Shown one piece after another: positions 1 through 64,000 of a stretch of 64,000 nt of DNA. The DNA is from Thalassospira lucentensis MCCC 1A00383 = DSM 14000. Lineage in GTDB: Bacteria; Pseudomonadota; Alphaproteobacteria; Rhodospirillales; Thalassospiraceae. The stretch spans positions 62,001 through 126,000 of the forward strand of contig NZ_ATWN01000008.1 of the NCBI RefSeq assembly GCF_000421265.1, read 5' to 3'. The translations under genes were made by a program, and so were the position numbers. Position 1 is the first letter of the stretch. Every line of letters begins with the position of its first letter. The notes under the pieces were generated by a model, which ran no database searches, had not been told where the DNA came from, and worked only from the letters and a program-made list of their open reading frames with translations.

Positions 1-399
1 GATTTGATAGAAAATATGACGCCCACGGCGTTCAGAAGCCAGAATCCGTTGATCGCGCAAATGACGCAAATGATGGCTGCACAGCGATTGTGACATATTG
101 GTTGCGTCGGCCAGTTCGCCAACGGTTTGGGGCTTTTCAATGCAGCGCAGAACAAGCTGCAAACGTCCGGCATCACCCAATAACGAAAAGATTTTCGCCG
201 CCGCTTCAATATGGGGCAAGGATAAATCCGTTCCCATGGCCCGCGATGCATCGCGCGTGACAGCCGCCCCTTGCTCGGTACTCAGGCCAAGACGGGCCGC
301 AGTATCGCATTCATCACAATTTACATCCGCGCCATCTTTTGTGGTCGCAGACGTAGGTGTAGCATCGGATTTACGGGGTGCGGCTTTGCTTTCTGACAT
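1..399 (-). CDS. ArsR/SmtB-family metal-sensing repressor (3' end outside window)
   Basis: A winged-helix repressor of the ArsR/SmtB class, presumably releasing DNA when it binds a metal. The 133 codons present open at ATG 399 behind a strong GGGGG-type ribosome site and are still open at the window edge. The region from about residue 65 on matches SmtB-like proteins, including SQSLCSHHLRHLRDQRIL (recognition helix) and GRHIFYQI (wing). The N-terminal extension holds NCDECD (Cys28, Cys31), the kind of N-terminal thiol pair seen in Zn/Cd/Pb sensors such as CadC; the ELCVCDL alpha-3 motif of arsenic sensors is absent (ELADATN instead). A Zn/Cd-type ligand is therefore more likely than arsenite, but this is inference. 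A target transporter may lie beyond the left edge. Confidence 0.85.
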   Translation of the reverse strand, partial: MSESKAAPRKSDATPTSATTKDGADVNCDECDTAARLGLSTEQGAAVTRDASRAMGTDLSLPHIEAAAKIFSLLGDAGRLQLVLRCIEKPQTVGELADATNMSQSLCSHHLRHLRDQRILASERRGRHIFYQI

Positions 400-583
400 A
401 CCCCCTATTTTCCACGTCCATCCCCCGGTGGCAAGGGGAACGATACAGCAAGACAAAAAATCGCGCCCAAGAATAGCCGATTTGAAATACCTGTTTTCCA
501 CGGCAGTAGGCCATTCAACGAGCATTGTTTGGCATTTATGAATTGGTCTTTCGAGAATCATGATTGACTATTTTCGATAATTT

Positions 584-602
584 ATTAATGTTTTACATTA
601 AT
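584..602. promoter_or_regulatory. Perfect dyad ATTAATG-N5-CATTAAT, possible operator
   Basis: Two perfect 7-bp arms sit 44 bp upstream of the DUF2975/YozG-type pair, just downstream of a possible -35 (TTGACT, 564-569), so they would cover the -10 region. This is a good place for an operator of the HTH protein encoded at 1200-1406. The assignment is positional only. Confidence 0.4.
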
Positions 603-645
603 TAAATCGCGATATTACGAAGTCACCCTATCAGGAGCCCCGCAC

Positions 646-1200
646 ATGCCAAACCCGTCAACATCTAACACGTTTAAACGTGTCCGCATGGTCAGCACAC
701 TCCTGCACTGGGCCTGTGCTGTAGCAATTCTTTTTCAGATTTGCGTCGTTCCACTTATCTGGTACGCGCCGGGTTGGGCCGAGGTCAGCACCAGTCAGAT
801 GACGATCAGCCTTGCCGAACTTCACGCGCTGTCGGGCTGGCAGAAATATGTCACGATGGCAGTGATGATGATCCCGTCGCTGGTGATGGCCTATGGGCTT
901 TATCGCCTGCACAAAATGTTTGTCGCCTTTGCCCGCGACGTCATCTTCAACCCTGAACCGATCCTGCACTTAAAGGCCTTTGGCATCGCGCTTTTGGCGC
1001 AAACTCTGATCAAGCCCGTGACCGGGGCGCTAACATCGGTTCTTGCCACCTTCCACCGCCCGGAAGGCGAGCGCGTTTTATCCATCGGCCTCAGCAATGC
1101 CGAGGCCAGCACACTTTTCCTTGGCGGGCTGATCATCGTCATTGCCTGGGTCCTAGGCGAAGCGGTTCGTATTGATGCCGAAAACCGGAGCTTTGTCTGA
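646..1200 (+). CDS. DUF2975 family membrane protein
   Basis: A 184-residue inner-membrane protein with four hydrophobic segments, near residues 18-38, 69-88, 110-130 and 155-175. This layout and the HTH gene directly downstream match the DUF2975/YozG pairs (YoaS-YozG in Bacillus). The function of the family is not established. The ATG follows AGGAG. Its stop TGA overlaps the next ATG (TGATG), so the two genes are translationally coupled. I infer that the membrane protein and the regulator work together, but the sequence gives no ligand. Confidence 0.75.
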   Translation: MPNPSTSNTFKRVRMVSTLLHWACAVAILFQICVVPLIWYAPGWAEVSTSQMTISLAELHALSGWQKYVTMAVMMIPSLVMAYGLYRLHKMFVAFARDVIFNPEPILHLKAFGIALLAQTLIKPVTGALTSVLATFHRPEGERVLSIGLSNAEASTLFLGGLIIVIAWVLGEAVRIDAENRSFV

Positions 1201-1406
1201 TGGCCATCATTGTCCGGCTGGATGTGATGCTGGCAACACGCAAAATGAAGTCCAAGGACCTAGCATCAAAAATCGGCATTAGCGAACAGAACCTATCGCT
1301 TTTGAAATCGGGGAAAGTGCGCGGTGTGCGGTTTGAAACGCTGGCAGCCATTTGCAAGGAACTTGACTGCCAGCCCGGTGATCTTCTTGAATTTGAGAAA
1401 CCCTGA
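1200..1406 (+). CDS. YozG-like Cro/C1-type HTH regulator
   Basis: A 68-residue single-domain DNA-binding protein. The pattern MLATRKMKSKDLASKIGIS, then EQNLSLLKSGKVRGVRF, then CKELDCQPGDLLEF is typical of the short XRE/HTH_26 proteins that accompany DUF2975 membrane proteins. It overlaps the DUF2975 stop by one base. It probably autoregulates the pair, perhaps through the dyad at 584-602, which is inference from position. Confidence 0.85.
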   Translation: MAIIVRLDVMLATRKMKSKDLASKIGISEQNLSLLKSGKVRGVRFETLAAICKELDCQPGDLLEFEKP

Positions 1407-1540
1407 TAAACGCCAAGCTCCTTCAAGCACTGAAGACGAGTGTGGCATCCCTCATGCCATGAAATTGCCTTTGATCCGACATTGGCTGTCATCATTGACT
1501 TCTATGTCATAGGTGACAGCCATTTTCAAAGGAGGCATCC

Positions 1541-1816
1541 ATGACGCCGCGCCCGATCCCGGAGCACGCAAAACTGCAACAGACTTTCAAGGACTGGGAG
1601 TTTGGTCTGGCTGCACATTGCAAGAACTCGGAAACTGGCATTGAACCACTGCCCAGCGAAGTGGTTCAGGCATGGGATGATATGGAAGTCGCGTGGAATG
1701 CGATAAAGGATCACGCCCCCAATCCGTCCGAGGCCGAAGTTACCCGGTTTCACGCGGCCAACCGTCGCCTGCAACAGGTTTGGGAAGACATGATCTCAAA
1801 CAAACATCCGCGCTAA
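1541..1816 (+). CDS. Hypothetical acidic protein, 91 aa
   Basis: I do not recognise a family. The ORF starts behind a near-perfect ribosome site (AAAGGAGG, 8 bases before ATG), which is good evidence that it is translated. The product is soluble and mostly helical in character, rich in Glu, Asp and Trp, with no signal peptide or membrane segment. It stands alone, 134 bp after the HTH gene and 141 bp before the MAPEG gene. Confidence 0.6.
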   Translation: MTPRPIPEHAKLQQTFKDWEFGLAAHCKNSETGIEPLPSEVVQAWDDMEVAWNAIKDHAPNPSEAEVTRFHAANRRLQQVWEDMISNKHPR

Positions 1817-1957
1817 CCTAGTGTCCATATAACCCGTCTGATCCACTTACACCGGACTTAGCGCACTCCAAGGCATGTGACTTAGATCCCCTCAAACTGA
1901 TCCAATTGTCGGGCATATTACGTAGGGCATTCATCACCCGTAAAATTTGGATTTCCA

Positions 1958-2374
1958 GTGACCTACGAACTTTCAATTCTTGTGCTCAATGCAATACTCT
2001 GCCTGACGTTTCCTTGGGGCTATAATTATGCCTATGCCAAGCAACCCGGTGTCGGCGGCAAACGTTTGATGGGCAATCGCGATAACCTGCCTGAACGCAG
2101 CGGCTTGGCCGCGCGCGGGTTGCGGGCCCATCAAAACCATCTGGAAAACCTTTTACCCTTTGCGATCATTGTCCTGACCGCACATGTCACAGGCATATCA
2201 AACACGGCAACGATTACCTGTGCAGTGGTCTTCCTGCTTTGCCGTCTGGCGCATGCGACTTTTTACATCGCAGGCATCAGCAGGCTTCCGGGCATCAACG
2301 GTGTGCGCTCGATTGTCTATTTCATCTGCGTGATTTCGATGCTGGTTTATGCGGCTCAGTTGTTCATTTACTAG
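1958..2374 (+). CDS. MAPEG family membrane protein
   Basis: A 138-residue four-helix membrane protein of the MAPEG superfamily (membrane-associated proteins in eicosanoid and glutathione metabolism). The family signature is clear around residues 47-68: ERSGLAARGLRAHQNHLENL followed by PFA, in which a conserved Arg/His/Asn/Glu cluster precedes the second helix. The start is GTG with a weak ribosome site, and there is no better ATG in frame. Bacterial members often have glutathione-dependent activity, but the substrate cannot be read here. Confidence 0.8.
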   Translation: MTYELSILVLNAILCLTFPWGYNYAYAKQPGVGGKRLMGNRDNLPERSGLAARGLRAHQNHLENLLPFAIIVLTAHVTGISNTATITCAVVFLLCRLAHATFYIAGISRLPGINGVRSIVYFICVISMLVYAAQLFIY

Positions 2375-2545
2375 AACCCTCTTGGTTTAATAGCAGATTT
2401 GCGCAACCAACCCTGATCTGATGCTTGCCGTGCCCTGTTTGATTTGCCTAAATGGGGCAACAACAGGTGCGCACGAGATAACAGCACCGACACCGATGGC
2501 CAAATGCCATGGTGATAGGGAATGTTACAGGAAAGGACGTTTGGA

Positions 2546-3298
2546 ATGACGCAGAAAGTAGCCTTGGTCACGGGTTCCGCACGCGGGATCGGACTTGCAA
2601 CTGCCAAGCTGTTTATCGAACAGGGCTGGCACGTGGCGATGATTGATCGTGACGGGGATGAGCTAAAATCTGCATCTGCTGATGTGTCCGACGCTAAACC
2701 GTTTGTGTGTGACGTTTCAGTCCCAAAGCAGGTTGACCAGATGGTTGATGCGGTGCTGTCCGCATTCGGGCGTATTGATGCAGTGGTCAACAATGCCGGG
2801 GTTGCCGACTTTCTGCCGATTGAGGAAACCGACTTTGCCGCATGGCGCCGGATTATGGACACCAACCTTGACGGGGTGTTTCTGATCTCGCAGGCCGCCA
2901 TTCCGGCACTCAAGGAAACCAAGGGCGCGATTGTCAATATCGGGTCGATTTCCGGCCTTAGGGCATCGACCCTTCGTGTCGCCTATGGCACATCCAAGGC
3001 TGCGGTTATTCACATGACCAAGCAACAGGCGGCCGAGCTTGGCGAATATGGCATCCGTTCCAACTGCGTCTGCCCTGGCCCTGTGAAAACCAAACTGGCG
3101 ATGGCGGTGCATTCACCGGAAATCATCTCGGCCTATCTCGATGCCATGCCGCTTAACCGCTATGGCAATGAAACCGAAATCGGCGAGGTGATTACGTTTC
3201 TGTGCTCGGACAAGGCAAGCTTTGTCACCGGACAGATCATCGCCGCTGATGGTGGCTTTGAAAATGTCGGTGTCGGTTTGCCAGCGCTTAGGAGCTAA
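2546..3298 (+). CDS. SDR family NAD(P)-dependent oxidoreductase
   Basis: A 250-residue classical short-chain dehydrogenase/reductase. The nucleotide-binding motif TGSARGIG is near residue 9, NNAG near 80, the catalytic Ser in NIGSISG near 132, and YGTSK (YxxxK) near 150, followed by CPGPVKT and a C-terminal GQIIAADGG typical of the family. The frame is open from 2522, but ATG 2546 is chosen because GGAAAGGA lies just before it and the Rossmann strand begins at once. The substrate is unknown. A small lipoprotein gene follows after 7 bp. Confidence 0.88.
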   Translation: MTQKVALVTGSARGIGLATAKLFIEQGWHVAMIDRDGDELKSASADVSDAKPFVCDVSVPKQVDQMVDAVLSAFGRIDAVVNNAGVADFLPIEETDFAAWRRIMDTNLDGVFLISQAAIPALKETKGAIVNIGSISGLRASTLRVAYGTSKAAVIHMTKQQAAELGEYGIRSNCVCPGPVKTKLAMAVHSPEIISAYLDAMPLNRYGNETEIGEVITFLCSDKASFVTGQIIAADGGFENVGVGLPALRS

Positions 3299-3305
3299 GT
3301 TTTAA

Positions 3306-3458
3306 ATGCGCCCGTTTAGCCTGATGATCCTGATTGTTGCAACAGTGTCACTGTCATCCTGTCTGACCTTTAACTGGCAGCGCAGTGTGCAACAGGCACT
3401 ATCTAATGCGTGCAATTCGACGGATGATTGCGGGTCCGACGGGCCTCCGCCCAACTAA
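3306..3458 (+). CDS. Small predicted lipoprotein, 50 aa
   Basis: A short ORF with a hydrophobic signal segment (residues 6-16) ending in the lipobox LSSC, with Cys19 as the lipidated residue. The mature part is only about 32 residues, hydrophilic, with two more cysteines (NACNSTDDCG). An AGGAG sequence at the end of the SDR gene lies 12 bases before the ATG. It probably shares a transcript with the SDR gene. Function unknown; entericidin-sized lipoproteins are of similar length, but I see no real match. Confidence 0.6.
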   Translation: MRPFSLMILIVATVSLSSCLTFNWQRSVQQALSNACNSTDDCGSDGPPPN

Positions 3459-3489
3459 GGGCTTCGGCGGGCGAAACCATATCTGTCTA

Positions 3490-4377
3490 TTAATCGGTTT
3501 CCACCGCCGTCCCGCCCAATTTCGGCGCCAAATGGCGCATCGCATCGTCGATAAAATCCAGTACAGCACGGATGCGCGCGGTTCGTTGTAAATCAGGGTG
3601 GGTGAGAAGCCAGAGGTCTGTAGCAAGTGGGTCAATCGGATCACCAACACGGATCAGTTCTTTCGCCCCATCGCCAAGGTAACAGGGCAAAATGCCCTGC
3701 CCGGCTTTATTGTGAAGGGCTGCGAACATGCCCATGATCGTATCGCAGCGATAATCGCAGTGTGCCAGAAATCCATTTTGATCCATCCAGTTACGTAACG
3801 GTGGATACCCCATGGCGTCATCCGGGCCGACCCAGTTGGTCGCCTCATCGACGGGCAAGTCACGATGGCGATAGATGGCCTGCGTGATCACGCCAACCTT
3901 TTTACCGACAAGAATTTCTGGCGGATTTGTCGCGGGACGAAGGGCGACATCGGCCTCGCGCCGCGACAGGTCAAAAAGATTATTCGATGCAATGACCTCA
4001 AGCGCGATATCGGGAAATGTGCTCCGAAACTGTGACAGTATTGGGCTGAGGACACCCCAGAGCAACGTATCGGTTGTGGTCAGCCTGACCGTGCCCGATG
4101 GTTTCAAGTCCCGGCCAATCACCCGGCGTTCGACAGCGGAAATTGCAGTGGCAATGTCCTGTGCGTTGTCGGCAACTTCCTGTCCGGCGGTCGTGACCTG
4201 ATATCCGCGACGGTCACGAAGGAACAGCTCGACACCAAGATGTTCCTCAAGATCATTCAGGCGCCGGAACACCGTGGCATGACTCACCCCCAAATGGCGT
4301 GCCGCCCCTGATAACGATCCCTTTTCGGCAATCGCCAGCACAATTTTCAGATCATCCCAGTTAAGATCACTGTTCAT
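3490..4377 (-). CDS. LysR-family transcriptional regulator
   Basis: A 295-residue LysR-type regulator. The N-terminal winged HTH reads NWDDLKIVLAIAEKGSLSGA then ARHLGVSHATVFRRLNDLEE, and the remainder is a periplasmic-binding-like effector domain. The frame is open back to 4446, but the ATG at 4377 places the HTH at the usual distance from the N terminus; its ribosome site is weak. It is transcribed divergently from the quinone reductase at 4500, with 122 bp between them, the classic arrangement in which the regulator controls its neighbour. Confidence 0.88.
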   Translation of the reverse strand: MNSDLNWDDLKIVLAIAEKGSLSGAARHLGVSHATVFRRLNDLEEHLGVELFLRDRRGYQVTTAGQEVADNAQDIATAISAVERRVIGRDLKPSGTVRLTTTDTLLWGVLSPILSQFRSTFPDIALEVIASNNLFDLSRREADVALRPATNPPEILVGKKVGVITQAIYRHRDLPVDEATNWVGPDDAMGYPPLRNWMDQNGFLAHCDYRCDTIMGMFAALHNKAGQGILPCYLGDGAKELIRVGDPIDPLATDLWLLTHPDLQRTARIRAVLDFIDDAMRHLAPKLGGTAVETD

Positions 4378-4499
4378 TTTTGCAAACTCATTTGCCAAAT
4401 TCATAGAATTTACCGACACAGATGAATAATCATAGGATGCCGCCAACCCGCCGTAAAGCCGGAAGAAACCCGGTAATGACCCACACCGAAAGGCGCATC

Positions 4500-5225
4500 A
4501 TGAAAGTCCTGATTGTTCATGCCCACCCGGAACCACACTCTTTTAACGCCAGCCTGACGCAGAAAGCCGGTGATGTCCTGCGCCGTGCCGGGCACGAGGT
4601 CACAGTGTCCGACCTTTATGCCGAGGGGTTCGATCCTGTCGAGGCTCCCCGCCATTACCAAGACCGTGAAAATCGGGATGTTTTCGCCCCGCTTGGCGAA
4701 CAGCGACATGCCTATAAGGGCGGAACACTTGCCCCGGATGTAACCCGCGAAATTGACCGACTTGAGCAGGCCGATCTGCTTATTCTGCAATTCCCGCTTT
4801 GGTGGCATGGCATGCCAGCCATTTTGAAAGGATGGATGGATCGGGTGTTTGTCAGTGGAGGTCTATACAGCAGCAAGATGCGCTATGACGCCGGGTATTT
4901 CCGGGGCAAGCGCGCCCTTGTGTCCATGACCAGTGGTGCGCCTGCGCAGGCCTTTGGCCCCGGCGCACGTGGTGGCGATCCCGACACGCTGCTGTGGCCC
5001 ATACATTATTCGCTGCATTATATGGGTTTTACGGTCCTGCCCCCCTTTACGGCGTACGGTGTCCAAGGCCATGGTTACAGCTATCAATCAAGCGATGCGC
5101 TTGGACGCCACCAGCAAGCTTTGCTTGATGGTTGGGTGGAACATGTGACGCAGATTGACAATGCAAAACCGCTAAGCTTTCCGGGGTGGCAGGACTGGGA
5201 TGTTGATGGGCGAGCACTGCTTTAA
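4500..5225 (+). CDS. NAD(P)H:quinone oxidoreductase, flavodoxin-2 fold
   Basis: A 241-residue flavoprotein of the NQO1/MdaB/KefF family, expected to reduce quinones by two electrons with NAD(P)H. The phosphate-binding loop is at the N terminus (HAHPEPHSFNASL), QFPLWWHGMPAILKGWMDRV is in the middle and SMTSGAP follows, all diagnostic. ATG 4500 is chosen because GAAAGG lies 7 bases before it; in-frame starts at 4422 and 4476 would add residues outside the domain. The divergent LysR gene probably responds to an electrophile or quinone. A hairpin terminator follows at 5279. Confidence 0.85.
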   Translation: MKVLIVHAHPEPHSFNASLTQKAGDVLRRAGHEVTVSDLYAEGFDPVEAPRHYQDRENRDVFAPLGEQRHAYKGGTLAPDVTREIDRLEQADLLILQFPLWWHGMPAILKGWMDRVFVSGGLYSSKMRYDAGYFRGKRALVSMTSGAPAQAFGPGARGGDPDTLLWPIHYSLHYMGFTVLPPFTAYGVQGHGYSYQSSDALGRHQQALLDGWVEHVTQIDNAKPLSFPGWQDWDVDGRALL

Positions 5226-5278
5226 GCATTTCCGTACACTGCATCGCCCATCGTGAGTGGGCTTAACGTATCAAAACA

Positions 5279-5308
5279 AAACGGCGCGCCCCTTGGGACG
5301 CGCCGTTT
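5279..5308 (-). terminator. Rho-independent terminator of guaA (probably bidirectional)
   Basis: A perfect 10-bp stem AAACGGCGCG / CGCGCCGTTT with a 10-base loop lies between two convergent genes. On the minus strand it is followed by TGTTTTGATA, a U-rich tail, so it best serves guaA. The plus-strand tail is shorter. Confidence 0.8.
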
Positions 5309-5330
5309 GTCGCTTCCGATTTCGAAAAAC

Positions 5331-6884
5331 TTATTCCCACTCGATGGTTCCGGGTGGTTTGGAGGTGAAGTCATAGGTGACACGGTTAATGCCGTTGACT
5401 TCATTGATGATCCGGTTGGCGATGCGGCCCAGAAGTTCTGGCGGGTACGGGAAGAAGTCCGCCGTCATGCCATCGGTTGAGGTCACCGCGCGCAACGCAC
5501 AGGCATAGTCATATGTCCGGCCATCACCCATCACGCCAACGGTGCGTACCGGCAGCAGCACGGCAAAGGCCTGCCAGATCGCGTCATACAGACCCGCGTT
5601 GCGGATTTCTTCGAGGTAAATCGCATCGGCCTTGCGCAGGATATCAAGCTTTTCGCGCGTGATCGGCTGTCCGGGAATGCGGATCGCAAGTCCCGGCCCC
5701 GGGAACGGATGACGCCCGACGAAGCTGTCAGGCAAGCCCAGTTCACGGCCAAGGTCACGGACTTCGTCCTTAAACAATTCACGCAGCGGCTCCACCAGTT
5801 GCATGTTCATGCGTTCTGGCAAACCGCCGACATTGTGGTGGGATTTAATCGTGACCGACGGACCACCGGTGAATGACACGCTTTCGATCACGTCAGGATA
5901 GAGTGTGCCCTGTGCAAGGAAATCTGCACCGCCGATTTTCTTGGCTTCTTCTTCGAAAGTTTCGATGAAAAGACGACCGATGGTTTTGCGTTTGGTTTCC
6001 GGATCAATTTCACCTTCGATGGCATTGATAAAGGTGTCAGTGGCATCCACATGGACCAGTGGAATGTTGTAATGGTCGCGGAACAGGGTGACGACCTGAT
6101 CGGCCTCGCCCGAGCGCATGAAACCGTGATCAACAAACACACAGGTCAGTTGATCACCAATGGCCTCGTGGATCAGAACCGCGGTGACGGAGCTATCAAC
6201 ACCACCCGACAGACCGCAGATGACTTTGCCATCACCGACCTGTTTGCGGATTTTTTCAATCGCATCGTCTTTATAGGCATTCATCGTCCAGTCGCCCGAA
6301 CACCCGGCAACGCCGTGGGTGAAGTTTTTGAGCAACTGTGCGCCATGCGGGGTATGGACCACTTCGGGGTGGAACTGCACGGCATAGAATTTTTTGTCAT
6401 CATTGGCGATGGCGGCAAACGGGGCGCCATCGGATTTGCCAACAACCCGGAAGCCATCAGGCAGCGCATCAACGCGGTCGCCGTGGCTCATCCAGACCTG
6501 TTCGCGTGCACCTTCGGCCCAAGTGCCAGTAAACAGCGCGCAATCTTCGATCACATCGACAAAGGCGCGACCAAATTCACGGTGGTCAGATGTGGCAACC
6601 TTGCCGCCCAGCTGATTGACCATGGTCTGCTGACCATAGCAAATGCCCAGAACCGGCACGCCAAGATCAAACACACGGGCCGGGGCAGATGGTGCCTTGT
6701 CCCAATGGACAGACGCCGGCCCCCCCGAAAGGATGACCGCCTTGGGGGCATATTCATCCAGGAATTCATCCGAGATGTTATTAAAAGGGTGGATCTCGCT
6801 ATAGACACCGCTTTCACGTACGCGACGTGCAATAAGCTGGGTGACCTGGGATCCGAAATCAATAATCAGCACGCGATCAGTCAT
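5331..6884 (-). CDS. guaA: GMP synthase (glutamine-hydrolysing)
   Basis: Converts XMP to GMP with ATP and glutamine, the last step of guanylate synthesis in the cytosol. The 517 residues carry the full set of motifs: class I amidotransferase ([18 protein letters not shown] with the catalytic Cys near 83, QFHPE with the His), the ATP pyrophosphatase loop LSGGVDSS near 227, and the C-terminal GMP-synthase dimerisation domain ending in GTIEWE. It is about the normal length. ATG 6884 follows GGAGATACGG. In this window the guanine pathway genes run in the same direction as guaB ... rsmB ... guaA. Confidence 0.97.
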
Positions 6885-7174
6885 CGGGCCGTATCTCCGT
6901 CGAAGATGGGGTTGCGCCGTACATACGCCAAACCATCGTTATGGGCAACCCGGCGCAAACCGTCACCCACCGATGCATTCAAAAAACTTTCCCCCATAAA
7001 CCGGGTGTTTGGGGATAATTGCGACCTTTTTGAGCACTTTGTCCCCTGAAAAATACACAATTGGTCCCTTTTTAAAGCGCAATGGGCAGGCACATTCGCC
7101 TTTAACGGAACGCGGTCAACAACGCGTCCACGTATGAGCACATCAACACTGATTAGAAATAGGGACACATAACC

Positions 7175-7531
7175 ATGAGCAATTCCAAGGGTAGTAAAGT
7201 CGCACTTGCCGTCGCGGGTCTTATTCTTGTGGCCGGTGCCGCCACCGCCATTGCCATGACCCAGTCCAAAGGCGACAATCCGCTTGCGATTATCGGCGCC
7301 GAAGAAACCAGCAATGCGACCGGTGCGGTCAAAATCCCAAAAATCCCGGCACCGAATGCGGAAATCGGCGAAGTACAGCCCAAGTCCGATCCGATGGCAG
7401 ACAGCAAGGCTGAAGCCAGCCCACAGACCGAAGAAGACGGTAGTGCGGTTCCGGGCATGAATAACTTGCTTAACAACGATGCCATGACCAAAGACGGCGC
7501 AACCAACGAACCAGCCCAGAAGACCGAATAA
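7175..7531 (+). CDS. Hypothetical membrane-anchored protein, 118 aa
   Basis: A lone gene on the opposite strand between rsmB and guaA. One N-terminal membrane segment (about residues 8-27) is followed by a roughly 90-residue low-complexity tail rich in Pro, Ala, Lys and Glu (for example KIPKIPAPNAEIG). It is probably an inner-membrane anchor with a disordered periplasmic tail. An AGGGAC ribosome site and a strong terminator at 7632 support a real transcription unit. I do not recognise a family. Confidence 0.65.
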   Translation: MSNSKGSKVALAVAGLILVAGAATAIAMTQSKGDNPLAIIGAEETSNATGAVKIPKIPAPNAEIGEVQPKSDPMADSKAEASPQTEEDGSAVPGMNNLLNNDAMTKDGATNEPAQKTE

Positions 7532-7631
7532 GCTCTCTGTCTGATTTTCAGAGACGGGTTTGGTTTGATTGCCTGAGCAGACTGTAGAAGATATCTTCAA
7601 CGCAACTGCGCGTTCACGGTAAAATAAAACT

Positions 7632-7664
7632 GGCCCTGCGGCAGATGCGCGCAGGGCCTTTTTT
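7632..7664 (+). terminator. Rho-independent terminator
   Basis: Stem GGCCCTGCG / CGCAGGGCC (9 bp, 9-base loop) followed directly by six T residues on the plus strand. It ends the transcript of the gene at 7175. Confidence 0.85.
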
Positions 7665-7755
7665 ATATGTGTCAGAGCCAAAGTCATAAGGTCGGGCAGA
7701 GTAAGGGCGGTAGCGGGCAAGGATCGTTGGGAGTATGCCGCAACCACAAGCATCA

Positions 7756-9093
7756 TTACTTTGCCTTGCCTTTTGCCGTGCGTTCAAACACCGCGACAAA
7801 GAAACCGTCAGTGCCGTGCACGTTGGGCGACAGACGTAGCCATGGCTTGTCTTTACCGCCCGGTACCGGCACGGATTTTGGCGCATCGGGCCAGATGTCA
7901 CTGATCGGAACCGGTTTGAAATCCTTACGATCACGCATAAAGGTTTCGATCAGACGTTCGTTTTCCTCGGGCATGATCGAACAGGTCGCATAGATCAACC
8001 GACCACCACGTGTCACACGTGCGGCACCGGCTTTGAGGATTTTGCTTTGTTCGGCCATCATCGCACGGACATCGCGCTGACCAATCCGCCAACGCAGGGC
8101 CGGATTACGGCGCAACGTACCAAGGCCCGAACACGGAACGTCAAGCAAGACACGATCAAAGAACCCGGATTTGCTGCGCAACCATGTGTCGCGTTCATCA
8201 GAAATAATGCGTTGCTGGATGCAGTCGCCTGCCCCGGCACGGCGCGCACGCTTACGTGCATTATCAAGGCGCGCGGCGTGGGTATCACAGGCAAGGATAC
8301 GGCCCTTACCGCGCATGTCAGCAGCAATACCAAGGGTTTTGCCACCACCCCCCGCACACATATCAAGGATGGTCATACCCGGCTTGGCATCAACAATATT
8401 GACGCAAATTTGCGATGCTTCGTCCTGAATTTCGATCAGGCCATCCTTATAGGCCGCCGTCACCAGCATGTTCAGTCCCAGCGGCAACCGAAGACCATTT
8501 GGCGCATAGGGCGTTTTTTTGATGTTCTTGATGCCGTCCGCCTCAAGCGACTTGATGGCATCATCGACAGTCCCGCGCAGACGGTTAACCCGAAGATCAA
8601 GCTTGGCGGGCTTATTATAAGCCGCCATTTCTTCAGGCAGGTTTTCGTGATGGAGCTTGAGAAGTTCCGAATACAGCCATTTTGGCAGTTCGGTTTTTAC
8701 AGCCCCTGGCTGCCCATCATGATCAAGCGTCTTGCCCGATAGTTTGTTGATCAGGTGTTTTTCATTGGGATGAAGAATTTCCGGGCAGAATTGTTCGCCG
8801 GTGAAACGGTCTTCAAGATCGTCCGTTTTCAAATTGTCCTTCAAGACAAGCTCGGCGATCATACGCGCCCGGCCGTCCTGGAATTCATAACCACATTCTG
8901 CCAGCCACCAGCCCAGACGGGCCTGATGCCGGATCAGGTTATAAAAACGTTCGCTGATTTCACGGCGATCGCCACCGCCAATATAACGGCGTGATCCGAA
9001 ATAGCCTGATACAACGCGATCTGCGTCGTCTCTGGTATGGGTCCAACCGTCATAAAGTTCAATGACGGCCGCGATACGAGCACCGGGTTTCAA
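7756..9093 (-). CDS. rsmB: RsmB/NOL1/NOP2-type rRNA (cytosine-C5) methyltransferase
   Basis: A 445-residue SAM-dependent RNA m5C methyltransferase. An N-terminal NusB-like region is followed by the catalytic domain: ILDMCAGGGGKTL (SAM loop, near 243), LLDVPCSGLGTLRRNP (motif IV with its Cys, near 318) and YATCSIMPEEN (motif VI with the catalytic Cys). Both cysteines of the family are present. The target C967 of 16S rRNA is taken from RsmB; other family members modify other sites, so the exact base is inferred. It lies downstream of guaB on the same strand but beyond the guaB terminator. Confidence 0.88.
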   Translation of the reverse strand: MKPGARIAAVIELYDGWTHTRDDADRVVSGYFGSRRYIGGGDRREISERFYNLIRHQARLGWWLAECGYEFQDGRARMIAELVLKDNLKTDDLEDRFTGEQFCPEILHPNEKHLINKLSGKTLDHDGQPGAVKTELPKWLYSELLKLHHENLPEEMAAYNKPAKLDLRVNRLRGTVDDAIKSLEADGIKNIKKTPYAPNGLRLPLGLNMLVTAAYKDGLIEIQDEASQICVNIVDAKPGMTILDMCAGGGGKTLGIAADMRGKGRILACDTHAARLDNARKRARRAGAGDCIQQRIISDERDTWLRSKSGFFDRVLLDVPCSGLGTLRRNPALRWRIGQRDVRAMMAEQSKILKAGAARVTRGGRLIYATCSIMPEENERLIETFMRDRKDFKPVPISDIWPDAPKSVPVPGGKDKPWLRLSPNVHGTDGFFVAVFERTAKGKAK

Positions 9094-9164
9094 AACGATT
9101 TTCCAACCTGTTTGCGAGGTGAGATCAACGATCCCTATATGGGACCGGAATGTTCACCTTACGA

Positions 9165-9200
9165 TAAAAAAGCTGATGACGGCAGGAAAGCCTGCCGTCA
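9165..9200 (-). terminator. Rho-independent terminator of guaB
   Basis: Perfect 10-bp stem TGACGGCAGG / CCTGCCGTCA with a 4-base loop. On the minus strand it is followed by TCAGCTTTTTT. It lies about 95 bp beyond the guaB stop and separates guaB from rsmB. Confidence 0.85.
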
Positions 9201-9294
9201 CCTAAAATTGTCTGCCGCTCATATCATGGCTTTAACCATTCGCCAACCACATCAAAATGCAGGGCAGACCAGCCAATCAAAAAGCAGCCCGCAC

Positions 9295-10773
<1,479 letters not shown>

Positions 10774-10794
10774 TTAATCTGAGTTGGCGCGGAA

Positions 10795-10822
10795 CTTATA
10801 CACGTTATGACCTATATGCCAA
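10795..10822 (-). promoter_or_regulatory. Predicted guaB promoter
   Basis: On the minus strand TTGGCA (-35, 10817-10822), 16 bp, then TATAAG (-10, 10795-10800). It lies 34 bp upstream of the guaB ATG and has no competing better match in the interval. Confidence 0.5.
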
Positions 10823-10896
10823 GTTTTCTGCGCCCATAACAGCCCTGCGAATTTATTGCTGCAATATTTTGTGCGTTGCGTTAGAAACTGGTCGAT

Positions 10897-10926
10897 GGGG
10901 CTGCCGTCAGGCAAGCCCCTTTTTTT
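10897..10926 (+). terminator. Orphan plus-strand terminator
   Basis: GGGGCT-GCC pairs with GGC-A-AGCCCC (one bulged A), followed by seven T residues on the plus strand. No plus-strand gene lies upstream within the 135 bp back to guaB, so it may end a small RNA. The minus strand has A residues before the stem and no T tract after it, so it is not the terminator of the PAS gene at 10991. Confidence 0.65.
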
Positions 10927-10990
10927 GTTTTCCCAAACACTCGCAAACCGTCAAGCGTCTGGAAATCCCAAGCTGCTCGACACAAACGGC

Positions 10991-11515
10991 TTACAGGGTA
11001 AAAACAAACTGATCGTAATCGACACCCGCATCGGCCAAAAGCGCCCCCAGCTTTGCCGTGCTGCGCGCCATGCCTTCCTTACGGTTACGTTCTTTCTCTT
11101 CTTCCTCGCACAGGGCTGCATACAGCGGGATCACCTGTTTTAGCGCATCACGACGCGGCACCCGGCGATTGGAATGATATCCGATGATCTTGCCATCCCG
11201 GCCGATGGTCGGCGTTACATTGGCCAGAACCCAGTAATGATCCCCATTGGCACAGCGATTAATCACATAGGCAAAGATCTCGCGCCCCGCCGCAACCGTT
11301 TGCCACAGCAATGAAAAAACACATCGCGGCATATCGGGATGACGAATAATACTGTGGGGTTGGCCCAATAACTGTTTTTCGCTGTAGCCTGCGACACGCA
11401 GAAAAACATCGTTGGCGTAGGTGATACGCCCCTTGGTATCGGTTTTTGAGACGATGATTTCGGTATCATCGAAATAACGTTCGACACCCGTAAGAAACAA
11501 CTGATCGTGCTTCAT
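10991..11515 (-). CDS. Stand-alone PAS domain protein (Aer-type)
   Basis: A 174-residue cytosolic protein with one PAS domain (about residues 18-125) of the kind found in the redox receptor Aer: YANDVFLRVAGYSEKQLLG, SIIRHPDMP, and NGDHYWVLANVTPTIGRDG. In Aer these surround FAD, so a flavin is plausible. No kinase, GGDEF, methyl-accepting or HTH domain follows; the last 45 residues are a charged helix (EEEEKERNRKE). It would have to signal by protein contact. Partner unknown. Confidence 0.82.
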   Translation of the reverse strand: MKHDQLFLTGVERYFDDTEIIVSKTDTKGRITYANDVFLRVAGYSEKQLLGQPHSIIRHPDMPRCVFSLLWQTVAAGREIFAYVINRCANGDHYWVLANVTPTIGRDGKIIGYHSNRRVPRRDALKQVIPLYAALCEEEEKERNRKEGMARSTAKLGALLADAGVDYDQFVFTL

Positions 11516-11722
11516 CCAATAGCCCCCGCGAATTCTGGTCAGATGGAACCAACCAAAACATCGTCAAAACGCTTGGACGTTCTGTGACCAAGCGCACCCA
11601 CTTTGGAAGAAGTGTAACCCACAATCGACACGAAACTATTTGATATAGCGCAACGTCATTTGCGATTAATCACGATGTGCGTGACGAGGCCGCCACGCCG
11701 GAAACCGGCGAATTAGTCCGTA

Positions 11723-12529
11723 CTATTCAACCGGCGACCAATTGTCGTCTTCGGGGATTTCTGCGCTATTGATGTCGTTTTCGGCATTATTCTGCCCACG
11801 GAAACCAGTCGCGATCAAATAGGCTTCCGGGCTTTCCGGGCGCGATGCCGGTGGTTTGGCGTGCTTGGAAACGCGGAAGTTCTTTTTCACACGGTTCAAA
11901 AGGTCGTTTTCCGTGCCGCCCTTAAACACCTTGGCGATAAAAATACCGCCCGGTGCAAGAACTTCCTCGGCAAACAGCAATGCATGTTCGACCAGATCTA
12001 TGATCCGAATGTGATCGGTCTGGCGGTGCCCGGTGGTTTCCGGTGACATATCGGAAATCACTGCATCAACCGGGCCCTGCAGCGCGTGTTTGATCATGTC
12101 GGGTGCTGCCGGATCAAGAAAATCGGCCTGTAGACAGGTCGCACCAGACAAACCTTCCCATTCAAGGATATCAAGGCCAACGACCTGACCTTTTCCTTGC
12201 TTTGAGCCGACCATATCGACCACAACCTGGGTCCAGCCACCCGGTGCAGCGCCCAAATCGACAATGCGCATTCCGGGGCGGAGCAAATCAAACTGGTTGT
12301 TGATTTCAATCAGCTTAAACGCCGCGCGCGACCGATAGCCAAGACGTTTTGCTTCTTGTACATAGGGGTCATTGAGCTGCCGGTCGAGCCAGCGGGTTGA
12401 TGAAATCTTGCGCCCCTTGGCACTTTTGACACGTGTACGCAGGCCACGGCGTGCGCCGGTATCAATTGCGGCAATGGCCGAACCCTTGCGACGGCGTGAA
12501 CCGCCTTTTCCGCTGCTATTGTCGCTCAT
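11723..12529 (-). CDS. rlmE: 23S rRNA 2'-O-methyltransferase RlmE (RrmJ/FtsJ)
   Basis: Methylates the ribose of U2552 in 23S rRNA of the assembling 50S subunit. The K-D-K-E catalytic tetrad is visible: RSRAAFKLIEIN, VISDMSPETTGH, GIFIAKVFKGG and SPEAYLIATGF, with the SAM loop VDLGAAPGGWTQV. ATG 12529 (268 aa) is chosen because AGGAAAT lies just before it; the frame is open to 12586, but those residues lie outside the family. A basic, low-complexity N-terminal extension (SRRRKGSAI) is typical of alphaproteobacterial versions. It lies 72 bp downstream of ppx/gppA. Confidence 0.93.
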   Translation of the reverse strand: MSDNSSGKGGSRRRKGSAIAAIDTGARRGLRTRVKSAKGRKISSTRWLDRQLNDPYVQEAKRLGYRSRAAFKLIEINNQFDLLRPGMRIVDLGAAPGGWTQVVVDMVGSKQGKGQVVGLDILEWEGLSGATCLQADFLDPAAPDMIKHALQGPVDAVISDMSPETTGHRQTDHIRIIDLVEHALLFAEEVLAPGGIFIAKVFKGGTENDLLNRVKKNFRVSKHAKPPASRPESPEAYLIATGFRGQNNAENDINSAEIPEDDNWSPVE

Positions 12530-12601
12530 GATATTTCCTGCACTGAATTCTGTGTTGACCAGCGTCCTGTCGGTGTCATCGAACAAATCGACGATGTCCG
12601 G

Positions 12602-13792
12602 TCAGGAGTTGGCTTTAATATGCGACACTGTATGACGGCGTGCATCGCACGGGTCAATAGCATGGCCGTCTGCACGCATCAAATCGACGAGAATTCCTTC
12701 TCGCAGGCCCCGATCGGCAACTTTAAGCGTCGCCAGCGGCCAGATATCACGAATCGCAGCAAAGATCGCTGCCCCGGCATCCATCAGCTCGGCACGTTGA
12801 TTGCCAATGCAAGGATGGCCTTTGCGCTTGTCTGATTCCATGCGCAGCAACAATTCGGTCACGCGTTCAGCGTCATCAAATCGCAAATCTGATCCGTCAA
12901 CCTTGTGACGTTCATAGCGTTCCAGACCAAGTGCAATGCCGCAGAAGGTCGTCACCGTTCCCGATGTGCCGACCATTTGTACCTTGTCGTCATCAAGCAT
13001 ATCCGAACAGCAATTGCGGCTGGCGAATTCTTCGAGCCGCTCGCGAATTTCGGTGCGCATTGCCTCAAACCGCTGGCGGCGTTCCTCGACCGAGGCATAA
13101 CGTTCGGTCAGACACAACACTCCGCACGGCATCGACAATGTTTCAATACACTGGGTCTTGCCGGTGTTATCCACCTTGATCCAGCAAATCTCGGTACTGC
13201 CGCCACCGATATCGAAGACCACCGCATAGGGACGTTCATCGAGAAGTGCCGAACAGGCCTGAAGCGCCAAACGGCTTTCTTCATCCGGATTGATGATATC
13301 AAGCGAAATGCCGGTTTCATCACGTACCCGTTGAATAAAATCGTCACGATTGTTTGCCGAACGGCAGGCTTCTGTGGCAACGGCGCGCAAACTTGCGCCG
13401 GGGTGCTTGCGCAGTTTTTTGGCGCACACGCGCAATGCATCAATCGCCCGATCCATTGCCGCCTCACAAAGATAACCTTTTTCGCGCACCCCTTCGCCAA
13501 GGCGAACAACCCGCGAAAATGCATCAATGACCTTAAAACCATCGTTGCACGGACGCGCAACCAAAAGCCGGCAGTTTGAACTGCCCAGATCAATCGCGGC
13601 ATACAGCGGGGCGGTAATGCAATCGATCATGCGCGACGATGTTCCCACCGGTGTTCCAGTGTGAACCGTGGTGCCCGGTTTTGGCAATACAGGTTTTTCG
13701 CGCACTTCAAGCACGGCATGCTCGCCCATCGCAGCGCCGCCATCGGAGCTTACGGCCCCTTGCGAATTGCTATGAGGATGAACCTGCTTCAC
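12602..13792 (-). CDS. Ppx/GppA family phosphatase
   Basis: An actin-fold (ASKHA) exopolyphosphatase / pppGpp phosphatase. After a poorly conserved N-terminal 60 residues come the phosphate-1 loop AAIDLGSSNCRLLVARP and YAVVFDIGGGSTEICWI, both diagnostic. The listed GTG start gives 396 residues; an ATG at codon 53 (MIDCITAPLYAA) would give a protein of about 344 residues that fits the core domain better, so the N terminus is uncertain. Whether it prefers polyphosphate or pppGpp cannot be told. rlmE follows in the same direction. Confidence 0.88.
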   Translation of the reverse strand: MKQVHPHSNSQGAVSSDGGAAMGEHAVLEVREKPVLPKPGTTVHTGTPVGTSSRMIDCITAPLYAAIDLGSSNCRLLVARPCNDGFKVIDAFSRVVRLGEGVREKGYLCEAAMDRAIDALRVCAKKLRKHPGASLRAVATEACRSANNRDDFIQRVRDETGISLDIINPDEESRLALQACSALLDERPYAVVFDIGGGSTEICWIKVDNTGKTQCIETLSMPCGVLCLTERYASVEERRQRFEAMRTEIRERLEEFASRNCCSDMLDDDKVQMVGTSGTVTTFCGIALGLERYERHKVDGSDLRFDDAERVTELLLRMESDKRKGHPCIGNQRAELMDAGAAIFAAIRDIWPLATLKVADRGLREGILVDLMRADGHAIDPCDARRHTVSHIKANS

Positions 13793-14039
13793 CTTTCCAA
13801 AACCTGCTTTCTGTGACCAACGATCTATCTATGTCGCGCATCAACGCGTCAATTATATGACACGTTTGCGAATCAGCTATATGAGTGTAACGACAATCGC
13901 TGACAAGGCAAATGCCCTATGCAAGAAACACATGGATGAGCCGCTTCTGACAAAAAAGGGGTTGCCAAAGCCCATCCGGTTTTATAAATACCGCCCCACA
14001 CCACGGCACATCGCGTGTTACGGTGTGTAAGACTTCTGT

Positions 14040-14113
14040 TGGGGAATAGGTTAACGGTAGACCTACGGACTCTGACTCCGTCAGTCCTGGTTCGAATCCA
14101 GGTTCCCCAGCCA
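14040..14113 (+). tRNA. tRNA-Gln (anticodon CTG), first copy
   Basis: Acceptor stem TGGGGAA/TTCCCCA, D arm with GGTTAACGG, anticodon stem ACGGA/TCCGT around loop CTCTGAC, T arm CCTGG-TTCGAAT-CCAGG, discriminator G and an encoded CCA (14111-14113). It is followed by a GIY-YIG gene and, 1146 bp on, by a second near-identical tRNA-Gln. Confidence 0.95.
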
Positions 14114-14228
14114 GCCTTCGCCCTATCGGGCTTCGGCTTGGCAGGCCAGATAACAATGCTTGCGCAGAAATGCAAAAATGGCGAAGGCTGACACGCCATA
14201 GCCTTGGCGGAGGCGGTTGTATCCAACC

Positions 14229-14480
14229 ATGCAGTACGTCTACATCCTTCAAAGCCTGAAATTTCCGGAAAAATTCTATATCGGCTGTACACATAATGTT
14301 GCAGAACGATTGAAGCGGCATAATGCCGGACAATCTGATTCTGGATCACGTCACACCGAACTTTACGGTCCATGGAAAATCGTCAATACATTTGGCTTTG
14401 AAAACACCGACAAAGCCTTTGCATTCGAAAAGTATCTCAAATCCGGCTCAGGTCGCGCCTTTTGCAAAAAGCATTTTTGA
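14229..14480 (+). CDS. Single-domain GIY-YIG endonuclease-like protein
   Basis: An 83-residue UPF0213/YhbQ-type GIY-YIG protein: YVYILQS, then FYIGCTHNVAERLKRHNAG (the YIG half and the conserved Arg), and a conserved Glu in FAFEKYLKSGSGRAF. ATG 14229 begins exactly at the domain; an in-frame TTG at 14217 sits closer to the GGAGG sequence and is an alternative. Small proteins of this type are common and their role is mostly unknown. It lies between two tRNA-Gln genes. Confidence 0.82.
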   Translation: MQYVYILQSLKFPEKFYIGCTHNVAERLKRHNAGQSDSGSRHTELYGPWKIVNTFGFENTDKAFAFEKYLKSGSGRAFCKKHF

Positions 14481-14507
14481 TATTCCAAATCATGGACGAA
14501 CAGAAAC

Positions 14508-15068
14508 ATGCAAAGCCTACAAACAACTTTTGAGGCATTTCGCGCTGAATGCATATGGCTTCGCCAATGCTATAATACGCATGTAGATCTGTTTGAGAGT
14601 GGCCCGAAAACAGCGCAAACATTGCATAATAGTGCTGCTATTTTCTTCAGCGACCTTAATCGCATATTGATAGAATACATCTTTCTTCAAGCCTGCAAGA
14701 TCACAGACCCCGCAGGAACCGGAAAAAGGAAGAATCTCACCATTTTATATCTGAACGATGAACTGAAAAAAGCGGGGTTGTTTCATTCGGAGATTGCACG
14801 TCATGCCGATGGTATTTTGCTCTATCGGCAGCTTATTATTGAAGCACGGAATCGCCTTATCTCACACCTTGATACAGCTACAGTCATGAAGGACGAGCCT
14901 GTGGGCGCACATACAATAGACGACGTAACTAAGTTTTTTGATCACTTGCAAAATTATTGTGATGCGGCAGGACGTGCTATCGGTATCGGCCCGCTTGATT
15001 TCAGGTCTTCACCGGGACCAGGCGATGTCCAGGACTTAATCTCATTGCTGAAATCTGCTGCCAAATAA
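14508..15068 (+). CDS. HEPN/AbiU2-like hypothetical protein
   Basis: A 186-residue all-helical soluble protein. Near residue 114 it has ARNRLISHLD, matching the R-x(4-6)-H motif of HEPN ribonucleases, in the form seen in AbiU2-like proteins (an Arg-Asn-x-Leu-Ile-x-His-x-Asp type). The rest of the protein is not conserved enough for me to name. HEPN proteins are often toxins or abortive-infection RNases, and several cut tRNA. Its place between duplicated tRNA-Gln genes is suggestive only. No antitoxin-like partner is adjacent. Confidence 0.55.
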   Translation: MQSLQTTFEAFRAECIWLRQCYNTHVDLFESGPKTAQTLHNSAAIFFSDLNRILIEYIFLQACKITDPAGTGKRKNLTILYLNDELKKAGLFHSEIARHADGILLYRQLIIEARNRLISHLDTATVMKDEPVGAHTIDDVTKFFDHLQNYCDAAGRAIGIGPLDFRSSPGPGDVQDLISLLKSAAK

Positions 15069-15185
15069 AAAGGCCTGTAACAACGGCACTTTTCTTAGTC
15101 GGCCTTACTACTCACGCCTTGACAACCCAAACCTGATCCATTAATTCACACGCCACCAACGGGCCAGAACTTTTGTTCACCCTGC

Positions 15186-15259
15186 TGGGGAATAGGTTAA
15201 TGGTAGACCCGCGGACTCTGACTCCGCTAGTCCTGGTTCGAGTCCAGGTTCCCCAGCCA
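15186..15259 (+). tRNA. tRNA-Gln (anticodon CTG), second copy
   Basis: The same structure as the copy at 14040 with a handful of changes, including a paired change in the anticodon stem (GCGGA/TCCGC instead of ACGGA/TCCGT), so both genes should fold and function. The CCA end is encoded at 15257-15259. The flanks of the two copies are unrelated. Confidence 0.95.
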
Positions 15260-15436
15260 ACTTTCTTACCCCACCAACTATCCTCATTCTCAGCACCACG
15301 CAGTGATTACGTTTGTTCCGTTGACGGCTGCTCGTCTTAAAGCAATGATCAACGGCCAACGACCAGATTGGCCATCGTTGTAGCGGTTCTGTTGATCAAA
15401 ATGGCACCGCTCGCTTGATCCAAGAGGAGAACCCGC

Positions 15437-15829
15437 ATGGACCGTTTCACCGGTGGTTGCCTGTGTGGCAAGGTGCAAATTGTGGCTATAGGTGCCCCGT
15501 ACCGGGTAGGGCTGTGTCACTGTATGGATTGCCGCAAGCATCATGGTGCGCTTTTCCATGCATCAGCGGTGTTTCCAGAGAACGCGGTGACGGTCGAAGG
15601 TGAAACACACGATTACGAGGAGCGGCATTTCTGCCCCAACTGCGGATCATCCGTTTTTTCACGCAGTGACGATGAGATCGAGGTCAACCTTGGATCGCTT
15701 GATGACCCGGACCTTTTAAAACCAACCTATGAACTCTGGACCATCCGCCGCGAGGCCTGGTTGCCAGCATTTCCAATCCATCGGCACTATGACCGTGATC
15801 GCGACAACACAGACCGTTCAGAAGAATAG
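15437..15829 (+). CDS. GFA/CENP-V family glutathione-dependent enzyme
   Basis: A 130-residue zinc protein of the GFA family (glutathione-dependent formaldehyde-activating-like). The zinc cysteines are in place: GGCLCGKVQ, LCHCMDCRKHHGA and FCPNCGSSVF. The ribosome site AGAGGAG precedes the ATG. Family members catalyse glutathione-adduct chemistry, but most are uncharacterised and the substrate cannot be read. It converges with the cyclo-ligase gene at 15844. Confidence 0.88.
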   Translation: MDRFTGGCLCGKVQIVAIGAPYRVGLCHCMDCRKHHGALFHASAVFPENAVTVEGETHDYEERHFCPNCGSSVFSRSDDEIEVNLGSLDDPDLLKPTYELWTIRREAWLPAFPIHRHYDRDRDNTDRSEE

Positions 15830-15843
15830 AATCTGCCCGAGCC

Positions 15844-16515
15844 TCAGGTACTCAGATGACACGGTGGCGATAACTGATCGGTCTTGTCCTCGACCGGCAG
15901 TGCCTGATCGCTGACGGTCTGAATACCACGGTCTGTAATTAAAACATCAACCGGCACGTCATATTGATGGGGCATGATATTGCCAAGTCTGGTGGCCTCA
16001 AACCCGATCCCGACAACCAAGGGTCGGCGTTTCATATCCGCCAGCGTGCGGTCAAAAAATCCACCGCCATAGCCCAACCGATACCCTGCCCCGTCAAAGC
16101 CCACCAAGGGTGCAAGCAAAACATGCACAGCAACCGCCTCGGTTCCTTGCGGCTCGGGAATTCGGGCGAAGCCAGGCGCCATTTTTGTTTTGGGGGTCCA
16201 ATCGTGAAAGACCATGGGCTGGTCCCTGCCCGGCACAACTGGTAAGGCAGCCTTGCCGCCCACCTCAAGATGACGCGCCATCACCGGACGCAGATCAACT
16301 TCGTTTTGGATCGGCCAGTAAAACCCGACAGTAGCCCCGGAACGGTTTTCAAGAAATTCGGAGAAATGCGCCTGAACCCGATGTGATAAATGTTGGTGTG
16401 TGGCCGCATCAAGGGCGGAGCGCCATCCCAGCAAAGCACGCCTGACGGCATGGCGCCATTCGGCCTGACTATTGGCATCTTTTGCGACCGGCGCACTGGG
16501 AAGATCAAGGCTCAT
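15844..16515 (-). CDS. 5-formyltetrahydrofolate cyclo-ligase
   Basis: Converts 5-formyl-THF to 5,10-methenyl-THF with ATP. Visible family motifs are the N-terminal RRALLGWRSAL, GFYWPIQNEVDLRP and, towards the C terminus, LLAPLVGFDGAGYRLGYGGG then FFDRTL (the substrate and ATP site). ATG 16515 gives 223 residues; a GTG at 16557 would add 14. Neither has a clear ribosome site, so the start is uncertain. In many proteobacteria the 6S RNA gene lies next to this gene, but I could not recognise one here. Confidence 0.9.
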   Translation of the reverse strand: MSLDLPSAPVAKDANSQAEWRHAVRRALLGWRSALDAATHQHLSHRVQAHFSEFLENRSGATVGFYWPIQNEVDLRPVMARHLEVGGKAALPVVPGRDQPMVFHDWTPKTKMAPGFARIPEPQGTEAVAVHVLLAPLVGFDGAGYRLGYGGGFFDRTLADMKRRPLVVGIGFEATRLGNIMPHQYDVPVDVLITDRGIQTVSDQALPVEDKTDQLSPPCHLST

Positions 16516-16582
16516 GAGAATGGATACTTGCTGTGTTTTGTGTCTTTGGTCAGACACCCTACAACAAAACCCTTTAAACGCA

Positions 16583-16608
16583 TAACGCGCCGGAAGCCCG
16601 GCGCGTTA
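16583..16608 (-). terminator. Hairpin terminator of the cold-shock gene
   Basis: Perfect 11-bp stem TAACGCGCCGG / CCGGCGCGTTA with loop AAGC, 33 bp beyond the cold-shock gene stop. The minus-strand tail (TGCGTTTAAAGGG) is only moderately U-rich. Confidence 0.6.
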
Positions 16609-16641
16609 ACGGTTGTCAGCAAAAGCTGCAATCCAAATCAA

Positions 16642-16848
16642 TTACCCGATGGAGAGTTCTTCTGCCGACATGCGGCCGTTACGACCTTCAATCAGCTCGA
16701 ATTCAACCTTTTGACCCTCATCAAGTCCCTGCAGACCAGCACGCTGAACAGCGGTGATATGCACGAATGCATCTTTGCCGCCTTCGTCAGGGGTGATGAA
16801 GCCATAACCCTTGGTCGCATTAAACCACTTAACCGTTCCGGTAGCCAT
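16642..16848 (-). CDS. Cold-shock domain protein (CspA family)
   Basis: A 68-residue single OB-fold nucleic-acid-binding protein: [20 protein letters not shown] includes RNP1 (KGYGFI), and DAFVHITAV is RNP2. ATG 16848 fits the family exactly; the longer open frame to 16959 is leader sequence. About 200 bp of upstream sequence has no other gene and may include the long 5' leader typical of cold-shock mRNAs. Acts as an RNA chaperone in the cytosol. Confidence 0.93.
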
Positions 16849-17049
16849 ATCCGTCGTCGTCCTTAGTTTAGTAAGCGCATTTCCCTTTTGAGGAAGTGCT
16901 AGAAAACAGTCCCTGCACCACACCCGGAAAGAGCATAACTTCCCCCAACCAGAAGGCAACCATGCCCCGGCAAGATGTACTGCACTGTTTCAATAATTAC
17001 CGAATTTTGGCCTTAGTGCAATGGATTCATGTATGAAGTTCTTTTTTCG

Positions 17050-17496
17050 CTACCAGGCATTCAAAACCGTATAACGGTTTTCATCTGACTGTGAATGCCG
17101 AAAACCTGACACACCTATAGATGAATCAAATTCGCCGACGAATTCACGCAAGGGTTCTGTGTCTCGACAAATAAGAGCCAACTTTATGGTTATCACAGGG
17201 GGAAGGTCAGCCTGAACAATACTGATATTGTCATACATTCGAATATGGGCAATATCACCTACGATTGCATCAAGACGCCCCGCCGAGAGCAAATCCACAG
17301 ATTGCTCAAGACTGCTCAGATCATGCCAAATAATCTCAGACGTCAAAGGCACTTTTGGTCTTGGCAAATTAGCAAGGATGCCAATTTCGACATTTGGCAA
17401 TAACGTCAGATCAACACCAGCAAGAGTAAACAGCCGTAATTCAAAACGAACCCTGCTAGCTGCGGCGATGGTGTTATCAAACTCTGTTATATGACA
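17050..17496 (-). pseudogene. Periplasmic solute-binding-like protein, C-terminal half (gene split by the 27.8 kb element)
   Basis: The frame is open from an in-frame TAA at 17497-17499 (inside the element) down to the stop at 17050 and starts with a Cys codon, with no plausible start of its own. It reads CHITEFDNTIAAASRVRFEL and onward, and aligns along its length with the C-terminal half of the intact protein at 45940-46671: VRFEL/VRFEM, LANLPRPKVPL/LATLPRMKLPL, LSAGRLDAIVGD/IGAGRIDVLIAH, ALICRDTE/ALVCHDTL. The missing N-terminal half is at 45325-45582. The fragment is probably not translated. Confidence 0.88.
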
Positions 17497-17563
17497 TTAA
17501 AGGCACCGTTCACATCTACAATCTTTGTTGCCAACAAACCTGTTTAACTGCCAAAGTGCCAGA

Positions 17564-17607
17564 AGCCTTGCCTGCAGCGCCAGCATGCTGGCGCTGCAGG
17601 CAAGGCT
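17564..17607. repeat. Perfect 44-bp palindrome
   Basis: Two 22-bp arms, AGCCTTGCCTGCAGCGCCAG plus CA and its exact complement, meet without a spacer. It is 67 bp from the left end of the element and 61 bp upstream of the first recombinase ATG. It could be a recombinase binding site, an operator or a cruciform/hairpin. There is no T tract, so it is not a terminator. Confidence 0.9.
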
Positions 17608-17668
17608 GCCGTTACAGCCCCGGAATGACAGACACCAGCCAATCTTCCAACATCGAAAAGAGGGAAGG

Positions 17669-18964
17669 ATGCTGTCAGCCCCCTACTACACAGTTGCCAA
17701 AGCAACGGATATCGTACGCCCTGCAACGATTACCTGCGATACCGAGTGGGAGAAGGTAAAACGTTACAGTCTCCCTGCGGGTTTCCACTATCTTGTTCGC
17801 GACGGAGGCAGGGTTGTTGAGCCCGTGTTGTTCTATCTCCATGACAAATGCGTCCGATCCGCGAGGATTCCGTCGGTAGGAAACACACAAACAGCTTTAA
17901 CCTATGACCTGTATGAGTGGTTCTCATATCTGGGCCTGCTTCAACAGCACTGGGATACTGTTTGTTTCGATGACATCGAATTGTATCGCGACAAGCTTTT
18001 ATGCAGCACATCGCCCAAAACCGGCAAAAAATACGCGACAACAACAATACGCCGTCGGCTCAGCACCATAGTGGATTTTTATGAATGGGCAACCAGACAG
18101 GGTTTGATTGAATTTGATACGAAAGAGTTCTACGAAGAACGCATCAAACCCCGAAATTATGCAATTACCTCGATGGCGCATATCCGAACCGGCGACAATA
18201 GAGTCAAAACGAGTAAACTGCTTCCGAGAACCTATAACAGCGAGACAGCAGAGGCATTTTCTCCGGACGCTCTACAACGGGTACTCGCCGAACTTGGTTC
18301 AATCCCTGGAAACAAAGCGGATTGTCGTCCATGCAGAGACCGGCTCATCGCCAGCCTTGCTGTCGCAACCGGCATGCGACTTGACGAATGTGCCAGCCTC
18401 ACTCTGTCACAATACAAAAATCTCAAGAAAGATAGCAGCTATAGCAATGTCGCATTGCCTCTGTATAAAACCAAAGGCCTGAAGCCGCGCACTGTTATCA
18501 TACTAAGCATAATCTATGACGACCTGAGACATTACGTAAAAACCGAACGGGCCCGAGCAGTGCGATGCGCGAAAACGCCTGTCGAGACTCTTTTTGTCAA
18601 TCACGTCCATGCAAAAAGAAACCCGGGTGAAGCCCTGACAGCACATTCCATCTGGCGCCACTTTCAGCGCGCGGTCCTGAAAGCCGGTCTTGTGCGCTTC
18701 CCCCATCAAAACGGCACAAGAGGCCCGGCAGCACGCCCCGAAGCCCTGCACAGCTTTCATCACCTGCGTCATACCTTTGCGGTTACCATGTATTTTGAAC
18801 TGGTTCGCGCGGGCAAAGCAGAACCCTGGCTTAGCCTTCGGACATTACTTGGACATAGTCACATAACGACAACAATCAATACATATCTGCGGAGTGTACA
18901 AATTCGGGAAGCACTCATGACAGATACTCTGAATACTTATCTCAAGGCGCTCCGCGATGGTTAG
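17669..18964 (+). CDS. Tyrosine recombinase A (TnpA-like)
   Basis: A 431-residue site-specific recombinase, the first of three overlapping genes. An N-terminal SAM-like core-binding domain (about 85-190) is followed by a catalytic domain with Arg in ATGMRLDECASLTL (near 237), HHLRHTF (HxxR, near 364), LLGHSHITTTINTYL with His near 395 and the nucleophile Tyr near 404. All active residues are present. ATG 17669 is chosen for its GAGGGAAGG ribosome site; the frame is open to 17525, but that stretch crosses the palindrome. The stop overlaps the next start by 8 bp. Confidence 0.9.
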   Translation: MLSAPYYTVAKATDIVRPATITCDTEWEKVKRYSLPAGFHYLVRDGGRVVEPVLFYLHDKCVRSARIPSVGNTQTALTYDLYEWFSYLGLLQQHWDTVCFDDIELYRDKLLCSTSPKTGKKYATTTIRRRLSTIVDFYEWATRQGLIEFDTKEFYEERIKPRNYAITSMAHIRTGDNRVKTSKLLPRTYNSETAEAFSPDALQRVLAELGSIPGNKADCRPCRDRLIASLAVATGMRLDECASLTLSQYKNLKKDSSYSNVALPLYKTKGLKPRTVIILSIIYDDLRHYVKTERARAVRCAKTPVETLFVNHVHAKRNPGEALTAHSIWRHFQRAVLKAGLVRFPHQNGTRGPAARPEALHSFHHLRHTFAVTMYFELVRAGKAEPWLSLRTLLGHSHITTTINTYLRSVQIREALMTDTLNTYLKALRDG

Positions 18965-20810
18965 AAAGCGCATGGACAGGTCTTTTCTCTCGCATCGTCC
19001 TGCGGTACCAAATTTCGCAGACGACAAATTGGCAGGGTCGGACAAGGAAGAGAAACAATATGGAATTATTAAAAGGCTGTCTCCTGACGGGAAACTCTCA
19101 CAACTCACGCTGAACTGTCCCCGTTCCGGAAAGTCCAACCGTGGCAGCGCAGAAATCAAGGTCAGTGACGACTGGCTCAGAGCCGAACATCTGTCCATTC
19201 CGTTCGCCACTGCAATTTTTTCTCATATTCGCAAATTTGGTCCCTCTACCCAAGCCAACAAGGTTCATGCTCTCAATCGCTTCTTTACTTTCCTTTGCGA
19301 GTACAGAAAAACACATTTTGAACTCTCGGATCTGACCACAACTCTTTTCAACGCGTATATTTTCTGGCTCGATACCCAACAGCTCACAAGCAAAACAAAA
19401 GCCGGGTTAATCTCCCCACTTCGTATTGTGCTGCGCTATCTTAAACAAAATCCACAATATGCAAGCAAAGTGCCCGGGGATGCTTATATCAAGCCAAATC
19501 CGTGGCCTGGTGTGAACGAGCAAGTTTCTCATCGACCCATTTTGGCTATCACCGATCTTGTGAACATTGAACGCGCCTGCATCAAAGAGATGCAGACATG
19601 GATGAGCAAATGCGAAGAAGGAAACGACCTTATCGAGGCTGGCAGAGAACGACTTCTGGCTGGCGCGTCGCCTACCGAATACAAGCTTGAGACATTACTG
19701 GCAGTGATTGAAGATCAGTATGATGGCTATGTGATGAACAGCAAACAATTCTTTGCTGACTGCGATGGCCGAAGAAAACAGATCGAGTTTTTTGGAGGAA
19801 TTAAGGGTATCGCCCCGTGGCTCTATGCAACGAAGCGCTCTCTAGTCCCGTTTGTCTTGATGATGGCGATCAGAACCGCCTTCAACCCGGAAACCGTACT
19901 GGCACTCTGCAAATCGGATATTCGAAAAAGTCCTTTGCTGAAAGGAAGTTCCGAATTATCGCCAAGATATCGGGTGGTCGGCGGGAAGAAACGCGCGCGG
20001 GGAGACCAGATTCGAACCTATCCTCAAGACAGCACAGAGATTGATAGTCCGGTTACCATTTTCCACAATGTCGAAAAGCTGACCGGCCGACTACCAAATG
20101 CCGAGCACGATCCCAACCATGACATGCTCTTCATATTTCAGGGCAGAAACTACGGCATGATTTGTAATTTTTTAAATGCAACTTGCACCTTCCCAAACGC
20201 TCTGTCTGCTTTCCGAGCAGACAACAAACTCCCTGATTTCAGCATGTCGAGCATTCGCCCAACCATATCGGAGATCGTCAATCAACTCAGCAACGGAGAT
20301 ATCAAGGCTCAGCAGGCCATCCTCAATCATTGGCGTACAGAAACAACGGAAACGCATTATGTGTCGGAAGCCGCCCGACATCGTAGACAGGAAACTCTGG
20401 GCAATCTTTTGAACCGACGGGAACGATATATCCGGACATCCGGACAGTCCGATGATCGCATCAATCTTCCAAACAATACTGGTCGCGCCGCAACGCCGGG
20501 GTTTGAATGCACGGACCCGTATGATTCTCCTCTCGCGTCCCAGGTTACAGGAGAGCTCTGTACCGCATGGGGAGAGTGTCCGCTATGTCCCCGCGCCGCC
20601 GTGATCCCCGGATGCTCACACGCATTGGTACAACTGCTTCATCTTCAAAATGCTATTGAAAAAGCGCGTCACGATTTACCGCCAGGTCGCTGGCTCTATT
20701 GGTCAACGGTACAAAAAGCTTTGAACAATTGGGTAAGCAAATTCCAGGATCAGAGCATTTGGCATAAAGCCCGCAATGTTCAAAACACCCACTCCATTCT
20801 GATTGAATGA
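18957..20810 (+). CDS. Tyrosine recombinase B (TnpB-like), 617 aa
   Basis: A large recombinase similar in size to Tn554 TnpB (about 630 aa). The core-binding domain is around residues 75-160 (HALNRFFTFLCEYRKTHFEL). The catalytic part is divergent: Arg in MAIRTAFNPETVLAL (near 305), SSIRPTISEI in place of the usual HxxR, and ILNHWRTETTETHYVSEAAR with the probable Tyr nucleophile. A Cys-rich C-terminal region (LCTAWGECPLCPRAAVIPGC) may bind zinc. It overlaps recombinase A (ATGGTTAG) and ends inside the start region of recombinase C. Confidence 0.85.
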   Translation: MVRKRMDRSFLSHRPAVPNFADDKLAGSDKEEKQYGIIKRLSPDGKLSQLTLNCPRSGKSNRGSAEIKVSDDWLRAEHLSIPFATAIFSHIRKFGPSTQANKVHALNRFFTFLCEYRKTHFELSDLTTTLFNAYIFWLDTQQLTSKTKAGLISPLRIVLRYLKQNPQYASKVPGDAYIKPNPWPGVNEQVSHRPILAITDLVNIERACIKEMQTWMSKCEEGNDLIEAGRERLLAGASPTEYKLETLLAVIEDQYDGYVMNSKQFFADCDGRRKQIEFFGGIKGIAPWLYATKRSLVPFVLMMAIRTAFNPETVLALCKSDIRKSPLLKGSSELSPRYRVVGGKKRARGDQIRTYPQDSTEIDSPVTIFHNVEKLTGRLPNAEHDPNHDMLFIFQGRNYGMICNFLNATCTFPNALSAFRADNKLPDFSMSSIRPTISEIVNQLSNGDIKAQQAILNHWRTETTETHYVSEAARHRRQETLGNLLNRRERYIRTSGQSDDRINLPNNTGRAATPGFECTDPYDSPLASQVTGELCTAWGECPLCPRAAVIPGCSHALVQLLHLQNAIEKARHDLPPGRWLYWSTVQKALNNWVSKFQDQSIWHKARNVQNTHSILIE

Positions 20811-20811
20811 A

Positions 20812-22713
20812 ATGAATCCGATACAAGCCGGTACCGCATATCATCTCATGACGGTGGAAGATCTTCGAAAAGCGCGGATCAACTGCCATTCCTGCTGGTA
20901 TGATGACAGATGGTTCTTCGACAATCTGACGCCAGGTCACGACGCTGCGGCCAGCACCATACGCTGGGATTTCGTCATGCCCGATGGCAGCAGGTTTGTT
21001 GAGCCAAAATGGACGATATTGCTTGACGCCCATCGAAGGCTGGTCTGGTCACTGATTGTCGACCCGCGGCAGCGGCATAGATACAAGCCCAGCTCAATGA
21101 GCAAACTCTCCCGGCGGGTTCTGTATCTTGCCCGCTGGATGGGCAAAACCGGCTATGCGCATTTTGGCGAGCTTGATACCGACGCATTCGACCAATATCT
21201 TGATGACCTGCTGATAGACACGCGCGACAAAGCAAATCTCAGCGCCGTATATCTTATGGAACATCTGACATTACCTGTTTCCCTTGGATATCAGGCCCCG
21301 GTTCTGGCAAAGGCAGGAATTCCTGTACCGGGCAGTGTCCCCTGGCACGGTATGACAGCGTTTGAATTAGCAAAACAGTTGGCAAGCCACGAACAGAACC
21401 CCATCCCGCCAATACCTGACCCAATATTTTTAAAAGTGATGACACGCGCCTTGTGCATACTTGATGAAGCAGAGGATATCATATTACAGGCTCGGCATTT
21501 CGCGGACAACGAAGTCCTGCAGGTTACTGAAAAACATGCGTCGGACCGGAAGCATTTACGCGATAACATGGATGCCCTCAGCGACGCATGCCTGATTCTC
21601 ATTCAGGGATTGACCGGCATCAGAGTGAGCGAGTTATTGGGACTGCAGGCCTCTGCTACGCCACTTGCTCAAAATGCCTTGCCTGATTGCATAAAACTTG
21701 AGCCCTCGGCAAGCGGTCTTCATGAGATATTTTACCTGTCAGGTCATCTCTACAAGACGACGAAGACACCTCGCCCGGTCACCTGGGTAGCCGGTCTGCG
21801 TCCGGTCGGAAGCAATTGCCTTCCTGTTCCGATCAAGGCAATAGCTGTCATCGAAAGACTGTACGCCCCTTGGCGTGCCCGAATAAACGTTGCGGAACTA
21901 ATTATCGGTTTTAGCCGAACAAAAAGCCTGAACAAAGGTGTGAAAGCTCATACTTTGAGCTGGGTCAATCGTTGCCAGAGAAGATTTTTTGCCAGGAGTG
22001 GTATAAAGGATTGGACCGTTTCGTCTCATCAGTGGCGTAAGTCGTTCGCGCAATATGTCATTCGGAGCGACAGCCGGATGCTCCCGGTCCTCCAGGAGCA
22101 TTTCAAGCATATCAGTATGGCGATGACAGAGCAGGGTTACATAAACGCAGACCCTGAACTGAAACAAATCCTGGACGATGCTGCTGTTCAGTCAACCGTC
22201 TCTCTCATTGGCGAAATGGTTTCCGGCAGAAAAATTGTCTCGGGTCCCCTCACCGGTAAACTGGAAAAAAGTGTGTCTCAACTCGAAAAATCTCTGGGCA
22301 ACCGGACCGGTGAGGACCGTCAGCGCGATATTGAAGAACTGGTACGTTCGTCAGGTATGCGGGCACATCATATTCGTTGGGGAAAAACCTCTCTCGGGAT
22401 CTGTCTGTTTCGACAAGGAACCGGAAATTGTACGGTAGGCTGTTCCGCTCGATGGGTGATGAGCGCACCGCTATGGTCCGCCGCGCGCCCTGACTTATGT
22501 TGGGAATGCCAAAATCTTGTCCTCGACGAGACTCATTTACCCTTCTGGAAAGATCGGCTGAACAAATTGCAAAACGATCTGCAAACGGCAACGACCAATG
22601 ATGACTTTGCCCTCACGCAACTCTGCGAACAACGCTTGGAACAATGCATTATGGTGCTAAACAAACTTGAAAATACTGAAACGACAGCTACAGAAAACAG
22701 CAATCCTGGGTAA
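20812..22713 (+). CDS. Tyrosine recombinase C, 633 aa
   Basis: The third recombinase, with a canonical active site: LTGIRVSELLGLQ (Arg near 271), SSHQWRKSFAQYV (HxxR near 406), EHFKHISMAMTEQGYIN (Tyr near 442). The C-terminal 110 residues carry a cysteine cluster (CLFRQGTGNCTVGC ... LCWEC), a likely zinc-binding module shared in kind with recombinase B. ATG 20812 lies 1 bp after the stop of B; a TTG at 20803 would overlap it. The pair B and C could be ancient duplicates. Confidence 0.88.
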   Translation: MNPIQAGTAYHLMTVEDLRKARINCHSCWYDDRWFFDNLTPGHDAAASTIRWDFVMPDGSRFVEPKWTILLDAHRRLVWSLIVDPRQRHRYKPSSMSKLSRRVLYLARWMGKTGYAHFGELDTDAFDQYLDDLLIDTRDKANLSAVYLMEHLTLPVSLGYQAPVLAKAGIPVPGSVPWHGMTAFELAKQLASHEQNPIPPIPDPIFLKVMTRALCILDEAEDIILQARHFADNEVLQVTEKHASDRKHLRDNMDALSDACLILIQGLTGIRVSELLGLQASATPLAQNALPDCIKLEPSASGLHEIFYLSGHLYKTTKTPRPVTWVAGLRPVGSNCLPVPIKAIAVIERLYAPWRARINVAELIIGFSRTKSLNKGVKAHTLSWVNRCQRRFFARSGIKDWTVSSHQWRKSFAQYVIRSDSRMLPVLQEHFKHISMAMTEQGYINADPELKQILDDAAVQSTVSLIGEMVSGRKIVSGPLTGKLEKSVSQLEKSLGNRTGEDRQRDIEELVRSSGMRAHHIRWGKTSLGICLFRQGTGNCTVGCSARWVMSAPLWSAARPDLCWECQNLVLDETHLPFWKDRLNKLQNDLQTATTNDDFALTQLCEQRLEQCIMVLNKLENTETTATENSNPG

Positions 22714-22720
22714 TCGAACC

Positions 22721-23104
22721 ATGTCCTCTACATCTGTTGAAACAGCATTCATGATGGCGATTGATCGGCTACTCGCCCGCAATGTTCTCAAAGCGAATTC
22801 CAGCGATGTATCCAAAATCAGTAAAAGTGCGGTTGCGCGCGAAGCCGGGCACAGTAGGACAACGCTGTACAAATATCCAAACGTGCTTGCACGATTGAAA
22901 TCACTTGAAGCCACAACGAAACCGTCAAAGCAGAGTAAAATAGTGAGGCTGCGCCAGGAAAATGCCCGACTGGAGCAAGAAAGCAGAATGGCCAGAGACC
23001 TGATGGCAACAATGCTGCTTCAAATGCGCGAGATGGAACGACAAACAGCTTCAAGAATTCGTCAGGCAGTACGTATGACACAAGCAGAAGGTTCTGATAA
23101 GTAA
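22721..23104 (+). CDS. Small TnpC-like coiled-coil protein (DUF6262-type)
   Basis: A 127-residue protein following the recombinases by 7 bp. The N-terminal half looks like a winged or homeodomain-like HTH (ISKSAVAREAGHSRTTLYKY), the C-terminal half is a coiled coil (VRLRQENARLEQESRMARDL). Size and position match TnpC of Tn554, which influences orientation and efficiency of transposition. The frame extends to 22667, but the ATG at 22721 begins the conserved part. The family assignment is from architecture. Confidence 0.75.
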   Translation: MSSTSVETAFMMAIDRLLARNVLKANSSDVSKISKSAVAREAGHSRTTLYKYPNVLARLKSLEATTKPSKQSKIVRLRQENARLEQESRMARDLMATMLLQMREMERQTASRIRQAVRMTQAEGSDK

Positions 23105-23264
23105 TGGCTTTCCACGACACAGGAAGGCCCTTAACAAGCCTTTTACATTAATCATGGTGGCTACGCCAAGCCTCTGCTAAGGCACATGTCTCCCATCTTC
23201 CATAAATCATCCCCACGTACGACAGATCACTTCCTCAGATCAGTAGAGAGACGCCTCCCCAAAT

Positions 23265-23936
23265 TTATGCCTCTGCCCAGTCTGCCAGATTGACAAACAG
23301 CCCGAACCAGATTGACCATAGGCCAAGGGCGATGAAAACAAAGCCGGTCAACCAGCGGCGCGCGCGCATCCAGTCGGTAAGCCCGACCAGAAACGAGGCA
23401 AATCGCGGCACGACAGAAAACGGCACCAATGGAAGTGATAGCGACAGAGCAAAGACGGTCATCAGGACGAACCCCATCGCGGCGGAACCTGTTGCAGTTG
23501 CCGCTCCCATCAGGCCAAACAAGATCGGTGCGGCACAGGCTGGAATGTTCAGGCCGAACGCAATGCCCTGAACCCACGGGTTGCGCGTAACCCGCCAACC
23601 ATCCGGTGCTATGCGGATACGCTGAAGCAACCGTCTGCCTGCACCGGACAGGAAGACAATCCCGATGACCATATAGATCCCCCCGAACACCAGCCATACG
23701 TTGGTCTGAACTCCGATCATGCGTTGTCCCAACATCACGATCACACCACCGAAACCGCCCATGACCAACAGGCGTGCGAGCATGAATGCTGACAAGGCTC
23801 CGATCCGCCTACGCATTGGACGGTCGCACTGGCTGTTCAGAAACAGCATGTGTGCGCCAATCGTGCAGGGTTCGATAAACCCCAGCAAACCCAGCCCAAA
23901 AGCAAGACCGGTCAGATTGAACAGGTCCGGTGTCAC
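23265..23936 (-). CDS. CcdA/DsbD-like thiol-redox membrane protein at the end of the mer operon
   Basis: A polytopic inner-membrane protein of about six helices from the CcdA/DsbD-beta family, which passes electrons from cytosolic thioredoxin to the periplasm. The two functional Cys motifs are present: GFIEPCTIGAH and NIPACAAPILFG. The GTG at 23936 is preferred for its GAGGAA ribosome site; an ATG at 23969 overlapping the merA stop (TGATG) and an ATG at 23984 are alternatives. It is the last gene of the merT-P-F-A operon, where merB, merC, merD or merE would often be found. A role in keeping periplasmic Hg-binding thiols reduced is inference. Confidence 0.78.
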   Translation of the reverse strand: MTPDLFNLTGLAFGLGLLGFIEPCTIGAHMLFLNSQCDRPMRRRIGALSAFMLARLLVMGGFGGVIVMLGQRMIGVQTNVWLVFGGIYMVIGIVFLSGAGRRLLQRIRIAPDGWRVTRNPWVQGIAFGLNIPACAAPILFGLMGAATATGSAAMGFVLMTVFALSLSLPLVPFSVVPRFASFLVGLTDWMRARRWLTGFVFIALGLWSIWFGLFVNLADWAEA

Positions 23937-23968
23937 GATTGCAAATTCCTCATTATCGCCACATGGCA

Positions 23969-25390
23969 TCACCCGGCACAGCAAGAGAGTTTGGCAACAT
24001 CCTTGCCAAAACCCTGGGCGGCAAGTTTCAGTCCCTCGACGGTCGTCAGATACGGAAAGATCGTGTCACCAAGTTCTTTTGCAGTCATGCCGAAACGTAA
24101 GGCGATGACCATTGTCTGAATGCTGTCACAGCCCTCGGGTGCCAGTATCTGAGCGCCCAGCAAGCGGTCAGTTGCTTCATCTGCAATGAGTTTTATCAAA
24201 CCGCGTGTATCACGGGCGGCAAGTGATCTGGGCACCTGATCAAGCGGTACGACAGATGTCTTGACCACAAAGCCCCGTTTCTGTGCCTGAACCTCGGAGA
24301 GACCTACTCCTGCAACTTGTGGATCGGTGAAGACAATCCAAGGCATCGTTGTGTTGTCATATGTCCGTTCGTCATGGTTATAGGCATTTAGTGCCGCAAG
24401 TTTGGCTCCGTAAGCTGCCATATAAACGAACTGGTCGCGTCCGGTCACATCGCCCGCAGCATATACATCGGGACGCGTTGTCCGCATATAAGCGTCCACA
24501 ACAATTCCGCCATTCGAATTTACTTCAATTCCGGCCGTTTCGAGTCCTAATCCGTTTGTATTCGGCTTACGGCCCGTCGTTACCAGGATATGTTCAGCAG
24601 AAAGAACCTCAGCCTGGCCATCAACGTTAATGGTCAGTTCCGTTTTATCATTCTTCCGCTCAACCCGCTCATAGGTGAGGCCCGTGCGAACGGATACCCC
24701 TTCATTCCTTAACTCCTGAGTGAGCGATGCAGTAATTTCCGGTTCTGCTTCGGGAAGAAGCCGTGACCGTGTCACCAGCGTAACCGAGCTGCCGAGCCGT
24801 GCAAACATCTGAGCCAGTTCACAACCGATATATCCGCCGCCAATCACGAGAAGTGATTGTGGCTGCTGATCAAGTTCAAGTGCCGTTGTGCTGGTCAGAC
24901 AAGGGACATTCTCAATGCCCGGAATATCGGGAAATGACGGGGATGTGCCGGTTGCAATGATTGTCTTTCTTGCAACAAGCTTTTTGCCGTCAAGCAGAAG
25001 ACCGGTGTCATTAAATACAACATCCCCTTCGAGATAATTGATGCCATCATATTCGGGCAGCAGATCGATATATTTCTTCTGACGCAAACCGGAAACCAGA
25101 TCCTCTTTAGCCTTGATCAGGGACTGCCAGTCAGCGGCATGAGCGTTTCCGGAGAGGCCGGGAAAACGCGTAGCGGCCCCTGCACCATGCACGGCCTCTG
25201 CGGCACGGATCATGGTTTTGGAGGGCACACACCCGACATTGACGCATGTGCCGCCAATCATTCCCTTGCCGATAAGTGCGACCCTTGCGCCCTGTTCAGC
25301 GGCCGTAATCGCCGCCGAAAAACCAGCCGAACCCGCGCCGATGACAGCAAGGTCATATTCCTGTTTGTCGGTCGAACAACAATTGTTCAT
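23969..25390 (-). CDS. merA: Mercuric reductase
   Basis: Cytosolic flavoprotein reducing Hg(II) to volatile Hg(0) with NADPH. The 473 residues contain the FAD loop GAGSAGFSAA, the redox-active disulfide GGTCVNVGCVPSK (Cys49/Cys54), an NAD(P) loop VIGGGYIGCELAQ and the C-terminal vicinal pair SCCAG (Cys470/471) that delivers Hg(II), which separates MerA from other disulfide reductases. The N-terminal NmerA metal-binding domain of longer MerA proteins is absent; only a short MNNCC remains. ATG 25390 follows AAAGGAAAA. It is preceded by merF after 1 bp. Confidence 0.96.
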   Translation of the reverse strand: MNNCCSTDKQEYDLAVIGAGSAGFSAAITAAEQGARVALIGKGMIGGTCVNVGCVPSKTMIRAAEAVHGAGAATRFPGLSGNAHAADWQSLIKAKEDLVSGLRQKKYIDLLPEYDGINYLEGDVVFNDTGLLLDGKKLVARKTIIATGTSPSFPDIPGIENVPCLTSTTALELDQQPQSLLVIGGGYIGCELAQMFARLGSSVTLVTRSRLLPEAEPEITASLTQELRNEGVSVRTGLTYERVERKNDKTELTINVDGQAEVLSAEHILVTTGRKPNTNGLGLETAGIEVNSNGGIVVDAYMRTTRPDVYAAGDVTGRDQFVYMAAYGAKLAALNAYNHDERTYDNTTMPWIVFTDPQVAGVGLSEVQAQKRGFVVKTSVVPLDQVPRSLAARDTRGLIKLIADEATDRLLGAQILAPEGCDSIQTMVIALRFGMTAKELGDTIFPYLTTVEGLKLAAQGFGKDVAKLSCCAG

Positions 25391-25391
25391 A

Positions 25392-25643
25392 TTATTTTCC
25401 TTTCCGGGTGGTTGGTTGTGTATCGGTCTCGCAGCAAGCGCGCGCACGGGTTCGTTGCCGGTAGCCGTAAAGGGCCAGGGCAATGAACAGGAGTAATCCG
25501 GGTATGAGGACATAGTCTACCCAGCCTAGCCATGCCGAGAGTCCAAGGGCCCCGAACGTGACAACAAGGATTGGTGTGAAACAGCAGATCACAGCAAAAA
25601 TTGTTCCGAGGACCCCGGTTTTGAAAATGGTGTTGCCACGCAT
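25392..25643 (-). CDS. merF: Mercury transporter MerF
   Basis: An 83-residue protein with two membrane helices. The first contains ICCFTPILV (Cys20/21), the MerF Hg-binding pair; a second pair (RACCETD) follows the second helix on the cytosolic side, as in MerF. It would pass Hg(II) from the periplasm to MerA. It lies between merP (3 bp) and merA (1 bp), so the operon is tightly packed. Having both MerT and MerF is known in other mer operons. Confidence 0.93.
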   Translation of the reverse strand: MRGNTIFKTGVLGTIFAVICCFTPILVVTFGALGLSAWLGWVDYVLIPGLLLFIALALYGYRQRTRARACCETDTQPTTRKGK

Positions 25644-25646
25644 TAT

Positions 25647-25976
25647 TTAATCCCGTGCCTTGGCCGGATAACCGGCATTTGTTGAAGCGATCCCGATGGT
25701 TTCCACATTGGCGACTGACGGGTCGAAGGTGACAGTTGCGGTTTTTTTATCGAAGTTGACGTCTACGGTCGCTACGCCGGTGACAGCTTCCATTGCGGTT
25801 TTGACCGTCACCGGACACAGGGCACAGGTGATGTTTTCGATGTCGAAAACGGTTGTTTTCTCATCCTGCGATGTGACACTGGCTGCCTGTGCCGCAGTCG
25901 GAAGAAGACCTCCCGGATGCATGACAGCCAGTCCCAGAGCAAATGCCCCGGCCACGATAATGTCTGTTCGCTTCAT
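25647..25976 (-). CDS. merP: Periplasmic mercury-binding protein MerP
   Basis: A 109-residue secreted HMA-fold protein that binds Hg(II) and hands it to MerT. A signal peptide ends near AQAAS (about residue 32). The metal site is NITCALCPVTVKTAM (Cys51/Cys54), in which the usual GMTCxxC has Ile for Met. ATG 25976 follows TAGGAG; the open frame further upstream is not part of the gene. It lies 11 bp after merT. Confidence 0.93.
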   Translation of the reverse strand: MKRTDIIVAGAFALGLAVMHPGGLLPTAAQAASVTSQDEKTTVFDIENITCALCPVTVKTAMEAVTGVATVDVNFDKKTATVTFDPSVANVETIGIASTNAGYPAKARD

Positions 25977-25987
25977 ATCTGTTACTC

Positions 25988-26377
25988 CTAATAGAACAGC
26001 GGTGCCCACCAGTTGATTGTCAGGGCCAATCCCACCAGCACGGTTGAGAACCACAGGGCGGCTTTGGTGATCAGGGCGGATTCGGGGTGGGCGCAGTAAG
26101 ATCCTTCGTCGCACGCCGGTTTTGTCTTGAAATAGACCTGCCAGAACCCCAGCCCGATGAATATCAGTGCGACCGTCGCGAAGAGGGGTTTGTAAGGTTC
26201 AAGGGCCGTCAGATTGCCGATCCAGGCCCCCGACACCCCCAGCATCAGAAGCAGGAGTGGTGCGACACAGCAGGCCGACGCAAGAATGGCCCCGGTCACA
26301 CCCCCAGCCGCAAGCAGCCCTCTTTTTGCCTGTTTCCCGTCATCGGGCGATAGATGGTCCGGTTTGATATCGTTCAT
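25988..26377 (-). CDS. merT: Mercuric ion transporter MerT
   Basis: A 129-residue inner-membrane protein with three helices. Cys36/Cys37 in ILASACCVAPLLLL is the membrane Hg site and KPACDEGSYCAHP is the cytosolic loop pair. First gene of the mer operon, read from the promoter at 26407-26437 and divergent from merR. Confidence 0.95.
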   Translation of the reverse strand: MNDIKPDHLSPDDGKQAKRGLLAAGGVTGAILASACCVAPLLLLMLGVSGAWIGNLTALEPYKPLFATVALIFIGLGFWQVYFKTKPACDEGSYCAHPESALITKAALWFSTVLVGLALTINWWAPLFY

Positions 26378-26406
26378 GTGATTTGCCTCAAGCTCGTTCC
26401 TGATCC

Positions 26407-26437
26407 AAGCTACAGTCTGTAGTGGCTACAGGCTCAA
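26407..26437 (-). promoter_or_regulatory. merOP: MerR-controlled promoter of merT
   Basis: On the minus strand TTGAGC (-35, 26432-26437), a 19-bp spacer and TAGCTT (-10, 26407-26412). The spacer holds the dyad CTGTAG-TGG-CTACAG (26417-26431, plus-strand reading). The over-long 19-bp spacer with a central dyad is the hallmark of MerR-activated promoters, in which MerR untwists the DNA when Hg(II) binds. Confidence 0.88.
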
Positions 26438-26452
26438 GAGGGTTTTGACCTT

Positions 26453-26884
26453 ATGGACAATCACAATTCCGGGAGGCGATTAAAACGTGGCGAACTGGCA
26501 AAGGTGACGGGCTGTCACCTTGAAACCATCCGCTATTATGAAAAGACCGGCATGATGCCCGACCCGCCGCGCAACACAGCGGGCTACAGGATGTATGACG
26601 ATACACATGTTTCCCGGTTGCGGTTCATTCTGCGCGCCCGGGAACTGGGGTTTTCGATTGAAGATATCCGGGGGTTGCTTGATCTCATGGATGGTCAGTT
26701 GCAAACATGCTCGGAGGTCAAACAGCGGACGGAAAGCCATCTTGCTGACGTGCGCGTAAAAATCGCCGACCTGAAACGGATCGAACAGGTCCTGACGGAG
26801 ACGGCTGCACGATGTTCGGGAGAAGACGTACCGGAATGTCCTGTGCTGGAGACGCTGTCATGCACTTCGGGCAACAGCATTTGA
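26453..26884 (+). CDS. merR: Mercury-responsive regulator MerR
   Basis: A 143-residue MerR-family activator/repressor. The N-terminal winged HTH reads GELAKVTGCHLETIRYYEK and the Arg-Tyr-rich wing NTAGYRMYDD follows. The three Hg-binding cysteines are present at Cys86, Cys121 and Cys129 (RCSGEDVPECPVLE); the last loop is one residue shorter than in Tn501 MerR, a form common in alphaproteobacteria. It is transcribed divergently from merT over a shared operator. Confidence 0.95.
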   Translation: MDNHNSGRRLKRGELAKVTGCHLETIRYYEKTGMMPDPPRNTAGYRMYDDTHVSRLRFILRARELGFSIEDIRGLLDLMDGQLQTCSEVKQRTESHLADVRVKIADLKRIEQVLTETAARCSGEDVPECPVLETLSCTSGNSI

Positions 26885-26919
26885 TGTCGGCAATGCCAGA
26901 AGCTGAAAGAAACAAGATA

Positions 26920-27126
26920 TCAATTCTTGCGATGTTGCAGGCCAGACGTCAAATCGCGGTACGCATCCATCAAAGGACGATCCCCGGAGACATGGTCCGT
27001 GTGCTCCTGATCAAGCTTTTCAAGTGCTGCCAGCATGAATTCGGCAATATCAAGCCTTTCCTGCCAGCAGGCATATCTGAAAGCATGTAATACAGCACGC
27101 TCCAACGGGTCGGTTCCAGAAGACAT
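26920..27126 (-). CDS. Small hypothetical protein at the end of the copper operon, 68 aa
   Basis: A soluble, acidic helical protein (RLDIAEFMLAALEKLDQEH). An ideal ribosome site, AAGGAGG, lies 11 bases before the ATG, which strongly supports translation. A run of five GGTTAGA heptamers lies just upstream (27151-27185). I do not recognise the family. It is probably the last gene of the leftward copper operon or has its own promoter. Confidence 0.6.
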   Translation of the reverse strand: MSSGTDPLERAVLHAFRYACWQERLDIAEFMLAALEKLDQEHTDHVSGDRPLMDAYRDLTSGLQHRKN

Positions 27127-27150
27127 TATTCTGCACCTCCTTCATATCGA

Positions 27151-27185
27151 GGTTAGAGGTTAGAGGTTAGAGGTTAGAGGTTAGA
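27151..27185. repeat. Tandem heptamer (GGTTAGA)x5
   Basis: Five perfect head-to-tail copies of GGTTAGA, directly followed by GGC. They lie between the CcdA gene stop (27240) and the 68-aa gene (27126). Perfect 7-bp units are prone to slippage, so the copy number may vary between strains. Confidence 0.95.
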
Positions 27186-27239
27186 GGCTACGCTATCTGG
27201 CAGCAGGAAGGTCAACAGAATTCTTCCAGATAGAGCGGA

Positions 27240-27980
27240 TCAGCCGATAGACGACAGAATGGGGAATGTTTTCAGCAGCCAGAAAGCAAAGGCGGACATA
27301 TAACCGGTCATCATGGCCACTCCCATGGCAATCATGATCAAGGCGGCGGCTGCACGGAAAAAACGCCCGAAACGCCCTATGGATTTCAATCTGACGGACA
27401 GGCTCTCGGTAAAAAGTGCTGCCAGAAGAAACGGCACACCAAGCCCCACGGAATATACGGTCAGCAATGCAATACCATCGCTGACCGTTGCCGACGAGGC
27501 GCTGACAGTCAGAATGGCACCGAGAATAGGGCCAATGCAGGGCGTCCACCCGAACGCAAAAGCAAGCCCAAGCACATATGCCGAAGTCACACGCCCACCA
27601 GGCAGATCAAGATGAAAGCGTGCTTCTCGCATCATCCATGCTGGACGGAGCGTTCCCAGCATGAATAGCCCGAACAGAATGACAATGCCGCCACCAACCA
27701 GATTCATCTCGAACCGGTATCCGAGCAGGAACTGACCAAGTGCTGTTGCACTGGCCCCCAGAAGGACGAAAACCGTGGTGAAGCCCAAAACGAAACACAG
27801 GCTGAAACCAAGAGATGACAATCGACCAACTCGGATTGCCTCCGTTCTGGTCGAAAGAGAGACACCACCCGCGATATAGGAGATATATCCGGGAACCAGA
27901 GGCAGCACGCATGGCGAGAGAAACGAGATGAGGCCTGCGGCGAACGCGCTTATTATGCCGATATTGGAAAGTTCAGGCAT
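27240..27980 (-). CDS. CcdA-type cytochrome c biogenesis / thiol-redox membrane protein
   Basis: A 246-residue inner-membrane protein with six helices. The two CcdA active cysteines are in ISFLSPCVLPLVPGYISY and FGWTPCIGPILGAI. It carries reducing equivalents across the membrane to thioredoxin-like partners. Two such partners (TlpA- and DsbE-like, 30552 and 31151) are encoded in the same operon, so it probably supplies them with electrons. ATG 27980 is preferred over an in-frame TTG at 28010. Confidence 0.9.
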   Translation of the reverse strand: MPELSNIGIISAFAAGLISFLSPCVLPLVPGYISYIAGGVSLSTRTEAIRVGRLSSLGFSLCFVLGFTTVFVLLGASATALGQFLLGYRFEMNLVGGGIVILFGLFMLGTLRPAWMMREARFHLDLPGGRVTSAYVLGLAFAFGWTPCIGPILGAILTVSASSATVSDGIALLTVYSVGLGVPFLLAALFTESLSVRLKSIGRFGRFFRAAAALIMIAMGVAMMTGYMSAFAFWLLKTFPILSSIG

Positions 27981-28065
27981 TAATCTGTATTCCGTAAAAT
28001 CAGGAACCAAGTATTCAGAGAACAGGAAGGTCAGCTTAGTAAACAGTATTGTATCCGCCCTTGTT

Positions 28066-28713
28066 TCAAGGCTCTTTTCCCGCTTTTGAGAACCAGTCTG
28101 TCAACCGATCCAGCCATCCCTTTTTAACAGGCGGCTTTGGGGAGTGGACAGCGTTTGTCAATCCGTTCACATAAAGGATCAGGTTGATCTGTTTGAAACC
28201 CGTGCCATGAAAAATACCGGCATGGCGGGTATTCCGGTCGATCATATGAACCATCGGCGCAGATCCGTTCCGCTGGCTCAACCTGGCGAAATCATCGGCA
28301 ACGATTGCAGCGCTGATATCCGAAGATGGCGTCGTAGGCCGCCAGTTCAGCGAATCCCAAGAGGAAGCTCCTGAAAAACCTTCGGAATGAACGGTAACGA
28401 ACATGACCATGTCCCGCATCGGACTAATATTCAACTGCTCCTGAATGGCGGCCAGCAGGATCTGCTGCTCTGCACAGGCAGCACCACAATTATCGGTTAC
28501 GAAGCTCAAAATAAGTATCTGATCATCAAGTTCGCCCAGAACAAAACGCTCCCCGGTTTTATCGAGAAGCTCAATTTCTGGAACCGATGCGATGTCCGTT
28601 ACCTCGAAATGTGGTTCCTTTTCCGCCATGACCTCGTCAAGGCGTTCACCGGGATGGTGGGCGAAAGCAGGCGAGGCAATCAATGTCAGGATCAAAAGCA
28701 ACAACCGGATCAT
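28066..28713 (-). CDS. SCO1-like thioredoxin-fold copper protein
   Basis: A 215-residue exported protein with a signal peptide (cut near AFAHH). The fold is SCO-like: the metal/thiol motif is NCGAACAEQ (CxxxC), and a late His is present (IFHGTGF). This is a more divergent SCO-type protein than the one at 29156. It starts with an ATGA overlap with the PCu(A)C gene. It probably delivers or reduces copper in the periplasm; the exact client is unknown. Confidence 0.78.
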   Translation of the reverse strand: MIRLLLLILTLIASPAFAHHPGERLDEVMAEKEPHFEVTDIASVPEIELLDKTGERFVLGELDDQILILSFVTDNCGAACAEQQILLAAIQEQLNISPMRDMVMFVTVHSEGFSGASSWDSLNWRPTTPSSDISAAIVADDFARLSQRNGSAPMVHMIDRNTRHAGIFHGTGFKQINLILYVNGLTNAVHSPKPPVKKGWLDRLTDWFSKAGKEP

Positions 28714-29159
28714 TCCGCTTCCCCCTGCGGTCCTTTGGCAGCTATGCCAAGAATGGCAACGTCAATACTGATCTCGCCTGCGTTTTCAAAGCGCAATGTC
28801 ATGGGAAACTTCTCACCTTCACGGAGTTTTTCATGCAATCCCGTCAACATGAGATGCATTGCCCCCGGCGCCAGAGTGACCGGGCGGTTGGCAGGAACAT
28901 CCAGAGCCATGACATGTCGCATCCGGCGAACATCATCGACCGTGACGACATCATGTATCATCACATGGTCGGCCACAGCTGTGGTGATTTCCAGAAGGCG
29001 GTCGGTCGCAGCGCTTGTGATCGTAAGATATGCCACACCCGGACGGGATGTCAGAATCGTGGCACGTGCCCAGGCGTCAGATATTTCGACAAGGTTTCCG
29101 GCAGAAACCGGTAGTGCTGATAGCAAGGTCATGACGAGGGCGATGGCTGTTCTTTTCAT
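28710..29159 (-). CDS. PCu(A)C-family periplasmic copper chaperone
   Basis: A 149-residue secreted cupredoxin-like protein (signal peptide to about residue 20). The Cu(I) site pattern H-(M)-x10-M-x21-H-x-M is recognisable in HVMIHDVVTVDDVRRMRHV and in AMHLMLTGL. Family members pass Cu(I) to SCO proteins and cytochrome oxidase. It is flanked on both sides by SCO-like genes with 4-bp ATGA overlaps, which fits a chaperone relay. Confidence 0.9.
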   Translation of the reverse strand: MKRTAIALVMTLLSALPVSAGNLVEISDAWARATILTSRPGVAYLTITSAATDRLLEITTAVADHVMIHDVVTVDDVRRMRHVMALDVPANRPVTLAPGAMHLMLTGLHEKLREGEKFPMTLRFENAGEISIDVAILGIAAKGPQGEAE

Positions 29160-29806
29160 ATTGTACTCCCATTCATGATCGCGAGAATCCGGATTGCCAT
29201 GTCTTCTGCCGGCTGATCTCCTTCACGAAAGACAGTCAGGTAACGCCCATCCGGTGCCATCAGATAAAGATGCCCGGAATGGGCCATCAAATAGCCGTCC
29301 GGTGCTGTATCGTCGTCCAACTTTTCGTAATAGACCCGAAAAGCCTCGGCGGCTGCAGCGACATCCTCCTTACTACCGGTCAATCCGATCAGCGCCGGAT
29401 GAAAGGCCTCGACATATTCAGCCATGACATCAGGTGTATCGCGTACCGGATCAATTGTAATGAATATCGGTGCCACACGGTCGGCTTCGGATTCCATTCG
29501 GTCAAGCGCATCCGCCATATAGGCCAGTGTGGTCGGACAAACATCAGGGCAGTGTGTGAAACCAAAAAAGACAAGTTGCCAACGCCCCGGAAAGCTTGCT
29601 TCGGTCACACGGTTTCCCTGATGATCGGTCAAGGAAAAATCAGAGTGAATGGCGGCTTCTCCCGTCCCTTCGGCCCCCGACGACATTTGCTTGCGGTCGG
29701 AAGCCTGAAAGATATATGCGCCGCCAAAGAGCAGGGCAGCAAGAACAACCATCCCCCATAATATAGAACGGATGAAACGTAACCGGTTGAAATTATTCGA
29801 TGTCAT
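29156..29806 (-). CDS. SCO1/SenC family copper protein
   Basis: A 216-residue membrane-anchored periplasmic protein: N-terminal helix near residues 14-34, thioredoxin fold with FFGFTHCPDVCPTTLAYM (CxxxC) and a conserved His in YLMAHSGHLYL, the three Cu ligands of SCO. It probably receives Cu from the PCu(A)C protein encoded next to it. A hairpin terminator separates it from the Met-rich gene upstream. Confidence 0.92.
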   Translation of the reverse strand: MTSNNFNRLRFIRSILWGMVVLAALLFGGAYIFQASDRKQMSSGAEGTGEAAIHSDFSLTDHQGNRVTEASFPGRWQLVFFGFTHCPDVCPTTLAYMADALDRMESEADRVAPIFITIDPVRDTPDVMAEYVEAFHPALIGLTGSKEDVAAAAEAFRVYYEKLDDDTAPDGYLMAHSGHLYLMAPDGRYLTVFREGDQPAEDMAIRILAIMNGSTI

Positions 29807-29821
29807 GAAACGATCCCGTAG

Positions 29822-29853
29822 AAAATCCCGCCCGGGAATTTGTCCCAGGCGGG
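29822..29853 (-). terminator. Internal hairpin terminator after the Met-rich gene
   Basis: CCCGCCCGGGA and TCCCAGGCGGG pair with a single mismatch around a 5-base loop and are followed on the minus strand by ATTTTC. It lies inside the operon, between the Met-rich peptide gene and the SCO gene, and may lower downstream expression. Confidence 0.65.
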
Positions 29854-29868
29854 TGTGGTGTCACGGTA

Positions 29869-30129
29869 TTATTTATCGGTAGACTTCGACATGTGATCGG
29901 TCATCGCAGCCATCATTTCTGTACACTGCTCCATCATCGGCCCCATCTGGCTCATCATCTTCATCATGCCCATCATTCCCTGCATGTCTCCCATGCCCGA
30001 GTTGCCGTCATGCTCCATCATCGGGGATTGCTTGTCAGGAGCTTGGTCTTCCTGGGCATAAAGGGCTGTTGTCGCCAGTCCCGTGACCATCATTGTGGCA
30101 AACGCGGTGAGTTTGATTGATTTACGCAT
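29869..30129 (-). CDS. Secreted Met-rich peptide, probable Cu(I) binder
   Basis: An 86-residue secreted protein. A signal peptide (to about ALYAQ) precedes a mature chain rich in Met: GMGDMQGMMGMMKMMSQMG then PMMEQCTEMMAAMTDHMS. Met clusters of this kind bind Cu(I) or Ag(I) in the periplasm (as in CopA/CopC Met loops and CusF-like proteins). ATG 30129 follows AAAGGAA. No named family is certain. Confidence 0.75.
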   Translation of the reverse strand: MRKSIKLTAFATMMVTGLATTALYAQEDQAPDKQSPMMEHDGNSGMGDMQGMMGMMKMMSQMGPMMEQCTEMMAAMTDHMSKSTDK

Positions 30130-30538
30130 CTCTAACATTCCTTTCGGTTGGGGATTCATCTCCCGACTGGGGCGTCACAGACGCTGCACTTGCGTCTGAT
30201 ACAGTCAGGGACCTTCCGGCTTCATTGCCGGGAAGACTGTTTTTCGGGATTTCATCGGAGGAAGGGGCGATATCGCTGGCGCTCTTTTTCGATGAACAGG
30301 CCTTTTTGTTCATGCACAAACCCAGCGCACACATCGCCACGCACGGCAGAACGGAAAGGAGCAATGGCGCGATACCGGCGGCAACCAGCCAGCTCCAGTT
30401 AAATGCAAGCCCAGCGACAAGTGCGGTTCCGGCCAGCACAAGTACACCGCGACGTCCCTTCAGGTAATATCGAACGGCATGAACCACGTCATGCCCAAGC
30501 GAGGTATTACCGGATTTGGCTTGTTGTATCTCGGTCAT
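30122..30538 (-). CDS. Cys-rich membrane protein in the copper operon
   Basis: A 138-residue protein with two closely spaced membrane helices (about residues 32-51 and 53-75). The second holds PCVAMCALGLCMNKKAC, four cysteines near the membrane surface that could bind Cu(I). The last 50 residues are polar and probably disordered. The end overlaps the Met-rich gene start by 8 bp. I do not recognise a family; small metal-island membrane proteins often have this layout. Confidence 0.65.
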   Translation of the reverse strand: MTEIQQAKSGNTSLGHDVVHAVRYYLKGRRGVLVLAGTALVAGLAFNWSWLVAAGIAPLLLSVLPCVAMCALGLCMNKKACSSKKSASDIAPSSDEIPKNSLPGNEAGRSLTVSDASAASVTPQSGDESPTERNVRDA

Positions 30539-30551
30539 AGGAGTTCCTTCC

Positions 30552-31154
30552 TCAATCGGTGTAGATGTGGGATTTAAGAAAATCTATCATCTCTGCTGTC
30601 GCCCATTCGGTCGGTCCGACAAGTCGACCAAGCTCGCGGCCATTCCTGTCAATCAGAAGCGTCGTCGGTAAACCGGGGATGCCCAGAGCCGTCGTGGTTT
30701 TCATGGTTGGATCTATGAAAAGGTCCAGATGCCGGATGCCGATTTCGGTATAGAAATCTTGCACCACATCCGCTCCGGCCCGGTCGATTGATAAAGCCAT
30801 AACTTTGAATACCGAATTGCCGAGTTCGGCCTGCAAGGCATCCAGGGTTAGCATTTCCTCGCGGCATGGAACACACCAGGTCGCCCAGACATTCAGCAAG
30901 ACGACCGTTCCCTCGAAATCACTCAATGTCATGGGTTGACCTTCGACGTTTTCGAACCCGAACTCGGGAAGAGGCCGGGGAACATCATGCATGACAAACG
31001 AGCGCTGTTGGCTCTGCCTTCCATTGTCCGTCGCCTGATGGGAGACATTCTTTTCGTTGCGGAAAGACACCATGGTCAGAGCTGCGACAGCCACCAGTAT
31101 GATGACAGCGGCAAACCCCACTTTCAGGTTCATATGCACCAAGAGGCTCTTCAT
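30552..31154 (-). CDS. TlpA/ResA-like membrane-anchored thioredoxin
   Basis: A 200-residue periplasmic thioredoxin-fold protein with an N-terminal anchor (about 12-29) and active site WATWCVPCREE. LSIDRAG and GIPGLPTTLLIDRNG (cis-Pro) complete the fold. It overlaps the DsbE-like gene by ATGA. In TlpA systems such proteins reduce SCO and Cu-A site cysteines before copper loading, which fits the two SCO genes downstream. Confidence 0.88.
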   Translation of the reverse strand: MKSLLVHMNLKVGFAAVIILVAVAALTMVSFRNEKNVSHQATDNGRQSQQRSFVMHDVPRPLPEFGFENVEGQPMTLSDFEGTVVLLNVWATWCVPCREEMLTLDALQAELGNSVFKVMALSIDRAGADVVQDFYTEIGIRHLDLFIDPTMKTTTALGIPGLPTTLLIDRNGRELGRLVGPTEWATAEMIDFLKSHIYTD

Positions 31155-31756
31155 CGAGGTGCCTCCGCAGTTCCGGCACCTGAGGCCTCATTACGCAATT
31201 TTTCGACCCTTGGCAGAATGGTCTCGGCCAACACTTTTTCCGTTACCGGCCCGACATGCTTGTAAGCAATGTTCCCTTTTGCATCGACAACGAAGGTCTC
31301 AGGGACGCCATAGACGCCCCAGTCAATTGCCACACGCCCGTTAATGTCCGCACCTGTTCTCGTATAGGGATCGCCAAGGCTATCGAGCCATTCTGCAGCG
31401 TCGTCAGGCTGATCCTTATAGTTCAGACCATGCAGTGGAACGGTGCCGTCGCGGGCCAGTTTCATGAACACGGGGTGTTCTTCACGGCACGCGACACACC
31501 AAGAGGCAAAAACATTGACCAGCGACACTTCACCTCTGAGATCCGTACTCGACAAACCTTGCATCCGGCCTTTTACCGGCGGAAGGTCAAATTCGGGGAC
31601 TTGTCTGCCCAACAGGGCCGAGGGGAGCGTGTTGGGATCAAGAGTCAATCCTTTCCCCAGGGCCACACCCAATATCAAGGCGATGCCAAGCGGCAGAAAA
31701 TAGATCAGCCGGTTGAACCGTTTCTGCGGGCGATGTTCTTTGGGGACTGCAATCAT
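31151..31756 (-). CDS. DsbE/CcmG-type periplasmic thioredoxin
   Basis: A 201-residue anchored thioredoxin-like protein. The anchor is near residues 18-36, the active site is FASWCVACREEHP and the family feature YGVPETFVVDAKG follows. CcmG proteins reduce apocytochrome c thiols. A c-type cytochrome is encoded immediately upstream (31753) with an ATGA overlap, so it may assist that cytochrome, or it may act on copper-site cysteines. Confidence 0.88.
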   Translation of the reverse strand: MIAVPKEHRPQKRFNRLIYFLPLGIALILGVALGKGLTLDPNTLPSALLGRQVPEFDLPPVKGRMQGLSSTDLRGEVSLVNVFASWCVACREEHPVFMKLARDGTVPLHGLNYKDQPDDAAEWLDSLGDPYTRTGADINGRVAIDWGVYGVPETFVVDAKGNIAYKHVGPVTEKVLAETILPRVEKLRNEASGAGTAEAPR

Positions 31757-32238
31757 CTCGCCCTCCCGTCTTTAAGATTGAGATTATGCTGGAATTCGCG
31801 TTCTTCGTCTGACCAGACACTCTTGATATAACCGAGTACCGCGATGATCTCCTCATCACTCAGCACATCCTCAAATGCAGGCATATCGCTCTCATACCCC
31901 GGCACGACAGCGCCAACCCCGAACTTGGTGATCGCAAACAGTTCCTGATCGCTATGGCGCCATGTGTGGCCACTGGCATCGTGTGGCGGCGCGGGCATCC
32001 GCCCGGTGTCAAGGCGGCGCTTCCAGTTTTTCTGCCCCTTAAGATTTGCACCATGGCACGATGCGCAAAATTCAACATAGTCATCGTTGCCCAGTGCTAT
32101 CTGTTCCGGAGTGAGCGGCTTTTCGAGAAAAGTCAGATTCTCGAGCTTCGCGCTGGCATCCATCACGCCGAACAACAAAGCCATGCCAACGCCAGCCATT
32201 AATCCGGTGACCATTGATCCGGGCGATACCGCACTCAT
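31753..32238 (-). CDS. Periplasmic c-type cytochrome
   Basis: A 161-residue monohaem cytochrome with an N-terminal anchor or signal helix (about 8-28). The haem site is FCASCHGANLKGQ and the likely axial Met is in YESDMPAFEDVLSDEEI, the usual class I arrangement. It overlaps both neighbours by ATGA, so it is co-translated with the DsbE-like gene. Electron-transfer partner unknown. Confidence 0.88.
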   Translation of the reverse strand: MSAVSPGSMVTGLMAGVGMALLFGVMDASAKLENLTFLEKPLTPEQIALGNDDYVEFCASCHGANLKGQKNWKRRLDTGRMPAPPHDASGHTWRHSDQELFAITKFGVGAVVPGYESDMPAFEDVLSDEEIIAVLGYIKSVWSDEEREFQHNLNLKDGRAR

Positions 32239-32393
32239 TTCCCGCCCCGAAGATATTTAAACAACGCGAGAACGCTCATGATCAGGATCGCAAGGATCAG
32301 AAGAAACACAAGACCGCCTCCTGCCATCATCAGCATCATCATCGGGCCACCCATCATCGAACCATCCATCATCTGTCCAAAACACTCATTCAT
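32235..32393 (-). CDS. Small Met-rich membrane peptide, 52 aa
   Basis: A 52-residue peptide with MMDGSMMGGPMMMLMMAGGG followed by a single hydrophobic helix (LVFLLILAILIMSVLALF) and a basic end. ATG 32393 overlaps the stop of the DUF411 gene (ATGAATGA). A Met-rich head beside a membrane helix suggests Cu(I) binding at the periplasmic surface; this is inference. Small proteins with such heads recur in copper islands. Confidence 0.6.
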   Translation of the reverse strand: MNECFGQMMDGSMMGGPMMMLMMAGGGLVFLLILAILIMSVLALFKYLRGGK

Positions 32394-32874
32394 TGGCGTA
32401 AACGGCAATGCCGTCCTCTCCGAACCCATAGGTTTTCAGCGTCCCGGTTTTTTCACGTGCCATGCCCGGCGCATTTGGTGGCATGCCGGGCAGCGTGATA
32501 CCCGTTATATCCGGGCGTTCATCAAGCATCCGTTCAATGATCTCGGCGGGAACCAGCCCGCTTACGACATATCCGTCAATCTCGGCCAAATGGCAGCCCA
32601 GCCCTTGCTCCGGGACACCGGCGGCAACGGATCGCTTGTCGAAATCACGATCATCGACACGGGTAACCTGATATCCATTGGTCTCAAGATATTCGCCATA
32701 GGCATCACAGCATCCGCAGTTCGGGTCCCGATAAATTGTGATCGATTTGCTTCTCTCACCAGCTACTGTCACGTTCGTTTGCGCCTCTCCTTTTCCCGGA
32801 GCAAACATTGTAAATGCAGCACTTCCGGCAACAGCCAGAATCGCAACACCTGTCACAATCACTAATTTTCTCAT
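32386..32874 (-). CDS. DUF411 metal-binding protein
   Basis: A 162-residue exported protein. After a signal segment comes YRDPNCGCCDAYGEYLETNG, a Cys triplet typical of DUF411, then GCHLAEIDGYVVSGLVPAE and LPGMPPNAPGM, all family features. DUF411 proteins are repeatedly found in copper and silver resistance clusters and probably bind Cu. ATG 32874 is chosen for GGAG 6 bases upstream; the frame is open to 32913. Confidence 0.85.
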   Translation of the reverse strand: MRKLVIVTGVAILAVAGSAAFTMFAPGKGEAQTNVTVAGERSKSITIYRDPNCGCCDAYGEYLETNGYQVTRVDDRDFDKRSVAAGVPEQGLGCHLAEIDGYVVSGLVPAEIIERMLDERPDITGITLPGMPPNAPGMAREKTGTLKTYGFGEDGIAVYANE

Positions 32875-32888
32875 CTGTTTCTCCATCA

Positions 32889-33830
32889 TCATATGTTCGC
32901 AATGGCGGTCCACGTCCTGCCACCGTCTGGGCTTTGTAAAACCCCGTCGTCATTCACAATTACGAGATCATCAGCGCGTAGCGGATGAACCGCGAGTGCT
33001 GTTGCGATAACTTCTGAACGCTTTAACCAGGTGACACCCGCATCCTGCGATTGCCAAATTCCGGATGGCAATCCGGCATAAAGTGTGGCCGGTCGCGATA
33101 CCGCACTGACCAGCGCACTCACAGGTTCACCCTCAGGTAAGGGTACTTTGGGAGTTGCCTGCTTTCCGGACGCAAGAGCATCCATGGCATCGCCCGGCTG
33201 AACATCCTGCCAACGGCAGAAACAATCCGGCACACGCGTTACACCGGTATCGGTTCCGGCATATAGCCAGATCCCACCCATTCCGGTTGCCAGATCGACT
33301 GAAGACAGTGCTGTCAGATCTCGCTCGGCATTCGCTAACCATGGCCGGTCCATGACAAACACCCATGACTGACCAGCATCATCGCTCTGCCATAAGCCGT
33401 CACCGCGAATGGCGGCATATATGGTATCTGGGTTTGTCGCCGCAGTTGTGATGGCAGTGACTGCCGCTTTTGGCAGTCCTTGCCCACGCACGTCCCAACT
33501 TTTCCCGCCATCGACAGACAGAACTACGCCGCCGGTATCCAGACCGCCAACAATGCGGCCCGGCCGTTCCGGATGTGTTGTAAAAGTGAGAATGGTGCCT
33601 TCCGACACCTTCGGCAGCGCTGTCCAGTTTTGGCTCCCACTGCGATAAAGAAGCGCTGAACCGCGTGCCACGATCAGCGCATTACCGTAAAAAGCGATTG
33701 CGCTGCTTGTGCTTTTACTAGCCGCAGCAAAGGCCGTTGCGGGCAACAGGCAGAGGCCGGCACCCGCCACGAGACCGTGAAGCAGCGCACGTCGGGAAAC
33801 GGGACCTGCGACTATGGTATTTTTCTTCAT
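32889..33830 (-). CDS. Tat-exported BNR/sialidase-like beta-propeller protein
   Basis: A 313-residue protein with a twin-arginine signal (SRRALLHGLVAGAG, cut near AFAAA). The mature part has repeated Asp-box-like turns: SVDGGKSWDV, SDDAGQSWVF, SQDAGVTWLK and SPDGGRTWTA, giving a beta propeller of the BNR/Vps10 kind. Export by Tat suggests folding, or cofactor loading, in the cytosol. Its role in copper handling is unknown; no sialidase catalytic residues can be assigned. The ATG at 33830 is used instead of a TTG at 33845. Confidence 0.75.
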   Translation of the reverse strand: MKKNTIVAGPVSRRALLHGLVAGAGLCLLPATAFAAASKSTSSAIAFYGNALIVARGSALLYRSGSQNWTALPKVSEGTILTFTTHPERPGRIVGGLDTGGVVLSVDGGKSWDVRGQGLPKAAVTAITTAATNPDTIYAAIRGDGLWQSDDAGQSWVFVMDRPWLANAERDLTALSSVDLATGMGGIWLYAGTDTGVTRVPDCFCRWQDVQPGDAMDALASGKQATPKVPLPEGEPVSALVSAVSRPATLYAGLPSGIWQSQDAGVTWLKRSEVIATALAVHPLRADDLVIVNDDGVLQSPDGGRTWTAIANI

Positions 33831-33858
33831 ATGCGTATTTCTCAAGGAGTTGGAGCGA

Positions 33859-34134
33859 TCAGACCGTAATCCGAATCCTGCTCACAAGGGTCCTATAAGG
33901 TTTGATCTTCAGAGGCCGGGCACCAGTAAAAGCGGGACGCTCAAGGCCGGGGCGGATTGCCGCCTGCTCGTTGAGTGAAGCTGAAGCTATGCTTTGGTGC
34001 ATGTCGCGACTGCGCCAGGAAATACCGACCAAAGCCGACATTTTGGCACCCGTAGATCGGAAAACATGATTTCCAACCTTGTCTGAAGAAGCTATAAGGC
34101 CCACAATAAAAATTGCGAGCACAAAGCATGTCAT
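33859..34134 (-). CDS. Hypothetical protein, 91 aa
   Basis: It lies in line with the copper operon (24 bp before the propeller gene start). An N-terminal hydrophobic segment (CFVLAIFIVGLIA) could be a signal anchor; the rest is basic and of unknown fold. The ribosome site is poor and there are no metal-binding patterns. It could be spurious. Confidence 0.4.
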   Translation of the reverse strand: MTCFVLAIFIVGLIASSDKVGNHVFRSTGAKMSALVGISWRSRDMHQSIASASLNEQAAIRPGLERPAFTGARPLKIKPYRTLVSRIRITV

Positions 34135-34196
34135 GAGAAATCGCGGTGATGCCCCATGACACTGATATCCTCAAACCAAATCGGGTTAAAGAGATA

Positions 34197-34526
34197 TCAG
34201 TTCAGAATGTTGGTTCTGGGAGGGAATGGATCAGGAGAGTTTGAGCGGCTGGTAAGGCTGCCTGTCGGCCCGAAATGCGCGACCGAGGCGAGCGCAGGTA
34301 TTGCAACTTGTACAGGCGCAATTGCGATAGTCGATACTTGAGGACACGCAATATCGCAGTCCGGCATGCTGTCGCCGCTGCCAGAACAATCCTGACAATT
34401 GTCTATTGCCAATTCCGCCATCGGCATACCGACCTTCATAACAGCAGCATTGACCGTCTGGAAACTTGTCCCGACGGCAAAAGCAGCTATCAAAAGTATG
34501 GTCAAAAACCTGATGCGATTGAGCAT
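34197..34526 (-). CDS. Secreted Cys-rich protein heading the leftward copper operon
   Basis: A 109-residue protein with a clear signal peptide (LLIAAFAVGTSFQTVNAA). The mature part has DNCQDCSGSGDSMPDCDIAC, four cysteines in CxxC / CxxxC spacing. It is the first gene of the leftward operon. Similar in layout to the secreted proteins at 34929 and 39818 (short, signal peptide, Cys pairs), a style also seen in DUF2946-like proteins; homology is not shown. Confidence 0.6.
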   Translation of the reverse strand: MLNRIRFLTILLIAAFAVGTSFQTVNAAVMKVGMPMAELAIDNCQDCSGSGDSMPDCDIACPQVSTIAIAPVQVAIPALASVAHFGPTGSLTSRSNSPDPFPPRTNILN

Positions 34527-34928
34527 AGTCTACTTCTATCCCAAGGATGCGATGCTGTCTATATCGAACTACAGTAAATCCTACTGCTGTCAATCTGGCA
34601 CACCTCTGTGCCCATATCCAGAGACCAGGAGAATTGTTGGGTTACGCAGCATTTAATAAGATTTGATTGTGCTTCATCTATAAATTGATTGTTAGCAAGT
34701 CATACCCGCAGATTAGTGAATAACTCAGCACAACAGGTTGTTCATCTGTAGCGCATAACGTGATTTCATGGCGATGAATGCAGTAATCTATTGTTTTCAC
34801 CTTGCTGATGGCTCAAGCAGCAGATGTAAATTCGTGAAATAGTCTGTCTTTGCCACAATATTGCCACTTGACGAAACCGGGGGAGCCCGATATTGCGTAT
34901 GTTGCAATGCATCACTAAGGAACATTCC
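34527..34928. other. Divergent promoter region between the two copper operons
   Basis: A 402-bp gene-free interval from which both cop operons are read outward. It holds a dyad CAGTA-AATCC-TACTG (34572-34586) 46 bp from the leftward start, with TTGACA just beyond it on the minus strand, and the rightward promoter at 34868. I cannot identify a CueR, CopR/CusR or CopY box with confidence. Confidence 0.6.
34868..34896 (+). promoter_or_regulatory. Predicted promoter of the rightward copper operon
   Basis: TTGACG, 17 bp, TATTGC, about 32 bp upstream of the first start codon. The spacer is G+C-rich (CCGGGGGAGCCC). The spacing is normal, unlike MerR/CueR promoters with 19-20 bp. Confidence 0.45.
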
Positions 34929-35249
34929 GTGCGCATCCTTTCCTGCTTTCTTGCAATCGCGATAGCCATGACAGTTCTGCTGTCGGGGGTTGAGGGTGTG
35001 CAAGCAGGTTCGGGACATGGCCATGACAATCATCACGGCGTCATGATGGATGTTTCTGATAGCTCGCAACATGATCGACGTGACATGCATGCGGATCTTT
35101 GCGGTATGGCGGTTTGCGGCCCGTTCGTTAAAGAAGTAGAAGGTGTTCTGTCTTCCAGCCCAACGGTGCTTGCGGTAACATACTGGTATCAGGACCTGAC
35201 TTTGACTTCCGCAGATTTGGACGTTAGAGCCAAGCCTCCGCGTTCCTGA
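34929..35249 (+). CDS. Small secreted His/Cys-containing protein heading the rightward copper operon
   Basis: A 106-residue exported protein. The GTG start is favoured by AAGGAA 7 bases upstream and by the signal peptide that follows (ILSCFLAIAIAMTVLLSG). The mature N terminus is His-rich (GSGHGHDNHHGVMM) and a DLCGMAVCGP pair follows. Likely a periplasmic metal-binding protein; family unknown. Confidence 0.62.
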   Translation: MRILSCFLAIAIAMTVLLSGVEGVQAGSGHGHDNHHGVMMDVSDSSQHDRRDMHADLCGMAVCGPFVKEVEGVLSSSPTVLAVTYWYQDLTLTSADLDVRAKPPRS

Positions 35250-35403
35250 GATATTTCAGATTTTCCGAACATCCCTTTGCCTGGTTCAATCACTGTTCCT
35301 CGAATGAAACAGCGTTTTGCCTGAATTACAGCAGCGCAGACTGTTGTCGTGATTGAACATGGGACGAGGGCCTTCTTACTGAATATCTATTAGGAGCATG
35401 TAC

Positions 35404-35970
35404 ATGCCCAACTTCAAGAATTCCCTTATGCGTCGCGTTAGCGTTTCAACCTTTATTCTTGGCGCGCTTGTCGGTCTTCAGTCACCTGCCTTTGCGGGTG
35501 CGGGTCATAGTGGCGGTCATAATGACGGTGCATCGGAAATCGGGGCACCCGGCGAGATATCCGATGTGCGGCGCACCATCAGAATCACGATGGAAGACAA
35601 TTTCTACGACAAGGAAAAAATCATTGTCCGGGGCGGTGAAACCGTTCGCTTCGTTATCGAGAACAAGGGCGAATTTGTTCACGAATTCAACATTGGAACT
35701 GCAGCCATGCATGCAGGTCATCAGGAAGAAATGATGATGATGATGGAACATGGAGCGCTTGAGGCCGACAAGATCAACATGGACATGATGGAAATGGACA
35801 TGGGGAATGGAATGACCATGAAGCATGACGACCCCAACAGCGTTTTGCTGGAACCGGGCAAGTCGGCTGAGGTGATCTGGACGTTCCCCAAAGATGCGGA
35901 ACTTGAGTACGCATGCAATGTCCCGGGTCACTATGAAAGCGGCATGGTCGGCAAAGTCCGCCTGCAGTAA
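35404..35970 (+). CDS. Periplasmic cupredoxin (CopI-like)
   Basis: A 188-residue type 1 copper protein. After a signal peptide (to AFAGAG) comes a His-rich stretch, then a cupredoxin domain with the four ligands: His in FVHEFNIG, then Cys, His and Met in YACNVPGHYESGM. An insert rich in Met, His and Glu (HQEEMMMMMEHGALEADKIN) lies between strands and could bind extra Cu. ATG 35404 is preferred over 35398 because of spacing to TAGGAG. CopI-type proteins are found with CopA in copper-tolerant bacteria. Confidence 0.88.
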   Translation: MPNFKNSLMRRVSVSTFILGALVGLQSPAFAGAGHSGGHNDGASEIGAPGEISDVRRTIRITMEDNFYDKEKIIVRGGETVRFVIENKGEFVHEFNIGTAAMHAGHQEEMMMMMEHGALEADKINMDMMEMDMGNGMTMKHDDPNSVLLEPGKSAEVIWTFPKDAELEYACNVPGHYESGMVGKVRLQ

Positions 35971-36048
35971 TCGGTCATCCACCTTCCTGCGCCAGAGGTT
36001 TTTCTCCCTTGGGCCTCTGGCGCACCTGATCTTTTTGGATTTCAAAAA

Positions 36049-37734
36049 ATGAAACAGAAATTTGCCCGCAGTGCCCTTTGGGGTGTGCTGGCCGCTATTG
36101 CTGTGTCTTCGACAGCCAATGCGGCGAATTACGATCTGTCTGTTGATTACGTTACAATTGATACCGGTGAAATGAAAACCACAGGTATCGGATATAATGG
36201 GTCTTCCCCTGGTCCGACCTTGCGTTTGAAGGAAGGCGAAGAGGCTGTCATCAAGGTGACCAACAATCTTGATGAGGCAACGTCCATTCACTGGCACGGA
36301 CTTATTTTGCCCTATCAGATGGACGGGGTGCCGGAAATCAGCTTTCCGGGGATTGCGCCTGGTGAAACATTCACATATCGCATTCCAGTCTCGCAAAGCG
36401 GTACCTACTGGTTCCACAGCCATTCCGGTTTTCAGGAGCCGGACGGGGCGTATGGTTCGATCATTATCGAACCCAAAAAGCGAGAACCGTTCAAGTTCGA
36501 CCGGGAGTATGTGGTTGTCCTGAAAGACAAGCACCCGCATTCCGGCGCACGTATTTTGCGCAACCTCAAAATGATGCCCGATTATTATAATCGCAACCAA
36601 CGCACCCTTGGCGATTTCATCAGTGATGTCTCTGAAAATGGCTTCGGTGCGACGTTGTCGGAACGTGGTGACTGGGGCAGCATGCGCATGATGCCGACCG
36701 ACATCGAAGATGTTCAGGGATTTGTCGGTCTGATCAACGGAAAGTCACCAGAGCAGAACTGGACAGGCCTGTTTAAGGCCAATGAACGTGTGCGCCTGCG
36801 CTTCATCAATGCATCTGCCATGACTTACTTCGACGTCCGTATTCCGGGACTTGAAATGACTGTTGTGCAGGCCGACGGCAACAACGTTCAACCGGTCAAG
36901 GTTGATGAATTCCGCATTTCGGTTGCAGAAACCTACGATGTGATTGTTCAGCCGACCGCAGATAAACCTTACGCAATCATGGCGGAATCGATGGGGCGCT
37001 CGGGTTATGCATTCGGGTCGCTGTCGCCGCAAGAAGGGCTGAAAGCTGAAATGCCAGCCAGACGCATGGACGCTCCGTTGTTGACAATGGCTGATATGGG
37101 GATGGATCACGGGAACATGCCCGGGATGGACCATTCCTCAATGAGCAGTGGTAACGAGAACAGCATGGCTGGAATGGACCATTCGAATATGGCCGGGATG
37201 GATCACTCTCAGATGGCGATGTCCAAAGATGATCCTTTCTATGCCGCTGGCAGTGGTTTGACACCAAAAGCAGCGAATGGCGGCAAGTTCTTATCTTATG
37301 CCGACTTGAAGGCACAGAAGCCCTTGTATCCGGAGCGGCCGGCAACGCGTGAAATTGAACTGCGTCTTACGGGAAACATGGAGCGCTATACTTGGTCAAT
37401 CAATGGCGTCAAATACGAAGATGCAGAACCTATCCGCTTGAAATATGGCGAACGGGTACGGTTCAAGTTCGTCAATGAGACCATGATGTCACACCCGATG
37501 CATTTGCACGGGATGTGGTCAATCCTCGATACCGGTAACGGTAAATGGGATCCGGTAAAGCACACCATCAATATCAATCCAGGCATGACTGTTTATTCGG
37601 AAACCGAAGTTGATGAACCAGGGCAATGGGCGTTCCATTGTCATTTGAGCTATCACATGGCTTCTGGAATGTTCCGCAAAGTGATTGTTGAGGGCGGTCC
37701 AGCCGTCGCAGCACTTGAGAATGGAGTTCAATAA
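36049..37734 (+). CDS. copA: Multicopper oxidase CopA (periplasmic copper resistance)
   Basis: A 561-residue laccase-type oxidase that oxidises Cu(I) to less toxic Cu(II). The four Cu-binding motifs are intact: SIHWHGLILP (near 80), YWFHSHSGFQ (near 120), MSHPMHLHGMW (near 480) and HCHLSYHMASGM (near 529), which together supply type 1 and the trinuclear site. A Met/His-rich loop (GMDHGNMPGMDHSSM and repeats, near 350-390) is the Cu(I)-binding segment of CopA/PcoA proteins. The signal peptide is Sec-like here (ANAANYD) without a clear twin arginine, unusual because many CopA proteins use Tat. copB follows after 2 bp. Confidence 0.95.
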   Translation: MKQKFARSALWGVLAAIAVSSTANAANYDLSVDYVTIDTGEMKTTGIGYNGSSPGPTLRLKEGEEAVIKVTNNLDEATSIHWHGLILPYQMDGVPEISFPGIAPGETFTYRIPVSQSGTYWFHSHSGFQEPDGAYGSIIIEPKKREPFKFDREYVVVLKDKHPHSGARILRNLKMMPDYYNRNQRTLGDFISDVSENGFGATLSERGDWGSMRMMPTDIEDVQGFVGLINGKSPEQNWTGLFKANERVRLRFINASAMTYFDVRIPGLEMTVVQADGNNVQPVKVDEFRISVAETYDVIVQPTADKPYAIMAESMGRSGYAFGSLSPQEGLKAEMPARRMDAPLLTMADMGMDHGNMPGMDHSSMSSGNENSMAGMDHSNMAGMDHSQMAMSKDDPFYAAGSGLTPKAANGGKFLSYADLKAQKPLYPERPATREIELRLTGNMERYTWSINGVKYEDAEPIRLKYGERVRFKFVNETMMSHPMHLHGMWSILDTGNGKWDPVKHTININPGMTVYSETEVDEPGQWAFHCHLSYHMASGMFRKVIVEGGPAVAALENGVQ

Positions 37735-37736
37735 CA

Positions 37737-38459
37737 ATGAAAACCCTAACTTTGGCCGCGATTGGTGGTGGTGTTCTTGCCACGATCCTGTCCTTCTCGT
37801 TCACTGCCAAAGCAGACAATCACATCTTCTATGGCATTCAAATGGAGCAGTTTGAATACCGATCAGGTGATGAAGACGAAAATCTCTTTGTTTGGGATGG
37901 TGACGCATTTGTAGGAACCGATGAGTTGAAGCTGCGCTGGCAAGGCGAAGGCGAGCGTGATCTCAAAAACGACCTTTACGAAAACTTCGAGAACAGGCTG
38001 GTCCTGCAAACACCAATCAGTGACTTCTTTGATGCCAAGGCCGGTATTCGTCTGGATACGCCAAGCACAACAGATCGTTGGTATGGAACGGTTGGTATCA
38101 TGGGGCTTGCTCCTCAATGGTTTGAAGTCGACGCTGACCTGTTTGTCAGCGAAACCGGAGACGGTAGTGCGCGACTTGATGTTGAGTACGAAGGCTTGTT
38201 GACCAATCGTTTAATCCTCACGCCTTCGCTTGAGCTGAATGCAGCATTCTCTGAGGATCGCGAAATTGAGGTCGGGCGCGGGTTTTCAAGCGCAGAAATC
38301 GGACTGCGGCTTAGCTATGATCTAATCGACCGAGCCGTTGCACCGTACATTGGGGTTGCCTATGAACGCAAACTTGGCAAAACCGCAGACTTTGCAAAAG
38401 ACGACGGCGAGGATTACGAAGCAACTTACCTCGTGACCGGTCTCCGCCTTCTTTTCTAA
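37737..38459 (+). CDS. copB: Outer-membrane copper resistance protein CopB
   Basis: A 240-residue beta-barrel protein with a signal peptide (to about AKADN). Typical CopB features are IFYGIQMEQFEYR, WDGDAFVGTDELKLRWQGEG and the C-terminal YLVTGLRLLF, ending in Phe as outer-membrane barrels do. The Met/His-rich N-terminal extension seen in Pseudomonas CopB is missing, so this is the short form. It sits 2 bp after copA and is followed by a strong terminator. Confidence 0.92.
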   Translation: MKTLTLAAIGGGVLATILSFSFTAKADNHIFYGIQMEQFEYRSGDEDENLFVWDGDAFVGTDELKLRWQGEGERDLKNDLYENFENRLVLQTPISDFFDAKAGIRLDTPSTTDRWYGTVGIMGLAPQWFEVDADLFVSETGDGSARLDVEYEGLLTNRLILTPSLELNAAFSEDREIEVGRGFSSAEIGLRLSYDLIDRAVAPYIGVAYERKLGKTADFAKDDGEDYEATYLVTGLRLLF

Positions 38460-38468
38460 GCTTCATAT

Positions 38469-38500
38469 GACAGGGAGGATTTTCCTCCCTGTCTGTTTTT
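38469..38500 (+). terminator. Rho-independent terminator after copB
   Basis: Perfect 11-bp stem GACAGGGAGGA / TCCTCCCTGTC, loop TTT, then TGTTTTTA. It closes the cupredoxin-copA-copB unit. Confidence 0.88.
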
Positions 38501-38529
38501 ATCGAACCTTTTGAAGGAACCTGACACAG

Positions 38530-39729
38530 ATGATGGAAATCGTCCACGATATGGGGCACCGTTTAACGCACTACATATCAAGCGATGCACACTGGTGGGT
38601 TCATTTTGTCTTCCATTTGGTTGTGTTTGGGGTTCCGGTTGCACTTATTATTATTCTCAGTGCAACGGGATACAGGCTTTTAAAACGCCGCAAATCTGTT
38701 CTTGCGTGGCAGGCTCAAAAATCCTTCTCAAAGAACGGAACACCGCTCCTGCAGTACATATTCAGAGCATCATGGAAACGACAGCTAAAACTGGGCCTGC
38801 TGGCAATAACGTCACTACCGGCACTTTACATGAGTCTCGAACTACCGAAGCTAATCATCAACAACGCCATAGAGTCCGGACACTTCCCAATCATGTATAT
38901 GGGTATAGAACTGTCACAGACGCAGACGTTGCTTGCACTATGCATGCTGTTCCTCTTGGCAATTGGCTTACATGGTGGATTGAAATACCAGGTCAATTTG
39001 CAATCCGGTGCGTTGGCAGAACACATGTCACGCCGCCTGCGGCTCGACATCTCAAAATTCAGCTTTCGAAAGCCGTCCCCCAGAGGCGGGGAATTAATTC
39101 CGGTTATTGTTCAGGAGGTAGAGCCCGTAGCTGGGTATGCATCGGAGTCCATTGTATTACCTTTGTTACAAGGTGGCACGTTCCTGACTATTCTGGCTTT
39201 CATGCTCGTGCAAGATTTGGTCTTGGGCATCGCCGCAACAGCACTGTTGCCGCTTCAGATTTTTGTCATTCCCAGATTTCAAAAGAAAATTAATGCTTTG
39301 TCTCGAACGCGGCTGAAAGAAGTCAGGGTTCTCGGGGAGAAGATCGGGAATATCTCAAACGACCACCAGCCAAGTGCTCGGGATATTTACGGGTCGTACA
39401 AACGACTTCACGATCTTCGTCTTTCTATCCACAAAAACAAGTTCGCCATGAAGTCTTTAAACAACTTTATATCTCAGATGACGCCGTTCTTCTTTTACAC
39501 AATAGGGGGGTATCTGGTGATAAAGGGCGACCTCACGCTCGGAGCACTAATCGCAGTATTAACTGCATACAAAGACATGGGCGCTCCGCTCAAAGAGCTC
39601 TTTCGTTACTATCAGGCGCAAGCCGATGCTCATGTCAGATACTCCGAAATCAAACCTTACATCTCCAAGGAAATCGAGATTACGGACAATCAGTTTGCAG
39701 ATGTAACGGTTCTATCTGAAGCAGGGTAA
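38530..39729 (+). CDS. ABC-exporter transmembrane domain protein lacking an ATPase domain
   Basis: A 399-residue protein resembling the transmembrane half of a type IV (MsbA-like) ABC exporter: helices near 25-48, 95-115, 137-157, 215-260 and 315-355, with the coupling-type stretch PRFQKKINALSRTRLKEVRV and the end GALIAVLTAYKDMGAPLKEL. The nucleotide-binding domain (Walker A, LSGGQ) that normally follows is absent, and the 88 bp after the stop cannot encode one. A separate ATPase is not seen in the window. It could be a remnant or an NBD-less membrane protein with another job. Confidence 0.78.
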   Translation: MMEIVHDMGHRLTHYISSDAHWWVHFVFHLVVFGVPVALIIILSATGYRLLKRRKSVLAWQAQKSFSKNGTPLLQYIFRASWKRQLKLGLLAITSLPALYMSLELPKLIINNAIESGHFPIMYMGIELSQTQTLLALCMLFLLAIGLHGGLKYQVNLQSGALAEHMSRRLRLDISKFSFRKPSPRGGELIPVIVQEVEPVAGYASESIVLPLLQGGTFLTILAFMLVQDLVLGIAATALLPLQIFVIPRFQKKINALSRTRLKEVRVLGEKIGNISNDHQPSARDIYGSYKRLHDLRLSIHKNKFAMKSLNNFISQMTPFFFYTIGGYLVIKGDLTLGALIAVLTAYKDMGAPLKELFRYYQAQADAHVRYSEIKPYISKEIEITDNQFADVTVLSEAG

Positions 39730-39817
39730 AAAAAACTTACCCATAGTTGAGGTAGGTCAACGTAACTCGATATTCAGGGGCATATGTGTTACCTTCTGCC
39801 CAGAGGGAATTTGATCA

Positions 39818-40135
39818 ATGAATGCACAGCAAGCACTTATACGCGCCGTACTGATCCTGCTCGTCGGGATAAGCGCTATAATGCTTGCTCCCCATATCGC
39901 AGTCGCGTCGACTGGCTCTTTTCCTGCGCATTCTGCAGAAATCAGTGGTTTTGACGTTGAACACCAGCATGACCTGACTTCGTGCTGCTCTCAGGTTTCT
40001 TGTCACTCCACATCAGCGGTCCTTACCGAGATTATCCTACCGGTTTCCGAGTTTTCACCTGTGCAGAACGGGATAGAAGAAGTGTCCCTTCAGCCGGTAT
40101 CTCGGTCATGGATTTTCCAGCCTCCCATATTCTGA
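39818..40135 (+). CDS. Secreted Cys-rich protein, 105 aa
   Basis: Signal peptide (VLILLVGISAIMLAPHIAVA) and a mature chain with HQHDLTSCCSQVSCHST, a CC...C cluster with His, suitable for soft-metal binding. GAGGGAA precedes the ATG. Same general style as the proteins at 34197 and 34929. Family not recognised. Confidence 0.6.
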   Translation: MNAQQALIRAVLILLVGISAIMLAPHIAVASTGSFPAHSAEISGFDVEHQHDLTSCCSQVSCHSTSAVLTEIILPVSEFSPVQNGIEEVSLQPVSRSWIFQPPIF

Positions 40136-40261
40136 TCCTCCCAAACAAATAGCGAATAACTGTTCTGGTTTCTGCACCTGCCGATGGCATGCGTACAGAT
40201 CGAGCGTAGGTGTTCTGCACCATGCTGTTTTCAGACGGAACAGTCATACCTAAAGGTATTT

Positions 40262-40615
40262 ATGGGATGGCAAAGAGAAATGGAAAATATTCTCAGTTGG
40301 TTGCTTTGGGGAGCCTTCATCATATTGATGATGCGCTTTGGTTGCGGTGCTCACATGTTTGGCCACAAAAAGCATAACCACAATAAGAAACAAGCGGACG
40401 GGCATGCTGAGGCGATCCGATGGGAGCACCCTCATTCCGCCGTTGACCCGGTTTGTCATAAAACTGTCGATCCGCGCATCGCCAAAACAACCATTCATGG
40501 TGGCGAAGTATTCTACTTCTGTTCAGACACCTGTCGTTCGAAATTTGAAGTGTCGCCAGATACCTCTGTCGATAGCAGCGCAATTAACCGACAAACTCAC
40601 GTATCGCCAAGCTAG
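40262..40615 (+). CDS. YHS-domain membrane protein
   Basis: A 117-residue protein: one N-terminal helix (ILSWLLWGAFIILMM), a His/Lys linker (GHKKHNHNKKQADGHAE) and a YHS domain (VDPVCHKTVDP then FYFCSDTCRSKFEVSP). YHS domains bind heavy metals, and the same domain is present in the P-type ATPase at 42562. The start is ATG 40262 (AAAGG upstream); ATG 40280 is an alternative. Confidence 0.78.
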   Translation: MGWQREMENILSWLLWGAFIILMMRFGCGAHMFGHKKHNHNKKQADGHAEAIRWEHPHSAVDPVCHKTVDPRIAKTTIHGGEVFYFCSDTCRSKFEVSPDTSVDSSAINRQTHVSPS

Positions 40616-40724
40616 TTCAGCGAAATCATAGGCCGCACCAACCTGACCAAGGTTAACTAGTCCACTTGGTCTCACGTGTCTTCGAATATTTGATACATAC
40701 GCATAAAACAAAGGCCCGAAGAAA

Positions 40725-41174
40725 ATGAAAAAAGAAATCAATTGGTCAAAATATTTGGTCATCGGTTTTTTCGCAGTAGGGATCATCGCCATGACCCTGA
40801 ATTCGTTTCTGCCCGGGAAAGATGACATCAAAGATCTTGAACTGACCGATAACGGGATTGCGCTCCCCAGTTTTAGCAAGGAAGCCATGGTAGGAAAGCA
40901 GCTTTTCGATATGAACTGTGTTGCTTGTCACGGACGCAATGCAACCGGTACGGAACAAGGCCCGCCGCTGATACACAGGATCTACAATCCGGGACATCAT
41001 TCAGATCGCGCATTCTATCTAGCTGTTCAAAACGGGGCGAAACAACATCACTGGCCCTTCGGCGATATGCCAGCCCAACCTCAGGTAAGTTCGGAACAGG
41101 TATCGCGGATCATTCGTTATGTACGTGAGCTGCAGGAAGCAAACGGCATCATGTACCAACAACATCAAATGTGA
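40725..41174 (+). CDS. Anchored c-type cytochrome
   Basis: A 149-residue cytochrome with an N-terminal membrane anchor (about 9-29) and haem motif MNCVACHGRNATGTEQGPPL, with a likely axial Met in FGDMPAQPQVSS. Different from the cytochrome at 31753. It may take electrons from the multicopper oxidase reaction or feed the respiratory chain; partner unknown. Confidence 0.85.
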   Translation: MKKEINWSKYLVIGFFAVGIIAMTLNSFLPGKDDIKDLELTDNGIALPSFSKEAMVGKQLFDMNCVACHGRNATGTEQGPPLIHRIYNPGHHSDRAFYLAVQNGAKQHHWPFGDMPAQPQVSSEQVSRIIRYVRELQEANGIMYQQHQM

Positions 41175-41181
41175 GGCAGAG

Positions 41182-42519
41182 ATGGATCATCAGTCAGAAT
41201 ACAAGAAAAATAGCATTTCGCTCGTTGGCGCCATATCCATGGGCACCGGTGTTATGATCGGGGCAGGAATTTTTGCTTTAACGGGACAAATTGCCGAACT
41301 TGCAGGAAAGTGGTTCCCGTTGTCGTTCCTGTTTGGCGCACTTGTCACTGCTTTTAGCGCATATACATATATAAAGATGTCAAATGCTTTCCCGTCCGCG
41401 GGTGGGATCGGAATGATCCTTCAAAAAGCGTACGGGTCAGGAGCCATAGCAGGTGGCGCAGCATTGCTGATGGCCTTTTCGATGGTTATCAACGAGAGTT
41501 TGGTGGCAAGAACATTCGGAACCTATGTCTTGCGCGCATTTGACTTGACAGAGTTTGAAGTTCTTATACCGGTATTGGGTGTCTGCCTGATCATTTTTGC
41601 GTACGCTGTCAACAGAGCTGGGAACAAATCGGTTGGTGTGTTTTCAATGGTCATGGCCGCATTGAAGATCGGTGGAATTGCGTCGTTCGCGATTGCAGCT
41701 CTGTGGGCTGGCGGATATTCATTCGAACCCTCATCAACCGACAGCGCGAGCTTTCCATTAGCCGGTTTTGTTGCATCAATTGCTCTTTCAATTCTAGCCT
41801 TCAAAGGGTTCACTACGATCACAAACAGCGGTGCTGAAATCGTGAACCCACACAAGAATGTTGGCCGTGCGATCACGTTCTCAATCCTGATTTGTGTTGT
41901 CGTATATATTCTCGTGGCGCTCGCTGTTGGCTCAAGCCTTGGCTTGGATGAACTCATAAAAGCCAAAGACTATGCCCTTGCCGAAGCCGCAGCACCTGCA
42001 TTGGGGCCCACCGGATTTTATATGACTGTGCTACTCGCAGTCGTTGCGACGGCCTCCGGTTTGCTTGCAAGCGTGTTTGCTGTCTCAAGAATGCTCGCCA
42101 TGCTGACCGACATGGAGATGATCCCACACAGTCATTTTGGAATGTCAGGTTCAATTAAAGACCACACGCTTGTTTACACGGTTGTCGTGGCAGCGCTGTT
42201 GACAATCTTTTTTGATTTAAGCCGGATCGCTTCACTTGGAGTGTTTTTCTATCTCGTCATGGATGTGCTCATCCACTGGGGATGCTTTAAGTATCTACGG
42301 CAGGAAATAGGTGCACGCGGCTTTGTTATGCTTACAGCGATTGTCTTTGACATCATCGTATTGCTCGTTTTCGCCGGCATGAAATTGCAAAGCGACCCAT
42401 CCATTGTTCTCATTGCAACCTTGATGATTGTTTCTGTGTTCATTTTTGAACGTTGGTTCCTGTCAAATTGGATAAACCAGTCGGCCAAGGCGCACAGTCA
42501 CGATCACTCAGGACATTGA
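41182..42519 (+). CDS. APC-family amino acid permease
   Basis: A 445-residue transporter with about 12 membrane helices. The N-terminal MGTGVMIGAGIFALTGQIAE is the unwound first helix of APC carriers, followed by NAFPSAGGIGMIL and AFKGFTTITNSGAEIVNP. ATG 41182 follows GAGGCAG; the open frame from 41119 overlaps the cytochrome gene. The C terminus is His-rich (KAHSHDHSGH). An amino acid carrier between a cytochrome and a Cu-ATPase is unusual; import of a Cu-binding amino acid is possible, but speculative. Confidence 0.85.
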   Translation: MDHQSEYKKNSISLVGAISMGTGVMIGAGIFALTGQIAELAGKWFPLSFLFGALVTAFSAYTYIKMSNAFPSAGGIGMILQKAYGSGAIAGGAALLMAFSMVINESLVARTFGTYVLRAFDLTEFEVLIPVLGVCLIIFAYAVNRAGNKSVGVFSMVMAALKIGGIASFAIAALWAGGYSFEPSSTDSASFPLAGFVASIALSILAFKGFTTITNSGAEIVNPHKNVGRAITFSILICVVVYILVALAVGSSLGLDELIKAKDYALAEAAAPALGPTGFYMTVLLAVVATASGLLASVFAVSRMLAMLTDMEMIPHSHFGMSGSIKDHTLVYTVVVAALLTIFFDLSRIASLGVFFYLVMDVLIHWGCFKYLRQEIGARGFVMLTAIVFDIIVLLVFAGMKLQSDPSIVLIATLMIVSVFIFERWFLSNWINQSAKAHSHDHSGH

Positions 42520-42561
42520 TAAACCGCAGTGACATTGAGGCATAACAGCAGGAAGCAGACC

Positions 42562-44970
42562 ATGTCTGAGCATCATCATAAGAAGCACCAGCATCATCAT
42601 AAGAAGCACCAGCATCATCATAAGAAGCACCAGCATAATCAACGAACGTCCGATCAAGCAGAACATGCAACCGATCCTGTTTGCGGTATGTCGGTCACTG
42701 TGGATTCCGATACGCCACACTCGCGGTACGGCAGTGAGACATATTATTTCTGTTCCCAAAAATGTAAGGGAAATTTCGATAGCGCTCCTGAAAGTGTATT
42801 GTCCGCAGAAGAAGAGACATCTGCTGCAAACAGCGCTTCGTCATCCGCTTCTCGCCGCTACACCTGCCCGATGCATCCAGAGATCATACGATCCGGACCT
42901 GGTTCCTGTCCGATCTGCGGAATGGCACTGGAACCGATGGATATACCAACAGAAAATGACGAACCAAACCCCGAGATTCAGGATTTCAAAAAGAGATTCT
43001 GGTTAGGCGCAGCTCTTACGGTGCCGCTGATTGTCCTAACGATGGGGCCCTTTGTTGGTTTGGGTTTCATCCGGGAAATGATTGGAGAACGCGTTACTCT
43101 TTGGGTTGAGTTAATTCTTGGAACGCCTGTCGTCCTGTGGTCTGGCTTCCCTTTCATGGTTCGTGGATGGAATTCTGTGGTGAACCGTTCTCTCAACATG
43201 TTCACATTGATCGGGATGGGTGTTAGCGCAGCTTATATATTTAGCGTCGTCGCAGTGATTTCTCCTGACATTTTTCCTGATGGATTCAGAGATGCACAGG
43301 GACATGTCGGTGTGTACTTCGAAGCTGCAGCTGTCATCGTTGTACTTGTGCTTCTTGGCCAACTGTTGGAATTGGGGGCTCGGGAACGAACCGGTTCGGC
43401 AATCAAGGCGTTATTGGGTCTTGCTGCAAAAACAGCCCGCATTATTGAAGATGATGGTTCTGAACGGGAAGTTCCTCTTGAAGATGTGACCGTCGGAATG
43501 AGCTTGAGAGTTCGTCCAGGTGACAAGATACCTGTCGATGGCGTTGTCGTTGAAGGACGATCGTCAGTTGATGAATCCATGATCTCGGGTGAACCCGTTC
43601 CAATTGAAAAGAATCCAGATGATGATGTAACCGGAGCAACAATCAACGGGAATGGCAGCCTGATTATCCAAGCCAAACGGGTTGGCAAAGATACTGTCTT
43701 GAGCCAAATCGTTGATATGGTCTCCAATGCTCAGCGAAGCAAAGCGCCAATCCAAAAGGTTGCAGACACGGTTGCAGGCAAGTTTGTGCCTGCTGTTATC
43801 CTAGTTGCTTTAGTTGCCTTCGTCGCTTGGGCCATCTGGGGACCAGATCCGTCATTGTCATACGGGCTTGTCGCAGCAGTCGCTGTTCTGATCATTGCGT
43901 GTCCTTGCGCTCTTGGTTTGGCAACACCAATGTCAATCATGACCGCTACCGGTCGTGGTGCGCAAATTGGTGTGCTCATTAAAAATGCAGAGGCCCTGGA
44001 GCGATTTGCGAAGGTCGATGTGCTCATCGTCGATAAAACCGGGACTTTGACAGAGGGTAAACCGAAACTAGCAGGTGTAATCGCTCAATCAGACTATCAG
44101 GAGGAGGAAGTTCTTTCTGCCGCTGCGGCGCTCGAAAAAGGATCCGAACATCCATTGGCTGACGCCATTGTTAGTGCTGCTCAGGAGCGCGGCTTGTCCC
44201 TTGATAAGGCAGAGGACTTTGAAGCTGTAACCGGTCAGGGCGTCACCGGAAAGGTGGATGGCAAGTCGGTTGCCCTAGGTAATAGTAAACTCCTTCAGAC
44301 TCTCAATATCGATCATTCTGCTGTTGATAAAACAGCAAATGATCGGCGAGATATGGGGGAGACGGTAATGCATGTCGTTATTGATGGAAGAATTGCCGGG
44401 CTCATTTCCGTAGCCGATCCGATCAAGGACACGACATTGGAGGCTTTAAAGGCGCTCAAGAAGCAAGGCTTCAGAATCGTCATGGCAACCGGTGACAACC
44501 AACGAACAGCAAAATCCGTTGGCAATAAACTTTCCATTGACGAGATTCGGGCCGATGTCTCCCCAGAAGACAAAGCCAATTTAATTATGGAACTCAAGGC
44601 TGAAGGCCATCAGGTAGCCATGGCAGGTGACGGCGTCAACGACGCCCCTGCTCTTGCTCAGGCTGATGTCGGAATTGCGATGGGTACGGGCGCTGATGTT
44701 GCAATTGAAAGTGCTGGTTTCACCCTCGTCAAAGGTGACTTGAGCGGGATTGTTAGAGCCCGAGAACTCTCGGAAGCAACGATGCGCAATATCCGGCAAA
44801 ACCTCTTCTTTGCGATGGTCTATAACGCAGCCGGTGTGCCTGTTGCTGCGGGTCTGCTCTATCCGTTCTTTGGCATTCTCATCTCACCAATGTTTGCAGC
44901 TGCAGCCATGAGCTTATCCTCGGTATCAGTCATTGCGAATGCACTGAGGTTACGTCGAGCAAGTTACTAG
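42562..44970 (+). CDS. Cu(I)-exporting P1B-type ATPase with His-rich and YHS N terminus
   Basis: An 802-residue copper pump. The order is a His-rich repeat (HHHKKHQ x3, residues 4-24), a YHS domain (DPVCGMSV ... [12 protein letters not shown], 33-75), a heavy-metal-binding segment ([20 protein letters not shown], near 105), then the ATPase core: CPC in [13 protein letters not shown] (near 446), DKTGTLTEG (phosphorylated Asp, near 490), SEHPLADAI and [20 protein letters not shown] (near 690). CPC rather than CPH, and [15 protein letters not shown] at the end, point to the Cu(I)/Ag(I) class. No GMxCxxC HMA domain is present. The start follows AGGAAG. Confidence 0.93.
42571..42633 (+). repeat. 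Three tandem 21-bp units encoding HHHKKHQ
   Basis: Three perfect copies of a 21-bp unit beginning CATCATCATAAGAAGCACCA, in frame at the N terminus of the copper ATPase. Each gives HHHKKHQ. Copy number may vary by slippage and would change the length of the metal-binding tail without breaking the frame. Confidence 0.95.
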
Positions 44971-44990
44971 CATCCCAATATTGACTGATT

Positions 44991-45055
44991 GGGCGAGGGG
45001 TAAACCAGACAAGGCTGACTTTAATACAGGACAGTTCGCCCCTCGCCCATTTTAA
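44991..45055 (+). terminator. Long-loop inverted repeat after the Cu-ATPase gene
   Basis: GGGCGAGGGG (44991-45000) pairs perfectly with CCCCTCGCCC (45039-45048) across a 38-base loop and is followed by ATTTTAAAT. It is probably the operon terminator, though the loop is long and the T tract short. Confidence 0.5.
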
Positions 45056-45324
45056 ATGACATACCAACCAGCACTCAGAACTTTAAATATCTTCTGATCC
45101 GTTCCCAAAACTCATCTGTCGACTTTTTACACTTGGTAGCCAGAAATCTATTTTCATCGAATTAGTGTTGATGCACTTATCTTCTAACCACCTATATAAT
45201 TTGACTGAACAGTTTTTGTGTGAACAAAAATAATAATATATTTGTATTTACTCTTTTAAATCAAAGCTCTGAATAATAACGAACTATATTAAATGTAATA
45301 TAAATAACGCGGGCTGCGAACTCA
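45056..45324. other. A+T-rich right end of the element, no gene
   Basis: No plausible ORF. From about 45,180 the DNA is very A+T-rich (for example AAAAATAATAATATATTTG), unlike the rest of the window. It ends in GCGGGCTGCGAACTCA directly before the ACA junction at 45325. I see no inverted copy of the left end sequence (TTAAAGGCACCGTTCACATC). Confidence 0.7.
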
Positions 45325-45582
45325 ACACACAGTCAATTTGTTCGTTTTCATAAGCTGATGAAATCGATTGTAGGGGATAACCTCAAACGAAACCGGGCGA
45401 CTTTGAGTGCCAAGTCGGGTCAGGAACTTTCGCTGCTCAAAAGGGGCAAGATCGACCCATTTCGCCGCAATCTCGATGTTACTGGCAATCCGAACAGGTT
45501 CTTGACCATATGCAGAAACCGATATGCAGAACAGGCAAAACAGCCCCCCAAAGAGATAAATCCCGCGCCGCACAAACTGCAT
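45325..45582 (-). pseudogene. Periplasmic solute-binding-like protein, N-terminal half (gene split by the element)
   Basis: It encodes the first 86 residues of the broken gene: a signal peptide (IYLFGGLFCLFCISVSAYG), then VRIASNIEIAAKWVDLAPFE and RFHQLMKTNKLTVC, where the element begins and a TGA (45322-45324) stops the frame. It aligns with the N-terminal part of the intact protein at 45940-46671 (VRVGNVVTVTDPWLLSLTSE and DCIVGEA). An AAGG ribosome site remains. It may still be made as a short exported peptide. The other half is at 17050-17496. Confidence 0.88.
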
Positions 45583-45939
45583 TTATTTCTGCCTTAAAAA
45601 TTTCCATTACGATGAATGAAAACGGCCAACATGGCCCAAGCTTCTATCGTCAAACTGCCAAGTATTTAGTCCCACTTTGATGACCGGGATCCCATCAACC
45701 CATTCTACATTCGGGTCATAAATCAATGATCAGTAAAACGTGACGAAAACTTTGCGCAAACTATTATGTGGCGACGACTTCAGGGCACTTCAACAATACA
45801 ATCGTCCGACACCGGCTGAACGCGCTGAAGCGGGCAACAAAACACACTGATCATGATGTCGAAGGCAGGCTTGTTTGTTTTACGGATAGGTCCCTACATG
45901 CAATTATTGAGCATAAGAAGACGAAACGAAGAACGAACG
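45583..45939. other. Gene-free interval between the split gene and its paralogue
   Basis: 357 bp with no credible ORF. It should hold the promoter of the interrupted gene. A 67-codon plus-strand frame at 45768 has no family resemblance or ribosome site. Confidence 0.6.
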
Positions 45940-46671
45940 TTAAGAGACACCTACCCGATTTGTCGGGATAGCAGTTCCTGTATTGCCAGAACCCTCGTGC
46001 ACTGACCTCAGCCGGGCATCAAATGCCGCAATAAAGTCGCGATTTTTCAGGGTATCGTGGCATACCAAAGCCAGTTCAATGACGTGTACAGGTGGGAACG
46101 GTAGTCTCACAATAGATGGATCGTTATCAAACAGACTTGCATGCGCAATCAGCACATCAATTCGCCCTGCTCCGATCAGGTCGAACCCTTGCTTGATTGT
46201 CCGCAAACCATACCATTCAACGTCTTGCGCCAAGGGAAGTTTCATGCGTGGCAATGTCGCAAGATAGCCGACCGTCACGCTATCATCACGCAACAAATCT
46301 TCCCCCGTCCGGGCGAACATCATCATTTCAAACCTGACCTTGTGAACGGATGCAATCGTCTCAGCAGGCTCGATTGCGGCCTCGCCAACGATGCAATCAA
46401 CTTGCCAACTTGCGAACAAACCATACAATCGGTCAAACGGCAGACCATCGGACCATTGTCGTCCCGACATTGCGCGCAACGTTTTGTAGAAATTCTTTTG
46501 CTCCGATGTAAGCGACAAAAGCCACGGATCGGTAACCGTGACAACATTACCAACCCGAACACTTTCCTCGCTGTCATCTTGCGCGTGCGCCTCACTGAGC
46601 CAAACAACCCCCACCACAGCTATCAAGAAAAGCACACACCAATTTCCGACAGTCACCGCCCGTAACATCAT
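45940..46671 (-). CDS. Periplasmic solute-binding-like protein (intact paralogue of the split gene)
   Basis: A 243-residue exported protein (signal peptide near VLFLIAVVGVVWLSEAHAQ). The body resembles a family 3-like periplasmic binding protein: PFDRLYGLFASWQVDCIVGE, VRFEMMMFARTGEDLL, GLRTIKQGFDLIGAGRIDVL. ATG 46671 follows AGGGTGG. It lies directly beside the gene broken by the mobile element and shares its length and motifs, so the two were tandem paralogues. No transporter genes adjoin; a diguanylate-cyclase-like gene lies divergently, so a sensory role is possible. Confidence 0.78.
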   Translation of the reverse strand: MMLRAVTVGNWCVLFLIAVVGVVWLSEAHAQDDSEESVRVGNVVTVTDPWLLSLTSEQKNFYKTLRAMSGRQWSDGLPFDRLYGLFASWQVDCIVGEAAIEPAETIASVHKVRFEMMMFARTGEDLLRDDSVTVGYLATLPRMKLPLAQDVEWYGLRTIKQGFDLIGAGRIDVLIAHASLFDNDPSIVRLPFPPVHVIELALVCHDTLKNRDFIAAFDARLRSVHEGSGNTGTAIPTNRVGVS

Positions 46672-46982
46672 GTCGCCACCCTGATAGAAATAAAGTTCTC
46701 TTGCAGGCATGTGGCGCTGAGACTTAAAGGGTTCAAGAAGCCCCTGTTTACCGGACATCATAACCATGACATTCACAATGACTGAATTTGTCATGATTTG
46801 GTTGATAGTTTCTCGTGACTCTTGACTAGTATTCGAACGATGATGACCAAATATGTAAAACGCGCACGGCTTAAACGATGCGATAAAACGAGCAAGGTCA
46901 CACGATACTGTCGCAACGTGACCATGGTGGGATACAGGTAAAACAACGTGGGAATTTGGTTATCTGATCGGAAAAGCAGACC
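46672..46982. other. Divergent intergenic region, no gene
   Basis: 311 bp between the periplasmic protein and the GGDEF gene. It must hold both promoters. I could not pick out a convincing -35/-10 pair or operator. Confidence 0.5.
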
Positions 46983-48014
46983 GTGACAGCAACAGCGACA
47001 ACCAAGATCGCAAATCCTCGTGACATTGCGCAAAACGTGATGACGCTGATTAATGAACTGAACCTGCAGCCAACCCCGCAGGTCTATCATGTATTTTACA
47101 GCTATCTGACCGACGAAGTTCCCGAACTCAGCCAATTGATCAAGGTGCTGATCCGCAACACCCAGGAACTTGATGAAGAAACCGTCTTTCGGATTTATCA
47201 CAAGTATCTTGGAAGCAACGCACTTCAGCAAAAAATCGATCAGGGCGTAGAAGGATTGCAGGCAGCGGTAGAACGCGTTGAAGAGGCGGTTCATTCCGTT
47301 ATCCGCGACACCGAAATATTCTGTGATGAAATTGACACAGCATCAAACCGGCTGACCGAAGACGGAATTTCGCCTGAAGATGTGCACTGCGTGACACAAA
47401 ACCTGTCAAAGGCCACGCACACGGCGCGAAATCGTTATGGTGATTTCAACAGTAACCTTGGTGAGTACCATCAGGAAGTCCGTCGCGTGCGCAGCGAACT
47501 GGAACTGGTGCGTCGTGATGCCCTGACAGACACCCTAACCGGGATCGCCAACCGCAAGAACTTTGACACATCGCTCCGCGATGCTGTTACCTCAACCATG
47601 GAAACTGGTGTCGAGCTGTCGTTGCTAATGATCGACATTGATCACTTTAAGGCCTTCAACGATAATTTCGGTCACCGCACTGGCGATGGCGTCTTAAAAG
47701 CAGTGGCGCGAGTTCTGGTAAATTCGACCAAGGGTGCGGATACTGTTGCGCGTTATGGCGGCGAGGAATTTGCCATTATCCTGCCCGACACGTCGCTGGA
47801 AAATGCTAAAAAGCTGGCAGATAAACTTCGCAACAATGTCTCCATGCAACAGATTATCAATAAAAAAACAGGAAAGAGTTTCGGTAAGTTAACTGTTTCA
47901 ATCGGCTTGACGTCCTACCGACTTGGCGAGAATATACTGGAATTTGTTGATCGTGCCGACAATGCGCTATACGAGGCAAAACAAGGTGGGCGAAATACCT
48001 GTATGTCTCAATAA
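46983..48014 (+). CDS. GGDEF protein, probable soluble diguanylate cyclase
   Basis: A 343-residue protein with a helical N-terminal half (about 1-175, coiled coil in the last part) and a C-terminal GGDEF domain: DTLTGIANRKNFD, LLMIDIDHFKAFNDNFGHRT, ARYGGEEFAIILPD (active-site GGEEF) and a final ADNALYEAKQGGRN. All catalytic residues are present, so it should make c-di-GMP. No RxxD product-inhibition site is visible directly before GGEEF (the sequence there is KGADTVARY). No membrane helix. The start is GTG behind GGAAAAG. Confidence 0.88.
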   Translation: MTATATTKIANPRDIAQNVMTLINELNLQPTPQVYHVFYSYLTDEVPELSQLIKVLIRNTQELDEETVFRIYHKYLGSNALQQKIDQGVEGLQAAVERVEEAVHSVIRDTEIFCDEIDTASNRLTEDGISPEDVHCVTQNLSKATHTARNRYGDFNSNLGEYHQEVRRVRSELELVRRDALTDTLTGIANRKNFDTSLRDAVTSTMETGVELSLLMIDIDHFKAFNDNFGHRTGDGVLKAVARVLVNSTKGADTVARYGGEEFAIILPDTSLENAKKLADKLRNNVSMQQIINKKTGKSFGKLTVSIGLTSYRLGENILEFVDRADNALYEAKQGGRNTCMSQ

Positions 48015-48211
48015 AAAAACACATACCGGGTCTACCGGAAAATAAGACCATCTTTGGGCCTATCTATGCCATAAGTGGTGTGATGCGAATTTGACTTCGA
48101 GCAAACCCGATTGTGTCTCGCCAAGCCAAAATGAACAGACCGAACCTCTTATATTCGGTCTTGTGTCATACAACATAAGAATGCAATGGCTTTGCGGGGC
48201 GGAGCGACCAT

Positions 48212-49246
48212 ATGACGCGAAACAAATCCGAACGTAAAATTGAACTTGAACACAAGATTTTCAAGACGTTCGAAGAATGCCACTTTCAAAAGTCTGATAT
48301 TTCAGACGAAGCTCTGTTTGTGCTGCAAATGGCCGAGGGATCGGTTGTTTCGCTGCCGTTGCGTGCTATCTGCCGCGAATTCGATATTGATGTGAATTCC
48401 AAGGATGGCGAGTTGATCAGCCTGATCGACAAGGCCCTTAATTTCATTAACATATTGCGCCCGGGCGATGACCTTCCGCTTGAAGTTCTGACCGGTGAAG
48501 CATCGTGGGATGTCGACGAAGCACATCAGGCGATTGCCTATAACCGTATCACCATGCAACTCGTGACCTGGATGTCGGGCAACGAAGAACTGATCACGGA
48601 TCCTGATCAGCTCATGCAGATCGCGGAAGACCCCGGCACCAAAAAGAAGATCAATCAGGCTTTTGACGAAGTCGCCGAGAAGCTTGGATTGGGCAAGGAA
48701 AACCGCGAAGAAGTCGTCAATCTGGTTCATCAGGTTGCAGACGAACTTTCCTATGTCGAGACCTTGCGCGAGAAATATCGAAGCATCAAGATGGTTGACC
48801 GCAAGATGCAGGAACTTCGCCGCATTTACGCGCATGAAAAAGGCGTTCTGGAAACTGTTACCCAAGCCATCCGCCTGCTTGATGATGCCAAGAAGAAGTT
48901 CGAAACGACGTTTGAAGAGATTGACGCCAATACCGGCGAAATCATGTCCGTCCTGAAAAACTTTTCGTCCCAACGGCAATATATCCGCACCAAACGCGAT
49001 GACCTGCATCGGCGCCTGCGCGCTTGGGAACCGCTCATTGTTCAGTGGGAAAACCTTGAGGTTGAGCGTGGCCCAGTGGCCGTTCGACTTGTGCGAGACA
49101 CTTACCAGTTCCTCGCACCGCGCTTCATGAAGGTCAAACAGTGGCTTTTGATGACCAAGATGCAAGATGGCATCGCATCCGGGCAAACATTCAAAGATGA
49201 AGACGAACGCATGGGTGCGCTCAAGGGCAAGATGATGCAGTGGTAA
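48212..49246 (+). CDS. Conserved hypothetical helical protein, 344 aa
   Basis: A soluble, highly charged, helix-rich protein with a long coiled-coil region around residues 185-270 (YRSIKMVDRKMQELRRIYAH). No signal peptide, membrane segment or enzymatic motif. GGAGCGACCAT precedes the ATG and a strong terminator follows. I recognise no named family; it looks like a vertically inherited alphaproteobacterial protein, perhaps structural or an adaptor. It stands as a single-gene unit. Confidence 0.72.
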   Translation: MTRNKSERKIELEHKIFKTFEECHFQKSDISDEALFVLQMAEGSVVSLPLRAICREFDIDVNSKDGELISLIDKALNFINILRPGDDLPLEVLTGEASWDVDEAHQAIAYNRITMQLVTWMSGNEELITDPDQLMQIAEDPGTKKKINQAFDEVAEKLGLGKENREEVVNLVHQVADELSYVETLREKYRSIKMVDRKMQELRRIYAHEKGVLETVTQAIRLLDDAKKKFETTFEEIDANTGEIMSVLKNFSSQRQYIRTKRDDLHRRLRAWEPLIVQWENLEVERGPVAVRLVRDTYQFLAPRFMKVKQWLLMTKMQDGIASGQTFKDEDERMGALKGKMMQW

Positions 49247-49287
49247 TAGAGACCTGCACAGAACACGACAGCTAAATCACAAACGAA

Positions 49288-49316
49288 AAATCGCGGTTTA
49301 CTCCGCGATTTTTTTT
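49288..49316 (+). terminator. Rho-independent terminator
   Basis: Stem AAATCGCGG / CCGCGATTT with loop TTTACT and a run of eight T residues, 40 bp after the gene at 48212. Confidence 0.9.
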
Positions 49317-49352
49317 GATTCTAGGCCTCTATTCTGACCCGTTCAGAATACG

Positions 49353-49670
49353 TCAGCTCAGCATAATTTTAAGTGCTATATGTCCATCAATCGTCGTGAT
49401 GGATTTGTTCGAGGATGCAGGCACAGGTACTCTTGTATCAATGCAATAAGCGATCATTGCCGCAGCAAGTTCCGCCCCCGAGCTCGGCACGACGACCTTT
49501 TCGCCGGCATCCGATGTGATTGACATCCGCACGATGACTTCCGGCTTTTTTTCGATCTCAAGACCGCTAATCTGCCCTGACGGAAGAGGTTTGCCCGAAC
49601 GACGGCGATATGCCATCAGCGCCTTGACCAGTTCACCATCTTCAAAAATGATACAGCGCATCTCGCGCAT
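49353..49670 (-). CDS. Hypothetical protein, 105 aa
   Basis: A small soluble protein with an alternating strand/helix pattern (MRCIIFEDGELVKALMAYRR near the N terminus, ELAAAMIAYCIDTRVPVPA near residue 75). It carries no known motif. A GGGTGAG ribosome site precedes the ATG. It stands alone between two other units. Family unknown. Confidence 0.6.
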   Translation of the reverse strand: MREMRCIIFEDGELVKALMAYRRRSGKPLPSGQISGLEIEKKPEVIVRMSITSDAGEKVVVPSSGAELAAAMIAYCIDTRVPVPASSNKSITTIDGHIALKIMLS

Positions 49671-49800
49671 GACTGCTCACCCTGCAATTTTTCCTTAATT
49701 GCATATGGTAGTGCCAAGTAACAAAACAAACATTAACGCACGAAAGAATAACGACTTAGGGCTTTTCAAACCGGGTCGCATCCCGGTTCCGGCAGCACAA

Positions 49801-50424
49801 TCAGCTTGATGCCAACCAAACGCCAACAGCAACCATCAAGGTTCCTGCGATGCGGTTGAGTATCCGGACATTGCCACTTTTTTCAAGGAACCGACGCAGC
49901 GAACGGCCACCTGTCGCATACAGCGTCATGCAAATCAGTTCGGTCATCAGGATGATTGCAACCAGCACCGAAAGCTGAGGCGCCATCGCATGTTCCAGAC
50001 TAATAAAGGGGGGCAACAATGAAATCATGAAGGCCCAGCCTTTCGGATTGGCAATAGCCGTCACAAAGCCCTGGGTCATCAAGCCATAGGGTGTTGCCGT
50101 CTTCGCACCTGAGACTTCGGATGAAATTGCCATGCGTCCACGCGATAACCACAACTGAATGCCCAACCACGCCAGATAGCCGCCGCCGATATATTTAAAG
50201 ACAGCAAATATCGCCGGGTACTGCAACATTACGGCTGCCACACCAAGTGCCGATGCCACAACAACGATCCCAACGCCGACCAGTTCGCCCATCATCATCC
50301 ACAAGGTACGGCGAAGACCAATGGTCATGCCAAGTGTCAACGCAAGCGTCATGCACATGCCCGGCGTAATCGAGACAAAAAAGGCCGTCGGGATAAAGGC
50401 CCCGATCAAGGACAAACTGACCAT
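49801..50424 (-). CDS. LysE/RhtB-family amino acid exporter
   Basis: A 207-residue inner-membrane exporter with six helices. Family motifs are SITPGMCMTLALTLGMTIGL (helix 1-2), GGGYLAWLGIQLW and ANPKGWAFMISLLPPF. ATG 50424 is chosen for AGGAATATTCT upstream and because the first helix begins at once; the frame is open to 50478. The substrate is probably an amino acid such as a homoserine or threonine type, but cannot be read from sequence. Confidence 0.88.
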   Translation of the reverse strand: MVSLSLIGAFIPTAFFVSITPGMCMTLALTLGMTIGLRRTLWMMMGELVGVGIVVVASALGVAAVMLQYPAIFAVFKYIGGGYLAWLGIQLWLSRGRMAISSEVSGAKTATPYGLMTQGFVTAIANPKGWAFMISLLPPFISLEHAMAPQLSVLVAIILMTELICMTLYATGGRSLRRFLEKSGNVRILNRIAGTLMVAVGVWLASS

Positions 50425-50513
50425 AGAATATTCCTGTGACGGTGGGTGGCGCGCAACTGTGATACGCAAATCTCGCAATTCGCAAAATCACGGCAAAACC
50501 ACTACCCGATAAC

Positions 50514-50738
50514 GTGAAACGCAGCCAGCGTCTTTTTCAAGATAACGGCATCTCTGAAGGTAAAAAATGCCCCGTCAAAGCCAAAGATAAACCTGCGGAT
50601 TGGTATGGCTCGCTAAATTCCACTCAAAAAAGCCAACAAAAGATACAAAAATTACTTGACCTTCGTGGACGCTCAAACGAAATTGGGGACGTCGCCAGCA
50701 CCGTCTGGCCTAGAAAACCATTTGATGAAGACCGATGA
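50514..50738 (+). CDS. Small hypothetical protein, 74 aa
   Basis: A basic, soluble short protein starting at GTG (KRSQRLFQDNGISEGKKCPV), with a Lys/Gln-rich middle (STQKSQQKIQKLLDLRGRS). The family is unknown. Its stop overlaps the start of the next small ORF by ATGA, which favours both being real. No good ribosome site is visible, so confidence is limited. Confidence 0.45.
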   Translation: MKRSQRLFQDNGISEGKKCPVKAKDKPADWYGSLNSTQKSQQKIQKLLDLRGRSNEIGDVASTVWPRKPFDEDR

Positions 50739-50881
50739 CCGCAGACAATTGCAACATTGATGCATTTGCCGATCGCGCCGAAGCCACCGCTTCGGGCGCC
50801 TTTGTGCTGTCTGCTCTCAACCTACTTTTCGGTCTACTTGGTCTCGCTGCCCTAGGCGCGCTACGACTTACACGCCCCTGA
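50735..50881 (+). CDS. Small membrane peptide, 48 aa
   Basis: Starts with ATGA overlap on the 74-aa ORF and encodes a hydrophilic N terminus followed by one membrane helix (SALNLLFGLLGLAALGALRL) and a basic end. Below usual annotation size. The overlap and the clear helix are the evidence; function unknown. Confidence 0.45.
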   Translation: MTADNCNIDAFADRAEATASGAFVLSALNLLFGLLGLAALGALRLTRP

Positions 50882-50941
50882 GCGAAAGACGACGGACCAG
50901 ATCACGCAAACGAAGTTGATCATGGTGCCGCAGCTCAGGGG
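50875..50941. repeat. 9-bp inverted repeat upstream of leuA
   Basis: CCCCTGAGC (50875-50883) and GCTCAGGGG (50933-50941) are exact complements 49 bp apart, across the end of the 48-aa ORF and 86 bp before leuA. No T tract follows on either strand. It could form a leader stem. Confidence 0.4.
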
Positions 50942-51026
50942 AAAAAGTCGCGCCAGATGGCCCGCACTCCTTCCAGACAGAATTTATATATACCGGGCAA
51001 GGCCCGTTTGATCAGGAAACAAGACA

Positions 51027-52577
51027 ATGGCTAGTGCAAACGACAATCGCGTCATCATTTTTGACACCACCCTGCGTGATGGGGAACAATCCCCGGGTGC
51101 GTCGATGACGCTCGATGAGAAACTGCGTGTGGCACATGCTCTGGCGGAACTGAAAGTTGACGTCATCGAAGCAGGCTTTGCCATCGCATCGAATGGCGAC
51201 TTCCGATCCGTCAATGAAATCGCCAAGCAAATCAAGGGCCCGACCATCTGTTCGCTGTCCCGTGCGGCCAAGGGTGATATTGAACGCGCTGCTGAGGCGC
51301 TGGAACCTGCGGAAAACAAACGTATTCACACCTTTATCTCCACAAGCCCGCTGCACATGAAATACAAGTTGCAGATGGAACCAGAACGCGTTCTGGAAAA
51401 AGTCATCGAAAGCGTGACACTGGCACGCAAGTTCACCGACGATGTTGAATGGTCGGCAGAAGACGGCTCGCGGACAGAGCACGACTTCCTGTGCCGCTGC
51501 GTTGAAGCGGCAATTGACGCCGGAGCAACCACAATCAACATCCCCGATACGGTTGGCTATACCACCCCGACCGAATATGCCGATCTGATGACCATGCTGT
51601 TTAACCGCGTGCCAAACATCGACAAGGCAATCCTGTCGGTTCATTGCCACAATGATCTGGGCATGGCGGTATCGAATTCGCTGGCAGCGGTTCATGCCGG
51701 TGCACGTCAAATCGAATGCACCATCAATGGTTTGGGTGAACGTGCCGGGAACGCCGCACTCGAAGAAATCATCATGGCGTTGAAAACCCGCAATGATGCC
51801 TTCCCGTATGAAACCGGCATTGATTCAACCAAAATCATGAACGCATCGCGTTTGGTTTCGGCCGTTTCGGGCTTTGTTGTCCAGCCAAACAAGGCGATTG
51901 TTGGCGCGAACGCATTTGCCCATGAAAGCGGTATCCATCAGGACGGCTTCCTGAAAAATGCAGAAACCTATGAAATCATGAAGCCCGAAAGCATCGGCCT
52001 GAATAAGTCCAGTCTGGTGATGGGCAAGCATTCCGGTCGCCACGCCTTTAAGGAAAAGCTCAAGGAACTGGGCTTTACCGAACTGGGTGATAACGCCATC
52101 GAAGATGCCTTTGCGCGTTTCAAGGAACTGGCCGACAAGAAAAAAGAAGTCTACGACGACGATATCGTCGCCTTGGTCGATGATGGCATGCGTGACAACG
52201 AACACATCAAGTTCGTTGGCCTGACCGTGACCTGTGGCTCCCGCGGCCCGCAGACGGCGGAACTCAAACTGACTGTGGATGGCGAGAGCCGCACGGCGAA
52301 AACCACTGGTGATGGTCCGATTGACGCGACGTTTAATGCGATCAAGGAAATCTATCCCCATGACTGGCGCCTGAAACTCTATCAGGTTCACGCCGTGACC
52401 GAGGGTACCGACGCACAAGGCACAGTGACAGTTAAACTCGACGGTGAAGACCGCACTGTGGTTGGCAATGCATCAGACACCGACACGGTTGTCGCGTCCT
52501 GTGTTGCCTATGTCACCGCGGTTAACAAGCTGATTGAAAAAAGCAAAAGAACCGCACCGGATGCCATGGCGTCCTGA
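51027..52577 (+). CDS. leuA: 2-isopropylmalate synthase
   Basis: First step of leucine synthesis: condenses acetyl-CoA with 2-oxoisovalerate. The 516 residues have the DRE-TIM motif DTTLRDGEQSPGASM (near 10), the metal site SVHCHNDLGMAVSNS (near 207), NGLGERAGNA, and the C-terminal LeuA allosteric domain (KFVGLTVTCGSRGPQTAEL and onward), so leucine feedback inhibition is expected. Normal long-form length. The ribosome site is AGGAAACAAG. No leader peptide with Leu codons is evident. Confidence 0.96.
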   Translation: MASANDNRVIIFDTTLRDGEQSPGASMTLDEKLRVAHALAELKVDVIEAGFAIASNGDFRSVNEIAKQIKGPTICSLSRAAKGDIERAAEALEPAENKRIHTFISTSPLHMKYKLQMEPERVLEKVIESVTLARKFTDDVEWSAEDGSRTEHDFLCRCVEAAIDAGATTINIPDTVGYTTPTEYADLMTMLFNRVPNIDKAILSVHCHNDLGMAVSNSLAAVHAGARQIECTINGLGERAGNAALEEIIMALKTRNDAFPYETGIDSTKIMNASRLVSAVSGFVVQPNKAIVGANAFAHESGIHQDGFLKNAETYEIMKPESIGLNKSSLVMGKHSGRHAFKEKLKELGFTELGDNAIEDAFARFKELADKKKEVYDDDIVALVDDGMRDNEHIKFVGLTVTCGSRGPQTAELKLTVDGESRTAKTTGDGPIDATFNAIKEIYPHDWRLKLYQVHAVTEGTDAQGTVTVKLDGEDRTVVGNASDTDTVVASCVAYVTAVNKLIEKSKRTAPDAMAS

Positions 52578-52600
52578 TCGGTACTTTTCACAAGCTTTGA

Positions 52601-52628
52601 AAAAGGTGGCGGTTTCGCCACCTTTTTT
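52601..52628 (+). terminator. Rho-independent terminator of leuA
   Basis: Stem AAAAGGTGGCG / CGCCACCTTTT (11 bp), loop GTTT, followed by further T residues, 24 bp after the leuA stop. Confidence 0.92.
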
Positions 52629-52729
52629 TTGCGCGCTCTTTATCGCACGTCACCGGTTCTGTCTGATGCAAATATCGTGCGGTCGCACTTTGTGATATCA
52701 TCTTGTGAAACCATGATCGGGGTGATGAC

Positions 52730-53644
52730 ATGCTTGGATTGCATAGTTCCGGACACTGTCGCTTGGGATTTCTGCTGGCTGGTTGCCTGCTTTGCGTGAG
52801 CACCTTCTATTCGATTGCGGGAATTCCACACGCCGCGAAAGCAGATCCGGGGCAGTCAATCATGGTCCCTGCTCAGCCTTATCCGGTAAGTGGCCTGCGC
52901 CAACGATTGATCGCCGATGGGAAAACAATCCCCGGCGTTGACGACAGCATGCAATCAGATATCCCGGCCCGCTATTTCCCGCCAAAGAACTCCGATCTGG
53001 CCCAAGACCGCAAACATGCCGCTGTTGTCGCCCTGCCCGATTGCGATGACCGATTTCCCGAAAACTGGATTTCCATTCTGCAGGATGCGGGCCTTGGCGT
53101 TTTGCTGATTTCCCCGTATCAGGCCCATCCGTCGCAGGCCTATTGTACAGAAGGTTCACTCGACAAACCCAAACACGGGGTCACCTATTGGGCATTTGAT
53201 GCCCTCAGCGCACTTTCCTACCTTGCACAGCAACCAGACATCGACCCGAAACGAATTGCAGTGTTTGGCTATGGGTATGGAGCCGCCGCGGCCCAGTTCA
53301 CCATTTACCGTCATGGACTGGCCAAACGCATCCCCGAACGGTTCCGTGCACTGGTCGGGCTTCGTCCGCAATGCATGTCGGAGATGGATAATTTTGTTCC
53401 AAGCTTATTGGTCGGGGTTAGGAATGACCCGTTCAATCCCCCTGCATGGTGTCAATGGCGCATTGACCGTGACCTTGAGCCCAGCCGGAAACCAGTGCAG
53501 TTGGAACTGGTGAACAGTGACGAAACAATTGAAAAACAAGCGACTCGGGAATGGCTTCCTGTTGAAAACAGTCCAGCAGTCGTATACCTTATCACGAACT
53601 TCCTGTCTGATAATGAGATTGAAGACAAAAGCGGTCAAAATTGA
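52730..53644 (+). CDS. Exported dienelactone-hydrolase-like protein without a nucleophile
   Basis: A 304-residue protein with a signal sequence (LGFLLAGCLLCVSTFYSIAG). The body follows the alpha/beta-hydrolase order (HAAVVALPDCDDRFPENW, then AFDALSALSYLAQQPDIDPK then RIAVFGYGYGAAAAQ). The nucleophile elbow should be GxSxG or GxCxG, but here it is GYGYG with Gly in the catalytic position. Either the protein is not a hydrolase or it has become a binding protein. It is a single-gene unit. Confidence 0.72.
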   Translation: MLGLHSSGHCRLGFLLAGCLLCVSTFYSIAGIPHAAKADPGQSIMVPAQPYPVSGLRQRLIADGKTIPGVDDSMQSDIPARYFPPKNSDLAQDRKHAAVVALPDCDDRFPENWISILQDAGLGVLLISPYQAHPSQAYCTEGSLDKPKHGVTYWAFDALSALSYLAQQPDIDPKRIAVFGYGYGAAAAQFTIYRHGLAKRIPERFRALVGLRPQCMSEMDNFVPSLLVGVRNDPFNPPAWCQWRIDRDLEPSRKPVQLELVNSDETIEKQATREWLPVENSPAVVYLITNFLSDNEIEDKSGQN

Positions 53645-53808
53645 ATTAAACCGCCAAGACCATATTCCTGATCATGTTTTTGTTGCTTTAATTCAAGAAT
53701 TTGACGCGCCTTAATTATTCCTCAATCCCCTGAGCAGATTATTCGTGCATCGGCTTAATCCTTGCGCTATCAAAGCCGGTACATTCGTATTCAAGATTTT
53801 ACTATTAA

Positions 53809-54867
<1,059 letters not shown>

Positions 54868-54891
54868 ACCAGATCTGATCGAAAAACTTTT

Positions 54892-54926
54892 CACCGGGTC
54901 GTATCCACACTGGACGCGACTCGGTG
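54892..54926 (+). other. Hairpin between mreB and mreC
   Basis: CACCGGGTCG pairs with CGACTCGGTG (10 bp, one G-U in RNA) around a 15-base loop, followed by ATTTCGTT. The T tract is poor, so it may be a weak attenuator or an mRNA-stabilising stem protecting mreB message. Confidence 0.5.
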
Positions 54927-54992
54927 ATTTCGTTAAGGTTGGGTATCCTGATGGGATATTCGATAACCTTTCTCGAAATGCGAGGAATACTC

Positions 54993-55994
54993 TTGGCACA
55001 GCATGGCGGTCCGCAGCAGCGTATCTTTTCGCCGTTACGTACGGCGCTTCACCGCTTCGCTTTCATTCTGTTGATCTTTTCGGCCTTTGGACTAATGCTT
55101 TTGGGCAAGGCCGATACAGTCCTGATTGAACGCATTCGGGCCGCATCGGCCGACCTTGTGTCGCCGGTGATGAATATCGTGTCCCGTCCCGCATCCAGTA
55201 TCAACGAAATTACCGACAAAGCTTACAACCTCGCACATCTATACGAGGAAAATGAACGCCTGCGCCGTGAAAACTTGCAATTGCTGGCATGGCAGCAAGC
55301 CGCGCGTAATTTGTCGCACGAAAACGCCCGCCTGCGTGAACTGGCGCACTACACAACCCCACCCTCGCTGCATCTTGTGACCTCACGCGTGATTGCGGAT
55401 ATGGGGGGTGCTTATGCACACAGCCTGATGATTTCGGCAGGATCGCGTGACGGGGTGATTAAGGGACAGGCGGTTATCGCCGATGAAGGCCTTGTCGGGC
55501 GCATTGCCGAAGCCGGGTATCAGGCTTCGCGTGTGCTTTTGATTACCGACATCAATTCGCGCGTTCCGGTCATTGTTGAGAATTCGCGCGATCGCGCATT
55601 TGTATCAGGCGACAACACCACCCGCCCGCTTCTGACATTCCTGACGGCGGATGCAACGGTCGCACCGGGTGACCGCATTCTGACGTCCGGCCATGGTGGT
55701 GCATTCCCGCCGGGTATTCCGGTTGGCGTTGTATCGTCGGTTTCGGAAAATGCGGTGCGTATTGCCCCGCTGTTCCGCCGTCATCAGCTTGAATACCTGC
55801 GTGTTGCCAATTACGGCCTGCATGGCATCCTGAGTGAGCAACGCATTCGCCAAAGTCAGGCACCATCGAACACCGATGCCACCAACCTTGCACCTGACAT
55901 CCCCGCCGGTGTTGGTGTAGTGCCCAAGGAATCCGAGATTGATGCCCACAAACCGATGTTCAAACCACCGGCCCCAGAAGGGGATCGTCCGTGA
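54993..55994 (+). CDS. mreC: Rod shape-determining protein MreC
   Basis: A 333-residue bitopic protein linking MreB to the wall synthases. One N-terminal helix (FAFILLIFSAFGLMLLG), a periplasmic coiled coil (LYEENERLRRENLQLLAWQQ) and the beta-barrel domain (VIADMGGAYAHSLMISAGSR to LGLL-type repeats) are in order. I chose TTG 54993 because GAGGAATACTC directly precedes it; a GTG at 54924 and an ATG at 54978 are in the same frame. It overlaps mreD by 4 bp. Confidence 0.93.
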   Translation: MAQHGGPQQRIFSPLRTALHRFAFILLIFSAFGLMLLGKADTVLIERIRAASADLVSPVMNIVSRPASSINEITDKAYNLAHLYEENERLRRENLQLLAWQQAARNLSHENARLRELAHYTTPPSLHLVTSRVIADMGGAYAHSLMISAGSRDGVIKGQAVIADEGLVGRIAEAGYQASRVLLITDINSRVPVIVENSRDRAFVSGDNTTRPLLTFLTADATVAPGDRILTSGHGGAFPPGIPVGVVSSVSENAVRIAPLFRRHQLEYLRVANYGLHGILSEQRIRQSQAPSNTDATNLAPDIPAGVGVVPKESEIDAHKPMFKPPAPEGDRP

Positions 55995-56506
55995 AACCCG
56001 GCGTCTGGCATAGACTGGACGTTATTGCACGCGGTCTTCTCCCGGCGTTTAGTGTTTTCGTCCTGCTTCTGATCAATCTGCTGCCCGTCAGCCTGCCCCT
56101 GCTCTCGACGGCCTCACCTTCTTTGGCGTTGATGGCGGTATTTTACTGGTCTGTGAACCGCCCTGATCTTCTTACCGCCTTAACAGCCTTTTTCCTTGGT
56201 CTTTTACAGGACCTTCTGATGGGATTACCTTTGGGGGTCAGCTCACTCGTGTTGCTGCTTGTCCAGACCGGCTCGGCCAGTCAGGGGCGATTTTTCCACA
56301 ATAAGTCGTTCAGCGTGATGTGGTGGGGCTTTGCACTGGTGGCGATTCCAGCCTTACTGGTGCAGTGGTTGCTAAGCTCAGCCCTGATCGGGGCCCTTTT
56401 GCCGATCAAGGCGACTTTGATCAGTTATGTGCTCACGTCGTTACTTTTCCCACTTGTGGCATGGGGGTTGGCCCGTGCCCAGAACAGCTTGCTGCGCTAT
56501 ATATAG
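55991..56506 (+). CDS. mreD: Rod shape-determining protein MreD
   Basis: A 171-residue inner-membrane protein with five to six helices (for example LLPAFSVFVLLLINLLPVSL and LLQDLLMGLPLGVSSLVLLL, the conserved GLLQD region). It starts with GTG overlapping the mreC stop (GTGA), indicating translational coupling. Partner of MreC in the elongasome. Confidence 0.92.
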   Translation: MKPGVWHRLDVIARGLLPAFSVFVLLLINLLPVSLPLLSTASPSLALMAVFYWSVNRPDLLTALTAFFLGLLQDLLMGLPLGVSSLVLLLVQTGSASQGRFFHNKSFSVMWWGFALVAIPALLVQWLLSSALIGALLPIKATLISYVLTSLLFPLVAWGLARAQNSLLRYI

Positions 56507-56671
56507 GCAACAGCATCATGCACAGAAAAATCTGGCAAAGTTGATGTTTTGGCAACGGTGATCCGTTATGATGTAACAAGATGGTTTCCAAGCAGCGACA
56601 AGCCAGATAGAACGGCTCAAACGACCGGGTTTTGCCCTACATTATCGAGCATAGACAGGTAATCTTCGCCC

Positions 56672-58588
56672 ATGTGGCACCGCGATTCAGACAGATTCAG
56701 ATTATTCACCCGACGCGCCCTGATGCTGGGTGCGGGCAAGGGATTATTGCTGACCGGTCTGGCTGCGCGCATGTACTACCTTCAGGTGCTTGAAAGTGAC
56801 CGGTACCGGACACTAGCCGATGAAAACCGTATTTCTCATCGCTTGCTGCCACCGCCACGCGGCCTGATTACCGACCGGTTCGGCGCGCAGCTGGCAGTGA
56901 ACCGTCAGAATTATCACATCATGATTGTGCGCGAACAAACACCTGACGTGCGCCGTACACTTGAAATCCTTAATCAGATTATTGATCTTGGCCCAGGTAT
57001 CATCGAACGGGTTGAACGCGACGTTGCAAAGCGGCGGTCCTTTGTTCCGGTAACCGTTCGCGACAATCTGACATGGGATGAAGTCGCACGGGTTGGTGTT
57101 AACGCACCCGACCTGCCCGGCCTTATCATTGATGCCGGTCGATCACGTGATTACCCGGAAGGACCGCACCTTGCCCACACGCTGGGGTATGTTGCCGCTG
57201 TTTCCGAAAAGGAACTTAACGGCGATCCGCTTTTGGAATTGCCGGGCTTTACCATCGGTAAAAGCGGCATTGAAAAGGTTTATGATCTGGCACTGCGGGG
57301 GAAAGCAGGAACAAGTCAGGTCGAAGTCAATGCCCTGGGCCGCGTGATCCGCGAACTTGAACGCGAAGAAGGCGAAAGCGGTAACACCGTTGTCATGACG
57401 CTTGATCTTGAATTGCAACGTTATGCCAATCAACGGCTTTCAAGACAGGAAAGCGCATCTGCGGTCGTTATGGACATCCATAATGGCGAGGTGCTCGCCA
57501 TGGCGTCCCACCCGGCCTATGACCCCAACGCTTTTACCACTGGCATTTCGCACAGACTTTGGAATTCTCTGGTCAACAATCCCTATTCACCGCTGTCAAA
57601 CAAGGCTGTGAACGGCACCTATGCTCCCGGTTCGACATTTAAGATGTGCGTTGCCTTGGCGGGACTTGAATCTGGCATCATTTCAGCGGACCAGAGGTTC
57701 TTCTGTAACGGGTATCTCGATTTGGGCAATGCCCGTTTCCACTGCTGGAAGCGCGGCGGGCATGGTTGGGTCAACATGCATAACTCGCTCAAGCATTCCT
57801 GCGATGTCTATTACTATGAAATTTCCCAGAAAATTGGCATTGATCGGATTGCAGCGATGGCCAATAAGCTTGGCCTGGGTACAGAAACCGGCATTGACCT
57901 TCCCAATGAACGCAGTGGCCTGATCCCGACCAAAGACTGGAAAGAGATCCAGCTCGGCAAACGCTGGCAAGGCGGCGAAACTCTGATTGCATCCATTGGT
58001 CAGGGGTATGTTTTAACCACCCCGCTTCAGCTTTGCACCATGACGGCGCGTATTGCATCGGGTAAAGCCGTTAAACCCCATCTGACGCGTGATCATGTGG
58101 CACCGGATGGCATTTCAAGCCGCCAGAACGAAGAATTCCCCGACCTCCAGATCAGCCGTGCCAGTCTTGCCCGCGTACGCGACGGCATGAACGGGGTCAG
58201 TAACGAACTACACGGAACAGGGTATCGGGCGCGCATTGACATCAAAGGCATGGAACTGGCGGGTAAAAGCGGCACCAGCCAGGTCCGCCGGATCACCATG
58301 CGCGAACGCCAGACCACCGGTGTTCTGGACAATGATGACTTACCATGGAAATATCGCGATCACGCTCTGTTTGTTGCCTTTGCCCCGATTGAAAATCCAC
58401 GCTATGCATGTGCAGTTGTGGTCGATCATGGCGGCGGTGGGTCGTCAGTCGCAGCCCCGATTGTCCGTGACCTTTTGATCAAGGCGCAGGAACTACAATC
58501 TGCCAGACCGGGGATATCAGCAGCCGATCTGCCAGCCAGCGCTCAGCTTCGTCCAAAGCCGCCACAGTCCGAAGAAGGCGAGGGTTAG
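56672..58588 (+). CDS. mrdA: Penicillin-binding protein 2 (elongation transpeptidase)
   Basis: A 638-residue class B PBP that cross-links lateral peptidoglycan. N-terminal anchor (near 17-32), pedestal domain, then the transpeptidase domain with the nucleophile in YAPGSTFKM (SxxK, near 326), the cysteine-rich QRFFCNGYLDLGNARFHCWK typical of alphaproteobacterial PBP2, and KSGTSQ (KTG box). The catalytic set is complete. It follows mreD after 165 bp and precedes rodA by 4 bp. Confidence 0.95.
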   Translation: MWHRDSDRFRLFTRRALMLGAGKGLLLTGLAARMYYLQVLESDRYRTLADENRISHRLLPPPRGLITDRFGAQLAVNRQNYHIMIVREQTPDVRRTLEILNQIIDLGPGIIERVERDVAKRRSFVPVTVRDNLTWDEVARVGVNAPDLPGLIIDAGRSRDYPEGPHLAHTLGYVAAVSEKELNGDPLLELPGFTIGKSGIEKVYDLALRGKAGTSQVEVNALGRVIRELEREEGESGNTVVMTLDLELQRYANQRLSRQESASAVVMDIHNGEVLAMASHPAYDPNAFTTGISHRLWNSLVNNPYSPLSNKAVNGTYAPGSTFKMCVALAGLESGIISADQRFFCNGYLDLGNARFHCWKRGGHGWVNMHNSLKHSCDVYYYEISQKIGIDRIAAMANKLGLGTETGIDLPNERSGLIPTKDWKEIQLGKRWQGGETLIASIGQGYVLTTPLQLCTMTARIASGKAVKPHLTRDHVAPDGISSRQNEEFPDLQISRASLARVRDGMNGVSNELHGTGYRARIDIKGMELAGKSGTSQVRRITMRERQTTGVLDNDDLPWKYRDHALFVAFAPIENPRYACAVVVDHGGGGSSVAAPIVRDLLIKAQELQSARPGISAADLPASAQLRPKPPQSEEGEG

Positions 58589-58592
58589 TCAC

Positions 58593-59756
58593 ATGCCGTT
58601 TAGCAAATATCGCATTGGTGAAGACCCAGACTACGTTCCAATCGGACGCCGTCTCTTACTCCTGAACTGGACACTGGTTGCCTTAATCACGGCGCTTTCG
58701 GGGATCGGGTTTGCCATGCTGTATTCGGCAGCAAACGGATCGCTTGAGCCATGGGCAGAACGTCAGATGATGCGTTTTGGCATTGGTGCGGCCTTGATGA
58801 TCATCATCGCGATAACCGATATCCGCATCTGGCTCAAACTGGCCTATCTGTCCTATTTCGTTGCCCTTGTGCTCCTTGTCGGGGTCGAAATCAAAGGCGA
58901 TATCGGCATGGGTGCACAGCGCTGGATCAACCTTGGCTTTTTCCAACTGCAACCATCCGAACTGATGAAAATCTCGTTGGTTCTGGCCTTGGCACGTTAT
59001 TTCCATGGCCTCACAGTTGAGGAAACCGGGCGCATTACATTGCTGCTTCCCCCTCTTTTGATGGTTCTGGCCCCGGCAGCCCTTGTGCTGCGCCAGCCTG
59101 ACCTTGGAACCGCGTTGCTGCTGGTTGCTGGCGGCGGCGTGATCTTCTGGCTTGCCGGGGTTCGGATGTGGAAATTTGGCCTCATTCTGGGCAGTGCGCT
59201 TGCCGCCATTCCGATCGGCTGGCAATTCCTGCGTGACTATCAGAAGAACCGTGTCCTGACGTTTATGAACCCGGAAAATGATCCCTTGGGTGCGGGGTAT
59301 CACATTACCCAATCAAAGATTGCTTTGGGGTCAGGCGGCCTCTTTGGCAAGGGGTTCATGCTTGGGTCACAAAGCCACCTTAACTTCCTGCCTGAAAAGC
59401 AGACCGACTTTATCTTTACCATGCTTGGCGAAGAATTCGGTCTTGTTGGTGGCCTTGCCTTACTAATGCTTTATGCCCTGGTCATTACCTATGGCTATGT
59501 GATTGCGCTTCGTTGTCGTAATCAATTTGGCCGCATGGTTGCCATTGGGGTGACATCGACATTCTTTTTATATGTCTTCATCAACATCGCGATGGTCATG
59601 GGGCTGATCCCGGTTGTTGGCGTGCCTTTACCGTTGGTGTCTTATGGTGGCACCGTAATGATGACCATTCTGGTCAGCTTTGGCCTTTTGATGAGTGTGT
59701 CCATCCACCGCGATATTCGCATCTCGCGACAGGGTAATGACGACGGACGTCAGTAG
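58593..59756 (+). CDS. rodA: SEDS glycosyltransferase RodA
   Basis: A 387-residue polytopic membrane protein that polymerises lipid II in the elongasome together with PBP2. Ten helices and the SEDS signatures are visible: GAQRWINLGFFQLQPSELMK, RQPDLGTALLLVAGGGVIFW, LPEKQTDFIFTMLGEEFGLVGG and LPLVSYGGTVMM. Last gene of the rod cluster, 4 bp after mrdA. Confidence 0.96.
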   Translation: MPFSKYRIGEDPDYVPIGRRLLLLNWTLVALITALSGIGFAMLYSAANGSLEPWAERQMMRFGIGAALMIIIAITDIRIWLKLAYLSYFVALVLLVGVEIKGDIGMGAQRWINLGFFQLQPSELMKISLVLALARYFHGLTVEETGRITLLLPPLLMVLAPAALVLRQPDLGTALLLVAGGGVIFWLAGVRMWKFGLILGSALAAIPIGWQFLRDYQKNRVLTFMNPENDPLGAGYHITQSKIALGSGGLFGKGFMLGSQSHLNFLPEKQTDFIFTMLGEEFGLVGGLALLMLYALVITYGYVIALRCRNQFGRMVAIGVTSTFFLYVFINIAMVMGLIPVVGVPLPLVSYGGTVMMTILVSFGLLMSVSIHRDIRISRQGNDDGRQ

Positions 59757-59835
59757 CCCGAAGGCATCAGGTACCCGTGACCACGCCGAGCATTTCAGAA
59801 ATTATGATTTCAACGGTGCTTAGGTATAAGACAGG

Positions 59836-61287
59836 TCATGCGTTGATCTGTTCGAAAAGCATCTCGAAATCGGTCAGGACACAGCGATTGCGACCGGTTT
59901 CCTTGGCATTATACAGCGCACGGTCCGCCAGCGAATAAATCAGAGCTGAAATATCGCTGTTCTCGCGGGATTTAAGCGCGTCAAGATTGCGAACAACCTT
60001 GCCATCAAGTGCTGCCGCACTGGCACTCGATGGAAGCCCCGCCACACCAAAACTCGCGGTATATGAAAGTTTGTTCCCACCATAACTGACGTATGATTTC
60101 TCAAACTCCGCGCGCAAACGTTCCGCAAGCTTCATCGCACCATCAAGTTCTTCACCGGGCAAAAGAACGGCAAATTCCTCGCCGCCCATGCGGGCAGGCA
60201 AATCAATATCTCGCAATGTCGCCTTCATTGATGTTGCCAAGGCAACAAGTACAGCATCGCCAGCCTGATGGCCGTGGGTGTCATTGAAATTCTTGAACCG
60301 GTCAATATCAAGCAGGATAACCGACATCGGTGTATCACGACGGCGCCAGACAGAGATGGCTTCTTCAAGACGCACAAGATAGGCCCGCCGGTTTGGAAGC
60401 CCCGTCAGCGGATCAGTCGATGCCAGAACTTCAAGTTTTTGCATCGCATCTTTTAGTTCCTCTGTGCGTTGCTGTACCCTGGCTTCAAGATTGACGTTGG
60501 CGTCCTGCAATTCGTCGCGTGCACGGCGCAACTGGCCAACTTGCCCACGGATCATGCCAAACAAGCCAACCGTAACCGACCCCAACAATTGAATTTCATC
60601 GTCGTGGCGATGATGCGGGGGCATTTCCATCGGACGGTCGTAATCGGTTGGGTCTGCCTTGATAATATAATCACCAAGATGCACAAGCGGCCGGGAAAAC
60701 ACGTAATAGCTCATCGCAGCAAAGGCCATGGCCATCATGACAGCAAGGATCATATTGCTTAGGAATGACCATGCGACACGCGACATAAAGCTTGAAACAT
60801 AGACCTGCGGGTTCAGCTCAATGATCATTTCACCGCTGACTGTTGCAGATTGCGCATCTGGATCGCGCACGGGAATGACAACAGTCTGAAGCCCACCAAA
60901 CAGCTTTTCCGCCCACCGCGACGCCGGTATCTGTCCCAATGGGCGCTTTTTCTCAAAGAAAATACCGTGCTCTGCGTCCGTAAGCGTAATCCGCGCAATC
61001 GATCTTTGGTTGAGCATTCCGCGCGCCATCACATCGGCAAGTTCACGATCACTCTTATTAAGAACTTCCATTGCAACAGGCACGTTGCTGGCGATTGTGC
61101 GCTGATTGGCCTGCGTATATACGCCGTACAGCCACCCATAGTCATTGTAGGCCTGAAACGCCGTGATCAGGAGGCCAAGGATCGCGGCAAGAAATAACGA
61201 ATACTTCAACTGACGCGCCGCAATGGTACTGCCCAGCTTCAATCCGGCCAGCGCATCATCATGCTTGTCATCGGGTTGAAGCACCAC
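59836..61287 (-). CDS. Membrane-bound GGDEF diguanylate cyclase
   Basis: A 483-residue sensor protein: cytosolic N terminus, first helix (YSLFLAAILGLLITAFQ, near 30-46), a periplasmic domain of about 120 residues, second helix (near 172-195), a HAMP-like linker (SRPLVHLGDYIIKADPTDYD), a coiled coil (ARDELQDANVNLEARVQQRT) and a C-terminal GGDEF domain with DPLTGLPNRRAY, ILLDIDRFKNFNDTHGHQAG and RMGGEEFAVLLPG. Complete active site. The gene upstream in the same direction (61333) encodes a periplasmic binding protein, a plausible signal partner. Confidence 0.9.
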   Translation of the reverse strand: MVLQPDDKHDDALAGLKLGSTIAARQLKYSLFLAAILGLLITAFQAYNDYGWLYGVYTQANQRTIASNVPVAMEVLNKSDRELADVMARGMLNQRSIARITLTDAEHGIFFEKKRPLGQIPASRWAEKLFGGLQTVVIPVRDPDAQSATVSGEMIIELNPQVYVSSFMSRVAWSFLSNMILAVMMAMAFAAMSYYVFSRPLVHLGDYIIKADPTDYDRPMEMPPHHRHDDEIQLLGSVTVGLFGMIRGQVGQLRRARDELQDANVNLEARVQQRTEELKDAMQKLEVLASTDPLTGLPNRRAYLVRLEEAISVWRRRDTPMSVILLDIDRFKNFNDTHGHQAGDAVLVALATSMKATLRDIDLPARMGGEEFAVLLPGEELDGAMKLAERLRAEFEKSYVSYGGNKLSYTASFGVAGLPSSASAAALDGKVVRNLDALKSRENSDISALIYSLADRALYNAKETGRNRCVLTDFEMLFEQINA

Positions 61288-61332
61288 TCCAGTATCCTTT
61301 TCTTTTCTGCCATATATCTTGGGATAGGTTAT

Positions 61333-62472
61333 TTAGTCTTTAGAAAGAGTGTGAGCCAAACCTTCTACACCAAAGTAATAGTCACGTCCCGAGGTCTGAT
61401 GTTCAAGGCTGAACTGGGAAAAATCGATATTTTTCCAGTCTCGTGTGCCAAAGATGCGTTCGAAATGCGCAAGGTTTCCTTGATTAACCGCCTCCATCCT
61501 AAACGATATCTCTGGATGATCATGGAGCACTTCAACGCCTGCGATATAATCATTTAGCAAAACCATCACCCACGCGCCGGCAAGAAAGTGCCCGCCATGG
61601 GTCATGGTCATTTTCCCATTCGCAACATTTTGCATGCCCTTTTCCGACCAATTCAGGCCACCAACAAACACATCCGTGCCCGCCGTCATACCAGCCTGTT
61701 CAATCGCGGCAATCGCGCCAAGTGCAATATCGTCATTTGCCGCCCAGACAGCGTCCAGACATTGGCCACCAGCAATCCAGGCCGCCGTTTGCCGATACGC
61801 CTCTTCAAAAGACCAATTGGCCACCAAACGACGTTTTTCATTCAAAACAGGAAATTGCTTGAGAGCAAGATCAAGGCCTTCAAGCCGTTGAAGGGATGCT
61901 GGCGTGTGCCGATCCCCGGCAATCGACAGCAGGCAAATTGTTCGTGGCAGGCCACCGGTATGCGATAAGCGCACCCCATCGATCAAAGACTGTGCAATTT
62001 CAAACCCTGCCCGCTCATTGTCAGGCGTCAAGGTGAAAATCAGTCCTGACACATCCCCGGTTACCTGAGCGATGTTTTCTTTCTGCTGCTTGGTCAGACC
62101 ATTGAGTAGCATGATAACCGGAATGCTGCGTTTCTCGGCTTCCAGAACAATGCGTGAGCCTTGCTGATGTTCGTTGACGGCAATGATATAATCGGCGGGT
62201 GGGTTCATATCGAAAGCGCTCTGAGCACTATCGATCATCTTTTTTTGGTCACGGTTACTGTCAAAGACGAACAGATCAAATCCAAACTGATCTGCGGCAA
62301 CCTGCATTGTATCGCGGACATCCTTCCAGAAGCCACGATCACCATATCCCGGATTGATAAAGGCAACACGCACCCGATCAGACGTTTGAACAGTATCATT
62401 GGCCTGCGCAAAAGCTGGCATACCCCATGACAACACAACCCCAAACATCAGGCACAGCAGAGAAAACCGCAC
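61333..62472 (-). CDS. Periplasmic sugar-binding-like protein (type I fold)
   Basis: A 379-residue exported protein (signal peptide to about PAFAQA) of the LsrB/RbsB-type periplasmic binding protein family: RVAFINPGYGDRGFWKDVRD, PPADYIIAVNEHQQGSRIVL, CLDAVWAANDDIALGAIAAI. No permease or ATPase genes adjoin; instead the membrane GGDEF protein follows after 45 bp. In such pairs the binding protein can present its ligand to the sensor, as in other sensory systems; here that is inferred from gene order only. Confidence 0.85.
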   Translation of the reverse strand: MRFSLLCLMFGVVLSWGMPAFAQANDTVQTSDRVRVAFINPGYGDRGFWKDVRDTMQVAADQFGFDLFVFDSNRDQKKMIDSAQSAFDMNPPADYIIAVNEHQQGSRIVLEAEKRSIPVIMLLNGLTKQQKENIAQVTGDVSGLIFTLTPDNERAGFEIAQSLIDGVRLSHTGGLPRTICLLSIAGDRHTPASLQRLEGLDLALKQFPVLNEKRRLVANWSFEEAYRQTAAWIAGGQCLDAVWAANDDIALGAIAAIEQAGMTAGTDVFVGGLNWSEKGMQNVANGKMTMTHGGHFLAGAWVMVLLNDYIAGVEVLHDHPEISFRMEAVNQGNLAHFERIFGTRDWKNIDFSQFSLEHQTSGRDYYFGVEGLAHTLSKD

Positions 62473-62649
62473 GTCTCACCCCCAGAACAAACAGATCAAC
62501 AGCACGCACAAGCCCGCGCCATCCGATTGGGCATCCAATAGACAATTCCCGCCAGCAGGTCAAACCCGCCAGCGTGTTAACTGTCGATTGTAACGCGTGA
62601 TACTGTGCATTTCACAGTTTGAGCTCGGGAATTCATTCCATGGCTTCGG

Positions 62650-62671
62650 AAAACAGCAGTTCAAACTGCTG
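62650..62671 (-). terminator. Terminator of the phosphodiesterase gene
   Basis: On the minus strand CAGCAGTT-TG-AACTGCTG is followed by TTTTCC. It begins 2 bp after the stop codon of the gene at 62674. Confidence 0.7.
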
Positions 62672-62673
62672 AT

Positions 62674-63408
62674 TTATTGCATTTCCAGCAGAACTTCTTG
62701 CTGTACAGCCCGAAAAAGCGCGGCATGATCAAGATTAACATAGTCAACCTGCCATCGCACCAGTTCAGCAAACAGCTCGGTATTGGGCGTATCGATGAAA
62801 ATCATTGTTTCAAGGCCACGTTTTTTAGCCTCTAGAACATCGTCGTGCGTGATGTTGCTTTCAAGAAACTCGAATATATGGCCGTGTTCGTGATGGATAG
62901 CTTTTTCAAGTGATCCTGCGACATGCAATTGGATGTTGCGGCGGATTTCCGGCGCAATGGTTCGGTATTCTTGGCGAATTTCGGCTGAAAATGATCCAAG
63001 GAAGGCATCATCTGGCGACCCGAAGTTCCGCAGCATTTTGATCACCGCGGGAACATCGGCTTGTTTGATCTCGCAATAGATTTTGCAAAGCCCTTTGATG
63101 CGGCCGAGAAATTCGTCCAGACGCGGCACCTTCTCGCCCGCGAAATCCGGCGAAAACCAACTCCCTGCATCAAGGTCATCAATCTGCTCACTGGTCATTT
63201 CGGCAATAAGGCCGGTGCCATTGGTGGTCCGGTCGACGGTGTCATCGTGTATGACATACAAAACGCCATCGGCAGATTGCCGCACATCAAATTCGATATA
63301 ATCGGCCCCGGCCATCACCGCCTTTTGTGCGCTGGCAAGCGTATTTTCCGGCGCGCTTAAACTGTCACCTCGATGCGATACGACCAATACCGGTTTCACA
63401 GCTGTCAC
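62674..63408 (-). CDS. Glycerophosphodiester phosphodiesterase
   Basis: A 244-residue GDPD-family TIM-barrel enzyme that splits glycerophosphodiesters into glycerol-3-phosphate and an alcohol. Key residues: SHRGDSLSAPENTLASAQKA (catalytic His and Glu-Asn), YIEFDVRQSADGVLYVIHDD (Glu, Asp, His) and IYCEIKQ. No signal peptide, so it is cytosolic and UgpQ-like. A hairpin terminator lies directly after the stop. Confidence 0.93.
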   Translation of the reverse strand: MTAVKPVLVVSHRGDSLSAPENTLASAQKAVMAGADYIEFDVRQSADGVLYVIHDDTVDRTTNGTGLIAEMTSEQIDDLDAGSWFSPDFAGEKVPRLDEFLGRIKGLCKIYCEIKQADVPAVIKMLRNFGSPDDAFLGSFSAEIRQEYRTIAPEIRRNIQLHVAGSLEKAIHHEHGHIFEFLESNITHDDVLEAKKRGLETMIFIDTPNTELFAELVRWQVDYVNLDHAALFRAVQQEVLLEMQ

Positions 63409-63526
63409 CTTTCAAAGACCAAGACTGCTGAAAGGTAAGTCACGCCATACAACCCCGACAAGGTCGACCGAACAATTTCATCAAAGCGTTATAAAAGCCC
63501 CGACTGAAACCAGATGCTCACAGGCT

Positions 63527-63727
63527 TTAGGACAGACTGTTTTGTACGCTGCTTAATGCGCGTGCGAGTTCTTCATTGCTCATGTCCGCACGGTTTTCGA
63601 TGCCACGCTTCTGCGCCAAATGATACAAATCGTCGCGTCGCCAGCTCTCATAGGCGGGGGCATTCCTGCGTCGATAGGTTGGCGTATGCACGTCACTCTC
63701 GCCTGAGATTTTTTTCAAGCTCGCCAC
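63527..63727 (-). CDS. Small Rho_N/SAP-like protein, 66 aa
   Basis: The start is GTG 63727, set by an ideal AAAGGAGG five bases upstream; the open frame from 63841 is leader. The C-terminal half, SWRRDDLYHLAQKRGIENRA then DMSNEELARAL, is the helix-extended-helix of Rho N-terminal/SAP-like nucleic-acid-binding modules (compare KEELIEAL-type ends). The N-terminal half is basic and probably disordered. Function unknown; a nucleic acid-binding role is inferred. Confidence 0.7.
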   Translation of the reverse strand: MASLKKISGESDVHTPTYRRRNAPAYESWRRDDLYHLAQKRGIENRADMSNEELARALSSVQNSLS

Positions 63728-64000
63728 TTTAACCTCCTTTATGGGATGGTCCTGAGCGTAGGCGGCACGAGCTTTTCCCACGATAGAAAACGTGCCGTTA
63801 TCTTTCATGTAGGCAACCGTGCAGGAATGTCTATTGCCCACATCTTAGTTTTTGGTGCCAAGCAGCTTAAGCATCAGATGAAAAACAACAAAAAAAGTTA
63901 CTTCCCATCAACAGAAACGATTTGTCATTATTTTATCGTTGAAACGTTTATTTTTCTATTTGAGGTGCGAATTCTCTGTTAGCTTTTGGCAAAGACATCA

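Follow-up and report, generated by a model that had tools for sequence, protein, structure and literature searches.

The question raised by this locus is what kind of mobile element has split a gene in Thalassospira lucentensis, where that element ends and what its borders record of its past. Positions are given within the window, i.e., the whole 64,000-nt stretch that was analysed (genome G000, contig C8). A mobile element does interrupt a gene here, as the first-pass annotation had proposed from the letters alone, without naming a type of element. The interrupted gene lies on the minus strand with its two halves flanking an insertion of approximately 27.8 kb, and a close relative, the congener G001, contains an uninterrupted gene of 236 codons at the corresponding place (i.e., an empty site), the window flanks aligning with G001 at 93-96% identity. 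The proposed relationship of the split gene to the neighbour at 45940-46671 was also borne out; a Pfam search with its C-terminal part (17050-17480) returned no family at E 0.1.

Alignment with this element-free relative upheld the insertion but not the exact joint predicted earlier, which the empty site does not match. The net insertion relative to G001 is 27,823 bp, made up of a 27,817-bp body (17487-45303) and one 6-bp spacer. Base-level ends had been placed at 17497 and 45324, whereas homology to G001 continues on the right beyond 45325 down to approximately 45310 and on the left ends before 17487. Deletion of 17497-45324 yields 234 codons with two adjacent Cys codons rather than the 233-codon frame that had been rebuilt, and the KLTVC+HITEF joint proved to be a Cys-stop reading that departs from the frame of the uninterrupted gene because the N-terminal half differs in length from G001 by one base near 45345-45350. 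The supposed ACA direct repeat of 3 bp is one shared trinucleotide; comparison with G001 reveals instead a 6-bp spacer, the letters of which differ between the two ends of the window element.

The ends of the element are imperfect inverted repeats that read inward TTATATGACATTAAA (C) and TTATATTACATTTAA (C'), identical at 13 of 15 positions and, when the comparison is extended, at 14 of 20, a score reached by 10 of 200,000 random interior pairs. The split attB is retained across attL and attR with its 6-bp spacer. The left boundary was identical in copies from G018, G017, G025 and G013, which were located by protein homology. Further copies with the pattern occurred in G010 and a Rhodospirillales MAG (L049) but weigh less for this boundary since the search pattern was itself built from it, and the boundary can be placed only to within about 1 bp because all spacers read at occupied sites end in G.

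Table 1. Features of the interrupted gene, the element and its surroundings (window positions).
Feature	Position	Strand	Remarks
C-terminal part of host gene	17050..17480	-	aligned with intact G001 gene
attL 6-bp spacer ACTCTG	17481..17486	+	phase defined to within about 1 bp
Left terminal repeat, motif C TTATATGACATTAAA	17487..17501	+	same boundary in sister copies
44-bp perfect palindrome	17564..17607		between left end and intA
intA-like tyrosine recombinase	17669..18964	+	Pfam PF00589, PF02899; box II residues
tfp-like protein	18957..20810	+	without box-I Arg and box-II His
intB-like large tyrosine recombinase	20803..22713	+	R-H-R-H-Y
srap-like protein	22721..23104	+	helical domain and long helix
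merA mercury(II) reductase	23969..25513	-	TIGR02053 above cut-off
MerP-like heavy-metal-associated protein	25647..26114	-	PF00403
merT transporter	25988..26377	-	PF02411
merR-family regulator	26453..26884	+	TIGR02051 under its cut-off
Copper/redox block: CcdA-like, PCu(A)C, SCO1, thioredoxin-like, cytochrome c, DUF411	27240..34526	-	
Copper block: cupredoxin, copA multicopper oxidase, copB, YHS, cytochrome c, permease, P-type ATPase	35398..44970	+	
Short AT-rich 3' end	44971..45303		34% GC vs 51% for body
Right terminal repeat, motif C' TTATATTACATTTAA read inward	45289..45303	-	common to sister copies
attR 6-bp spacer ATAACG	45304..45309	+	proposed footprint of earlier site
N-terminal part of host gene	45310..45582	-	one base different in length from intact relative
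Intact related neighbour gene, outside element	45940..46671	-	

Four core genes lie at the left end in the order intA-tfp-intB-srap and read inward (Table 1). A motif HHLRHT...GHSHITTTINTY was read in the box II region of IntA, and the residues corresponding to the catalytic set of IntB are R274, H409, R412, H433/H436 and Y446. IntB, with the RHRY pattern, and IntA, with the residues of this pattern that were read from box II, are thereby predicted to be catalytic and the second protein non-catalytic, which is the arrangement of strand-biased circularizing integrative elements (SEs) as taken from the excerpts of PMC10214605 and PMC9345347. The model of the Srap-like protein (pLDDT 85.6, pTM 0.47, from four similar sequences) consists of a small helical domain and a 57-residue helix, and none of 316 matches in a comparison with the PDB reached E <= 0.001; that of the Tfp-like protein was unusable (mean pLDDT 32.9). 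NCBIfam VPA1267 was tried and rejected as a marker of srap, the window protein scoring 20 bits against a cut-off of 90; a genome search with this family gave no match in G000 and one, below cut-off, among 14 control genomes. The Tfp gene was found in five of the 29 genomes of the genus, G000 included, and in five copies the Tfp frame is free of stops and the IntB residues are intact.

Two further genes harbour insertions of this element. One is a long ORF in G013 and G017, which we take to be a PQQ-type dehydrogenase, and the other is umuC, in G025, G018, G010, G001 and probably also G005. Target sequence at the sites other than umuC approximates TATCAA-N5G-CNGGCTG (TGCCAA in the G001 copy) and is matched by umuC mainly in the right half; the motif occurs in 25 of the 29 genomes and indicates no single donor. 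The six bases that adjoin each end are compared with empty sites in Table 2. At the dehydrogenase-like site, exactly 6 bp remained between the flanks in 17 of 19 empty relatives (19 loci of 23 examined, after exclusion of two occupied copies and two short matches). Relative to G004 and G022, G013 and G017 showed 0-1 letter differences at attL and 3-4 at attR; relative to G016, the two ends of G013 tied at 2 and 2 and those of G017 differed by 1 and 3, respectively. A target hexamer beside C and an imported one beside C' are thus clear in G017 and, apart from the tie with G016, well supported in G013. The window hexamers gave a weak contrast with the empty site of G001 (attL 2 letters different, attR 3), and the umuC insertions of G025, G018 and G010 were uninformative on the attL/attR rule.

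Table 2. Six-base spacers at occupied sites and at corresponding empty sites.
Genome	Site	attL	attR	Empty
G000 (window)	window gene	ACTCTG	ATAACG	
G001	window gene			ACGCCG
G013	dehydrogenase-like	GCAGCG	ACAATG	
G017	dehydrogenase-like	GCAGGG	ATAATG	
G004	dehydrogenase-like			GCAGAG
G022	dehydrogenase-like			GCAGGG
G016	dehydrogenase-like			GCAAGG
G025	umuC	ATAATG	ACAATG	
G018	umuC	ATAATG	ATAATG	
G010	umuC	ACAATG	ACAATG	
G001	umuC	left end not found	GCAAGG	
G009	umuC			ACAATG
G023		left end not found	ACAATG	

All three non-umuC insertions with a comparable empty site have an attR of the form AYAAYG, which is the pattern of conserved umuC codons and which accounts for 66 of the 63,995 hexamers in the window. 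The attR of G013 matches letter for letter the hexamer in the uninterrupted umuC of G009, and that of G017 matches the attL of G025 and G018, both inserted in umuC; the attR of the G001 umuC insertion equals hexamers read where the dehydrogenase-like site is empty (L086, L087, L090). Against an origin of these hexamers in umuC, no real umuC site was seen to carry the window hexamer ATAACG. It differs by a single letter from TTAACG, the hexamer of the empty dehydrogenase-like site in both G000 and G001, and in some distant relatives that site has GCAATG, a single change from ACAATG. Taken together, the hexamers fit the fingerprint/footprint rule of SEs and suggest travel through umuC, and it is probable, from these comparisons of spacers, that the element retains a trace of the site it occupied before.

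In the excerpts of PMC10214605, SEs are confined to Gammaproteobacteria, Tfp and Srap homologues are absent from Alpha- and Betaproteobacteria, and ginC-ginD blocks are absent from Alphaproteobacteria. Relationship to SEs was examined with five references: SE-6945 on pSEA2 (Tfp WP_176703888.1; PMC10214605, excerpts), the pAQU1 element, of which the four genes near blaGMA-1 are taken to be SE-Pda04Ya311, and three additional SE-type loci gathered by similarity. Profile comparisons between the Thalassospira group and these five gave 99.4% for IntB, 96.5% for IntA, 84% for Srap and 0.54% for Tfp, the direct Tfp match being no better than four wrong-gene controls (0.13-0.74%). A chain through Pseudomonas/Cupriavidus-type elements (P1) connected the Tfp proteins at 96.5% (window to P1) and 99.2% (P1 to SE), and the corresponding values for Srap were 96.2% and 98.2%.

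In a tree of IntB proteins (21 rows), the five SE rows formed one clade (100/99) and the window group, together with Methylomonas, Sphingobium and G451 elements, a separate clade (100/100), outside of which lay alpha/betaproteobacterial and then Pseudomonas/Cupriavidus elements. The tree excluded Ppu, G396, G404, G427 and G292, a candidate GInt group whose third protein is without the catalytic His and Tyr. G265 (L182) was set aside because it gave no srap match. The elements of Methylomonas sp. UP202 and a Sphingobium yanoikuyae plasmid (L050, L052), with IntB in the window clade, were the best core-protein relatives in the plasmid collection, at approximately 29-38% identity across the three large proteins.

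The element is best interpreted as SE-type, belonging to a clade sister to the SEs and found in a host beyond the range published for them. Shared with SE-6945 and SE-Pda04Ya311, as excerpted from PMC10214605 and PMC9345347, are the core order, two recombinases (IntA and IntB) predicted to be catalytic beside a second protein that is not, inverted repeats of imperfect match at the termini (13-19 bp in SEs), a 6-bp spacer and, at the G013/G017 site, what appears to be the target hexamer at attL with a foreign one at attR. The differences are the alphaproteobacterial host, which touches the published range rather than the mechanism, the position of IntB outside the SE clade and a Tfp homology that was seen through intermediates only. 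According to the excerpts of PMC10214605, Tn554 likewise brings 6 bp along, those on its left at the donor site ending up on its right after insertion, but it has three genes (tnpABC) without a counterpart of Tfp, whereas the window element has a second, Tfp-like large gene.

The most serious alternative, though an unlikely one, is a GInt (ginABCD genomic island), which would excise by ordinary 6-nt staggered cuts followed by random heteroduplex repair and without strand bias. A four-gene operon, large cargo, site specificity, 6-nt staggered cuts and an AT-rich 3' end (0.33 kb, compared with 0.2-0.4 kb in GInts) all match the description excerpted from PMC5385486, in which gin homologues are also reported in Alphaproteobacteria, and the window clade is nearer to Pseudomonas/Cupriavidus elements than to SEs. 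GinC, however, is said in the same excerpts to be without the first catalytic Arg, whereas the third protein of the window retains it (R274), GInts being compared here by description. Furthermore, attL and attR hexamers at the G013/G017 site are one-directional, contrary to random repair. The ssb neighbour that marks GInts was not seen as simple motifs beside seven loci.

Far less probable is a conventional integrative element or transposon that moves by cut-and-paste and is bordered by a short direct repeat: ACA does occur at both places and IntA on its own resembles ordinary phage integrases, but the ACA positions lie off the ends seen against the G001 empty site, which refutes the repeat, and the core comprises four genes, two of them for large proteins of recombinase fold. 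It is just as improbable that this is a dead island distributed by homologous recombination rather than by recombinase-driven movement, since the copies of G001, G010 and G005 are indeed without core genes but exact termini and a 6-bp spacer are common to insertions at unrelated genes, and the five copies with open Tfp frames and intact IntB residues argue against decay.

The insertion is therefore read, at a probability of roughly 0.7, as a site-specific, apparently non-conjugative SE-type transposable island that moves by means of four proteins and carries a 6-bp record of its previous site. Its ends, terminal repeats, 6-bp spacer, core genes and cargo are present in the window, and empty and other occupied sites are present in its relatives. 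For the SE-type island we infer a circular copy, strand bias, copy-out and a direction of travel. IntA, the non-catalytic Tfp-like protein, IntB and the Srap-like protein would act on C and C', with crossover in a 6-bp spacer, giving a circular copy that carries the 6 bp adjoining C. Integration of this circle into a TATCAA-N5G-CNGGCTG-like target or into umuC would place the 6 bp of the target beside C and the imported 6 bp beside C', and every insertion would thereby record its previous address.

The cargo combines a mercury module with a large cluster of copper genes (Table 1), and among 30 proteins scanned with Pfam no relaxase, conjugation, mobilization or transfer protein was detected. 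Megablast of the cargo against a plasmid collection (72,556 records) matched five records, among which only a T. lucentensis plasmid held most of it. This plasmid (NZ_CP136683.1, to which G005:C1 corresponds) and the T. xiamenensis M-5 plasmid NZ_CP004389.1 (G010:C2) are the two Thalassospira records in which umuC with this element is plasmid-borne. On the former, an IS3 transposase gene and a Y-family polymerase gene (Pfam IMS) come after the metal genes; on the latter, the Y-family polymerase gene is adjoined by the right end of a remnant. At E 1e-20, umuC was found in six of the 29 genomes, uninterrupted in G009 only, and had no match in G000. The G001 umuC holds window-like cargo, equivalent to approximately 23270 to 45303 at 90-98% identity; the core was absent within the 58 kb read there, and Tfp had no match in the whole of that genome. 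Read most simply, these sequences suggest that the window copy descends from one that sat in umuC elsewhere. Since ATAACG fits AYAAYG and umuC with the element resides on two plasmids, the window element may have arrived on a umuC-bearing plasmid.

The stretch before intA contains a perfect palindrome (Table 1), which has a 48-bp counterpart in G017, G025 and G013; between the window and G017, four of 22 shared pairs were changed on both sides and none was broken, and in G018 one pair was broken. No T run lies downstream of the window palindrome. This compensated 44-48-bp palindrome may be a folded-DNA or regulatory part of the clade, although template switching can also keep palindromes perfect. 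In a scan of ten pre-intA regions, palindromes appeared in the sister copy of G025 and, equivalently placed, in elements of two further Alphaproteobacteria, Novosphingobium (L073, 17-nt arms) and Methylocella (L074, 22-nt arms); the other seven regions, including those of SE-6945 and the pAQU1 element, had none.

Literature searches, the coverage of which lay mostly outside subscription journals, returned only PMC10214605 both for strand-biased integrative elements with Alphaproteobacteria and for GInt, integrases, genomic island and Alphaproteobacteria, nothing for a tyrosine recombinase in Thalassospira, and only an Antarctic Sphingomonas paper for mercury and copper resistance with Thalassospira and plasmids.

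On the wider meaning our judgement is evenly balanced, the TTAACG and G016 comparisons having counted against the bolder view. Copy-out/copy-in of SE type may extend beyond Gammaproteobacteria in a separate clade, with the 6-bp footprint serving as a travel log and the element shuttling between plasmid-borne umuC and other loci, so that mercury and copper resistance is spread without transfer genes of its own. If so, a poorly understood mode of transposition would have a wider host range and would be testable in non-pathogenic marine strains, the history of movement of resistance islands would be readable from six bases at one end, and metal resistance in Thalassospira would be tied to plasmid-borne umuC as a landing pad.

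A perfect long palindrome was noted 20–62 bp before intA, the first recombinase gene, in three alphaproteobacterial elements (the window element and those of Novosphingobium and Methylocella). Between the palindromes of the window element and the Thalassospira copy G017, four pairs were altered on both sides and none was broken.

Palindromes located before intA
Element	Coordinates
Window (Thalassospira lucentensis)	17564-17607
Novosphingobium (L073)	L073:1963-1998
Methylocella (L074)	L074:1863-1906

In the copies of the element in G013 and G017, the copper ATPase gene was separated from the right end by approximately 3.5 kb of additional DNA, positioned between window-equivalent 45156 and 45145 and accompanied by a short target-like duplication. 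In another Thalassospira genome, cargo of L159 (G023:C36) was 96–99.7% identical to the right part of the window element and adjoined a site near the end of its contig, with the same right end as the window element and ACAATG as attR.

A further group of four-gene recombinase loci (L179, L180, L184, L185 and L076) was also noted, in which the second protein was very large (about 780–1410 aa) and the third was without the catalytic His and Tyr. On the T. lucentensis plasmid that holds most of the cargo, one gene spanned 18 kb and bore the annotation strawberry-notch C-terminal domain protein (L176:1-1124; NZ_CP136683.1 18659-37123); genes of this type may be reminiscent of phage-like plasmids.

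Outside the element, left-flank stretches 13814-14119 and 15110-15259 matched G001 more than once (comparison with L013), which suggests small duplications or rearrangements.
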